Assembly: GCA_027627225.1 (NCBI GenBank)
Contig: CM051034.1
Location: 47,273,048-47,337,047 of the forward strand
Reading direction: 5' to 3'
Source of the DNA: Congeria kusceri
Taxonomy: Eukaryota > Mollusca > Bivalvia > Myida > Dreissenidae
Length of the DNA: 64,000 bases
How positions within the stretch are numbered: the first letter of the stretch is position 1; each line of letters starts with the position of its first letter. This document shows positions 1-64,000 of this stretch, in pieces. A program made the position numbers and the translations under genes. The notes under the pieces are model-generated. The model was not told the DNA's origin and searched no databases. It saw only the letters and a program-made list of their open reading frames with translations.

Positions 1-65
1 ATCGTTGTCTTGTCGAAGGTGCCTTAAATAGATAAAATGAATGGATTCATGCACAAACAGTTACC

Positions 66-349
66 TGATGATGCTGATGCTGATGCCGATGATGATGAAT
101 GTGATGATGATGATGAAGATGATGGCGATGATCATGGTGATGATGACGATATTATTATGATGATGATCATGATGATGATAATTGTAATGATGATGGTGAA
201 GATAATGATGATATGATGAATGTGATGATGATGATGATGATAATGATCACTGTGACAAAATGATGAAAAGGAAAAAGAAGAAGATAATGACGAAGAAGAT
301 GGTGTTGTTGTTGATGATGATGATTATGATGATGAGTATGATGATGATT
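66..349. repeat. GAT/ATG trinucleotide microsatellite
   Basis: About 280 bases are dominated by imperfect gat/atg triplets, with interruptions such as gaagaagat and tgttgttgttgatgatg. In one frame it would read as an acidic Asp/Glu-rich stretch, but interruptions and stops make coding unlikely. It is probably intronic or downstream sequence of the minus-strand gene. Confidence 0.9.
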
Positions 350-667
350 CCAACATATTATCTACTGAGGTTAGACCAATATCGTTTTATGTTGAAATAA
401 AAATATTTTTTTATTAATAACAGTATGTATTTGAAAAACAACATCGATATCTTTTAATAATACTAAAAGTCATGGTCACTTTCATTATCAACTTTATCAA
501 CATCACTGATTTTATCGACTAAGATCTGCTGACTCATACAAAAACAACACCAACAATACAATTATCAGCCGCGCCAGCACAAGAAGAACAAGACAACAGC
601 CGCTAGACAGTATTAGCAGTATTTTAGTACTGAAATAACAACAACAACAGCAGCAGCCGTAGCTCAC

Positions 668-732
668 CTGTTTTGCTCGTCCGAGTTGTCAGTGAAGCTG
701 GACTGCCTGGACAGGGACGGCGAGATGGCCTC
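668..732 (-). CDS. Possible exon of minus-strand filamin-repeat gene
   Basis: On the minus strand an open stretch reads EAISPSLSRQSSFTDNSDEQ followed by N and a split codon, and ends at a strong donor (AACAG/GTGAGC). It is serine-rich and looks like a disordered linker with phospho-sites. The upstream limit is weak: an in-frame TGA lies a few codons before, and the only phase-0 acceptor (GATAGAG/GAGGCC) lacks a pyrimidine tract. A start at 732 would join the 1759-1959 exon in phase 0, which is the reason for choosing it. It could also belong to an untranslated exon or be chance. Confidence 0.35.
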
Positions 733-1758
733 CTCTATCACAATGTTTCACCGTTACGCGTGATGATCTTACGTATGACGCGACGTCGTGATACCGTCAG
801 CTCACGTCCCTGTTGGTAATATAAGACGTTTCGCGATAGTGTATACATGTATGTTTAGCTGTTTTGTGGGTTGTTCATTTCGTATTTTGCTACGAAAGTA
901 TTGTTTGACTACACTACGAAAGTATTGTTTGACTACACTAAGTTTTTCATCTGTTCGCTAGATCAGAAGCTTAAAAATGTAAATGGCTAATTCCATAATT
1001 GAGGAACATGTGATGTATGGAAATTGTTGCATCGCTTAAAATTGTTGTCATGAACTGTCCATGGTATGTGTGAAATCCCGTATGGATGCACATTGGTAAG
1101 AAGAAACAACGTTTTTACCTTACAAACATGATGAAGTAATTTAGCATATAACATGGAAATAACTGGAGATGGTGTACCTCATGTCGCACGTTGTATAATG
1201 AACATTTTATTCAAAAGTTCAAGTATGGAGTTTTCCACGAAAACAAGACAATAATAGCTGAGTCACGCAAATGACAAAACGAGCATTGAACGAAAAACAG
1301 TTTGGCATTAGGCAAGCCGTTTTACCAAAACACTTCTTAGAAATTTATATTGCAAAAATTGTTTAGGTGTAAACTTCCAATATTCGGGAGCGCTTTCCAA
1401 CATCACGTTGGCTAAAATTGCTAAACACGCTGCATACGTGCGCATATGCTACGCTTTAGGATGGGTGGACGACCGACAGAAGGTCAAGTTCTACCATCCA
1501 ATAAGAGCCTTGCTGTCACATGACAATTAATATTTTGCAGTGCGATTTCCGGTAAGTATAAAAGCTGTAATCTTGTACTTGAGCCAAGTTCCACGATGAA
1601 AGTTCTTAATCTCAATCTTAATCTGAACTTAAAGTATTTACCAATGAAATGCTGGGAAAATATGTAACAACCAATTTCATTAGTCAATATTTTAGTTGCG
1701 ACTAAGTTTAAGATTGAAGACTTTCGTAGTCGCGGAGCCATGTAGGGTTAGTTGCTAC

Positions 1759-1959
1759 CTTTCTGAATTCTTTAGCCAATGGCGACGGAGCCAATGATCG
1801 GCCATATTGTTTCAGCACAAGTTCTCCGCGCCCGTCGTTGTCCGTGGTCGTCTCCAGGAAGTCGCCACTCTGGCTCGAAAATGACATCGAGTCGAAAATG
1901 ACGCGGCGTTCATCAGCTCCTTTCAGATTCTTGGCTGACACATTAGATGCCTCGTAAAC
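1759..1959 (-). CDS. Symmetric 201-nt exon, gene with filamin repeat
   Basis: Minus-strand exon of 67 codons, entering at an acceptor (CAATTGGCAG/GTTTAC) and leaving at AGAAAG/GTAGCA, in phase 0 at both ends. The protein starts VYEASNVSAKNLKGADERR and continues through a serine- and acid-rich part (FSSQSGDF, TTTDNDGRGE) to LAKEFRK. I do not recognise a named domain. Joined to the exon at 3585-3775 it gives ...NSPFT-VYEASN..., where the leading V completes the SPFTV ending usual for filamin Ig repeats. This exon therefore probably encodes the segment immediately after the repeat. GC content is clearly higher than in the flanks, as expected for coding sequence. Confidence 0.6.
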
Positions 1960-3364
1960 CTGCCAATTGTGGCAATATGCGAAAATATGAACATATGAAT
2001 GTATCCATGGCGGAAACACTAGTGTTGCATATCGTCCCTTGAAAGCCAGAAGTAAGGACATATGTGAAAGGATGTATGATAGCCCATTTTCGCTTTCAAG
2101 GGACTATACATAAATTAAAATAATTGTTGGAGTAATACGTTTCTAGCATTCTTAGATTTAAATTGGGGAAAATACCTTCTGTTTCCAGAACTCAATGTGT
2201 ACATGGACATCGTACTCTGGCATACTACTGATTTTCAACATTAAAATAAAAAGTGCAAACAATATATAGTTTGAAAATGTTATATGTGTGTTCAAATTTA
2301 ACAAGCTTACACTGGTTGGATTCAAAACCTTTTTAGTACAATACTTTGTCTGAACAATACAATGTATTGTTAGCGAAGGTCACATAATGTATAAGACTGT
2401 ATATGTGTGAATAACGGATTGTTTTGTAAAGAGCTATTTAAATATGACGATTGTATAGGTGCGAACAAAAGTGATACACATACGCCAAATATTATTTAGA
2501 TCAGCATTGTTTCAACGTGGGGGTTGTATAACCTAGGTGCGAACAAAGAGAAGTGGACGAGATCACACCTCCTACATAAATGAAGCGATCCGATTGGCTA
2601 CGAGCGGTCACATGACTATGGGGTGTTTTCCATAGACCATGGGTTTATTTCAATACCCCATAGAAGTCAAATGACGCAGTCTAATGACGTCATTTTGTTT
2701 ATTGTCGTGGCGTCATTGTAGGTGTTTCATGTAAAACTTTTATGTTTTCTTTCGTTAATTTTCAATTGATATCAATATGAAAAGACACCAGTTAAAGGTA
2801 GTCGGTGAGCTCTCGTATGGTATTAATTCACTGAGTGTGTATATCACATACACCCTCAGTTACTAACAGTATAACTAATATTACAATATTCGATGTTTGT
2901 TTCAACCTCACATTTACTCCGTTTAATATGTTATGTTTTTTCAAAAATAAAGCATTACGAGTTTTTTACTTTTTTTGCCAACATTATATCTTTATGATAA
3001 AGAATAACGCAAAATATTGTCTGTCCAGAACGCAAATTAAAAAAAAAATCTGCATTTACGCCACATCAGATCATCGAACATTGTAATTAATTAGCTATAT
3101 CATAATTGTGTTGTGCATTAGCCTAGCACCCGTACCGGATGCTTGCTTAATTATCACGCAATTGATCTATAATTGTTGTTTTGCAAAATACATTTTGTAG
3201 GTTGGTAATTTCGATTTTTCCGCCTCCACGCCCCCTTATAATCCCTAAAATGTGTACCTGCACCTTGGAATTATTTAAGTATGGGGACATTTAAGGTGCG
3301 AATTGCGAATAAAGAGGGTTAGACTCCATATTTACAAGTTATCTCTGAATTAGTTTAAACTTAG

Positions 3365-3545
3365 TTAGTTAAGCCTCTTTGTGGCGAAATTCAGAGGCTT
3401 ATGGCAACATTTTCGAGTCCGTTCCTGGGTAGAACAAGTAATTGGTGTCTTTTGAGAAATATCATTCGAAGCTTCCCGAGTAGGGATCGAACTCACGACC
3501 TCCTCTAAATTAATGCTAAGCATACATGCCTTCACAGCTTATAAC
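3365..3545 (-). mobile_element. tRNA-derived SINE copy (minus)
   Basis: On the minus strand GAGTTCGATCCCTACTCGGG resembles a Pol III B box followed by its T-arm complement, preceded by the usual gaggtcgt. The tail (gagtccgttcctgg, ttgagaaatatcattcgaa) is shared with the SINE copies at 27.7, 30.9, 50.5 and 53.7 kb, so all five belong to one family. It lies in the intron or flank next to the filamin-repeat exon. Confidence 0.65.
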
Positions 3546-3584
3546 AACTCTGTAACACGAACGCTGTAAAGTTACTACCTAGAC

Positions 3585-3775
3585 TGTAAACGGGCTGTTC
3601 TCCGCGTGGTGGTTCTGCCATTTCACAGACACTGTGTGCATGCCGGCGCGTTTGGGAATGAACGTCACGTAAAACGTCCCCTCGTCCCCGCACGTTACGT
3701 CCATGAAAATGTCTTCTGACGTCACCGAACTAAGAGCGTAACGTGACGGGACCCTTTTACGCACAAATGTGTTAC
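3585..3775 (-). CDS. Filamin-type Ig repeat exon (partial gene)
   Basis: Minus-strand exon opening at a good acceptor (GATACTTACAG/GTAACAC) and encoding about 63 residues. The core DEGTFYVTFIPKRAGMHTVS followed by VKW...NSPFT is the characteristic C-terminal half of a filamin/ABP280 Ig-like repeat (pattern G-T-Y/F-x-V-x-F-x-P-x-x-A-G-x-H, then N-S-P-F). Such repeats occur in filamins and in TRIM-type proteins, and generally act as protein-binding beta-sandwiches. The donor is ambiguous. Splicing at ACA/GTCTAG ends in phase 0 and fits the next exon; using the better GTAGTA six bases later would place an in-frame TAG first. The first half of the repeat must lie in an upstream exon that I could not find. 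The parent gene is not identifiable. Confidence 0.75.
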
Positions 3776-4435
3776 CTGTAAGTATCAATTTTATGAAAAT
3801 GTTTAGCAACCATCATAACTATTACTATAGGTACATAATGTATAATGGAATGTTTGATTTTCACATTATCCTGCAAACCGACTGTTGTTACACAAGATAC
3901 ATTTCAACTAATGTTCCATGCGACAACTCGCAGCGCAAGCCACACTATCTGCATTATAAAAACGAAAGAAGCATTTTGTTAATATATGAAAACACAATTC
4001 CAAGAATGTTTGGAAGTAAATGCAAATTTAGAAACAATTTTTTTAGTTTAAAAGATGTTTCATTGCCGTTTTTCGTGTATCAAACTAACGCTATTTATAA
4101 ACAAATGAGAATGCTTTGCTTATTTATATTAACGATGTTAATGAATAAGATATACATATAGAATTGGTTGTGATTTTTTCAATCGCTGAAGTTCTATGCT
4201 TAAAGTGAATAAAAAATGCAGTCTGTTTGCAACATTATCCCAGACCATGCTTTGAATAGAAAAATAAAGTGTGCATACTTTGTTCAGCAAATGTTATTGA
4301 ATCGGAAACTATTTATGCTGCACTTCCCTGAAAACGTTTTATGTAATACTGCTTGTCCTTCTGTAGATATGTTTACACAATTCATGACCTCTTTATGTAA
4401 GAGACCAGTCAGACACGTGACTATATATTGGCACA

Positions 4436-4521
4436 ATACTAAAGCATTGCTACAGAAAAGTCAAATATCTGCCTAAAGTTTAGGCAGATATCTGACTTTT
4501 TTTGTAGCAATGTTTTAGTAT
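4436..4521. repeat. Near-perfect 86-bp foldback palindrome
   Basis: Two arms of about 42 bases meet at position 4478 with essentially no loop (gcctaaa g tttaggc). Only a few mismatches and a small T-run expansion separate the arms. The similarity fades outside atact...agtat. It may be a foldback MITE remnant or a fresh inverted duplication. Confidence 0.85.
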
Positions 4522-5249
4522 TTATAGTGGGACTGATATGTATAATGCGTTAATACCTTGAGTGAAGAGTCACGTTGAACAATTTTGATTTGATATAGAT
4601 ACTGTCGGTTGAAATATCAAATATGACTGTGCAATATGTGTATTGTTGATGCTATTTTTTCGGCGTAGCTGTTCAACTCAGATTTTGACATTTCTCAACA
4701 TCCAGTCAAATGCTGTGAACGTTTCCCGCGAGTAGTTAGATGAATAAATCATAATATTACACCGGCTAATTAAAAAACGTTCCCAATACACTGGTCATGA
4801 AAGAGTGGAAGCATCATATAGATCTACTCAGAAATGAGACTACTCGGTTGTAAACCAAAAAATCTACAAATGCATCAGTTTTAACTACTTATCTAGGGCA
4901 TTCAATTAACATTCTTTACAAACATTGGCCATACACGCCGAATATCTTTTTAAAAAAAGATATTTATTTTTTATATTATCACGTATGTTTTATGAGGAAA
5001 AATACACTTTGTAATATTATAAATATGGGTTATTAAATGAATCGTATATATGGTTCGTTTTACTAGGCTTGGGGAAATTAACGAATGATTGAAATAGTGA
5101 TTTTGCTTTATCATCCTGTTAGTGAAGCTGAGAAAGGAACCTGGCAATGTTGTAAATATGTTTATTCAGACTCATTTGCGTATTCGGTTTAAAAATATAT
5201 GTGTTAACTAATGCTCGTTCAGTCTTTGCCAATAAATAACGACACGCTA

Positions 5250-5671
5250 ATTGCAACGCCGAGGAAGGTCCTTTATATTATGTCGCCAGAACTCGCCAAG
5301 TAGCGGCGATAATTTTAAACCGTTTAAAATTCTCGCCGCTTCTCGGCGACTTTTTATCTCGGCGACTTTGTCGAAGACATGTCGAAGGAATCTCGCGCAC
5401 TCTCAAACACACTCGAACACATTCCGTAAACATGTCTTCCTTTGTCGTAGCGTTTTGCCATTTATTGTACGCATATGTCGACTGAACTCACAATAAAAAT
5501 GTGATTATCGTACTTTGGTCGTTTCAATGTTATGTCAAGGTTGAAGAGAACTCGAACAAATGTCATCTTGAAACAATTCCGCGACCAACTCGTCCGATTT
5601 ACGGCGACTTATAACTCTTCATAACTCGAACAGAACTTGAAGCTCAAATTCGCCACAGTGTGACTGGGTCT
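5250..5671. mobile_element. TIR element, copy 1 (one end truncated)
   Basis: Its right end, gctcaaattcgccacagtg followed by tgactgggtc, is the inverse of the left end of the neighbouring element at 5698. The internal block with actcgccaagtagcggcgat and ctcgccgcttctcggcgac matches the neighbour at about 5850-5905. The left TIR is missing, so this copy is truncated. No transposase is encoded; the open frames in it are shadows of the repeated tcgcc motif. Confidence 0.65.
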
Positions 5672-5697
5672 TAAGCTCAAAACATTCTTGAGCGTTA

Positions 5698-6108
5698 AGG
5701 CCCTGTCACACAGTGGCGAATTTGAGCTACGAGTTCTAGCGAGTTTTGATTCGCCACAACTCGCCGAAACTCGCCACAACTCGCCTGTTGTCATGTAGAT
5801 TTTGTAAACATGCCGTTCTATGTCGCAGTGATGTCTTCTTATTTCTCCAGAACTCGCTAAGTAGCGAAGAGAAACTGTTTAAAATTCTCGCCGCTAATCG
5901 GCGACGTTTTTCTCGTACACGTGTAGATGGCATGTCAAAGGAATCTTGCGGACTCTCGACATAACACGTGTTTGCTGCAAGTTTGGGCGAGTTGGTCGCG
6001 GAATTGTTTCAAGACGAATCTTCTTTTCTCTTCAACGTTATTGTACGATATGCGTACTCGCCAGAACTCGTACAAAACTCGAAGCTTAAATTCGAGTGTG
6101 GCCAAGTG
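5698..6108. mobile_element. TIR element, copy 2 (MITE-like)
   Basis: It begins ggccctgtcacacagtggcg followed by aatttgagct and ends cttaaattcgagtgtggcc, which are inverted relative to each other. It is about 410 bp, lacks a transposase and has many tcgcc/ggcga direct repeats near the left end. It sits head-to-tail with copy 1, separated by a short palindromic stretch (cttaagctcaaaac...ttgagcgttaag). Confidence 0.65.
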
Positions 6109-6369
6109 TAAATATATGCATACATAAAAAGTTTTACATGCTTACGGTGGTATACGCTATAACCATCCGTGCCGTTATAAGTTAAATTCGCAGGAAACAA
6201 TATATACCCTAAGCGAAAGTACAAAGGCCTAGTTTTGGTCACATGACCTGTGTGCATCAATTTTAAAGTATGCCATTAAAGGTCTAGACTTGATAGATTT
6301 ATGCATCGGAACAAAAATGCTGAAGTATAATAACAAGAAAAGTATTTCGAAAAAAAAGAAAATAACAAA

Positions 6370-6440
6370 AAAATGGTTCCATCGGGTTTGAACCCGTGAC
6401 CTCCGGATTAAAAGGCTAGAAAAACCAACTTGCCTACATA
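6370..6440 (-). mobile_element. tRNA-like SINE head fragment (minus)
   Basis: The minus strand contains GGTTCAAACCC, a Pol III B box, flanked by gaggtcac and the complementary gatgg arm. No full cloverleaf can be drawn, so it is a SINE or tRNA-pseudogene fragment and not a working tRNA. Confidence 0.5.
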
Positions 6441-6490
6441 TTCATTAAAGTGTCGTTTCTGTATACAATGAAGCTTAAAAGCTTACGAAT

Positions 6491-6719
6491 ATCAATTCGC
6501 CTAAACAACCATTGAAATATTGGGGCATACAATGTAGCTGTGAATTATCAACCCGAATTACAATTCTCGACATATTGTATGTGTATACAACGATGATGAG
6601 AAATATCAATTCGTCTTCACAATCATTGAAATATTGGGGTATACAATGTAGCTGTGAAATATCAAGTCGCCTACACAATTCTCGACATATCGTATGTGTA
6701 AACATTGATGGTGAGAAAT
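6491..6719. repeat. Tandem duplication, period 113 bp
   Basis: Two adjacent copies start with atcaattcg at 6491 and 6604 and both end near gatgrtgagaaat. Each contains cattgaaatattgggg and atacaatgtagctgtga. Divergence is about 10-15%. It lies immediately upstream of the LINE remnant. Confidence 0.85.
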
Positions 6720-6737
6720 TTAGCTGCCCTCTACGGT

Positions 6738-7422
6738 GAGCTCGGAAGGGTTCCTTTACATGTATGTCGAAAAATTCATATGTTAAAATATTGGCAACAA
6801 ATATCAATTTAGATAATAATCATATTATGAAAAAGGTGTATAATATGCTTACGGAAGATACGTTTGGAAATAGAAACCATGACAAAGATAACTGGGTATC
6901 AAATATAAAGGAATGCCTTAAAACTAATGGTTTTGGAATACGGAAAATGTCGACGTAACTTCTTTAGAAACTGTTAAGAGACGAAATATAGATAGTTATC
7001 ACCAAACCTGGAATTTTGACGTTAATTCATCTTCAAAACTAAGAACATATTCTATTATTAAAAATAAACTTAAACTAGAGACTTATTTGCAAAAGAATAA
7101 TGAAAATAAATACAGATTCGCTCTAGCAAGATTTAGAACGTCATCACACAAATTAGCCATCGAAACCGGCAGATACACAAACATGTCTGTTAATAAACGA
7201 ATCTGTCACTCCTGTAAAATTAACCAAACAGAAACAGAATACCATTTTTTACTTGTTTTCCCAATGTGCAGGGAGCTTAGAATGAAAAACTTCAAACCTT
7301 ATTTTTGTCACTGGCCCACGCTTAACAAATTTGAGTCGCTTCTAAAATCAACCTCTAGTTCTACGTTATATAATATCGCTAAATATATCTACTCTGCCGA
7401 GAAACTAAGAATGGATACTTGA
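6738..7422 (+). pseudogene. LINE ORF2 C-terminal remnant, frameshifted
   Basis: Three consecutive frames give pieces of one protein: ELGRVPLHVCRKIHMLKYW, then NNHIMKKVYNMLTED...NWVSNIKECL, then from about 6949 SLETVKRRNIDSYHQTWNF to the stop at 7422. The last piece has a Cys/His knuckle (ICHSCKINQTETEYHFLLVF, then PMCRELR). This is the usual C-terminal end of reverse transcriptases from non-LTR retrotransposons common in molluscs. Frameshifts near 6808 and 6948 and loss of the polymerase and endonuclease make it a dead 5'-truncated copy. The family assignment rests on remembered patterns. Confidence 0.75.
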
Positions 7423-7670
7423 ATGTACATTTATTTCATCGTGCATTTTACATTAGTACAATTTCCACCATGCTGTTTTGAATTTATCTGTGTAATGAGT
7501 TGACTTGTTCACAATAGTTCTACGTAATATAATACTGCTAAATTTATATATCTTTGCGAGAAACTAAGAATAAATACATTAATTTACAATTATTTTATTG
7601 TACATTTTACACTTGTTAAATTTTCACCATGCTGTTTGAATTTATGATTGAAATGATAAGACCTGTTCAT
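7357..7670. repeat. 158-bp tandem duplication at LINE 3' end
   Basis: The segment from agttctacgttatataata (7357) is repeated from agttctacgtaatataata (7515). It covers the last codons of the LINE frame and its 3' untranslated sequence through ccatgctgtt. The second copy is more decayed and no longer open. Confidence 0.8.
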
Positions 7671-7819
7671 AATGCTAATAAAACTTCATTATTTTTTTAT
7701 GATGCTCAACACTTGCTGGTTATATGCTCCGGTAAATGTGTACTTCTCCATGTCAATATTATTTATTGTGCTTTGACATTGTATAATGTTTATGCAATAC
7801 ATTTTGGACTTGGTAAATA

Positions 7820-9980
7820 AAATAAATTAGTGCAAAGTTTGAATTTGCAATAACGGTATATGACAATGGACATAACCAATAAAGTAGTTGATTACAACTA
7901 ATACCCGTTGAGGACTTTGTTCAATAAGGCATAAATAGCGAAAACACACCATGTTACTTATATTGGCCTCTCAGAATAACAATGTTACTAACTTCACAAA
8001 ATGTCAAGTTAAGGTGTCGACTTTTGTTCATTTCATTATAGATCAAATCAATATAAAATACAAGTGATATATATTATTATCTATCTGTATATTTTTGCGC
8101 AATGCATTTAAATATTATGCACAATACACTCATTGAGTATTCGATTGCTAATGACTTAAGCGCATGACTAAAGCAAAAACAAAATAATTATTTTTTTTTG
8201 AAACCAATTTTTTACATAATAAGGCTCCACCATATGTGGTATCATCTTCTGCAATTATCACATATATTTCTTCATAGGTATCGAGCACTTCTAGTACATC
8301 AATGTATCTGTATCCATCACATGTGAGAAAGAAGCAGATAGATAAAATGATTTCAAATAAGTCAAATACGTGTTAAAATTTCAGTACACATAAACAGTCC
8401 TAAACATTTCAGCCAAAGTAACGTTACAATTCGTATTAAACACGCTTGTGTAATAATCCACAAGAACGACAAACTATGAAAAAAAACACTTAATTGTATT
8501 GCAAATGGTTTAACGGGTGTGTAACCGGTTTTAGATCTGTGTAGCAGATTTGACTTGGCTAGAGACCGGTTTATCTCGTGACCGTTTTGACTTCATTCAT
8601 TCATTATCAGCCCACGTCAAACTGATATTTCGTTATAGTACACTGTACCAGACTGACACATAACTGTAGCGGCGGTGTTAAACCCTTAGCTACTTTTGTT
8701 GATAAACAATGGCTGTCTGAGGTATGGGTTACCTGCCATTGTCTATTCGTTAACACAGCGAACACTATTATAGGACAAAAGAGGATCGAGGTTTAAGTGT
8801 GTGTCGTTTTGTAAAGAATAATAATTGATCTTGTACGTGCTTGTTTAGAAGGATAATTTACAGCCAAGGTATTTATTGCAACCCAGTGTTTTTTCACCTT
8901 AAGGGGAAAGGTGTCGGGGTCCATCAGATGGGGAAATTTTACAAAAAAAATAATTTTTGTTTTTCGAAAAGAATAAGATGTTGATATTCTACTTTGTAAT
9001 TAAACATTAATCAGTTGCTTTACTGCCAATGATAACTTAGATTATCCACTTACATGGTTTGATGAAAACTTGCCGGGAGTGTTTACGAAAATGCCTCTAT
9101 CTTAGTTGATTTTTGTCCGTTATTGGTCAATTTATGGTTAAAAATAAAGCTTACATTCTAAAGAGGATTTTAAGGCAAATATAGAAGAAAAATATCTACT
9201 TTTTAGCAGGAAAATGGGGCCGAATTGGCACTAAAAATACCCCTCATGAACTGCGTATTGCGAAATCGAAAGTTGAATACTGTGTTTCTTTTTCCTGTTA
9301 TATCAGCTTTCTTTAACATCTTACCCTCTAATGACTTACTAAGAATGAACAATTTAAGAGTTGTATTTTTAGGAAGCTGAAGTTAGGCAGAAAACAGCAA
9401 AACTATTCAGATTGTCTTAAATGTATTTTTTACCTGCGTTCAATTTTGATTCTAGGTTGTGAATTAGATTTATATAGTAGATTTACAGCGAGATATATTG
9501 AACAGGAATGTTATCTCATATTAAAATGATTTTTGTTCCGCAATTGTCAGGATGTGGTGATTTATTTCCTTTTTCTGTCTTCAATCATACTTTAAAGGTG
9601 CCTACTCACTGATTGCAAATTGACAGTTACAAAATGGTATGTCACAAATTCAAAACATTAAATAATAGTCTAGTATGGAAAAAAGCGATATAACACTCCT
9701 GATTCAGAAACATTTTGAAAATAACATGATTTTGCTGTTAAGTCATTTTATTACATTTTTTCAAAATACGTAAAGTCTGTAAACAAGTCTTTTTAAAGAA
9801 TCAACAAAAATAAAAGTTTTAATTGTTATTTTTATACAAAAAACAACAAATGAATAAACAAAAGCGTTTTACAAACTTCACAAGTCAATTAAAGTATTTG
9901 TATGCAACATATGTTCTGAAGATGGCAACAGTTGTAACAGCGTTATTTCAGAAACGCAGAGATATGGGATGCAACTATGT
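7820..9980. other. No recognisable gene
   Basis: AT-rich sequence with no convincing exon, RNA gene or complete repeat. Only short chance frames are present. A stretch near 9600 (aggtgcctactcactgattg) looks like a dispersed-repeat end, but I could not delimit the element. Confidence 0.6.
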
Positions 9981-9989
9981 TTCAAACAA

Positions 9990-10251
9990 GAAAGAGTTTT
10001 CATGTGTTAGCTCACCTGAGTACAAAGTGGTGAGCTATTCTGGTCAGTCACCGTCCATCGTCGCCCGTCGTCGTTGTCGTCGTCGTCGGTTGTCGTCGTC
10101 GTGAACAATTGTACTTAAATAACATTTCTCTGATACCGCTCAGCACATTTTAATCAAACTTTACAGGAATGTTCCAGGGGCGGTCCTTTAACAAATTTCT
10201 ATAATTCATTTTAATATATGAAAAACTATGGTTGCCATGGCAATAATCTTA
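9990..10251. mobile_element. Bivalve-type gctcacctgag repeat with GTC run
   Basis: gctcacctgagtacaaagtg and gtgagctattctggtcagtc are followed by a run of cgtcgtcg triplets (10054-10101), then by a degenerate copy of the block repeated at 11.7-12.9 kb (aggaatgttccagggg, ctatggttgccatgg). From experience this arrangement is widespread in bivalve genomes, usually outside coding sequence. It ends where the next element starts (aacaagagctgtc at 10252). Confidence 0.6.
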
Positions 10252-11640
10252 AACAAGAGCTGTCAGAGGACAGCGCGCTTGACTATTCGAAGTATTTCAG
10301 TTGGTACATATTTTTGGAAGAGCAAGCGGCATAAATTTGATGAAATACAAAATTAAGTTATAACTATAACTTCACCAAATTATTCCAAATTTCAACCTTA
10401 CGTAGTTAATAACGTATGTAGTTATAAAAATTTTAACTATAAACTTTAACCATAAAATCTATGTGAAAAACGGGCATAACTCCAATGCCAAACACAATTA
10501 TAGAGAGGTTGGTCCTTATACTGGAGTTGATGCAAAGTTATGTTCCTATTTTAAAGTGAATAACTTATGTAGTTCTGAAGTTACACAAGTTTTGAATATA
10601 AAATTTAACCAGAAAATCTATGCGAACAAGGGGCATAACTCTGACAAAATACAAAACAGATTTATACGGAATGATGCCCCTGACACTGGAGTTGATGACA
10701 AAGGTACATTTCAAGTTGTAAGTGAACAACTTATGTAATTCTGCAGTGACAAAACCTTTAAATATAAACTTTTACCAGAAAATGTGTGTAAAAAGGGGCA
10801 TAATTCGTCAAAATACAAAACAGAGTGATAGGAAATGTTGTCCCTGATATTTGAGTTGATGACAAAGGTATTTTCCTTTTTTAAGGGAATAACTTATGCA
10901 GTTCTGAAGCTACAAAACTGTTGAAAATAAATTTTAACCAGAAAATCTATATGTTAAATGGGCATAACTCTGTCAAAATACAAACATAGTTATAGGTAAT
11001 GTTGCCCCTGATATTGAAGTTGATGACAAATGTATATTGAATTTTCAAACGAATAACTTATGTAGTTCTGAAGTTACAAAACTGTTGAATATACACTTTA
11101 ACCAGACTTTTTTTATGAAAAAGGGGCATTACTCTGTCAAAATACAAAACAGAGTTATGGATAATGTTGCCCCTGATATTTGAGTTGATGAAAAAGGTAT
11201 ATTGAATTTTCAAGCGAATAACTCATGTAGTTCTGAAGTTACAAAACTGTTAAATATAAACTTTAATCAGAGAATCTGTGTGAAAAAGGGGCACAATTCT
11301 GTCAAATTACAAAACAGAGTTATACGAAATATTAAAACTGACATTGGCGTTGAGGACAAAGGTTTGAACTTATTTTCAAGTGAACAACTTATGTAGTTCC
11401 GAAGTTACAAAACTGTTGAATATAAACTTTAATCAGAGAATCTATGTGAAAAAGGTGAATAATTCTGTCAAAATACAAAACAGAGTAAATGTTCTCGTGA
11501 TACTGGATTTGATGACAAAGATATGCTCCAAGTTTGAAGTGAATAACTTATGTTGTTTTGAAGTAAGACTTTTGAATACAAACTTTAATTAAATTCAGAC
11601 TCGGACGCCGACGACGATACCGGGGGTAGTAGAAAAGCTC
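10252..11640 (+). mobile_element. Tandem-core element (pearl/Helitron-like)
   Basis: It opens with aacaagagctgtcagaggac plus agcgcgctt, then about seven head-to-tail copies of a unit of roughly 165 bp. Marker aacttatgtagttctgaag occurs near 10562, 10729, 10889, 11053, 11219, 11386 and 11546. It closes with a gacgccgacgacgatacc end. An inverted relative with the same two ends lies at 19342-19933. Non-autonomous bivalve 'pearl' elements with 160-bp-class cores have this architecture; the Helitron link is inference. The small open frames inside are repeats of this unit and not genes. Confidence 0.7.
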
Positions 11641-11689
11641 AAATATTCTTGAGATATTGTTCGAATAGTACAGCTAAAAACTGGAAAAC

Positions 11690-12865
11690 TTAAAAAAAAT
11701 ATTCTTCAATATAACCGCGGGCTGGATTTCAAAATAATTTCAAAGATATCTTCCTTGGGTGACACTTTACTAAATTTCTTCAAACTATTTTGATTCGTTA
11801 AAAACATGGCCGCCAGGGTACGAGACAGTTTTCCTTATATGGCTATATTAAAACGTTGAAAAGCTTTGAATGTCTTTATTGAAAACTCTCTTGTCCGAAA
11901 TTGCTGACTGGATTTTGAAACAAATTGTATCTAAATGTTCTTTGCGTAACCCTCTACCAAATTTATTCAAATCATGTTAATTCGTTAAATAAATATGGCC
12001 GCCAGGGGGCGGGGCATTTTTTTATTATATGGTTATATTTAAAGATATTCTTTCCAAAACCACTGGCTAGATTTAAAACGATTTCACAAGAATGCTCCTT
12101 GGAGGCCCATCTACCAAATTTTACACATTTTTTGACTGTTTTAAAAACGTGGCCTCCAGGGTGCGTGGACGTTTTTTATGTGGCTTTATGGAAAGCTTTA
12201 AAACATTTCTTGTCAGAAACTGCTGACTGGATTGCAAAATAATTTCATAGAAATATTTCTTGGGTGACTTTCTACAATTTGTTTTTTGATTTGTTAAAAA
12301 ACGCGGCTTTCCGGGTGGAGGTGCATTAAACGTTAAGCATCATCTTGTCGGAAACTAATAGCTTAATTCAGAAATAATTTACCAGTTATTTTCCTTTACT
12401 GATCCTCTACCAAATTCCTTTAAATCATTTTGATTGTGTCTCTAACAGGCGGGACAGCTTTCTTTATATGTTTATATAGACAGTTTTGAAAAATATATTG
12501 CTATAAAGGCAACTTTGACAATCTTCTCGCCCAAACCCATTGATTGGATTTCAAAATGATTTCACATAAGTATTCATCGGTTGTCCGTCTACCGAATATC
12601 TTCTAATTATTTTGATTCATTATAAAGCATGGACGTCGGGGGGCATGGTAGTTTCAAACTCTTGTCTATAACCACTTGCTGGATTGCTTAATTTCAAAGT
12701 AATTTCACAGAAATGGTCTTTGGGTGACCTTATACCTAATTGCCTCAAATAATTTTGATTCGTTATAAAACATGGCAGACAAGCGGCTTTATTGAAAACT
12801 TCTTGAAAGAAACCACTTGCTGGATTTCGAAATTCCGTAAGTTCATATAAATTTTCATTGGTGGA
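11690..12865. repeat. Tandem array, about 155-160 bp unit
   Basis: About seven or eight diverged copies carry gctggatttcaaaataattt, then ctaccaaattt..ttcaaat, then gttaaaaacatggccgccag. The 'ctggatt' marker recurs near 11720, 11908, 12064, 12225, 12540, 12670 and 12818. This repeat type is common in bivalves. The 138-aa minus-strand frame at 12620-13036 is a shadow of it. Confidence 0.7.
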
Positions 12866-13019
12866 CTTTCTACCGAATCCCTCAAATTGATATTTAGCTA
12901 CAGACATTGCTGTCAGTGGTCCATAATAAGCAAGTTTACTAAAAACAATTAATAACACGCTTTTAAATTTGTACAGGCCATTTCGATTCATTAAACTTAT
13001 GTGAGCGCCCCAGAGCCTG

Positions 13020-13260
13020 TTTATCCCTCTTGTCAAGTATGATCTTGACCTTGGACCCGGTTATTGTGTGCATCAAATCCTTTTCTGACGGCGATCAATC
13101 TATCTTGGCATGACTGTACACAATTTGGTCCGGTCACACATACATATATTCAATCTTAACACTGAGTTTTAAGTGCGACCTTGACCTTCAAGTGACAAGC
13201 CTGGTTCCATGTACGCGACATACCATCGCGTGTGGGTGATCATGTTTTTTCCAACTGATT
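13020..13260. repeat. Dispersed gaccttgacctt-type repeat remnants
   Basis: Two related pieces (gatcttgaccttggacccgg near 13035 and gcgaccttgaccttcaagtg near 13180) resemble a dispersed repeat frequently seen in mollusc DNA. No open frame is kept. From 13260 to 14115 nothing else is recognisable. Confidence 0.4.
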
Positions 13261-14118
13261 TGTTCATTTCTTAATTTGCGATACTATAATTATCCGGACA
13301 CATCGTATCGCAATTGCTTCTAACATTTGTCCAAGTTATTAAAGTCTTGATGACTTTGTGCAGACTTATAGTAGAACCCCTCGCTGAAGCAAGAACCTAT
13401 GGCATGGTTCTTGCACGCGAAACACAATCTGATGATAGTGAATACGTCTGCCAATAATTCGAAAAACTGACTTTTCCTGTTCTATGATCCATTTATTGTT
13501 ATAATTTCAAGGTTTGGAAAGCACGTTGTTTGTGCAAAGTTAAACGTTTGACGAATATACGTTATTTTTTTCGAAAAAAATTGCTACCTGGTAGACATAA
13601 CCTAGTAATTTTTACACAAACAATCATCATAAATATTAAACTAATTATGTTTTGCAAACATCACTACAGACAGAAGGTTTTGATAGATTCTTCAAATTTA
13701 TGTTTTAAAATTCCATTTTAAGAAAAATATTTTTCAAACCCCAAACTGTGCAACTGTGCCTTAAATATTTCTAATATTTCTAACATAAAAGAACGTAAAG
13801 AATATCAGGTAGCTAAATGTCAGTCTGACATTCTCGTAGTATATAATAAATGACAGGTGTCTGTCTTGTCGTGTTTTAACTAGCAGATGGGGCTTAGAAA
13901 TGTGTAACACATTATTTCTTTCTTGTATAACTTGCTATTGTCGCCTTCATGCAGTAACTCTAGCTTTATTTAATCACGACCAAACAAACATGATATTTCA
14001 ACTATGTTTAATCTGTGTTTGTTGTTTCGTTGAAGACTATACTCTACAATCGTTATGGAATTTAGTATTATGGATAGATAAGTTCAAAATGCGTCTTATT
14101 GCTTTTATTAGACAGGTT

Positions 14119-14991
14119 ATGGCAACGGCATCCGAGGTTTGCGGATTTTGCTTCGACGAACCCGTGTTTGGATTCTGCGAAAACTGCAGTGTGCGACTTG
14201 GTGAAACATGTTTGGCATTACATTCAAAAGCGTCTGGTCACATCACATTTACGCTGGATGGATCAAATAAATTAGCAAATAATCAAGAAATTCGAACAAA
14301 GGACATTCACGAACAAAAATGTTCGCTCCATGCCACAGAAAACCAAGCGCTTTATTGTGAAAAGCACGATGCGACTATTTGCGGACGTTGTATTCGTTTA
14401 AACCACATGTCATGTAAAGATTCAATTGTGGATCTTCATGATATCATATTTGATGAACATCGGACAAACGAACGACTTACGACACTAAGGGACTTAGAAG
14501 AGGAAATATGTGCGATAGAAAAGCGTGTCGAAGAAAACGTGAAATTAAACGATGAATGCCAAGACGCATATATACATGCTATTGAAGCGTACAACACGGA
14601 ACTAAAAGCTAGACTTGACCAGTTAGTAACAAAGGCGAAACATGCAGGTCAGAGTAAGCATAGTCTGAATGCCGACAATCTAAAGACAGTAGACAACAAA
14701 TGCAAGGATACAAAACGGCGGATTCAAGAACGGAAACATCTTGTACAAGACGTGTCAGAGAAAAAACATCAACGACAGTTGTATATCATTTCGAAAAGAC
14801 TGGAGAAGGAACTACATGACATAAATGCTATTATTAGACAATGTTCATTGGAAAACCATATTGTACAATTTAGCTTTGAAAAGAATTCCGAACTACAAAC
14901 TTTTCTGCAAACCTCAATTCAAGAGATTGGCACGCTTCAAGAGGTATGCGAAGGGAGCGATGAGTTGGCTGAAAAGAAACCCGACAAGCAG
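14119..14991 (+). CDS. B-box/coiled-coil (RING-less TRIM-like) exon
   Basis: One large exon encoding 291 residues. An acceptor with a pyrimidine tract (tgcttttattagacag) ends at 14115 and the ATG follows three bases later, which is why I start here; the 73 in-frame codons upstream look intronic. Residues 8-41 form a B-box1-like Cys/His cluster (C8, C11, C20, C23, C31, H35, H41). Residues 68-99 form B-box2 (C68, H71, C80, H83, C88, C91, H96). Residues about 115-245 are charged, heptad-like coiled coil, followed by VQFSFEKNSELQTFLQTS and a lysine/glutamate tail. There is no RING, so ubiquitin-ligase activity is not implied; such proteins are numerous in bivalves. The frame runs to CAG/GTAAAA in phase 0, and reading through would add only VK before a stop, so the exon is probably spliced on to distal exons. 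Confidence 0.85.
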
Positions 14992-15239
14992 GTAAAATAA
15001 TATAATTGATATGTTAACTATTATTTTTATTTTCTTTACAAGAGTTTCAACACAATAGTGACTTATTACAAGCTTCATTCCACTCCTCTAAATGAATACT
15101 TTGCTAGAGATAACTACTTTGAAGTAGATGTTTTTATAATCTATGTCGCATCAAACAAAAGGCTTTGACTGAAGTCATCGGACAAGTGTCTTATTTATTG
15201 CCAATTGTTTTTCTTTTAATCTCTGGATCAGTAAAGTGA

Positions 15240-15850
15240 GTACATATTCGAGCAAATTGATTATTAAAGTAATTTTCCGATTCAACCGAATATAATGATA
15301 ATATAGTTAAATAATTATCGTAAAAAATAAATTCAGTATATTTTTTTACAAGTGAAACAACATAGCTGTAGCAAGTTAAACAAATATGAACATTGTTTTT
15401 TTGTCTGATGTGGATACCAGATGTTAATGCACGTTTAATTTATCGATACAATTCCGCTATATTAAGTTCTTAGTAAAAGACCCATTGCAACAACTATATA
15501 ACGTCTACATAATATGTAGCTTGTAAACGTCGTAGTACATGCATGTATGCACGTTTAAAAAAAAAAAATTATAACCATGTCTTTTCCGGTCAGCATTTCA
15601 GTTTAATGCTTAATTCAGAATTATTTCCAAGTTTAACAGCCTATTTAAATTATTGACTTAAATAATTAATTGTGGGGCATCAACTGGAATGACATTTTAA
15701 AGCAAATTATGTCACACAATGCTGTGGTCCCCATTGTCGACACATACAATTTAATTTAATGCGTTTCTAATAAATATGCATCAATATTGATATAGAGAAT
15801 ATATAATTGGTGACTTTTGATATCACGTGATATGAGACGAGTTTGATATG
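15240..15850. repeat. Old duplication, left copy
   Basis: This segment is about 75% similar to 16740-17240. They share accgaatayaatga, tagttaaataattatcgtaa, tttaatttatcgataca, ttccggtcagcatttca and gatgagacgag-like ends. No coding potential. Probably intronic to the B-box gene. Confidence 0.6.
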
Positions 15851-16739
15851 GTGTAGGAAAATGCGAGGCTGTATGAACTGAATATAAAATATTTATTACA
15901 TAGCATAGTGCATAAGTACTGCACGTTTTGTATCACCAACATGGCATGCGTATAAGTCTGGTATGAGGGGCAAAACGTATTAAATACATTAAATATTCAG
16001 TTATAATAATTGTATGATCACAACGCTTATAGGTTCAGAATTGCACTAGAATACTGATGTAATAGTAGTTTTTTTTATAAATACGTCAAGTGGAAATCAT
16101 ATTTTAGACATCTTCACGGGTGGTGGAGTTTTTTAAACTGCCAGTTAGAATCAATGAGTAAAAAAATATTAATAGGACAATGAACGTTTTAACACGAAAT
16201 GTTAGTTTTCCATGTCATTACACTATTTATGAAGGTGGTCTTTGTTTGATTGGTTTTTATTTTTAACATAATTGTTTTCTTTACGTTATATTATTATACA
16301 AGTAGTTTATGCAGATCAACGATTGTGGTTCGTTTTAGTGTTAATATCTAGTTCAACGTATTTTGTTGTTCATTAATTTGTACTTTAATGTGGATATCAC
16401 AATCTACAATCAATGTATCGTTAATATTGGTTTATCAGTAAAATACATATAGTTAATATATTATTTGTGCAAACGTGTTGTTCATTAATTGGATAGCCGT
16501 TCATAGACAATATGTGTATCGTTAATATCGGTTTGTTAGTAAAACAATGTACATGTAGTTCGTTTTTATGCAAACCTGTTACGGTGTGATACATGTACAC
16601 TAAGCTTGAGTATGTACGCCCTGCTCGATCCTACATATAACCGTGCATTTCTTGGTTAGAGGTCACGTATATGGATCATGATTGTTATAACAACGAAATT
16701 ATATGAATACCACATGGAGGTGCGCAAATGTAGCAAATA

Positions 16740-17240
16740 TTTGAGCATATTGAACACTGGAGTAATTTTCCAACTCCACCGAATACAATGACAAAATAGT
16801 TAAATAATTATCGTAAAAATATCTGTTGCATTTGTTTTCACAATTTAAACAACACGTATGCAGCAAGTGTAATACATTTGAATTTTTTTTTTTTTTTTTT
16901 ATCGAATGTGGGTACCCGATCTCTGACGAAATTAACCCGTAAATTAACTTTTAATTTATCGATACATATACCGCTATATAAAGTTAATTTTAAAAGACCC
17001 ATATGTAATGTAATAACTGAACAGCTTTCACATAATATATAACTTGCAAACGTCGAAGTGCATGCAGACGTTTTGTTTAAATATAAATATTGTTTTCCGG
17101 TCAGCATTTCAATTTAAAGCTTTAATCAGAGTTATTTCCAAGATAAAATTGTTGACTTTTGATTGGATAAGGAAAAGGAGAGGATTGACGAATTTTTTAC
17201 GCCCTATGAGACGAGTCTTATATCACATGGTATGAAACGT
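16740..17240. repeat. Old duplication, right copy
   Basis: Partner of 15240-15850, with a long poly-T at about 16881-16900. The minus-strand frame over it is low-complexity lysine from that run. Between the two copies (16380-16570) lies a smaller internal duplication around atcgttaatattggttta and atcgttaatatcggtttg. Confidence 0.6.
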
Positions 17241-18570
17241 TACCTACCATATGCTCTATTTATTATGCCATGTTTTACAAATTGTTTTATTATAAAAAAT
17301 CAAATAAAATTAACGACTTATCGCAAACATTTAGCAATTGACAGTATACAACACAATATGCAAATGAGACAGACTGATGACGTCTACTTCGGTCTATGCA
17401 GAAAACGCATAAACATAGTTTTCGATAAAATCATCAACACACATTTAATCATTATATTGAACCGATAAATTTTTACTTGTGTAAAAAAACATAATATTAA
17501 TACATTTACATCATTTTACCTATTTGCAACCCCAAGAAGTAGACAGCAGTCCACATGAACGATTACTTTTCAAAAGTTAATTTGTGAAATGTGAACATTC
17601 AACAAAGGAACACAATGGATAGAAATAGATACCTTAAATAAATGCATTTAAACATGCAATTTTATGTTTTAAAAGCTGTTTCAATGTTGAAGTGGAATTT
17701 AGATTTTATTCAATGATGTAGCAGAAGGATAATAATTTTTTAGAATATAAAAATAAATATGTTAATCGCCTGTAATATGCTGACTTTATCATCGAAACTG
17801 TTGAGGTGATTACTGTTAACCTCATTTTGGTCACATTTACATGTTGCGATTTTTACTGAGACATATAGCAGCCAATCTCAGGATTTCTTGCTCAGGGTGA
17901 GTTTGAGATAACAGGTATTTTTTTGTAATCTATGATTTTCTGAGTTCGATCTCGGCTGAGGTAGGAATTGATCTCAAGAGTTTATAACATCTGGCCAGAT
18001 CCATTTTTGGTTTACATTTTAACGATGTAAGCGACATTACACGCCTTCAAAAAGAAGTTCCGAGAAGTGGGCGGGATTACAGAATCCTTATCCGTGACAC
18101 ATGATTTTGTTAATGTGGGTGTGGCTAAATTGTGTTATCAGTCAGTGACATGATATCACAGAAAATGGGCGGAGTCAATTTGTGTTATCGGTCAGTAATA
18201 TAATACCACTTAAAACTATTGGGTCAGCGTCTTCAACGTAATTGTGCACTAGTGGCATAATAAATTATGAACAAAACTCGTTTAATAGTGAATATTTAAT
18301 TTATCGAATCTCTTCATGTATATCGTATGGCGGAATACTTCTGCCAGCCACATATCCACTTAGCTATGTCGACAATTTTCTGAAAAAAATGTTACATATA
18401 CAGTTATTATCTGGCAAGTAGAAAACTTTCGTGTTATTCACTTAGGTATCTTAACATAACAAAACTGCCAGATAGCATTCTGATATTACACAAGACCAGG
18501 CAGTAACCTGTTAAACTTTTTTGGGAATGATCGAATGAACATCAGAGTTAAGTTCTGATGTGACGATTAC
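17240..18570. other. Intron-like DNA, no gene seen
   Basis: AT-rich sequence without a convincing exon, RNA gene or delimitable repeat. A GTGAGT at 17898 follows caggatttcttgctcagg but has no credible partner acceptor. Confidence 0.5.
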
Positions 18571-18572
18571 GA

Positions 18573-18775
18573 CATGGTATCATTTAAGACATAATCTTCG
18601 ATTCAGCGTTGTTTATCTGGTAATAAACAACGATTTGGATTTCTGATGCGCTGGAATTAAATCAAGAGGGCGTTAGCCCGAGTTGTTAAATATACTCGCA
18701 TTAGAACGAAAAATCGTTGTTTATATCCCGATAAACAATACTAAATCGAAGATTGTTTCAATATTAACATGGTAT
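18573..18775. mobile_element. hAT-like MITE with 8-bp target duplication
   Basis: A 187-bp insert (18581-18767) is flanked by direct repeats catggtat at 18573-18580 and 18768-18775. Its ends are imperfect inverted repeats of about 55-60 bp (ataatcttcgattcagcgtt at left, inverse of actaaatcgaagattgttt at right). Each arm also holds a smaller hairpin around gttgtttat...ataaacaa. An 8-bp duplication is typical of hAT transposons. No transposase is present. Confidence 0.75.
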
Positions 18776-19161
18776 GACAAATAGTTTGTGCTATTGCTAT
18801 GGGAGCTACTTTACTCGGTACCGCTTATCTTCCCGGGCGAACGTTTGAACGCGCTTACCCGCTGTTACCGGTGACTTCATTAATCGATACAAATTCATAT
18901 TGATGTCACGTTCATTAATAAAAAAATTAACGAATGACGTCAAAATCGTAATTACATTTTTGCGTATTTTACTGATCTTTTGCAATGGGTTCTTTGTATA
19001 TAGAACAATCTCAGCCTGTCATGCTAGAATAGTCAATAAAACACGTTTCATGTTAATAAAAACAACACAATAATTGTCTTAGGAATATCCTTGATGCGCA
19101 AACAAGAACACTTAATCCTTAACGATACTTTGTTCAAATGAAATACACAATTTCTTTGCAG

Positions 19162-19203
19162 GGCGAACTATATGAAGAATTGTTAGTTAATTACCAGTAC
19201 TAA
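19162..19203 (+). CDS. Possible terminal exon (GELYEELLVNYQY stop)
   Basis: A good acceptor (acaatttctttgcag) ends at 19161. In phase 0, the phase left by the B-box exon, the next 13 codons read GELYEELLVNYQY and then TAA. If used, it would make a short alternative C terminus for the B-box protein. There is no clear AATAAA close downstream, and a 13-codon open stretch can arise by chance, so this is tentative. Confidence 0.3.
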   Translation, partial: GELYEELLVNYQY

Positions 19204-19341
19204 TTATTCGACATATCTTAATGATAAGTAAAGTTTATGTAGCAATCTGCGTTGAACGGTTGCCACCATGCAAATCTGCAAATCAAAATGGGAGATGTAC
19301 ATTGCTCTATGTTGAGTTTTTAGCTGGACTAGTCGAAGAAT

Positions 19342-19933
19342 AGGTGAGCTTTCCTACTCGCCCCGGCGTCATCGTCGGCGTCCACGTCTGAACTTGGTTA
19401 AAGCCGTTATTCAAATGTCTTGTAACTTCAAAGCTACATTATTCAATTGAAAATAGGAATATAACTTTTTCATCAACTCCAATATCAGGAGCAACATTCC
19501 CTTAAACTCTGTTTTGTATTTTGACAGAGTTATGCCTCTTTCACATAGATTTTCTGCTTAAAGTTTATATTCAAAAGTTTTGCAACTGCAGAACTATATA
19601 ATTATTCACTTGAAACTTGGAATAGACCTGTGTCATCAATTCCAGTGTCTGTGGCAACATTTCCTATAACTCTGTTTTGTATTTTACAGAGCTATGCCCC
19701 CTTTCCACATAGATTTTCTGGTTAAAGTTTATATTCAAAACTCTTAACATTTAAAAACTACACAAGTTATTAAGTTTTAAGGTTGCCACTTGAAACTTGA
19801 AATAATTTGGTGAAATAATTGCCATAAATCAGTTTTGTATTTCAACAAAATGTTGCCCCTTCCACTTTCCAAAATATAAACCAACTGAAATACTTTGAAT
19901 AGTCGAGCGCGCTGTCCTCTGACAGCTCTTGTT
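19342..19933 (-). mobile_element. Tandem-core element (pearl-like), inverted
   Basis: Inverse-orientation relative of 10252-11640. It ends at gagcgcgctgtcctctgaca followed by gctcttgtt and begins with taggtgagctttcctactcg and a gtcatcgtcggcgtccacg end. It holds about three core units of roughly 165 bp (marker ctctgttttgtattt at about 19506, 19671 and a decayed third). The small minus-strand frame here is not a gene. Confidence 0.7.
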
Positions 19934-20559
19934 AAAAACGGTTCACAGTGTTTTTCATTAATTTGAATACCCACCTACATGTCATTTATTTATATTTAGT
20001 GTTGGTTTAAGTACAAACATGTTACGGTGTAATTTCCATGACTAAATTCATCCAGATTTGAATAACATTTTGTCATAGTTAAAGCTTACAGTAATGATAT
20101 TGATTTTTACTAGAAGTTAGCTTAACGTTTATTGTTAATTATTTGACACAAACACAATTATAAAGATCAAAAAGAAGGACATTGTAGTGTTATATGGTAT
20201 TTCATTTCATTTTTTTTTATGAAAACACTTATCGAATATCCTCTTAAAGTTCATTAATTATTGACTTATTATTTATGTTTTACATAACCCAACATTTATA
20301 TTTAAATGAGCTAAATGAATTTATTGACATGCATGTCAAATTCAATGTTCGAACTCCTTCAGGAAGAATATAGATATATTTGCTTTGGGTTCAGTGTAGG
20401 TTGACTTTGGATTGACTGACTAATACATAATTAAAATAAATAAAAAATTCATACTAGGGTCATTTCGCATCTTATTTGTTGGGTTGTCATAGAAAAAATA
20501 TGAAGGCTATCCTTTATATGAATTGCGTTTAATGATGTTTAATATAACTTTAACATATT

Positions 20560-21340
20560 TGGATCCCAGTAACTCAGAATTTTAATAAGATGTGCAATAA
20601 GCTATTAATAATAAGTTTACCTCAAAACGATATGTGGTACTAGCTTGATTGATCACTACTCATTATAGACCGGCATATCAAATTAAATTATATCAAACTA
20701 TGCTGTGCGTAATAATTTACTTATACTGGTACCAATACATATATTAATACACGCTAATACACAACTGTGTAATAAATATATCACATAAAAGTGTGCAGTT
20801 TAAGTGGCAGTTTCTAAATAAAAATCATTTACTATAGCAATTGAAATCATATCATATTGTAAAAACTGACTTGTATACAAAATACAAAATGAAACAAATA
20901 CACAGCATTCTAAGGTGCATATACAGCTGTAGTCTGTAGTCTGTAGTGTAGAGTTCCGTATACGTAGGTATTCGTTTGATAGCATCACGTTTAAATAATA
21001 TTATTCATCAGTCATCATCATTTATTTTTATTCAAATGTATATTGATTAAATAACGTGACGCCGTAACTGTCGATCGTTTTTGTTTATCGCGTTGCCAAC
21101 TCACCATTGCGAAAAATTGAAAAGATGACACAAAACATAAAATAATTAATTATTAAAAACATATTAAAAGGCTTGTCATGTCACTTTACCTCGCGACGTC
21201 AACCTAGGAATACATTATTCTGTACGGCCATTATACTTCGATGTATTCGCAAAATTTCCCAATCATTATTCGGAATGAAAAGACCTTGCACTTAGCATAA
21301 ATAAAAACATACTTTAAAAACTTGCATTTCTATCTCAGGG
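20560..21340 (+). repeat. Diverged outlier copy of array intron
   Basis: In the same order and orientation as the units further right it contains ctcaaaacgayatgtgg, attattcatcagtcatcatc, ttgattaaataacgtgacgc, gtcgatcgtttttg, aggaatacattattctgtac and cataaataaaaacata. Each has a clear counterpart near 32.8, 33.3, 28.0 and 31.2 kb. Divergence is much higher than among the right-hand units, and the microexon segment itself is missing. It marks the oldest left edge of the duplicated intron. Confidence 0.65.
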
Positions 21341-21387
21341 TTTCCCGCAGTGTTTCTTGAAGGATGTCGGCATCCCCGACAACTCCG

Positions 21388-21655
21388 CTTAAAAAATCGG
21401 CGCGACCCCACCTCCACCAGAGATTGTTCAAATCTGCCCTTTTACATTACCATGAAATCCGCCGCTTCGCAATGCCCTATCCTACCTCACTTAAATCGGC
21501 TGAAACGCTTCACCCAACCTACCCAAAAGTTGCCGCCACGCTCGACCCACCTTCGTGAAATCGACCACAACGCTCAACTCCCCTGCCCGGAATCGGCCGC
21601 ATCGCTCGACCACAATTCCCTAAAATCGGCCGCAATGCCCCAATCCAGAGGGCGA
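21388..21655. repeat. 32-bp minisatellite
   Basis: GC-rich units of about 32 bp around aaatcggccgcaacgctcga start near 21388, 21451 (two unit lengths later), 21490, 21522, 21554, 21586 and 21618; the last four are exactly 32 bp apart. Because 32 is not a multiple of three, the two overlapping open frames here (114 and 64 codons) come from base composition and not from a gene. Confidence 0.8.
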
Positions 21656-22373
21656 CCTAATTGGCAGTATCGCTTGTATCGCTTGAACTACTAAACCTAT
21701 TTCTCAACCACCCTGTTACAACCAAGCCAAAAAGCTATCGTGACTCTCTTATTCATGTATTATTCCGATATCGAAAAGTCTAAAGTTTATTAAGAATGAA
21801 CGCGTCTGAATCGCGTAATGGTTTAATGGATCCGTCTTGATTCGCGGGCGATTTAGAATATAATTATGCAGTAATTGCCTGCAATTTGCTAATACTTATT
21901 GCACAGGCGAAACAAAACGTAGCTTTACAAACTTGTTTTCCTTTAACAAAGAACTGCTGGCTAGATCGTCGCCGCTCTTTTGTTACATGGTGGGCTGATG
22001 AAGTAAACCTGCCAGCGTTTCTGTGACACAGTATGGCTGACTTTACCACCAAATCTAAATGGTCACTACTTACAGCTAAGCATGAATCTCTTATTTCAAA
22101 GATGTGTTTAAATTTTCAAGAATGACATAAGACACATCATCAATATCAGAAAAATCTGACTCATCGCCTATGTCACTATTTTCATTGGATTGTTCACTCT
22201 CATCCGTATATTCATGTAGGGATTTGACTTCAAATTGAGATTCTAAAACATGTTGACAATCATTGAAGTAAAGAGACTCAACTTCATGAATTTCCTCTAA
22301 ACAATTACTGTCTTTACTATATTTGTAACGAATAATAGATCATTGACTTTGTTGAGACATTTTTTTTTTACAT

Positions 22374-22620
22374 TTCGTCTCCGTGGCCTAGTGGTTAGGG
22401 CGTTCGCCTAAGGAGCGGGAGGTCTAAGGTTCGAGTCCTACACAGGCGAGTTCTGATATGGCCGGTTGCCTACCCAGCAGCTAGTTAAATTAATGGGTAT
22501 CGATCGCCTTCCTGCCAAGCGCCCGGCATTAGGATAGGAATCGGGAGTAAAGATGTTCATCAGCAAAGGTGTATCATAGGTCAAAAACTGGCTGGCCCTT
22601 AATCATTAATAATAATTATT
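22374..22620 (+). mobile_element. tRNA-derived SINE (plus), with body and tail
   Basis: Head with A box (gtggcctagtggttagggcg) and B box (ggttcgagtcc) at 22384-22440, then a non-tRNA body (gggtatcgatcgccttcctg, ccaagcgcccggcattagg), ending in an aataataattatt tail near 22620. The anticodon arm can be drawn but the acceptor stem does not pair, so it is a SINE and not a tRNA gene. Confidence 0.8.
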
Positions 22621-23133
22621 CCCAAAGCATGTAAGTGTAAATAAAAATTAACCTCATAGCATCAAATTAAACAGAAATAGAAGAGAATATTATTCATTTA
22701 AATTACCATTTAATAACTCAATGGCTAGATGCAAACCAGAGCAGCAGAAGTTATAAAGCATTACTTGACCAAAAGTATTTCAGCTGGTGTTCAGAAAGTT
22801 TACAGAATTGAAGGATTAATATTATGTAATACCTTTGAAAAACGCACAGAACTATCCTTTTGTGAAATGTACCTTGCACCATCATAGTTGATGCCCTATT
22901 GAGATTGATTATTAAATACGTTTAAATAAGGATTTCATAGTAACAGATAAGGCGCTTATTTGCGTAAATATCCAATTCTGTAACACCACTTACCACTTAC
23001 CGACTTCATTAAACATTTAATGAGTGACAAAACTCAATTCGTATACTCAATTTCCATAACATTATTATTCGATATTGTTTTTAACAATATATACACAACA
23101 GATTAAATAAACAAGAGAGTGAAGAAAACTATA

Positions 23134-24299
23134 ACTATGGTTCCACTAAATTTTAGTCCGGTCCAGTCTATTTAGCTGGATTGGTACAGCCCACTGATTT
23201 GAAAATTTGTTTTGATCGAATCATTAATGCCAAGTTGTAAAATGGTAGCCATATTGATTGAATTTGTGTGTTAGAGTTTTAACTCCATGTATTTATTTCC
23301 AACAATAAATTAATGTTTATGGCTTGGTACTAAACTAACATTAATGGGATACCATAATTTCAAATATTCAAATAAATCACCCAGTACTCTTTTATTTTAA
23401 CAAGAGCTGTCGGGGGACAGCACACTCGACCTTTCGTGTGCTTATCAGAGTTGCTGGCATTGTATTTTAGAAAAAAAACTGTATTGATAGTAGGGGCCAT
23501 TTTAAAAAGTTTATTTCATTCTCGAGTTACTGAGTGGATTGTTTTTGTTTTACTGATTTTCAAAACAGTGACATTGACCCCACCCACCCCATATGCAATC
23601 TCATGTGATGTCTTTCTATACGGTATATATATATAATAAATTATGTTATACTTATTTCATTATTATAAATATTTCAATTTCTTCCATGAAAATGTAGCAG
23701 TAACGTTTTGTTTCTATATTTAGTAGCCTTGAACTTGACGTTGACATAACACACCTCATCCCAAATGAATGTCCAAATAAAGTATTACAGTAGGGTATCT
23801 AGGTATGAAGATTCATTCTCGAGTTAAAGAGTGGAAATCAATAGTTGACGCTGCCACCCCACCCGCTTGAATGTAAAATTTCTAAGTGTAAGAAGGCTCA
23901 CAATGTTGACACATTTCAAACACAGACACACACACATATTTTGTTGGTAATTGTGTGTATTTATTGTCAAATGTATTACAACTGCACTTGCGAGATGGTT
24001 GTGGATGGAACTACCCCTTCCAGTCGCTTGTCAATCTCATGTTTTGGAATCGAGACCTCATCAATCGAATCGAGTTATTGTATAGCCCCTTGTTTGATAT
24101 ATGTGTAACAAGATAGACATATACCGGGTAATTGCTTTGACATTAAGGCATGTAGGTAATATTTAAACACCTACTGGTTTTTAGGCAGCGCCTTCCATTA
24201 TAAGACAGTATTCACGGAACAATTTGAAATAAGTGGGCTGTCGGTTCACTAAGCCACCTATAAAGACTGGACCGGGATATAATGAAGTGGACCATAGTT
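23134..24299. mobile_element. Inner TIR element, copy 1
   Basis: Ends are inverted repeats of about 75 bp. At left are ctatggttccactaaatttt and gtccggtccagtctatttag; the right end reads the inverse of ctatggtccacttcattata and cccggtccagtctttatagg. No transposase is present. It encloses the head of the tandem-core element. Other copies are at about 35260-36432, 45886-47060 and 58019-59132. Confidence 0.6.
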
Positions 24300-25345
24300 T
24301 GTAGATTAGTTTTCACTATTTTCTATTCAATCCGTTATAGAAATCATTAAAAACAATCATGGCTTTTCGACTGTCAATAGGTGCACAAGACTTGTCGAGG
24401 GATGTGACGTATTTTTCAAAAGCTTTTGCTTTTCAGAGAAGGGCATCACAATGTCAGTTACATGTTGGCAAAAATGACGCTTCCTTCGAAAGGAGTTATA
24501 GTCCTTGTACTCTGCACTTCCTCTCAACCTCCTGTATAATTATGTGTTATGTTTAATTCCTTCAACACTAAGGTAGTAATTATCTGCACAAAACAGCTCC
24601 GTAAATAATGAAGAATTAGGTATAGTCCTTGACGGACTGACGGGCAGGATGACAGTCTCTGCTCTTCCTCTCAACGTCCTCTAAATATATGTGGTTTTAT
24701 TTAAATTCCTTTCAATGCTAATGGAGGTATGCTCTGCACAAAAAATAAACAAAGAGTATTAAGTCCATGAATACTGAAGAAATGGTTATGGTCCGTGTAC
24801 TCTGCAGTTCTTCTCATTGTCCTCTATCAATATATGAAGTTTCATTTGAATCCCGTCAATACTAAATAATTTATGCTCCGCAAAATAAAATTAAATGAAG
24901 GGCAATAACTCCGTAAATATTGAAGAGTTATAGTCCTTCTGCTCTGCACTTCGTCTTATTATCCTCTATCATTATATGAAGTTTCATATGAATCCCTTCA
25001 ATACTAATGGAGTTTTGCCCTGAACAAGACAATTAATGTTTAACGAAAGGAAATAAAACAAAGGGTAATAATTCCGTAAATATTTTGAGAATTAATTGTG
25101 GTCTTTGAACTCTGCACTTTCTCTCATTGCCCTCTATCATTATATGCAGCTGTATTTGAATCCCTTCAATACTAATAGAGATATGCTCCGCACAAGAAAA
25201 TTTAATAAAGTACTATAACCCTGTAAATATTAAAGAAAGAGTTATGGTCCTTATGCTCTGCACTTCCTCTGCGCAGAGGAAGCTTGATGGACTGACCGAC
25301 AGACAGACAGAATCTTCGCTTACTATATGCCCCCGAAGTTCCTTT
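23399..25345 (+). mobile_element. Tandem-core element, array copy 1
   Basis: Starts aacaagagctgtcgggggac and ends near gaccgacagacagacagaat and atatgcccccgaagttcc. Between about 24490 and 25285 are head-to-tail units of about 150 bp (marker gttatagtcc...ctctgcacttc at 24493, 24786, 24927, 25088 and 25240). It shares its start with the 10.25-kb element but has a different core. The 87- and 65-codon frames inside recur only because the element is duplicated. Confidence 0.65.
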
Positions 25346-25379
25346 TGTGGGACATCAAACGATTTTATTTTCTGTTTAA

Positions 25380-25490
25380 CAATGCTTTTCCATTGACCAA
25401 AGGAACTTATATTGATGGACCATCGGTCTAGTTAATTTATAAGTTTCGCTGTACCAAGTAAACATTTGGTGGACTAGGTCCATGGTCCAC
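25380..25490. mobile_element. Orphan right TIR of outer element
   Basis: ccattgaccaaaggaactta through ggactaggtccatggtccac matches the right TIR seen complete at 37.53-37.63 kb. The matching left TIR has been lost in this first unit by a deletion of about 290 bp between 'cgtatactcaat' and 'ttccataac' near 23050. Confidence 0.6.
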
Positions 25491-26012
25491 TGGTTAATCG
25501 TTAAGACTGATCACAGGCAAAGTAAGTTGATCAGTGATATAATTGCCTTGTAGTGATATAACAATAATATTGCACAATGTATAGGAAAGTCATTATTGTA
25601 TAATATGTAGTATCATTACTGCATCTTGAAAAGTGATTGATAAAATATAATATTCATAATCAGCGTGAGCACAATTTAAATGACCACCATTGGTATGTAT
25701 ATTTTTAATTCGGAAAATAACTCGAATATCTATATGGACTAAGCTCCGTCTTTGTAAGCCTCATCTAATATATTACACGCGATTTATAGTGTGTTGTTAT
25801 TTTAAATAGCAACATGTGGTAAGTTAATGAACATTTCATTCCTAACGAACAGTAAAACAATATAGAGTTAATTAACAACAATTTGTTAATTCCATTGAAA
25901 ACATGAACAAAATACACCGCACACATTAAGATATAGCGGACTTTATTATTACAAATAAGTTATGCTTAAAACCATATTTGATTCTCAATTTATATGACTT
26001 TGCTGTTTTCAG

Positions 26013-26036
26013 CCATCTTCCCGGCAGCCGATTGGG
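26013..26036 (+). CDS. 24-nt microexon 1 (PSSRQPIG)
   Basis: Acceptor tttgctgttttcag, then 24 bases encoding PSSRQPIG in phase 0, then donor gtaagtaatt. It is the first intact member of the array and lies 11 kb downstream of the B-box exon. All three phases are open here, but only phase 0 is open across the whole set. Splice use is unproven. Confidence 0.5.
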
Positions 26037-27249
26037 GTAAGTAATTAAGTACTCATACACTTCCCAATGAATATATCGATTTATACACGCATTATTATTT
26101 GGCAATACAAATATAAATTTAAGTCCGTATGCGTAGATATACTTTTGGCAGCATCAAGTTCAAATATTATTCATCAGCCATCTTCATTTATTTTAATTGT
26201 TTAAATGTAGATTAATTGAATAACGTCCAGCCTTAAGTGTAGATCGTTTTTATGTGTTGTGCAGCCATTAAATTACAACGCATACAGCACATAAATATTC
26301 ACAAGAAGCACTCTCCGGTCTTTATATTATTCTACGCCTAATTCCGAAAATTAACCACGAAAGGCAGTAAGTTGTTACTCCGTTTATAATAACTCTGGCT
26401 TCAAACATCCGACATACGCCAGTTAAATTAAGAATAATAAAAAAGGAACAATAATTAAATATGTCATTGGTTCCTTTAACGCTTAAGTAATGTACAAACT
26501 ACAAATACAAAACACCCGTACTATTGTAAGTATATATGCAACTTATAAAGAATAATTTTATCTCAAAATATGTGTTTCCAAATTGATTCATCGTATTATG
26601 CAGACTTATTATGACGTGATAACTTATTATGTTCTCCTACACGTACCAACAATTTAATGTATACCCGCAATATTATTTGTTAATATAAATATAATGAAAT
26701 AATTATATGCTCATTACCAATTGCGGAGGTAAGTCTTTGATTTTTGCGATAAAAAACGGACCCACAGACAAGTACTTCCTGTTGTGAAATCGCAATAATG
26801 TTTTCCATAAAACAATACAAAACAATAAATCATGCATAATTTCGCATCTTACATACTGTACTACATACTGTGTTGTCATATAAAATATACAAGCATGAGT
26901 ATCTATAAAGATTCATATTATATACTTTTGTAATGCACCTTTGTACTGAATGATTTTTATGATGACTGCCTCTTATGGCTACACAGTAACGAAATCGGAA
27001 TGAAGTCATGCATATGTATTGCTTAATAAGCCCACGAATGCGAAGTGGTATACTAGCTATTCTAGCAAATCCATGTGTTAAATTGGTGATATTCTGTATT
27101 AAAGTGCAAAAATACATGCATTTATAAACAAGTCCTTATATTTTAAAAAAGGGATTTTCCAATGAATCCTAATTAAAAGGGCCAGTATCCAGGTTATTTA
27201 TGAAAAATAAACCTCATCTTTTTCACTAAAGTACCAAAAAGCAATAAAA

Positions 27250-27600
27250 ATGTTCCGCCGGCGGAACAAAAATTCATTCTTAAAAATTTACATGAAACTG
27301 CAGTGAATGTTCCGCTGGCGGTACAACAATAAACTGTTTTAATTACGAACACCAAATTGTGCCCCACTCATTCTTGTATTTCTAATTACAAGGAACCGAA
27401 GTGTTCTGCTGGCGGTTCAACCATCATGACATTTATATTCAGAATAACATAAAAAGTGCTCCGCCGGCGGTACAACATCCAACATTATTATTCTGAATAA
27501 CACAAAATAACAAACTAAAAGTTTTCCGCTGGCGATAGAAGTTGCCTTTACATTCTAAATTACAAAAAAAAAAAAAAGTGTACCGCTGGCGGTACTAACA
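27250..27600. repeat. CCGCCGGCGG palindrome array, copy 1
   Basis: Six GC palindromes of the form ttccgcyggcggwac near 27251, 27306, 27403, 27458, 27525 and 27579 stand out in very AT-rich sequence. Spacers resemble acatccaacattattattct plus gaataaca. Mean spacing is about 66 bp. Confidence 0.8.
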
Positions 27601-27679
27601 TCCCAACTTTAATATTCTAAATTACAGCAAACATACCAAGAATATATATATATTTTTTAATCATTGTTTAATTTAGTTT

Positions 27680-27880
27680 GAACATTTTTATTTTAACTCG
27701 ATTGTGTCGAGAGCCCGATGCTAATTGTGACACTTTTGAGTCCGTTTTTTTGTTTGTGTGTTCAGTACTTGTTCACTATTGAGAAAGATCATTCCATCGG
27801 TAGGGATCGAACCCAGGACCTCCCGATCAAAAAGCGGACACTTTATATATCCATTAGATCCACTGCCATCTTGAGTGTTT
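27680..27880 (-). mobile_element. tRNA-derived SINE (minus), array copy 1
   Basis: The minus strand has an A-box-like tggcagtggatctaatgg and B box GGTTCGATCCC, with the same tail as the SINE at 3.4 kb (gagtccgtttt, ttgagaaagatcatt). Carried along by the unit duplication. Confidence 0.7.
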
Positions 27881-28206
27881 TATATTTATAACCATTATTT
27901 TTTATCGTCCAGCATCATGTCTAATTTGGGTATTAAAATAAAGGTAAAGTCTTGTCATATCATTAACAATTCACAACGTCCGCGCCAGAATGCATTATTC
28001 TGGACGACCAACATACTCCAGATATATTTGCAATTGTCCATTATTATTTGTCTGGAATAAGCATAAATAAAAACATTATTTAAAAAAATGCATTTTGTAG
28101 TGTGGACAGAACCGGAAATTAGTTATTTTCGGATGCATTATGTTGGTTCTACCGACTAAATGTGGGTGGGAAGCTTAACATTTATGTGTAATGTTCTTTT
28201 TCATAG

Positions 28207-28278
28207 ATATAATGAAGCAATCAAGTCTGTGGAATATTTTGAAACACAATTTGTCAAATGTCAAAGGTTTTTCACTAG
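28207..28278 (+). pseudogene. Possible decayed exon, 72 nt
   Basis: Strong acceptor (gttctttttcatag) and donor (CACTAG/GTAAGC) bound 72 bases. Entering with one base left over, the frame reads YNEAIKSVEYFETQFVKCQR and then FFT. The other copies are 73, 71 and 73 nt and shift frame relative to each other, so the exon appears unconstrained, or only some copies work. Confidence 0.3.
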
Positions 28279-28657
28279 GTAAGCTCTTTGCGCAACGTGT
28301 CGTTTCGGGCATATGTTTTGTAAACACCTTAACTACGGAAGTGAACTCGATTGTCTATATGGACTAAGTCCCGTTTGTGTAAGCCTCACCTGATATATTG
28401 TACACGAATGGCAGTGTGGTGTGAATGTAAATAGTCACATGTGTTAAGTTAATGAACATGTCATTCAAGATAAATTAATCAACACCATTATTTCACAAGC
28501 ATAATGATACAATTACAGTAAGGATAAAATAACCCACAGCACAAACATCATATGCCTTTAGATAAACAGTTTTTTACTGAACATAGGTAAATTTTCAAAC
28601 GATATTTGGATCTAACTTGATTCATTGATTATTAAATCACTGCAATGTTTATTTCAG

Positions 28658-28684
28658 GTAGAACCGGAGTTTTCAATTGAATAC
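28658..28684 (+). pseudogene. 27-nt microexon, donor broken (VEPEFSIEY)
   Basis: Acceptor tgtttatttcag is intact. The 27 bases encode VEPEFSIEY in phase 0, the only open phase. The donor reads CTAAGT in place of GTAAGT. The flanks align with the 24-nt microexon flanks (aaattttcaaacgatatttg, ttcattgattatt, taagttaac), so this is a paralogous microexon disabled at its 5' splice site. Confidence 0.45.
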
Positions 28685-29128
28685 CTAAGTTAACCTAACA
28701 CTCGTTTTGATTTTCATTTTAACATTCCACAGTTTGTAAATGAACAAAAACAGTACTGGGTCATGCTATTGAAACTGTACTGTGACTGTATTACAACAAG
28801 CATTTCGAGTGCATTTTGTCTTAAAGTGACAATGTCAACGAAAAATGTTTCATGGGGGTAATTTCTTTAAAAAAGTGAAATTTAGATATTAATAACGTTA
28901 TATAATAACGGTTAAAATTAGGTATATATGATGATTATTGTGTTTTCGCATTCTTAGATAAAAAGAAATTTATAATAAGAGTCATATTTGTTTGGACCTG
29001 TAAATGTTAACATTTTGACGTCAGAGTTGTGAGTATATTGCAAAACCATAGTTTACCTTCGCATCAATACAAAGCCGACCATGGCAATTGCTGAAAACGC
29101 TGTCTCCTGCCCTTTCTTCGTATGGCTC

Positions 29129-29172
29129 CTAAGTCATTAAGATTATTAAGTCATTAAGTCATTAAGTCGTTT
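29129..29172. repeat. Short attaagtc repeat
   Basis: Four to five imperfect copies of attaagtc at the junction between two intron subunits; a similar run occurs near 51900. It probably reflects a recombination joint. Confidence 0.5.
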
Positions 29173-30269
29173 TAGATAAACAGCATTAAGTGTAGATCGT
29201 TTTTATGTATTGTACAGCCATTAAATTACAACGCATACATCACATAAATGTTCTTTTATCATTATCAAAGATTTTATTTCGTTAACAAACTTATAAATAC
29301 ACGTTCTAAAGAGAATTGATCACACGAAGCAACGGCTATCCGGTCTTTATATTATTCTACGGCTAATTCCGAAAATTAACCACGAAAGGCAGTAAGTTGT
29401 TACTCCGTTTATCATAACTCTGACTTCAAACACCCGACAGACGTAAGTTAAATTAAGAATAATAAAAAAAGGAACAATAATTAAATATGTCATTGGTTCC
29501 CTTAACGCTTAAGTAATGTACAAACTACAAATACAAAACACCCATACTATTGTAATTATATATGCAACTTTTTATAAAGAACAATTTTATCTCAAAATAT
29601 TGTGTGTTTCCAAATTGATTCATTGTATTATGCAGACGTGTTATGACGTGATAACTTATTATGTACTCCTACACGTACCGACAATTTAATGTATACCCGC
29701 AATATTATTTGTTAATATAAATATAATGAAATAATTATATGCTCATTACCAATTGCGGAGGTAAGTCTTTGATTTTTGCGATAAAAACGGACCCACAGAC
29801 AAGTACTTCCTGTTGTGAAGTCGCAATAATATTTTCCATAAAACAATACAAAACAATACATCATGCATAACATCGCATCTAACATACTGTGTTGTCATAT
29901 AAAATATATATCCATGATTATCTATAATGGTTCATATTATATACATTTTTAATGCACCTTTGTACTGAATAAATTTTATGATGACTGCCTCTTATGGCTA
30001 CACATTAACGAAATCGGAATGACGTCATGCATATGTATTGCTTAATAAGCCCACGAATGGGAAGTGGTATACTGGCTATTCTAGCAAATCCATGTGTTAA
30101 ATTGGTGATCTTCTGTATTAAAGTGGCAAAAATGTATGTATTTATTAACAAGTCGTTATATTTTAAAAAGGGATTTTCCAATGAATCCCAATTAAAAGGG
30201 CCAGTATCCAGGTTATTTATGAAAAATAAACCTCATCTTTTTCACTAAAGTACCAAAAAGCAAGAAAAA

Positions 30270-30815
30270 TGTTCCGCCGGCGGAACAAAAAGTCATTCCG
30301 AAAAATTTACATGAAATTGCAGTGAATGTTCCACTGGCGGTACAACAATAAACTGTTTTAATTACGAGAAACTAAACATCATGTCATTTATATTCAGAAT
30401 AACATAAAAATTCTTCCGCCGGCGGTGCAAGCATCCACCATTATTATTCTGATTAACAAAAAATAACAAACTAAAAGTGTTCCGCCGGCGGTACAAGTAG
30501 CCGTTACATTATAACTTACAAAAAACAAAACAAATTTGCACCGCTGGCGGTACAAACATCCCAACTTTTATATTCTAAATTACAGAAAATAAGACCAACA
30601 AATTGTTCCGCTGGCAGTACTAATATTCTGACCTTTATATTCAGAAAGACAGAAAACTTAAAACAAAATTGTTACGCTGGCGGTACTAGCATCCAAACAT
30701 TTATATTGTGTTTCACAGAAAAACAAACTAAAAGTGTTCTGTTGGCGCTATAAGTAGCCTTGATATTCTAACTTACAAATAACAAAACAAAATGTGTTCC
30801 GCTAGCGATACAAAC
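30270..30815. repeat. CCGCCGGCGG palindrome array, copy 2
   Basis: Nine palindrome positions near 30271, 30329, 30413, 30479, 30538, 30606, 30670, 30737 and 30799, the later ones eroded (gctggcagtac, gttggcgctat, gctagcgatac). Unit length about 60-70 bp. Confidence 0.8.
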
Positions 30816-30919
30816 ATCCCAACTGTAATATTCTAAATTACACAAAAAAAGACCAAGAATATATATATATTTGTTTAATCATTGTTTAAGTTAAGTTTGA
30901 ACTTTTTTTATTATAACAA

Positions 30920-31115
30920 GATTGTGTCGAAAGCCCGATGCTTATTGTGACACTGTTGAGTCCGTTTTTTTTGTTTATGTGTTCACTAATTGGTGACTAT
31001 TGAGAAAGATAATTCGAACGCCTCCCGGGTAGGGATCGAACCCAAGACCTCCCGATTACAAAGCGGACGCATTATATATCCAATAGAACCACTGCCATCT
31101 TGAGTGTTTTAAATG
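30920..31115 (-). mobile_element. tRNA-derived SINE (minus), array copy 2
   Basis: Same family and orientation as 27680-27880, with B box complement gatcgaaccc at about 31034 and tail gagtccgtttttt at about 30960. Confidence 0.7.
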
Positions 31116-31451
31116 TATAACGGTTATTTTTTATCGTCCAGCAAATGGTTTCTAGCATTATGTCTAATTTGGGTTCAAAAATAAAGGTAAAGTCATGTCA
31201 TGTCCCTAAAAATTCACAACGTCCGCGCCAGAATGCATTATTCTGGACGACCAACATACTCCAGATGTATTTGCAATTTTCCCTCATTATTTGTCTGGAA
31301 TAAGCACAAATAAAAACATTATTTAAAACAAATTGCATTTTGTAGCGTGTACAGAACCGGAAATTAGTTATTTTCGGATGCATTATGTTGGTTCTACCGA
31401 CTAAATGTGGGTGGGAAGCCTAACATTTATGTGTAATGTTCTTTTTCATAG

Positions 31452-31524
31452 ATATAATGAAGCAATCAAGTCTGTGGAATATGTTTGAAACACAATTTGT
31501 CAAATGTCAAAGGTTTTGCACTAG
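31452..31524 (+). pseudogene. Possible decayed exon, 73 nt
   Basis: Same splice sites as 28207-28278, with one inserted base (aatatgtttg for aatattttg) that breaks the frame relative to that copy. Entering with two spare bases it is open as IMKQSSLWNMFETQFVKCQR and then FCT. Confidence 0.3.
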
Positions 31525-31898
31525 GTAAGCTCTTTGCGCAACGTGTCGTTTCGGACATATATTTTGTAAACACCTTAACTCCGGAAGTGAATCCGATTGT
31601 CTATATGGACTAAGTCCCGTTTGTGTAAGCCTCACCTGATATTGTACACGATTGGCAGTGTGGTGTGAATGACAATAGTCACATGTGTTAAGTTAATGTA
31701 CATGTCATTCAAGATAAATTAATCACCATTATTTCACAAGCATAATGATACAATAACAGTAAGGATAAAATAACCCACAGCACAAACATCATATGTCTTT
31801 AGATAAACAGTATTTCACTAAACATAGGTAAATGTTCAAACAATATTTGGATCTAAATTGATTCATTGATTATTATCTCACTGCAATGCTTATTTCAT

Positions 31899-31925
31899 GT
31901 AGAAACGGAGTTTTACATTGAATAC
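31899..31925 (+). pseudogene. 27-nt microexon, acceptor broken
   Basis: The acceptor position reads ttatttcATG in place of CAG, while the donor (GAATAC/GTAAGTTAAC) is intact. This is the opposite lesion to the copies at 28658, 39700, 51426 and 62399. The coding bases also differ (gaaacgg, tttacattg). Confidence 0.4.
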
Positions 31926-33173
31926 GTAAGTTAACGTAACATTCGTTTTGATTTTCATTTTAACATTCCACAGTATGTAAATGAACAAGAACAGTACTGG
32001 GTCATGCTATTGAAACTGTACTGTGACTGTATTACAACAAGCATTTCGAGTGTGTTTTGTCTTAAAGTGACAATGTCAACGAAAAATGTTTCAAGGCGGT
32101 AATTTCTTTAAAACAGTGAAATTTAGATATTAATAACGTTATATAATAACGGTTAAAATTAGGTATGTCTGATGGTTACTGTGTTTTCGCATTTTTAGAT
32201 AAAAATTAATTTATAATAAGAGTCATATTTGTTTGGACCTGTAAATGTTTACATTTTGACGTCAGAGTTGTGAGTATATTGCAAAACCATAGTTTACCTT
32301 CGCATCAATACAAAGCCGACCATGGCAATTGCTAAAAACGCTGTCTCCTGCCCTTTCTTCGTATGGCTCCTAAGTCGTGAGTTCGATACCCGATTGGGGT
32401 TTTAAATTTTTCAAACATTGTTGCTGATTTGTTTTATCAAATATCTGATTATATATTATACTATTTAGTCTTTGTTGAATCTCCGTGTCTTAGTATTTCT
32501 CATCTGCATCATCTAATATCCTTTACAGTGCAACAGTAAACCGATTTTAAGTTGAATACTCCCTTTATGTACATGTATTAAAGGAAACAGTAATTATATA
32601 ATTTGAATACTAAAGTGTATCGTCCTGAATTAATGAACATTATTTTATTCCAAACTTTACCATTACGATAGTTCAAAATTTACCAATTAATTGTGTTTAT
32701 TCCATTGGTTCTTCGAAAACGTTAGTAATAAAAGAACAACAAGAAAAACACTCACACCATTGGTATTTAAATATTACAGTAACTTTAATCTCAAAACGAC
32801 AGTTGGTTCTGACATGATTTATCATTGCCGATTACAGCCATTTCTACATATACTGGTATGTATGTTAACTTCGGAAGTAAACTCGAATATCTATATGGAC
32901 TAATCTCCGTCTTTGTAAGCCTCATCTGATATATTACACACGATTTATAATGTGTTGTTTTTTTAAATAGCAACATGTGGTAAGTTAATGAACATTTCAT
33001 TTCAAATGAACAGTAAGACAATATAGAGTTAATTAACAACAATTTGTTAATTTCATTGAAAACTTGAACAAAATACACCGCACACATTAATATATACCGG
33101 ACTTTATTATTACAAATAAGTTATGCTTAAAACCATATTTGATTCTCAATTTATATGACTTTGCTCTTTTCAG

Positions 33174-33197
33174 CCATCTTCCATGCCGCCGCCTGGG
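33174..33197 (+). CDS. 24-nt microexon 2 (PSSMPPPG)
   Basis: Acceptor tttgctcttttcag, phase-0 octapeptide PSSMPPPG, donor gtaagtaatt. It differs from microexon 1 at five bases, all in its middle and 3' half, and four of its eight residues change. Confidence 0.5.
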
Positions 33198-33839
33198 GTA
33201 AGTAATTAAGTACTCATACACTTACCAGTGAATATATCGATTTATACACGCATTTATTATTTGTCAATACAAATATAAATTTAAGTCCGTATGCGTAGAT
33301 ATAATTTTGGCAGCATCAAGTTCAAACATTATTCATCAGCCATCTTCATTTATTTTAATTGTTCAAATGTAGATTAATTGAATAACGTCCAGCCTTAAGT
33401 GAAGATCGTTATGTATTGTGCAGCCATTAAATTACAACGCATACATCACATAAATGTTCAATTATCATTAATATGTGTAAAGAAGATTTAATTTCGTTTA
33501 CACATTTATAAATACACGTTCTAAAGAGAATTGATCACAAGAAGCAATGGCTATCCGGTCTTTATATTATAAACCTCACCTGATATATTACACACGATTG
33601 GCAGTATCTTGTTATTTTAAATAGCCACATTTGGTAAGTTAATGAACTTTTAATTCCTGACATGAAAACTAAGCCAAGATTATCAACATTTTGTTTATTT
33701 CATTGATACCATGAATATATAGTTATGAAAAAAAATACAACGCACACAATATTAGTAGCTATATATACATGACCTTATAACGAATAAGGTACTATTTAAA
33801 CAATATTTGGTTGTAAATTGATATGATATTGCTTTTTTT

Positions 33840-33849
33840 GCCGCCTAAT
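33840..33849 (+). pseudogene. Deleted microexon remnant
   Basis: tgatattgctttttttgccg followed by cctaat/gtaagtaac aligns with the flanks and the 3' third of a PSSMPPPG-type microexon, but the AG acceptor and the first half are deleted. Identical remnants lie at 44468-44477 and 56596-56605. Confidence 0.5.
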
Positions 33850-35047
33850 GTAAGTAACTATGTACTCATACAAGTACCAGTAAATAGATGTTTACACGCA
33901 CCATTATGCAGTAATATTAATAAATAGTAGTCTTTGGTCTAGAGTTCCGTATAGATCGATATACATGTATTTTTGTTGGAATCAAGTGAAAATAATAACG
34001 TTCATCATTCATCTTTTATGATTTCAATGCATATTAATTGAATACCGTTAAGCGTTTAGTGTAATATCGTATTTTATTGTGTGGCCATTATAATATTACG
34101 TCAATATCACCGTAACGTTCGATTGATATTGTACCAAGAAATTGTAAATTCGTTCTATATTGGTTCTATATTTAATTTATAATTATTGGTTCTAATAAAT
34201 TGTAAATTGGTTCTATATTTTATTTATCGTTGTTCTTTACAATAAACATGGGTGTTATGGGCACTCTGTACGTTATTTAATACGTCTACAGATACTATTA
34301 CTTGTATTAATAGAAAATTGTCATCATGAACAATACCCTATTTAAATACGTAAATCATTTTTAATAAGATATTATTGAATACCGTTAAACGCTATGTGTA
34401 ATATCGTATTATAGTCCTTTTGTGGCCATTATAATATTACGCCAATATCATCTTATTATTCATCTTCATTATTTTAACTTCCTCATACATTTGCACATAC
34501 ATGTTATGTAGATTGGATTCCAATCACAAACTCGAAATAATAATGTTATTTATAAAATCACACGAAGCCTTGGAAACCCCACGTTTATATTATTCTATGT
34601 CTCATTTGATATATTAGTCACAAACCTCGGTTAGTCTCTACATCAAATAATTACTTGTTTTAAACAGGACACATAATATTATGTAATACCTTTGAAAAAC
34701 GCACAGAACTATCCTTTTGTGAAATGTACCTTGCACCATCATAGTTGATGACCTAATTGATTTATTATTAAATACGTTTAAATAAGGACGTCATAGTAAC
34801 AGATAAGGCTATTATTTGCTTAAATATCCAATTCTGTAACACCACGTACTCAATTCATTAAACATTTAATGAGTGACAAAACTCAGTTCGTATACTTAAT
34901 ACTCGTTAAAAGCCAAACATATAGCATTCATAATGATCGGTCAATTTTCAACTGAAAGCATTATAGAGAAAAAATGAGAATTAAATTTAATTCAAGCTAA
35001 TTATGACACGAGACCTGTAGTATTTTAATAGTCTTCATGACTAAGCT

Positions 35048-37628
35048 GTGGACTGTTGACCAAGTCCACCAAATTTTTGCTCAGCCCAGTAAAGTTTGTA
35101 CTTATCTGAACCGGTGGTCCATCAAGTAACGGTTTGTTTTACGGTCTCTTGGTCATTGTTATATCCTTATTAGTATTTCCAAAACATTATTATTCGATAT
35201 TGTTTTTAATAATTGATACAAAACAGATTAAATAAACAAGTGAGTGAAGAAAACTATAACTATGGTTCCACTAAATTTTAGTCCGGTCCAGTCTATTTAG
35301 CTGGATTGGCGGAAGTACAGTCCACTGATTTGAAAATTTATTTTGAAGACTGTTTTGATCGAATCATTAATGCCAAGTTGTAAAATGGTAGCCATATTGA
35401 TTGAATTTGTGTGTTAGAGTTTTAACTCCATTTATTTATTTCCAACAATAAATTAATGTTTATGTCTTGGTACTAAACTAACATTAATGGGGATACCATA
35501 ATTTCAAATATTCAAATAAATCACCCAGAACTCTTTTATTTTAACAAGAGCTGTCGGGGGACAGCACACTCGACCTTTCGTGTGCTTATCAGAGTTGCTG
35601 GCATTGTATTTTAAAAACAAACTGTATTGATAGTATGGGCCATTTTAAAAAGTTTATTTCATTCTCGAGTTACTGATTGGATTGTTTTTTTTTTACTAAT
35701 TTTCTAAACAGTGACATTGACCCCACCCACCCCATATGGAATCTCATGTGATGTCTTGCTATACGGTATATATATATAATAAATTATGTTATACTTATTT
35801 CATTATAATAAATATTTCAATTTCTTCCATGAAAATTTAGCAGTAGCGTTTTGTTTCTATTTTTAGTAACCTTGAACTTGACGTTGACATAACACACCTC
35901 ATCCCAAATGAATGTCCAAATAAAGTATTACAGTAGGGTATCTAGGTATGAAGATTCATTCTCGAGTTAAAGAGTGGAAATCAATAGTTGACGCTGCCAC
36001 CCCACCCGCTTGAATGTAAAATTTCTAAGTGTAAGAAGGCTCACAATGTTGACACATTTCAAACACAGGCACACACACATATTTTGTTGGTAATTGTGTG
36101 TATTTATTGTCAAATGTATTACAACTGCACTTGCGAGATGGTTGTGGATGGAACTACCCCTTCCAGTCGCTTGTCAATCTCATGTTTTGGAATCGAGACC
36201 TCATCAATCGAATCGAGTTCTTTTATAGCCCCTTGTTTGATATCTGTGTAACAAGATAGACATATAACGGGTAATTGCTAAGGCACGTAGGTAATATTTA
36301 AACACCTACTGGTTTTTAGGCAGCGCCTTCCATTATCGAACAGTATTCACGAAAATATTTGAAATAAGTGGCTGTCGGTTCACTAAGCCACCTATAAGGA
36401 CTGGAGCGGGATATAATGAAGTGGACCATAGTTTGTAGATTAGTTTTCACTATTTTCTATTCAATCCGTTATAGAAATCATTAAAAACAATCATGGCTTT
36501 TCGACAGTCAATAGGTGCACAAGACTTGTCGAGGGATGTGACGTATTTTTCAAAAGCTTTTGCTTTTCAGAGAAGGGCATCACAATGTCAATTACATGTT
36601 GGCAAAAATGACGCTTCCTACAAAAGGAGTTATAGTCCTTGTACTCTGCACTTCCTCTCAACCTCCTGTATAATTATGTGTTATGTTTAATTCCTTCAAC
36701 ACTAAGGTAGTAATTATCTGCACAAAAAAGCTCCGTAAATAATGAAGAATTAGGTATAGTCCTTGACGGACTGACGGGCAGGATGACAGTCTCTGCTCTT
36801 CCTCTTAACGTCCTCTCAATATATGTGGTTTTATTTAGATTCCTTTCAATGCTAATGGAGGTATGCTCTGCACAAAAAATAAACAAAGAGTATTAAGTCC
36901 ATGAATACTGAAGAAATGGTTATGGTCCGTGTACTCTGCAGTTCTTCTCATTGTCCTCTATCAATATATGAAGTTTCATTTGAATCCCGTCAATACTAAA
37001 TAATTTATGCTCCGCAAAAGAAAATATAATGAAGGGCAGTAACTCCGTAAATATTGAAGAGTTATAGTCCTTCTGCTCTGCACTTCGTCTTATTGTCCTC
37101 TATCATTATATGAAGTTTCATTTGAATCCCTTCAATACTAATGGAGTTTTGCCCTGAACAAGACAATTAATGTTTAACGAAAGGAAATAAAACAAAGGGT
37201 AATAATTCCGTAAATATTTTGAGAATTAATTGTGGACTTTGAGTTCTGCACTTTCTCTCATTGCCCTCTATCATTATATGCAGCCAGCTGTATTTGAATC
37301 CCTTCAATACTAATGGAGATATGCTCCGCACAAGAAAATTTAACTAAGTACTATAACTCTGTAAATATTAAAGAAAGAGTTATGGTCCTTATGCTCTGCA
37401 CTTCCCCTGCGCAGAGGAAACATGATGGACTGACCGACAGACAGACAGAATCTTCGCTTACTATATGCCCCCGAAGTTCCTTTTGTGGGACATCAACAGA
37501 TGTTATTTTCTGTTTAACAATGCTTTTCCATTGACCAAAGGAACTTATATTGAGGTACCATCGGTCTAGTTAATTTATAAATTTTGCTGTACCAAGTAAA
37601 CATTTGGTGGACTAGGTCCATGGTCCAC
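35048..37628. mobile_element. Outer TIR element, copy 2 (complete)
   Basis: TIRs of about 110-120 bp: gtggactgttgaccaagtcc and accaaattttt at left, inverse of aaacatttggtggactaggt and ccatggtccac at right. The similarity continues inward to the ggtctcttggtcattg / ccattgaccaaaggaac pair. It contains the inner TIR element (about 35260-36432) and the tandem-core element (35543-37480). No transposase is recognisable. Confidence 0.65.
35543..37480 (+). mobile_element. Tandem-core element, array copy 2
   Basis: Same start (aacaagagctgtcgggggac) and end (gacagacagacagaatcttc) as copy 1, with the core of about 150 bp from 36620 to 37410. Confidence 0.65.
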
Positions 37629-38148
37629 TGGTTAATCGTTAAGACTGATCACAGGCAAAGTAAGTTGATCAGTGATATAATTGCGTTGTAGTGATATAAC
37701 AATAATATTGCACAATGTATAGGAAAGTCATTATTGTATAATATGTAGTATCATTTCTGCATCTTGAAAAGTGATTGATAAAATATAATATTCATAATCA
37801 GCGTGAGCACAATTTAAATGACCACCATTGGTATGTATATTAAATTCGGAAAATAACTCGAATATCTATATGGACTAAGCTCCGTCTTTGTAAGCCTCAT
37901 CTGATATATTACGCGCGATTTATAGTGTGTTGTTATTTAAAATATCAACATGTGGTAAGTTAATGAACATTTCATTCCTAACGAACAGTAAAACAATGTA
38001 GAGTTAATTAACAACAATTTGTTAATTCCATTGAAAACATGAACAAAATACACCGCACACATTAAGATATACCGGACTTTATTATTACAAATAAGTTATG
38101 CTTAAAACCATATTTGATTCTCAATTTATATGACTTTGCTCTTTTCAG

Positions 38149-38172
38149 CCATCTTTGCTGCAGGCGATTGGG
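38149..38172 (+). CDS. 24-nt microexon 3 (PSLLQAIG)
   Basis: Acceptor tttgctcttttcag, phase-0 PSLLQAIG, donor gtaagtaatt. Its flanks are almost the same as those of microexon 4 (4 differences in the 76 bases upstream, 5 in the 60 downstream), although the two exons match at only 8 of 24 bases. Confidence 0.5.
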
Positions 38173-39699
38173 GTAAGTAATTAAGTACTCATACACTTCC
38201 CAATGAATATATCGATTTATACACGCATTATTATCTGGCAATACGAATATAAATTTAAGTCCGTATGCGTAGATATAATTTTGGCAGCATCAAGTTCAAA
38301 TATTATTCATCAGCCATCTTCATTTATTTTAATTGTTTAAATGTAGATTAATTGAATAACGTCCAGCCTTAAGTGTAGATCGTTTTTATGTGTTGTGCAG
38401 CCATTAAATTACAACGCATACAGCACATAAATATTCACAAGAAGCACTCTCCGGTCTTTATATTATTCTACGCCTAATTCCGAAAATTAACCACGAAAGG
38501 CAGTAAGTTGTTACTCCGTTTATAATAACTCTGGCTTCAAACATCCGTCAGACGTCAGTTAAATTAAGAATAATAAAAAAGGAACAATAACTAAATATGT
38601 CATTGGTTCCCTTAACGCTTAAGTAATGTACAAACTACAAATACAAAACACCCGTACTATTGTAAGTATATATGCAACTTATAAAGAATAATTTTATCTC
38701 AAAATATGTGTTTCCAAATTGATTCATCGTATTATGCAGACTTATTAGGACGTGATAACTTATTATGTTCTCCTACACGTACCAACAATTTAATGTATAC
38801 GCGCAATATTATTTGTTAATATAAATATAATGAAATAATTATATGCTCATTACCAATTGCGGAGGTAGGTCTTTGATTTTTGCTATAAAAAACGGACCCA
38901 CAGACAAGTACTTCCTGTTGTGAAATCGCAATAATGTTTTCCATAAAACAATACAAAACAATAAATCATGCATAATATCGCATCTTACATACAGTACTAC
39001 ATACTGTGTTGTCATATAAAATATACAAGCATGAGTATCTATAAAGATTCATATTATATACTTTTGTAATGCACCTTTGTACTGAATGATTTTTATGATG
39101 ACTGCCTCTTATGGCTACACAGTAACGAAATCGGAATGACGTCATGCATATGTATTGCTTAATAAGCCCACGAATGCGAAGTGGTATACTAGCTATTCTA
39201 GCAAATCCATGTGTTAAATTGGTGATATTCTGTATTAAAGTGGCAAAAATGCATGCATGTATAAACAAGTCTTTATATTTAAAAAAAGGGATTTTCCAAT
39301 GAATCCCAATTAAAAGGGCCAGTCAGCTCATTGCGCAACGTGTCGTTTCGGACATATGTTTGTAAACACCTTAACTCCGGAAGTGAACTCGATTGTTATA
39401 TGGACTAAGTCCCGTTTGCGTAAGCCTCACCTGATATATTGTACACGATTGGCAGTATGGTGTGAATGTAAATAGTCACATGTGTTAAGTTAATTAACAT
39501 GTCATTCAAGATAAATTAATCAACACCATTATTTCACAAGCATATATGATACAATTACAGTAAGGATAAAATAACCCACAGCACAAACATCATATGTCTT
39601 TAGATAAACAGTATTTTACAAAACATAGGTAAATTTTCAAACAATATTTGGATCTAAATTGATTCATTGATTATTATATCACTGCAATGCTTATTTCAG

Positions 39700-39726
39700 G
39701 TAGAACCGGAGTTTTCAATTGAATAC
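39700..39726 (+). pseudogene. 27-nt microexon, donor broken
   Basis: Same form as 28658: acceptor ttatttcag intact, VEPEFSIEY in phase 0, donor CTAAGT. Confidence 0.4.
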
Positions 39727-40976
39727 CTAAGTTAACCTAACATTCGTTTTGATTTTCATTTTAACATTCCACAGTTTCTAAATGAACAAAAACAGTACTG
39801 GGTCATGCAATTGAAACTGTACTGTGACTGTATTACAACAAGCATTTCGAGTGTGTTTTGTCTTAAAATGACAATGTCAACGAAAAATGTTTCAAGGGGG
39901 TAATTTCTTTAAAAAAGTGAAATTTAGATGTTAATGACGTTATATAATAACGGTTAAAATTAGGTATTTATGATGGTTATTGTGTTTTCGCATTCTTAGA
40001 TAAAAAAGAAATTTATAATATAAGAGTCATATTTGTTTGGACCTGTAAATGTTTACATTTTGACGTCAGAGTTATGAGTATATTGCAAAACCATAGTTTA
40101 CTATCGCATCAATACAAAGCCGACCATGGCAATTGCTAAAAACGCTGTATCCTGCCCTTTCTTCGTATGGCTCCTAAGTCGTGAGTTCGATACCCGATTG
40201 GGGTTTAAATTTTTCAAACACTGTTGCTAATTTGTTTTTTCAAATATCTGATTATGTATTATACTATTTAGTTTTTGTTGAATCTCCGTGTCTTAGTGTT
40301 TCTCATCTGTATCATCTAATATCCTTTATAGTGCAACAGCAAACCGATTTTAAGTTGAATACTCCCTTTAAGTACATGTATTAAAGGAAACAGTAATTAT
40401 ATAATTTGAATACTAAAGTGTATTGTCCTGAATTAATGAACATTATTTTATTCCAAACTTTACCATTACAAAAGTTCAAAATTTATCAATTAAATGTGTT
40501 TATTCCATTGGTTCTTCTAAAACATAAGTAATAAAAGAACAACAAGAAAAACACTCGCACCATTTTTATTTAAATATTACAGTAACTTTAATCTCAAAAC
40601 GACAGTTGCTTCTGACTTCGTTTATCATTGCCGATTACAGCCATTTCTACATGTACTGGTATGTATGTTAACTTTGGAAGTGAACTCGAGTATCTATATG
40701 GACTAAGCTCCGTCTTTGTAAGCCTCATCGGATATATTACACGCGATTTATAGTGTGTTGTTATTTTAAATAGCAACATCTGGTAAGTTAATGAACATTT
40801 CATTCCTAATGAACAGTAAGACAATATAGAGTTAATTAACAACAATTTGTTAATTTCATTGAAAACATGAACAAAATACACAGCATACATTAAGATATAC
40901 CGGACTTTATAATTACATATAAGTTATGCTTAAAACCATATTTTATTCTCAATTTATATGACTTTGCTATTTTCAG

Positions 40977-41000
40977 GATATTGACAAGCTGATGTATGAG
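40977..41000 (+). CDS. 24-nt microexon 4 (DIDKLMYE)
   Basis: Acceptor tttgctattttcag, octapeptide DIDKLMYE in phase 0, donor gtaagtaatt. The other two phases contain TGA, so this copy fixes the phase if it is translated. Acidic and amphipathic, unlike the P/S/G-rich variants, it resembles the start of the 19162 candidate (GELYEELL) in character. Confidence 0.55.
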
Positions 41001-42525
41001 GTAAGTAATTAATTACTCATAAACTTAACAATAAATATATCGATTTATACACGCATTATTATTTGGCAATACGAATATAAATTTAAGTCCGTATGCGTAG
41101 ATATAATTTTGGCAGCATCAAGTTCAAATATTATTCATCAGCCATCTTCATTTATTTTAATTGTTTAAATGTAGATTAATTGAATAACGTCCAGCCTTAA
41201 GTGTAGATCGTTTTTATGTGTTGTGCAGCCATTAAATTACAACGCATACAGCACATAAATATTCACAAGAAGCACTCTCCGGTCTTTATATTATTCTACG
41301 CCTAATTCCGAAAATTAACCACGAAAGGCAGTAAGTTGTTACACCGTTTATAATAACTCTGGCTTCAAACATCCGTCAGACGTCAGTTAAATTAAGAATA
41401 ATAAAAAAGGAACAATAACTAAATATGTCATTGGTTCCCTTAACGCTTAAGTAATGTACAAACTACAAATACAAAACACCCGTACTTGTAAGTATATATG
41501 CAACTTATAAAGAATAATTTTATCTCAAAATATGTGTTTCCAAATTGATTCATCGTATTATGCAGACTTATTAGGACGTGATAACTTATTATGTTCTCCT
41601 ACACGTACCAACAATTTAATGTATACGCGCAATATTATTTGTTAATATAAATATAATGAAATAATTATATGCTCATTACCAATTGCGGAGGTAGGTCTTT
41701 GATTTTTGCTATAAAAAACGGACCCACAGACAAGTACTTCCTGTTGTGAAATCGCAATAATGTTTTCCATAAAACAATACAAAACAATAAATCATGCATA
41801 ATATCGCATCTTACATACAGTACTACATACTGTGTTGTCATATAAAATATACAAGCATGAGTATCTATAAAGATTCATATTATATACTTTTGTAATGCAC
41901 CTTTGTACTGAATGATTTTTATGATGACTGCCTCTTATGGCTACACAGTAACGAAATCGGAATGACGTCATGCATATGTATTGCTTAATAAGCCCACGAA
42001 TGCGAAGTGGTATACTAGCTATTCTAGCAAATCCATGTGTTAAATTGGTGATATTCTGTATTAAAGTGGCAAAAATGCATGCATGTATAAACAAGTCTTT
42101 ATATTTAAAAAAAGGGATTTTCCAATGAATCCCAATTAAAAGGGCCAGTCAGCTCATTGCGCAACGTGTCGTTTCGGACATATGTTTGTAAACACCTTAA
42201 CTCCGGAAGTGAACTCGATTGTTATATGGACTAAGTCCCGTTTGCGTAAGCCTCACCTGATATATTGTACTCGATTGGCAGTATGGTGTGAATGTAGATA
42301 GTCACATGTGTTAAGTTAATGAACATGTCATTCAAGATAAATTAATCAACACCATTATTTCACAAGCATATATGATACAATTACAGTAAGGATAAAATAA
42401 CCCACAGCACAAACATCATATGTCTTTAGATAAACAGTATTTTACAAAACATAGGTAAATTTTCAAACAATATTTGGATCTAAATTGATTCATTGATTAT
42501 TATATCACTGCAATGCTTATTTCAT

Positions 42526-42552
42526 GTAGAAACGGAGTTTTACATTGAATAC
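42526..42552 (+). pseudogene. 27-nt microexon, acceptor broken
   Basis: Carries the 31899-type sequence (ATG at the acceptor, GTAAGT donor) although the surrounding 2.8 kb is otherwise a near-identical copy of the module holding the 39700-type sequence. See the gene-conversion finding. Confidence 0.4.
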
Positions 42553-43802
42553 GTAAGTTAACATAACATTCGTTTTGATTTTCATTTTAACATTCCACAG
42601 TTTCTAAATGAACAAAAACAGTACTGGGTCATGCAATTGAAACTGTACTGTGACTGTATTACAACAAGCATTTCGAGTGTGTTTTGTCTTAAAATGACAA
42701 TGTCAACGAAAAATGTTTCAAGGGGGTAATTTCTTTAAAAAAGTGAAATTTAGATGTTAATGACGTTATATAATAACGGTTAAAATTAGGTATTTATGAT
42801 GGTTATTGTGTTTTCGCATTCTTAGATAAAAAAGAAATTTATAATATAAGAGTCATATTTGTTTGGACCTGTAAATGTTTACATTTTGACGTCAGAGTTA
42901 TGAGTATATTGCAAAACCATAGTTTACCATCGCATCAATACAAAGCCGACCATGGCAATTGCTAAAAACGCTGTATCCTGCCCTTTCTTCGTATGGCTCC
43001 TAAGTCGTGAGTTCGATACCCGATTGGGGTTTAAATTTTTCAAACACTGTTGCTAATTTGTTTTTTCAAATATCTGATTATGTATTATACTATTTAGTTT
43101 TTGTTGAATCTCCGTGTCTTAGTGTTTCTCATCTGTATCATCTAATATCCTTTATAGTGCAACAGCAAACCGATTTTAAGTTGAATACTCCCTTTAAGTA
43201 CATGTATTAAAGGAAACAGTAATTATATAATTTGAATACTAAAGTGTATTGTCCTGAATTAATGAACATTATTTTATTCCAAACTTTACCATTACAAAAG
43301 TTCAAAATTTATCAATTAAATGTGTTTATTCCATTGGTTCTTCTAAAACATAAGTAATAAAAGAACAACAAGAAAAACACTCGCACCATTTTTATTTAAA
43401 TATTACAGTAACTTTAATCTCAAAACGACAGTTGCTTCTGACTTCGTTTATCATTGCCGATTACAGCCATTTCTACATGTACTGGTATGTATGTTAACTT
43501 TGGAAGTGAACTCGAGTATCTATATGGACTAAGCTCCGTCTTTGTAAGCCTCATCGGATATATTACACGCGATTTATAGTGTGTTGTTATTTTAAATAGC
43601 AACATCTGGTAAGTTAATGAACATTTCATTCCTAATGAACAGTAAGACAATATAGAGTTAATTAACAACAATTTGTTAATTTCATTGAAAACATGAACAA
43701 AATACACAGCACACATTAAGATATACCGGACTTTATAATTACATATAAGTTATGCTTAAAACCATATTTTATTCTCAATTTATATGACTTTGCTATTTTC
43801 AG

Positions 43803-43826
43803 GATATTGACAAGCTGATGTATGAG
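43803..43826 (+). CDS. 24-nt microexon 5 (DIDKLMYE)
   Basis: Exact copy of microexon 4, produced by the 2826-bp duplication. Acceptor tttgctattttcag, donor gtaagtaatt. Confidence 0.5.
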
Positions 43827-45673
43827 GTAAGTAATTAATTACTCATAAACTTAACAATAAATATATCGATTTATACACGCATTATTATTTGGCAAAACAA
43901 ATATAAATTTAAGTCCGTGTGCGTGGATATAATTTTGGCAGCATCAAGTTCAAACATTATTCATCAGCCATCTTCATTTATTTTAATTGTTTAAATATAG
44001 ATTAATTGAATAACGTCCAGCCTTAAGTGAAGATCGTTATGTATTGTGCAGCCATTAAATTACAACGCATACATCACATAAATGTTCATTTATCATTAAT
44101 ATGTGTAAAGAAGATTTAATTTCGTTAACACATTTATAAATACACGTTCTAAAGAGAATTGATCACAAGAAGCGACGTCTATCCGGTCTTTATATTATAA
44201 ACCTCACCTGATATATTACACACGATTGGCAGTATCTTGTTATTTTAAATAGCCACATTTGGTAAGTTAATGAACTTTTAATTCCTGACATGAAAACTAA
44301 GCCAAGATTATCAACATTTAGTTTATTTCATTGATACCATGAATATATAGTTATGAAAAAAAATACAACGCACACAATATTAGTAGCTATATATACATGA
44401 CCTTATAACGAATAAGGTACTATTTAAACAATATTTGGTTGTAAATTGATTTGATATTGCTTTTTTTGCCGCCTAATGTAAGTAACTATGTACTCATACA
44501 AGTACCAGTAAATAGATGTTTACACGCACCATTATGCAGTAATATTAATAAATAGTAGTCTTTGGTGTAGATTTCCGTATAGATCGATATACATGTATTT
44601 TTGTTGGAATCAAGTGAAAATAATAACGTTCATCATTCATCTTTTATTATTTGAATGCATATTAATTGAATACCGTTAAGCGTTTAGTGTAATATCGTAT
44701 TTTATTGTGTGGCCATTATAATATTACGTCAATATCACCGTAACATTCTATTGATATTGTACCAAGAAATTGTAAATTGGTTCTATATTGGTTCTATATT
44801 TAATTTATAATTATTGGTTCTAATAAATTGTAAATTGGTTCTATATTTTATTTATCGTTGTTCTTTACAATAAACATGGGTGTTATGGGCATTCTGTAAG
44901 TTATTTAATACGTCTACAGATACTATTACTTGTATTAATAGAAACTTGTCATCATGAACATTATGCTATTTAACTACGTAAATCATTTTTAATATGATAT
45001 TATTGAATACCGTTAAACGCTATGTGTAATATCGTATTATAGTCCTTGTGTGGCCATTTTAATATTAAGCCAATATCATCTTATTATTCATCTTCATTAT
45101 TTTAACTTACTCATACATTTGCACATATATGTTATGTAGATTGGATTCCAATCACAAACTCGAAATAATAATGTTATGTATAAAATCACACGAAGCCTTG
45201 GAAACCCCACGTTTATATTATTCTATCTCATTTGATATATTAGTCACAAACCTCGGTTAGTCTCTACATCAAATAATTACTTGTTTTAAACAGGACACAT
45301 AATATGATGTAATACCTTTGAAAAACGCACAGAACTATCCTTTTGTGAAATGTACCTTGCACCATCATAGTTGATGACCTAATTTATTTATTATTAAATA
45401 CGTTTAAATAAGGACGTCATAGTAACAGATAAGGCTATTATTTGCTTAAATATCCAATTCTGTAACACCACGTACTCAATTCATTAAACATTTAATGAGT
45501 GACAAAACTCAGTTCGTATACTTAATACTCGTTAAAAGCCAAACATATAGCATTCATAATGATCGGTCAATTTTCAACTGAAAGCATTATAGCGAAACAA
45601 TGAGAATTAAATTTAATTCAAGCTAATTATGACACGAGACCTGTAGTATTTTAATAGTCTTCATGATTAAGCA

Positions 45674-48244
45674 GTGGACTGTTGACCAAGTCCACCAAAT
45701 TTTTGCTCAGCCCAGTAAAGTTTGTAGTTATATGAACCGGTGGTCCATCAAGTAACGGTTTGTTTTACGGTCCCTTGGTCATTGTTATATCCTTATTAGT
45801 ATTTCCAAAACATTATTATTCGATATTGTTTTTAATAATTTATACATAACAGATTAAATAAACGAGAGAGTGAAGAAAACTATAATTATGGTTCCACTAA
45901 ATTTTAGTCCGGTCCAGTCTATTTAGCTGGATTGGTGGAAGTACAGTGCACTGATTTGAAAATTTATTTTGAAGACTGTTTTGATCGAATCATTAATGCC
46001 AAGTTGTAAAATGGTTGCCATATTGATTGAATTTGTGTGTTAGAGTTTTAACTCCATGTATTTATTTCCAACAATAAATTAATGTTTATGGCTTGGTACT
46101 AAACTAACATTAATGGGGATACCATAATTTCAAAAATTCAAATAAATCACCCAGAATTCTTTTATTTTAACAAGAGCTGTCGGGGGACAGCACACTCGAT
46201 CTTTGGTGTGCTTATCAGAGTTGCTGGCATTGTATTTTAGAAAAAAATCTGTATTGATAGTAGGGGCCATTTTAAAAAGTTTATTTCATTCTCGAGTTAC
46301 TGAGTGGATTGTTTTTTTTCTATACTAATTTTCAAACAGTGACATTGACCCCACCCACCCCATATGCAATCTCATGTGATGTCTTGCTATACGGTATATA
46401 TATATAATAAATTATGTTATACTTATTTCATTATTATAAATATTTCAATTTCTTCCATGAAAATTTAGCAGAAACGTTTTGTTTCTATATTTAGTAACCT
46501 TGAACTTGACGTTGACAAAACACACCTCATCCCAAATGAATGTCCAAATAAAGTATTACAGTAGGGTATCTAGGTATGAAGATTCATTCTCGAGTTAAAG
46601 AGTGGAAATCAATAGTTGACGCTGCCACCCCACCCGCTTGAATGTAACATTTCTAAGTGTAAGAAGGCTCACAATGTTGACACATTTCAAACACAGGCAC
46701 ACACACATATTTTATTGGTAATTGTGTGTATTTATTGTCAAATGTATTACATCTGCACTTGCGATATGGTTGTGGATGGAACTACCCCTTCCAGTCGCTT
46801 GTCAATCTCATGTCTTGGAATCGAGACCTCATCAATCGAATCGAGTTCTTGTATAGCCCCTTGTTTGATATCTGTGTAACAAGATAGACATATAACGGAT
46901 AATTGCTAAGGCACGTAGGTAATATTTAAACACCTACTGGTTGTTAGGCAGCGCCTTCCATTATCAGACAGTATTCACGAAAATATTTGAAATAAGTGTC
47001 TGTCGGTTCACTAAGCACCTATAAAGACTGGAGCGGGATATAATGAGTGGACCATAGTTTGTAGATTAGTTTTCACTATTTTCTATTCAATCCGTTATAG
47101 AAATCATTAAAAACAATCATGGCTTTTCGACTGTCAATAGGTGCACAAGACTTGTCGAGGGATGTGACGTATTTTTCAAAAGCTTTTGCTTTTCAGAGAA
47201 GGGCATCACAATGTCAGTTACATGTTGGCAAAAATGACGCTTCCTACAAAAGGAGTTATAGTCCTTGTACTCTGCACTTCCTCTCAACCTCCTGTATAAT
47301 TATGTGTTATGTTTAATTCCTTCAACACTAAGGTAGTAATTATCTGCTCAAAAATGCTCCGTAAATAATGAAGAATTAGGTATAGTCCTTGACGGACTGA
47401 CGGGCAGGATGACAGTCTCTGCTCTTCCTCTCAACGTCCTCTAAATATATGTGGTTTTATTTAAATTCCTTTCAATGCTAATGGAGGTATGCTCTGCACA
47501 AAAAATTAACAAAGAGTATTAAGTCCATGAATACTGAAGAAATGGTTATGGTCCGTGTACTCTGCAGTTTTTCTCATTGTCCTCTATCAATATATGAAGT
47601 TTCATTTGAATCCCGTCAATACTGAATTATTTATGCTCCGTAAAAGAAAATTAAATGAAGGGCAATAAGTCCGTAAATATTGAAGAGTTATAGTCCTTCT
47701 GCTCTGCACTTCGTCTTATTGTCCTCTATCATTATATGAAGTTTCATTTGAATCCCTTCAATACTAATGGAGTTTCGCCCTGAACAAGACAATTAATGTT
47801 TAACGAAAGGAAATAAAACAAAGGGTAATAATTCCGTAAATATTTTGAGAATTAATTGTGGTCTTTGAGCTCTGCACTTTCTCTCATTGCCCCCTATCAT
47901 TATATGCAGTTGTATTTGAATCCCTTCAATACTAATGGAGATATGCTCCGCACAAGAAAATTTAACAAAGTACTATAACCCTGTAAATATTAAAGAAAGA
48001 GTTAAGGTCCTTACGCTCTCCCCTGCGCAGAGGAATCTTGATGGACTGACCGACAGACAGACAGAATCTTCGCTTACTATATGCCCCCGAAGTTCCTTTT
48101 GTGGGACATCAAAAGATTTTATTTTCTGTTTAACAATGCTTTTCCATTGACCAAAGGAACTTATATTGATGGACTATCGGTCTAGTTAATTTATAAGTTT
48201 TGCTGTACCAAGTAAACATTTGGTGGACTAGGTCCATGGTCCAC
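45674..48244. mobile_element. Outer TIR element, copy 3
   Basis: TIRs as in copy 2. It contains the inner TIR pair (about 45886-47060) and the tandem-core element (46169-48100). The core is slightly shorter near 48020, where cttacgctctcccctgcgca has lost a few bases. Confidence 0.65.
46169..48100 (+). mobile_element. Tandem-core element, array copy 3
   Basis: Same ends and core as copies 1 and 2, with scattered substitutions (gatctttggtgtgcttatc near the start). Confidence 0.65.
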
Positions 48245-48763
48245 TGGTTAATCGTTAAGACTGATCACAGGCAAAGTAAGTTGATCAGTGATATAATTGC
48301 GTTGTAGTGATATAACAATAATATTGCACAATGAATAGGAAGTCATTATTGTATAATATGTAGTATCATTTCTGCATCTTGAAAAGTGATTGATAAAATA
48401 TAATATTCATAATCAGCGTGAGCACAGTTTAAATGACCACCATTGGTATGTATATTAAATTCGGAAAATAACTCGAATATCTATATGGACTAAGCTTCGT
48501 CTTTGTAAGCCTCATCTGATATATTACGCGCGATTTATAGTGTGTTGTTATTTCAAATAGCAACATGTGGTAAGTTAATGAACATTTCATTCCTAACGAA
48601 CAGTAAAACAATGTATAGTTAATTAACAACAATTTGTTAATTCCATTGAAAACATGAACAAAATACACCGCACACATTAAGATATACCGGACTTTATTAT
48701 TACAAATAAGTTATGCTTAAAACCATATTTGATTCTCAATTTATATGACTTTGCTCTTTTCAG

Positions 48764-48787
48764 GCATCTTCCCGGCAGCTGATTGAG
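48764..48787 (+). CDS. 24-nt microexon 6 (ASSRQLIE)
   Basis: Acceptor tttgctcttttcag, phase-0 ASSRQLIE, donor gtaagtaatt. It is the positional counterpart of microexon 1 and differs from it at three bases, each changing a residue (P1A, P6L, G8E). Phases 1 and 2 contain TGA. Confidence 0.55.
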
Positions 48788-50001
48788 GTAAGTAATTAAG
48801 TACTCATAAACTTCCCAATGAATATATCGATTTATACACGCATTATTATTTGGCAATACAAATATAAATTAAAGTCCGTATGCGTAGATATACTTTTGGC
48901 AGCATTAAGTTCAAATATTATTCATCAGCCATCTTCATTTATTTTAATTGTTTAAATGTAGATTAATTGAATAACGTCCAGCCTTAAGTGTAGATCGTTT
49001 TTATGTGTTGTGCAGCCATTAAATTACAACGCATACAGCACATAAATATTCACAAGAAGCACTCTCCGGTCTTTATATTATTCTACGCCTAATTCCGAAA
49101 ATTAACCACGAAAGGCTGGAGTTGTTACTCCGTTTATAATAACTCTGGCTTCAAACATCCGACAGCCGTCAGTTAAATTAAGAATAATAAAAAAGGAACA
49201 ATAATTAAATATGTCATTGGTTCCCTTAACGCTTAAGTAATGTACAAACTACAAATACAAAACACCCGTACTATTGTAAGTATATATGCAACTTATAAAG
49301 AATAATTTTATCTCAAAATATGTGTTTCCAAATTGATTCATCGTCTTATGCAGACTTATTATGACGTGATAACTTATTGTGTTCTCCTACACGTACCAAC
49401 AATTTAAGGTATACCCGCAATATTATTTGTTAATATAAATATAATGAAATAATTATATGCTCATTACCAATTGCGGAGGTAAGTCTTTGATTTTTGGGAT
49501 AAAAAACGGATCCACAAACAAGTACTTCCTGTTGTGAAATCGCAATAATGTTTTCCATAAAACAATACAAAACAATAAATCATGCATAATATCGCATCTT
49601 ACATACTGTACTACATACTGTGTTGTCATATAAAATATACAAGCATGAGTATCTATAAAGATTCATATTATATACTTTTTAATGCACCTTTGTACTGAAT
49701 GATTTTTATGATGACTGCCTCTTATGGCTACACAGTAACGAAATCGGAATGACGTCATGCATATGTATTGCTTAATAAGCCCATGAATGTGAAGTGGTAT
49801 ACTAGCTATTCTAGCAAATCCATGTGTTAAATTGGTGATGTTCTGTATTAAAGTGGCAAAAATGCATGCATTTATAAACAAGTCGTTATATTTAAAAAAA
49901 GGGATTTTCCAATGAATCCCAATTAAAAGGGCCAGTATCCAGGTTATTTATGAAAAATAAACCTCATCTTTTTCACTAAAGTACCAAAAAGCAAGAAAAA
50001 T

Positions 50002-50355
50002 GTTCCGCCGGCGGAACAAAAATTCATTCTTAAAAATTTACATGTATTTGCAGTGAATGTTCCGCTGGCGGTACAACAATAAACTGTCTTAATTACGAAC
50101 ACCAAATTGTGCCCCACAAATTCTTGTATTCCTAATTACAAGGAACAGAAGTGTTCTGCTGGCGGTACAAACATCATGACATTTATATTCAGAATAACAT
50201 AAAAAGTGTTCCGCCGGCGGTACAACATCCAACATTATTATTCTGAATAACAAAAAATAACAAACTAAAAGTTTTCCGCTGGCGGTAGAAGTTGCCTTTA
50301 CATTCTAAATTACAAAAATCAAAAAAAAAGTGTACCGCTGGCGGTACTAACATCC
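50002..50355. repeat. CCGCCGGCGG palindrome array, copy 3
   Basis: Counterpart of the array at 27250. Palindromes near 50005, 50059, 50156, 50211, 50275 and 50333, two of them less eroded than in copy 1 (ctggcggtaca, ctggcggtaga). Confidence 0.8.
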
Positions 50356-50449
50356 CAACTTTAATATTCTAAATTACAGCAAACATACCAAGAATATATA
50401 TATATATTTTAATCATTGTTTAATTTAGTTTGAACATTTTTATTTTAAC

Positions 50450-50640
50450 TCGATTGTGTCGAGAGCCCGATGCTTATTGTGACACTTTGGAGTCCGTTTT
50501 TTTTGTTTTTGTGTTCAGTACTTGTTCACTATTGAGAAAGATCATTCGAACGGTAGGGATCGAACCCAGGACCTCCCGATCAAAAAGCGGACACTTTATA
50601 TATCCAATAGATGCACTGCCATCACGAGTGTTTTATATTT
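50450..50640 (-). mobile_element. tRNA-derived SINE (minus), array copy 3
   Basis: Counterpart of 27680-27880. B box complement ggatcgaaccc at about 50558. Confidence 0.65.
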
Positions 50641-50975
50641 ATAACCATTATTTTTTATCGTCCAGCAAATGGTTTCTAGCATTATGTCTAATTTGAGTAC
50701 AAAAATAAAGGTAAAGTCTTGTCATGTCATTAACAATTCACAACGTCCGCGCCAGAATGCATTATTCTGGACGACCAACATACTCCATATATATTTGCAA
50801 TTGTCCATTATTATTTGTCTGGAATAAGCATAAATAAAAACATTATTTAAACAAAAATGCATTTTGTAGTGTGGACAGAACCTGAAATTAGTTATTTTCG
50901 GATGCATTATGTTGGTTCTACCGACTAAATGTGGGTGGGAAGCTTAACATTTATGTGTAATGTTCTTTTTCATAG

Positions 50976-51046
50976 ATATAATGAAGCAATCAAGTCTGTG
51001 GAAAATTGGAAAAACAATTTGTCAAATGTCAAAGGTTTTTCACTAG
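50976..51046 (+). pseudogene. Possible decayed exon, 71 nt
   Basis: Acceptor gttctttttcatag, donor CACTAG/GTAAGC. It reads YNEAIKSVENWKNNLSNVKG and then FSL after one leading base. Middle bases differ from the 28207 copy (gaaaattggaaaaac for gaatattttgaaacac), giving a different length and frame. Confidence 0.3.
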
Positions 51047-51425
51047 GTAAGCTCTTTGCGCAACGTGTCGTTTCGGACATATATTTTGTAAACACCTTAA
51101 CTACGGAAGTGAACTCGATTGTCTATATGGACTAAGTCCAGTTTGTGTAAGCCTCACCTGATATATTGTACACGATTGGCAGTGTGGTGTGAATGTAAAT
51201 AGTCACATGTGTTAAGTTAATGAACATGTCATTCAAGATAAATTAATCAACACAATTATTTCACAAGCATAATGATACAATTACAGTAAGGATAAAATAA
51301 CCCACAGCACAAACATCATATGACTTTAGATAAACAGTTTTTTACTGAACATAGGTAAATTTTCAAACGATATTTGGATCTAACTTGATTCATTGATTAT
51401 TATATCACTGCAATGTTTATTTCAG

Positions 51426-51452
51426 GTAGAACCGGAGTTTTCAATTGAATAC
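51426..51452 (+). pseudogene. 27-nt microexon, donor broken
   Basis: VEPEFSIEY form with an intact acceptor and CTAAGT at the donor; counterpart of 28658. Confidence 0.4.
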
Positions 51453-53023
51453 CTAAGTTAACCAAACATTCGTTTTGATTTCATTTTAACATTCCACAGT
51501 TTGTAAATGAAGAAAATCAGTACTGGGTTATGCTATTGAAACTGTACTGTGACTGTATTACAACAATCATTTCGAGTGCATTTTGTCTTAAAGTGACAAT
51601 GTCAACGAAAAATGTTTCATGGGGGTAATTTCTTTAAAAAAGTGAACTTTAGATATTAATAACGTTATATAATAACGGTTAAAATTAGGTATATATGATG
51701 GTTATTGTGTCTTCGCATTCTTAGATAAAAAGAAATGTATAATAAGAGTCATATTTGTTTGGACCTGTAAATGTTTACATTTTGACGTCAGAGTTGTGAA
51801 TATATTGCAAAACCATAGTTTACCTTCGCATCAATACAAAGCCGACCATGGCAATTGCTGAAAACGCTGTCTCCTGCCCTTTCTTCGTATGGCTCCCAAG
51901 TCATTAAGATTATTAAGTCATTAAGTCATTAAGCCATTTTAGATTAATAGCATTAAGTGTAGATCGTTTTTATGTATTGTACAGCCATTAAATTACAACG
52001 CATACATCACATAAATGTTATTTTATCATTATCAAAGATTTTATTTCGTTAACAAACTTATAAATACACGTTCTAAAGAGAATTGATCACACGAAGCAAC
52101 GGCTATCCGGTCTTTATATTATTGTACGGCTAATTCCGAAAATTAACCACGAAAGGCAGTAAGTTGTTACTCCGTTTATCATAACTCTGACTTCAAACGT
52201 AAGTTAAATTAAGAATAATAAAAAAGGAACAATAATTAAATATGTCATTGGTTCCCTTAACGCTTAAGTAATGTACAAACTACAAATACAAAACACCCAT
52301 ACTATTGTAATTATATATGCAACTTTTTATAAAGAACGATTTTATCTCAAAATATTGTGTGTTTCCAAATTGATTCATTGTATTATGCAGACGTGTTATG
52401 ACGTGATAACTTATTATGTACTCCTACACGTACCTACAATTTAATGTATACCCGCAATATTATTTGTTAATATAAATATAATGAAATAATTATATGCTCA
52501 TTACCAATTGCGGAGGTAAGTCTTTGATTTTTGCGATAAAAACGGACCCACAGACAAGTACTTCCTGTTGTGAAGTCGCAATCATGTTTTCCATAAAACA
52601 ATACAAAACAATACATCATGCATAATATCGCATCTTACATACTGTGTTGTCATATAAAATATATAAGCATGATTATCTATAAAGATTCATATTATATACT
52701 TTTTAATGCACCTTTATACTGAATAATTTTTATGATGACTGCCTCTTATGGCTACAAATTAACGAAATCGGAATGACGTCATGCATATGTATTGCTTAAT
52801 AAGCCCACGAATGGGAAGTGGTATACTGGCTATTCTAGCAAATCCATGTGTTAAATTGGTGATCTTCTGTATTAAAGTGGCAAAAATGTATGTATTTATT
52901 AACAAGTCGTTATATTTTTAAAAGGGATTTTCCAATGAATCCCAATTAAAAGGGCCAGTATCCAGGTTATTTATGAAAAATAAACCTCATCTTTTTCACT
53001 AAAGTACCAAAAAGCAAGAAAAA

Positions 53024-53570
53024 TGTTCCGCCGGCGGAACAAAAATTCATTCCTAAACATTTACATGAAACTGCAGTGAATGTTCCACTGGCGGTACAAC
53101 AATAAACTGTTTTAATTACGAGAAACTAAACATCATGTCATTTATATTCAGAATAACATAAAAATTCTTCCGCCGGCGGTGCAAGCATCCACCATTATTA
53201 TTCTGATTAACAAAAAATAACAAACTAAAAGTGTTCCGCCGGCGGTACAAGTAGCCGTTACATTATAACTTACAACAAAAAACATAAAAACAAATTTGCA
53301 CCGCTGGCGGTACAAACATTCCAACTTTTATATTCTAAATTACAGAAAATAAGACCAACAAATTGTTCCGCTGGCAGTACTAATATTCTGACCTTTATAT
53401 TCAGAAAGACAGAAAACTTAAAACAAAATTGTTACGCTGGCGGTACTAGCATCCAAACATTTATATTGTGTTTCACAGAAAAACAAACTAAAAGTGTTCT
53501 GTTGGCGCTACAAGTAGCCTTGATATTCTAACTTACAAATAACAAAACTAAATGTGTTCCGCTAGCGGTA
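53024..53570. repeat. CCGCCGGCGG palindrome array, copy 4
   Basis: Counterpart of the array at 30270, with about nine palindrome positions from 53026 to 53560. Confidence 0.8.
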
Positions 53571-53664
53571 CAAACATCCCAACTGTAATATTCTAAATGA
53601 CACAAAAAAAGACCAAGAATATATATATATTTGTTTAATCATTGTTTAAGTTAAGTTTGAACTT

Positions 53665-53870
53665 TTTTATTATAAGATTGTGTCGAAAACCCGATGCTTA
53701 TTGTGACACTGTTGAGTCCATTTTTTTGTTTATGTGTTCACTAATTGGTGACTATTGAGAAAGATAATTTGAACGCTTCCCGGGTAGGGATCGAACCCAG
53801 GACCTCCCGATTACAAAGCGGACACATTATATATCCAATAGAACCACTGCCATCTTGAGTGTTTTAAATG
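53665..53870 (-). mobile_element. tRNA-derived SINE (minus), array copy 4
   Basis: Counterpart of 30920-31115, with the same B box complement (ggatcgaaccc at about 53788). Confidence 0.65.
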
Positions 53871-54206
53871 TATAACGATTATTTTTTATCGTCCAGCAAA
53901 TGGTTTCTAGCATTATGTCTAATTTGGGTTCAAAAATAAAGGTAAAGTCATGTCATGTCGCTAAATATTCACAACGTCCGCGCCAGAATGCATTATTCTG
54001 GACGACCAACATACTCCAGATGTATTTGCAATTTTCCCTCATTATTTGTCTGGAATAAGCACAAATAAAAACATTATTTAAAACAAATTGCATTTTGTAG
54101 CGTGTACAGAACCGGAAATTAGTTATTTTCGGATGCATTATGTTGGTTCTACGGACTAAATGTGGGTGGGAAGCCTAACATTTATGTGTAATGTTCTTTT
54201 TCATAG

Positions 54207-54279
54207 ATATAATGAAGCAATCAAGTCTGTGGAATATGTTTGAAACACAATTTGTCAAATGTCAAAGGTTTTGCACTAG
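54207..54279 (+). pseudogene. Possible decayed exon, 73 nt
   Basis: Same sequence type as 31452-31524, with both splice sites intact. Confidence 0.3.
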
Positions 54280-54661
54280 GTAAGCTCTTTGCGCAACGTG
54301 TCGTTTCGGACATATATTTTGTAAACACCTTAACTCCGGAAGTGAATTCGATTGTCTATATGGGCTAAGTCCCGTTTGTGTAAGCCTCACCTGATATTGT
54401 ACACGATTGGCAGTTTGGTGTGAATGTCAATAGTCACATGTGTTAAGTTAATGTACATGTCATTCAAGATAAATTAATCAACACCATTATTTCACAAGCA
54501 TAATGATACAATAACAGTAAGGATAAAATAACCCACAGCACAAACAGCATATGTCTTTAGATAAACAGTATTTCACTAAACATAGGTAAATGTTCAAACA
54601 ATATTTTGGATCTAAATTGATTCATTGATTATTATATCACTGCAATGCTTATTTCATCTAG

Positions 54662-54684
54662 GAACGGAGTTTTACATTGAATAC
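54662..54684 (+). pseudogene. Shortened microexon, 23 nt, new acceptor
   Basis: Here the broken acceptor has changed again (tttcatctag), creating a new AG that with the intact donor GTAAGTTAAC would define a 23-nt exon. That length would shift the reading frame. Confidence 0.35.
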
Positions 54685-55932
54685 GTAAGTTAACGTAACA
54701 TTCGTTTTGATTTTCATTTTAACATTCCACAGTATGTAAATGAACAAAAACAGTACTGGGTCATGCTATTGAAACTGTACTGTGACTGTTTTACAACAAG
54801 CATTTCGAGTGTGTTTTGTCTTAAAGTGACAATGTCAACGAAACATGTTTCAAGGCGGTAATTTCTTTAAAAAAGTGAAATTTAGATATTAATAACGTTA
54901 TATAATAACGGTTAAAATTAGGTATGTCTGATGGTTACTGTGTTTTCGCATTTTTAGATAAAAATGAATTTATAATAAGATTCATATTTGTTTGGACCTG
55001 TAAATGTTTATATTTTGACGTCAGAGTTGTGAGTATATTGCAAAACCATAGTTTACCTTCGCATCAATACAAAGCCGACCATTGCAATTGCTAAAAACGC
55101 TGTCTCCTGCCCTTTCTTCGTATGGCTCCTAAGTCGTGAGTTCGATACCCGATTGGGGTTTTAAATTTTTCAAACGTTGTTGCTGATTTGTTTTATCAAA
55201 TATCTGATTATGTATTATACTATTTAGTCTTTGTTGAATCTCCGTGTCTTAGTATTTCTCATCTGCATCATCTAATATCCTTTACAGTGCAACAGCAAAC
55301 CGATTTTAAGTTGAATACTCCCTTTATGTACATGTATTAAAGGAAACAGCAATTATATAATTTGAATACTAAAGTGTATCGTCCTGAATTAATGAACATT
55401 ATTTTATTCCAAACTTTACCATTACGATAGTTCAAAATTTACCAATTAATTGTGTTTATTCCATTGGTTCTTCGAAAACGTTAGTAATAAAAGAACAACA
55501 AGAAAAACACTCACACCATTGGTATTTAAATATTACAGTAACTTTAATCTCAAAACGACAGTTGGTTCTGACATGATTTATCATTGCCGATTACAGCCAT
55601 TTCTACATATACTGGTATGTATGTTAACTTCGGAAGTAAACTCGAATATCTATATGGACTAATCTCCGTCTTTCTAAGCCTCATCTGATATATTACACAC
55701 GATTTATAATGTGTTGTTATTTTAAATAGCAACATGTGGTAAGTTAATGAACATTTCATTTCTAATGAACAGTAAGACAATATAGAGTTAATTAACAACA
55801 ATTTGTTAATTTCATTGAAAACTTGAACAAAATACACCGCACACATTAATATATACCGGACTTTATTATTACAAATAAGTTATGCTTAAAACCATATTTG
55901 ATTCTCAATTTATATGACTTTGCTCTTTTCAG

Positions 55933-55956
55933 CCATTTTCCATGCCGCCGCCTGGG
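55933..55956 (+). CDS. 24-nt microexon 7 (PFSMPPPG)
   Basis: Acceptor tttgctcttttcag, phase-0 PFSMPPPG, donor gtaagtaatt. Counterpart of microexon 2, with one base difference that changes S2 to F. Confidence 0.5.
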
Positions 55957-57806
55957 GTAAGTAATTAAGTACTCATACACTTACCAATGAATATATCGAT
56001 TTATACACGCATTATTATTTGTCAATACAAATATAAATTTAAGTCCGTATGCGTAGATATAATTTTGGCAGCATCAAGTTCGAACATTATTCATCAGACA
56101 TCTTCATTTATTTTAATTGTTTAAATGTAGATTAATTGAATAACGTCCAGCCTTAAGTGAAGATCGTTATGTATTGTGCAGCCATTAAATTACAACGCAT
56201 ACATCACATAAATGTTCAATTATCATTAATATGTGTAAAGAAGATTTAATTTCGTTTACACATTTATAAATACACGTTCTAAAGAGAATTGATCACAAGA
56301 AGCAACGGCTATCCGGTCTTTATATTATAAACCTCACCTGATATATTACACACGATTGGCAGTATCTTGTTATTTTAAATAGCCACATTTGGTAAGTTAA
56401 TGAACTTTTAATTCCTGACATGAAAACTAAGCCAAGATTATCAACATTTTGTTTATTTCATTGATACCATGAATATATAGTTATGAAAAAAAAACAACGC
56501 ACACAATATTAGTAGCTATATATACATGACCTTATAACGAATAAGGTACTATTTAAACAATATTTGGTTGTAAATTGATATGATATTGCTTTTTTGCCGC
56601 CTAATGTAAGTAACTATGTACTCATACAAGTACCAGTAAATAGATGTTTACACGCACCATTATGCAGTAATATTAATAAATAGTAGTCTTTGGTCTAGAG
56701 TTCCGTATAGATCGATATACATGTATTTTTGTTGGAATCAAGTGAAAATAATAACGTTCATCATTCATCTTTTATTATTTCAATGCATATTAATTGAATA
56801 CCGTTAAGCGTTTAGTGTAATATCGTATTTTATTGTGTGGCCATTATAATATTACGTCAATATCACCGTAACGTTCGATTGATATTGTACCAAGAAATTG
56901 TAAATTGGTTCTATATTGGTTCTATATTTAATTTATAATTATTGGTTCTAATAAATTGTAAATTGGTTCTATATTTTATTTATCGTTGTTCTTTACAATA
57001 AACATGGGTGTTATGGGCACTCTGTACGTTATTTAATACGTCTACAGATACTATTACTTGTATTAATAGAAAATTGTCATCATGAACATTATGCTATTGA
57101 AATACGTAAATCATTTGTAATAAGATATTATTGAATACCGTTAAGCGCTATTCGTAATATCGTATTATAGTCCTTGTGTGGCCATTATAATATTACGCCA
57201 ATATCATCTTATTATTCATCTTCATTATTTTAACTTCCTCATACATTTGCACATATATGTTATGTAGATTGGATTCCAATCACAAACTCGAAATAATAAT
57301 GTTATTTATAAAATCACACGAAGCCTTGCAAACCCCACGTTTATATTATTCTATGTCTCATTTGATATATTAGTCACAAACCTCGTTTAGTCTCTACATC
57401 AAATAATTACTTGTTTTAAACAGGACACATAATATTATGTAATACCTTTGAAAAACGCACAGAACTATCCTTTTGTGAAATGTACCTTGCACCATCATAG
57501 TTGATGACCTAATGTGATTTATTATTATATACGTTTAAATAAGGACGTCATAGTAACAGATAAGGCGCTTATTTGCTTAAATATCCAGTTCTGTAACACC
57601 CCACGTTCTCAATTCATTAAACATTTAATGAGTGACAAAACTCAATTCGTATACTTAATACTCGTTAAAAGCCAAACATATAGCATTAATAATGATCGGT
57701 CAATGTTCAACTGAAAGCATTATAGCGACAAAATGAGAACTAAATTTAATTCAAGCTAATTATGACACGAGACCTGTAGTATTTTAATAGTCTTCATGAT
57801 TAAGCA

Positions 57807-60328
57807 GTGGACTGTTGACCAAGTCCACCAAATTTTTGCTCAGCCCAGTAAAGTTTGTAGTTAACTGAACCGGTGGTCCATCAAGTAACGGTTTGTTTTT
57901 ACGGTCCCTTGGTCATTGGTATATCCTTATTAGTATTTCCATAACATTATTAATCGATATTGTTTTTAATAATTGATACATAACAGATTAAATAAACAAG
58001 ATAGTGAAGAAAACTATAACTATGGATCCACTAAATTGTAGTCCGGTCCAGTCTATTTAGCTGGATTGGTGGAAGTACAGTCCACTGATTTGTAACATGG
58101 TTGCCATATTGATGGAATTTGTGTGTTAGAGTTTTTACTCCATGAAGTTATTCTCAACAATAAATTAATGTTTATGGCTTGGTACTAAACTAACATTAAT
58201 AGGAGAGCATAATTTCAAATATTCAAATAAATCACCCAGTACTCTTTTATTTTAACAAGAGCTGTCGGGGGACAGCACACTCGACTTATCGTGTGCTTGT
58301 TAGAGTTACTGGCACTGTATTCAGAACAAAACTGTATTGATAGTAGGGGCCATTTAAAAAAGTTTATTTCATTCTCGAGTTACTGAGTGGATTGTTTTAT
58401 TTTTACTAATTTTCTAAACAGTGACATTGACCCCACTCACCCCATATGCAATCTCATGTGATGTCTTGCTATACGGTATATATATAATAAATTAAGTTTA
58501 CTTATTTCATGATAATAAATATTTCAATTTCCTCTAGGGTAATTGAGCTTTTTTTCTATTTATAGTAACCTTGAACTTGACGTTGACAAAACCCACCTCA
58601 CCCCAAATGAATGTCCAAGTAAAGTATTACCGTAGAGTATCTAGGTATGAAGATTCATTCTCGAGTTAAAGAGTGGAAATCAATAGTTGACGCTGCCACC
58701 CCACCCGCTTGAATGTAAAATTTCTAAGTGTAAGAAGGCTCACAATGTTGACACATTTCAAACACAGGCACACACACATATTTTGTTGGTAATTGTGTGT
58801 ATTTATTGTCAAATGTATTACAACTGCACTTGCGAGATGGTTGTGGATGGAACTACCCCTTCCAGTCGCTTGTCAATCTCATGTTTTGGAATCGAGACCT
58901 CATCAATCGAATCGAGTTCTTTTATAGCCCCTTGTTTGATATCTGTGTAACAAGATAGACATATAACGGGTAATTGCTAAGGCACGTAGGTAATATTTAA
59001 ACACCTACTGGTTTTTAGGCAGCGCCTTCCATTATCGAACAGTATTCACGAAAATATTTGAAATAAGTGGCTGTCGGTTCACTAAGCCACCTATAAGGAC
59101 TGGAGCGGGATATAATGAAGTGGACCATAGTTTGTAGATTAGTTTTCACTATTTTCTATTCAATCCGTTATAGAAATCATTAAAAACAATCATGGCTTTT
59201 CGACAGTCAATAGGTGCACAAGACTTGTCGAGGGATGTGACGTATTTTTCAAAAGCTTTTGCTTTTCAGAGAAGGGCATCACAATGTCAATTACATGTTG
59301 GCAAAAATGACGCTTCCTACAAAAGGAGTTATAGTCCTTGTACTCTGCACTTCCTCTCAACCTCCTGTATAATTATGTGTTATGTTTAATTCCTTCAACA
59401 CTAAGGTAGTAATTATCTGCACAAAAAAGCTCCGTAAATAATGAAGAATTAGGTATAGTCCTTGACGGACTGACGGGCAGGATGACAGTCTCTGCTCTTC
59501 CTCTTAACGTCCTCTCAATATATGTGGTTTTATTTAAATTCCTTTCAATGCTAATGGAGGTATGCTCTGCACAAAAAATAAACAAAGAGTATTAAGTCCA
59601 TGAATACTGAAGAAATGGTTATGGTCCGTGTACTCTGCAGTTCTTCTCATTGTCCTCTATCAATATATGAAGTTTCATTTGAATCCCGTCAATACTAAAT
59701 AATTTATGCTCCGCAATAGAAAATATAATGAAGGGCAGTAACTCCGTAAATATTGAAGAGTTATAGTCCTTCTGCTCTGCACTTCGTCTTATTGTCCTCT
59801 ATCATTATATGAAGTTTCATTTGAATCCCTTCAATACTAATGGAGTTTTGCCCTGAACAAGACAATTAATGTTTAACGAAAGGAAATAAAACAAAGGGTA
59901 ATAATTCCGTAAATATTTTGAGAATTAATTGTGGACTTTGAGTTCTGCACTTTCTCTCATTGCCCTCTATCATTATATGCAGCCAGCTGTATTTGAATCC
60001 CTTCAATACTAATGGAGATATGCTCCGCACAAGAAAATTTAACTAAGTACTATAACTCTGTAAATATTAAAGAAAGAGTTATGGTCCTTATGCTCTGCAC
60101 TTCCCCTGCGCAGAGGAAACTTGATGGACTGACCGACAGACAGACAGAATCTTCGCTTACTATATGCCCCCGAAGTTCCTTTTGTGGGACATCAACAGAT
60201 GTTATTTTCTGTTTAACAATGCTTTTCCATTGACCAAAGGAACTTATATTGAGGTACCATCGGTCTAGTTAATTTATAAGTTTTGCTGTACCAAGTAAAC
60301 ATTTGGTGGACTAGGTCCATGGTCCACT
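57807..60328. mobile_element. Outer TIR element, copy 4
   Basis: TIRs as in copy 2. The inner TIR pair is at about 58019-59132 and the tandem-core element at 58254-60180. The left 0.8 kb is several percent diverged from copy 2, while the rest is nearly identical to it. Confidence 0.65.
58254..60180 (+). mobile_element. Tandem-core element, array copy 4
   Basis: Start aacaagagctgtcgggggac, end gacagacagacagaatcttc. Its first 380 bp carry many private changes (gacttatcgtgtgcttgtta), and the remainder matches copy 2 almost base for base. Confidence 0.65.
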
Positions 60329-60847
60329 GGTTAATCGTTAAGACTGATCACAGGCAAAGTAAGTTGATCAGTGATATAATTGCGTTGTAGTGATATAACA
60401 ATAATATTGCACAATGTATAGGAAAGTCATTATTGTATAATATGTAGTATCATTTCTGCATCTTGAAAAGTGATTGATAAAATATAATATTCATAATCAG
60501 CGTGAGCACAATTTAAATGACCACCATTGGTATGTATATTAAATTCGGAAAATAACTCGAATATCTATATGGACTAAGCTCCGTCTTTGTAAGCCTCATC
60601 TGATATATTACGCGCGATTTATAGTGTGTTGTTATTTAAAATATCAACATGTGGTAAGTTAATGAACATTTCATTCCTAACGAACAGTAAAACAATGTAG
60701 AGTTAATTAACAACAATTTGTTAATTCCATTGAAAACATGAACAAAATACACCGCACACATTAAGATATACCGGACTTTATTATTACAAATAAGTTATGC
60801 TTAAAACCATATTTGATTCTCAATTTATATGACTTTGCTCTTTTCAG

Positions 60848-60871
60848 CCATCTTTGCTGCAGGCGATTGGG
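60848..60871 (+). CDS. 24-nt microexon 8 (PSLLQAIG)
   Basis: Identical to microexon 3, including splice sites, within the block that is almost identical to 35.94-41.30 kb. Confidence 0.5.
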
Positions 60872-62398
60872 GTAAGTAATTAAGTACTCATACACTTCCC
60901 AATGAATATATCGATTTATACACGCATTATTATCTGGCAATACGAATATAAATTTAAGTCCGTATGCGTAGATATAATTTTGGCAGCATCAAGTTCAAAT
61001 ATTATTCATCAGCCATCTTCATTTATTTTAATTGTTTAAATGTAGATTAATTGAATAACGTCCAGCCTTAAGTGTAGATCGTTTTTATGTGTTGTGCAGC
61101 CATTAAATTACAACGCATACAGCACATAAATATTCACAAGAAGCACTCTCCGGTCTTTATATTATTCTACGCCTAATTCCGAAAATTAACCACGAAAGGC
61201 AGTAAGTTGTTACTCCGTTTATAATAACTCTGGCTTCAAACATCCGTCAGACGTCAGTTAAATTAAGAATAATAAAAAAGGAACAATAACTAAATATGTC
61301 ATTGGTTCCCTTAACGCTTAAGTAATGTACAAACTACAAATACAAAACACCCGTACTATTGTAAGTATATATGCAACTTATAAAGAATAATTTTATCTCA
61401 AAATATGTGTTTCCAAATTGATTCATCGTATTATGCAGACTTATTAGGACGTGATAACTTATTATGTTCTCCTACACGTACCAACAATTTAATGTATACG
61501 CGCAATATTATTTGTTAATATAAATATAATGAAATAATTATATGCTCATTACCAATTGCGGAGGTAGGTCTTTGATTTTTGCTATAAAAAACGGACCCAC
61601 AGACAAGTACTTCCTGTTGTGAAATCGCAATAATGTTTTCCATAAAACAATACAAAACAATAAATCATGCATAATATCGCATCTTACATACAGTACTACA
61701 TACTGTGTTGTCATATAAAATATACAAGCATGAGTATCTATAAAGATTCATATTATATACTTTTGTAATGCACCTTTGTACTGAATGATTTTTATGATGA
61801 CTGCCTCTTATGGCTACACAGTAACGAAATCGGAATGACGTCATGCATATGTATTGCTTAATAAGCCCACGAATGCGAAGTGGTATACTAGCTATTCTAG
61901 CAAATCCATGTGTTAAATTGGTGATATTCTGTATTAAAGTGGCAAAAATGCATGCATGTATAAACAAGTCTTTATATTTAAAAAAAGGGATTTTCCAATG
62001 AATCCCAATTAAAAGGGCCAGTCAGCTCATTGCGCAACGTGTCGTTTCGGACATATGTTTGTAAACACCTTAACTCCGGAAGTGAACTCGATTGTTATAT
62101 GGACTAAGTCCCGTTTGCGTAAGCCTCACCTGATATATTGTACACGATTGGCAGTATGGTGTGAATGTAAATAGTCACATGTGTTAAGTTAATTAACATG
62201 TCATTCAAGATAAATTAATCAACACCATTATTTCACAAGCATATATGATACAATTACAGTAAGGATAAAATAACCCACAGCACAAACATCATATGTCTTT
62301 AGATAAACAGTATTTTACAAAACATAGGTAAATTTTCAAACAATATTTGGATCTAAATTGATTCATTGATTATTATATCACTGCAATGCTTATTTCAG

Positions 62399-62425
62399 GT
62401 AGAACCGGAGTTTTCAATTGAATAC
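62399..62425 (+). pseudogene. 27-nt microexon, donor broken
   Basis: VEPEFSIEY form with an intact acceptor and CTAAGT donor; counterpart of 39700. Confidence 0.4.
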
Positions 62426-63675
62426 CTAAGTTAACCTAACATTCGTTTTGATTTTCATTTTAACATTCCACAGTTTCTAAATGAACAAAAACAGTACTGG
62501 GTCATGCAATTGAAACTGTACTGTGACTGTATTACAACAAGCATTTCGAGTGTGTTTTGTCTTAAAATGACAATGTCAACGAAAAATGTTTCAAGGGGGT
62601 AATTTCTTTAAAAAAGTGAAATTTAGATGTTAATGACGTTATATAATAACGGTTAAAATTAGGTATTTATGATGGTTATTGTGTTTTCGCATTCTTAGAT
62701 AAAAAAGAAATTTATAATATAAGAGTCATATTTGTTTGGACCTGTAAATGTTTACATTTTGACGTCAGAGTTATGAGTATATTGCAAAACCATAGTTTAC
62801 TATCGCATCAATACAAAGCCGACCATGGCAATTGCTAAAAACGCTGTATCCTGCCCTTTCTTCGTATGGCTCCTAAGTCGTGAGTTCGATACCCGATTGG
62901 GGTTTAAATTTTTCAAACACTGTTGCTAATTTGTTTTTTCAAATATCTGATTATGTATTATACTATTTAGTTTTTGTTGAATCTCCGTGTCTTAGTGTTT
63001 CTCATCTGTATCATCTAATATCCTTTATAGTGCAACAGCAAACCGATTTTAAGTTGAATACTCCCTTTAAGTACATGTATTAAAGGAAACAGTAATTATA
63101 TAATTTGAATACTAAAGTGTATTGTCCTGAATTAATGAACATTATTTTATTCCAAACTTTACCATTACAAAAGTTCAAAATTTATCAATTAAATGTGTTT
63201 ATTCCATTGGTTCTTCTAAAACATAAGTAATAAAAGAACAACAAGAAAAACACTCGCACCATTTTTATTTAAATATTACAGTAACTTTAATCTCAAAACG
63301 ACAGTTGCTTCTGACTTCGTTTATCATTGCCGATTACAGCCATTTCTACATGTACTGGTATGTATGTTAACTTTGGAAGTGAACTCGAGTATCTATATGG
63401 ACTAAGCTCCGTCTTTGTAAGCCTCATCGGATATATTACACGCGATTTATAGTGTGTTGTTATTTTAAATAGCAACATCTGGTAAGTTAATGAACATTTC
63501 ATTCCTAATGAACAGTAAGACAATATAGAGTTAATTAACAACAATTTGTTAATTTCATTGAAAACATGAACAAAATACACAGCATACATTAAGATATACC
63601 GGACTTTATAATTACATATAAGTTATGCTTAAAACCATATTTTATTCTCAATTTATATGACTTTGCTATTTTCAG

Positions 63676-63699
63676 GATATTGACAAGCTGATGTATGAG
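63676..63699 (+). CDS. 24-nt microexon 9 (DIDKLMYE)
   Basis: Identical to microexons 4 and 5, with acceptor tttgctattttcag and donor gtaagtaatt. It is the last member in the window; the array continues beyond 64000. Confidence 0.5.
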
Positions 63700-64000
63700 G
63701 TAAGTAATTAATTACTCATAAACTTAACAATAAATATATCGATTTATACACGCATTATTATTTGGCAATACGAATATAAATTTAAGTCCGTATGCGTAGA
63801 TATAATTTTGGCAGCATCAAGTTCAAATATTATTCATCAGCCATCTTCATTTATTTTAATTGTTTAAATGTAGATTAATTGAATAACGTCCAGCCTTAAG
63901 TGTAGATCGTTTTTATGTGTTGTGCAGCCATTAAATTACAACGCATACAGCACATAAATATTCACAAGAAGCACTCTCCGGTCTTTATATTATTCTACGC

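Follow-up and report, generated by a model that had tools for sequence, protein, structure and literature searches.

Our analysis of a 64-kb stretch of DNA from the bivalve Congeria kusceri (hereafter the window, meaning the whole stretch) indicates that a B-box gene located there probably carries a long array of alternative cassette microexons, one or a few of which would be spliced in to provide a selected repertoire of peptides. The microexons are most likely frame-neutral alternative exons supplying short peptide inserts. This reading is drawn from the segments themselves, their splice signals and frame, a coding signature, diversifying selection and the B-box exons that precede the microexons at each of three loci; from these we infer inclusion of the cassettes in mRNA, their number per transcript and a binding role. 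The intact elements in the window, with each microexon supported by inspection of the segment and by the motif check described below, are:

14119..14991, plus strand: B-box exon of 291 codons, ending in phase 0 at CAG before GTAAAATA, recognized by homology to a relative from Dreissena polymorpha
25691..26301, plus strand: core unit of ~610 bp (microexon plus intron flanks), common to all nine window copies
26013..26036, plus strand: 24-nt microexon PSSRQPIG
33174..33197, plus strand: 24-nt microexon PSSMPPPG
38149..38172, plus strand: 24-nt microexon PSLLQAIG
40977..41000, plus strand: 24-nt microexon DIDKLMYE
43803..43826, plus strand: 24-nt microexon DIDKLMYE
48764..48787, plus strand: 24-nt microexon ASSRQLIE
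55933..55956, plus strand: 24-nt microexon PFSMPPPG
60848..60871, plus strand: 24-nt microexon PSLLQAIG
63676..63699, plus strand: 24-nt microexon DIDKLMYE, beyond which the array continues past the window

Each of the nine exact 24-nt segments lies between TTTTCAG and GTAAGTAATT, and a direct check reproduced the starts, lengths, flanks and peptides given in the initial annotation. When the motif TTTTCAG-N24-GTAAGTAATTA was sought in the window with up to 3 mismatches, 9 matches were obtained, all of them exact, as compared with a mean of 0.38 in shuffled sequence (0/100 shuffles reached 9). Neighbouring copies are spaced 2.8-7.2 kb apart, in the order A B C D D A' B' C' D, and do not represent independent events because they are sited in a 22.7-kb higher-order repeat, two units of which are 97.4% identical over 18.3 kb.

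The main array comprises 26 full copies in 150 kb (47.299-47.449 Mb of the contig), extends ~112 kb beyond the window edge and has a single B-box exon ahead of it. Twenty-three copies are 24 nt long, two are 21 nt and one, a 24-nt copy that has suffered a 1-nt deletion, is 23 nt with its frame broken. Multiples of three are thus kept in 25 of the 26 full copies, which bears out the frame neutrality originally proposed for the nine. In a genome-wide search for the donor motif (2 mismatches or fewer), 59 of 60 matches fell in three clusters on one contig (control, 1), all three downstream of B-box exons and on the same strand as these exons. The acceptor motif with 0-1 mismatch was confined to the same three clusters in 40 of 40 cases among the matches listed; a search allowing up to 3 mismatches gave 152 matches, with 43 in the control. 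Counting against the cassette reading are the 11 kb that separate the B-box exon from the first microexon, the 150-kb span of the array and the identity of several cassettes to each other.

Copies that have lost a splice site are also present in the window:

33840..33849, plus strand: decayed microexon copy, acceptor AG lost, donor GTAAGTAA retained
44468..44477, plus strand: decayed microexon copy, acceptor lost
56596..56605, plus strand: decayed microexon copy, acceptor lost
28658..28684 (also at 39700, 51426 and 62399), plus strand: relic 27-nt microexon, donor lost
31899..31925 (also at 42526 and 54658), plus strand: relic 27-nt microexon, acceptor lost

Such dead copies are what would be expected if the array were a decaying by-product of segmental duplication, consisting of cryptic exons that are seldom spliced and have no selected function: all 10 copies with a GTAAGTAACTATG donor are without an acceptor, each of the 18 relic 27-nt exons is without one splice site, and the 1-nt deletion mentioned above is of the same kind. 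The 18 relics, however, reflect mainly two ancestral losses and so are not independent events, and CAG and GT are kept in 26/26 full copies of the main array, although shared ancestry reduces these to fewer than 26 independent cases. Neutral decay would also be at odds with the frame-specific pN/pS values of 4-5 and the conserved third codon positions described next, and we regard this explanation as highly unlikely.

Among 23 copies, diversity (pi) is 0.358 in the 24-nt exon, against 0.034-0.058 for the adjoining 60 nt upstream and downstream, with no other 24-nt window above 0.197. By codon position, the diversity is 0.41 at the first, 0.57 at the second and 0.11 at the third (permutation test of third positions, p = 3e-5), and pN/pS is 4.2 in frame 0, which is set by the B-box exon, but 0.76 and 0.42 in the remaining two; the 10 sequences of the P/A type, taken by themselves, give 4.9 in frame 0. 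The concentration of diversity in positions 1 and 2, together with a high pN/pS in the B-box frame only, is strong evidence that the microexons are translated in phase 0 and under diversifying selection, in keeping with the coding role that had been proposed for them. On a tree built from the flanks, 39 steps are required at exon positions 1 and 2 versus 5.7 expected at the flank rate. The idea that the segments serve diversity was at first a conjecture about function; pi, pN/pS and the flank-tree steps add to it evidence that selection favours diversity. That the copies diverge mainly within the 24 nt is a feature the initial annotation had not pointed out. Counting against the cassette reading, exons of the youngest duplicates have not changed faster than the sequence overall: two 22.7-kb units differ at 4 of 96 exon sites versus 2.6% overall, even if each of the 4 is a replacement. 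One might also suppose that the 24 nt mark a mutational hot spot or a site of targeted replacement instead of a selected coding exon, as the variable segment has sharp edges at both splice sites and the D-type and first P-type exons disagree at 15/24 sites within flanks that are 92-94% identical. Mutation of this sort would not spare the third codon positions, and we consider it the most improbable of the explanations discussed here.

The B-box exon (873 nt; protein start MATASEVCGFC) ends where the initial annotation had placed its end, with CAG in phase 0 at 14991 and the donor GT at 14992. Its closest relative is the D. polymorpha "tripartite motif-containing protein 45-like" isoform X5 (P0001), to which it is 66% identical over residues 1-286; this relative belongs to a cluster of 26 sequences that are all on one contig, and its best matches in the C. 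kusceri genome reach only 68%. The Pfam zf-B_box model scores 23.4 bits with the window exon, slightly below the cut-off of 24.1, and 25.3 bits with the D. polymorpha homologue, by which the domain is recognized. Among the other relatives are proteins with a C-terminal Deltex domain and proteins with a kinase domain; a PDB search by sequence gave no match. Likeness to the TRIM proteins lies in the B-box zinc finger, in the TRIM45-like identity of the closest named relative and in the segment after the B-box of the window exon, which we take from the TRIM family to be a coiled coil. The difference is that the B-box is the sole Pfam match, neither the window exon nor any of P0001-P0004 giving a RING hit at E<=0.01; this is therefore a B-box protein and not a full TRIM.

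The contig has two further B-box exons with microexons of the same family downstream on the same strand, one being followed by a second array (11/18 places read, all 21 nt) and the other by two 24-nt copies. The phase-0 donor position is common to the paralogous B-box exons, CAG being followed by GTAAAAT in three of the four read and by GTAATT in the fourth. The junction between B-box exon and microexon is nonetheless a prediction across 11 kb here, 12 kb at the 32.7-Mb locus and 21 kb at the 45.3-Mb locus, and the microexons might be part of a different gene on that strand, never being spliced to the B-box exon. We think this unlikely, given that strand, order and phase agree at the three paralogous loci, an agreement that favours the link to the B-box exon as first suggested, and that two of these loci share a homologous intron downstream of the B-box exon (95.6% over 3.1 kb). 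Against the cassette reading, the genome search found no microexon donor motif near two close B-box paralogs (at 45.67 Mb and C316). The closest B-box exons have dN/dS values of 0.6-1.9, and it is therefore the C316 comparison that carries the case for constraint there.

Because intact copies both begin and end in phase 0, any number of them could be joined. Several or many cassettes might accordingly be placed in series in each transcript, in the style of micro-exon genes, producing a variable repetitive stretch of peptide; this is quite possible, if somewhat short of an even chance. It is consistent with the lack of docking/selector pairing in two comparisons: the antisense of the core unit paired with the 5' intron no better than with 10 shuffled versions of it (a single simple method, applied to one array), and none was found between copies A and B, where no separate control was used. 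P0001, moreover, may possibly carry two octapeptides in a row right after the B-box exon, PGIIQTDI-PSARSEIA. Its octamer 9-16 after the exon is identical to PSSRQPIG at 4/8 residues (in-register shuffle, p = 0.013), but the probability that a 4/8 match arises by chance at some point along the P0001 tail is p = 0.41, and another such match, EVSRSLFK, is out of register. In protein searches, residues 281-380 of P0001 matched only P0001 itself, and the joined octapeptides had no match at E<=10. Adjacent identical cassettes (DIDKLMYE twice) would, if used serially, give plain repeats.

For the 3' exon, tblastn of whole relatives against 234 kb gave the B-box exon only, and the tails of the relatives against the last 60 kb gave nothing below E 0.7 besides one weak Deltex-tail match near 47.4415 Mb (E 0.001, with a stop inside), at best a relic. 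The P0001 tail had no match in a genome search in which one candidate was scored without a positive control, and when the Deltex tail of P0002 and the kinase relative were searched against the genome, no exon was listed at the three loci.

The mechanism that we favour, with one or a few cassettes per transcript, begins with a B-box (TRIM-like) gene in which a phase-0 B-box exon would be followed by a long array of 24-nt (elsewhere 21-nt) cassettes, each adding 8 (or 7) residues with the frame unchanged. Repeated duplication of the unit would generate new cassettes, whose peptides would diverge under selection, with little change in the flanking introns and splice sites. Once the B-box exon was joined through one or a few of them to a predicted 3' exon, short peptide variants would lie behind the B-box module; their simplest role might be to provide an intracellular recognition protein with its variable binding segment. 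A more doubtful extension, which we offer tentatively, is that the recognition segment of an intracellular B-box protein would be drawn from a library of dozens of microexons of 7-8 residues, strongly selected to diversify and replenished by tandem duplication in several paralogs, and that this amounts to a germline-encoded combinatorial repertoire for invertebrate immunity or self-recognition. If transcribed as the sequence suggests, the array would make protein diversity in eight-residue units, selection would be acting on segments tiny enough for gene finders to miss easily, and a testable exon-library system would be available in a TRIM-like gene of molluscs, animals without antibodies. 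A rule for genome-wide searches might be to seek symmetric, splice-bounded microexons that have diverged beyond their introns and have conserved third codon positions.

No description of this array was found in the portions of the literature covered, and the comparisons that follow are limited to such portions of the papers cited. Arthropod Dscam (Dscam1) has alternative exons at fixed positions that give a large isoform repertoire, linked in mosquitoes to pathogen recognition; its exons are parts of Ig domains (PMC4015677), and RNA structures are reported to mediate exon choice (PMC8042237). The candidate array resembles Dscam in having multiple alternative exons in one gene, as tandem homologous exons with splice sites in one frame, and differs in the 21-24-nt exon size, the B-box gene, the concentration of diversity in the microexon and the RNA pairing, which was not found here. 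The micro-exon genes of Schistosoma have short exons, mostly multiples of three, and long introns, form isoforms by skipping, and in most cases encode a signal peptide, the products being described as secreted and micro-exons making up as much as 75% of the coding sequence (PMC10526429, PMC4015677). Very short phase-0 exons of 24 and 21 nt and long introns are seen here too, but a B-box exon of 873 nt precedes the cassettes, which are homologous to each other and repeat one exon in tandem. Tandemly duplicated exons are alternatively spliced in Drosophila Gr39a and other genes (PMC9741552, PMC2204066), from which, as far as those sources describe them, the present array differs in its copy number, in how tiny the exons are and in the restriction of selection to the exon. 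A reading of the segments as introners (intron insertions) was rejected, as their length stays at 24 nt and they share one reading frame.

In the second array, four distinct sequences give a pN/pS of 5.7, which exceeds 1 in frame 0 only. Its exon-versus-flank contrast is poorly measured by an ungapped count of differences (upstream 38/90, exon 5/21, downstream 5/90), the upstream value being probably an indel shift, since the whole unit reaches 94% in an aligned search.

All nine window segments that the initial annotation had proposed as microexons proved to be exactly 24 nt long, with TTTTCAG upstream and GTAAGTAATT downstream, and a search of the window for TTTTCAG-N24-GTAAGTAATT at up to three mismatches returned nine matches, every one exact (0.38 expected). 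The nine are contained in a 22.7-kb higher-order repeat whose units are 97.4% identical across 18.3 kb. In the 1.549-Gb genome, where the window occupies C11:47273048-47337047, a 250-bp probe gave at least 41 matches (a lower bound, with 40 of 45 candidates scored), of which 27 lie within 47.299-47.449 Mb (the main array), one of them partial and without the exon. Of the 26 full copies, 23 are 24 nt long, two are 21 nt (peptide SLHMLIK, donor GTAAATAA) and one is reduced to 23 nt by a 1-nt deletion; CAG and GT are present in all 26, and the frame is kept in 25. A donor-motif search added 12 places at the main locus, ten of them dead copies and the remaining two diverged:

47451522: length 21 nt with both splice signals present, peptide ARSTPRN
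47458286: 19 nt from the nearest CAG, hence out of frame

Long open frames at C11:47408188-47410908, inside the main array, were recognized by eye as what we take to be reverse-transcriptase-like sequence of a retroelement. The stretch separating the B-box exon from the first microexon holds a tRNA-Leu(AAG) gene at window positions 22375-22450.

The 23 copies with a 24-nt exon fall into 13 distinct sequences and 12 peptides. Their mean diversity is 0.358 within the exon, 0.034 in the 60 nt immediately upstream and 0.058 in the 60 nt immediately downstream; the most diverse 24-nt window outside the exon reaches 0.197. When only the 13 distinct sequences are compared, the first, second and third codon positions have diversities of 0.41, 0.57 and 0.11 (permutation p = 3e-5). 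Frames 0, 1 and 2 give pN/pS values of 4.2, 0.76 and 0.42, and stops occur in none, two and four sequences in the respective frames; the P/A-type class alone (n = 10) has a pN/pS of 4.9. The B-box exon (14119-14991, plus strand) terminates in CAG in phase 0, in agreement with frame 0 of this signature. On the flank tree, codon positions 1, 2 and 3 (eight sites each) take 16, 23 and 7 steps, with 0.357 per site in the flanks; positions 1 and 2 together exceed expectation (39 versus 5.7 steps), and position 3 does so slightly (7 versus 2.9, p = 0.027). The exact p-values are less secure because of recombination and shared ancestry, which leave the direction of the signature unaffected. Counter-evidence comes from the two 22.7-kb units of the window, whose microexons differ at only 4 of 96 sites, which does not clearly exceed the overall difference of 2.6%; all four changes are replacements.

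The simplest account of these sequences would be a B-box protein whose gene holds a library of candidate alternative, frame-neutral microexons under diversifying selection. The set can be read as working like an alternative exon array, and the mode of selection suggests a recognition role for the cassettes.

Functionless exons do lose splice signals here, as is apparent from two kinds of copies. All ten copies that have the GTAAGTAACTATG donor have lost the acceptor, and in the three of these that lie in the window the flanks have drifted to ~65%. A 27-nt class is intact at 32.70 Mb, where it encodes EKLEQSYPN, while each of the 18 main-array copies identified lacks one splice signal (acceptor in nine, donor in nine), losses that mostly trace to two ancestral changes:

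L025 (the 32.70-Mb locus), near base 350, reverse strand: 27-nt copy with both splice signals
Window 28658, 31899, 39700, 42526, 51426, 54658 and 62399: 27-nt copies with one signal lost each

The Dreissena polymorpha relative P0001 (380 aa, 'TRIM45-like isoform X5') gave 109 listed matches in the Congeria genome (108 of 2503 first-look candidates scored), and in three of the five best the microexon family of the window follows downstream on the same strand:

Window gene: B-box exon, then the main array
C11:45307131, minus strand: B-box exon, then a second array
C11:32719501, minus strand: B-box exon, then two 24-nt copies, TFPMKLPV and QVRRSLRE

No donor motif was found near the other two, C11:45670254 and C316:40125. 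The second array has 18 donor places, and all 11 that were read are 21 nt; four distinct sequences, a small sample, give a pN/pS of 5.7 in frame 0 and 0.44 and 0.76 in the others. The intron upstream of its first microexon is homologous to that of the window gene (3.1 kb, 95.6%). Genome-wide, the donor motif at up to two mismatches has 60 matches (control, 1), 59 of them within the clusters at these three B-box loci, and all 40 acceptor-motif matches with at most one mismatch fall within the same clusters; those with two or three lie mostly outside, like the control.

Four of the five best B-box exons (window, 45.31, 32.72 and 45.67 Mb) end in ...DKQ/GTAAAAT, and the C316 exon in ...NKQ/GTAATT. 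The window and 32.72-Mb exons differ by a pS of only 0.005, yet their cassettes are quite different; the likeness of the B-box exons could partly stem from gene conversion. Their dN/dS against the C316 exon (0.20-0.25) is a sign of constraint, which is not visible among the four close exons (0.6-1.9, few changes). A large B-box exon expansion occupies C11:50-57 Mb, many of its exons accompanied within those megabases by Deltex C-terminal matches, and 95 of the 109 listed P0001 matches are on C11.

P0001 stands for 26 clustered sequences from a single contig, a number that may reflect how many isoforms exist. Past residue 286 it continues with PGIIQTDI and PSARSEIA before its tail; the latter octapeptide shares four of eight residues with PSSRQPIG (p = 0.013 in register, 0.41 at any position), and a second 4/8 octapeptide match is out of register. 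A Deltex C-terminal domain is present in the relatives P0002 and P0003, and a kinase domain in P0004, so that the N-terminal module is joined to differing tails. Searches of the genome with relatives' proteins and tails (P0001, Deltex and kinase included) found no 3' exon at the three loci; one weak Deltex-tail match near 47.4415 Mb has a stop inside. No docking structure was found when the core unit was searched for antisense matches in the 5' intron, and joined octapeptides matched no database protein.

A separate 24-nt family, TTTTCAG-N24-GTAAGTAAAG with unrelated introns, occurs at C1:28.6-34.4 Mb, plus strand (40 of 98 candidates scored). In three copies read (IDHRGLCV, IDHCRRWT, TFHAIQCQ) the flanks are 80-93% identical and the exons share 9-15 of 24 nt. 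Among the matches listed, 13 sequences carry no selection signature in any of the three frames (pN/pS 0.77, 0.80 and 1.09), with one stop in frame 0. Five identical TTTTCAG-N24-GTAA places at C1:818678-929998, spaced ~27.8 kb apart, likely form a tandem array.
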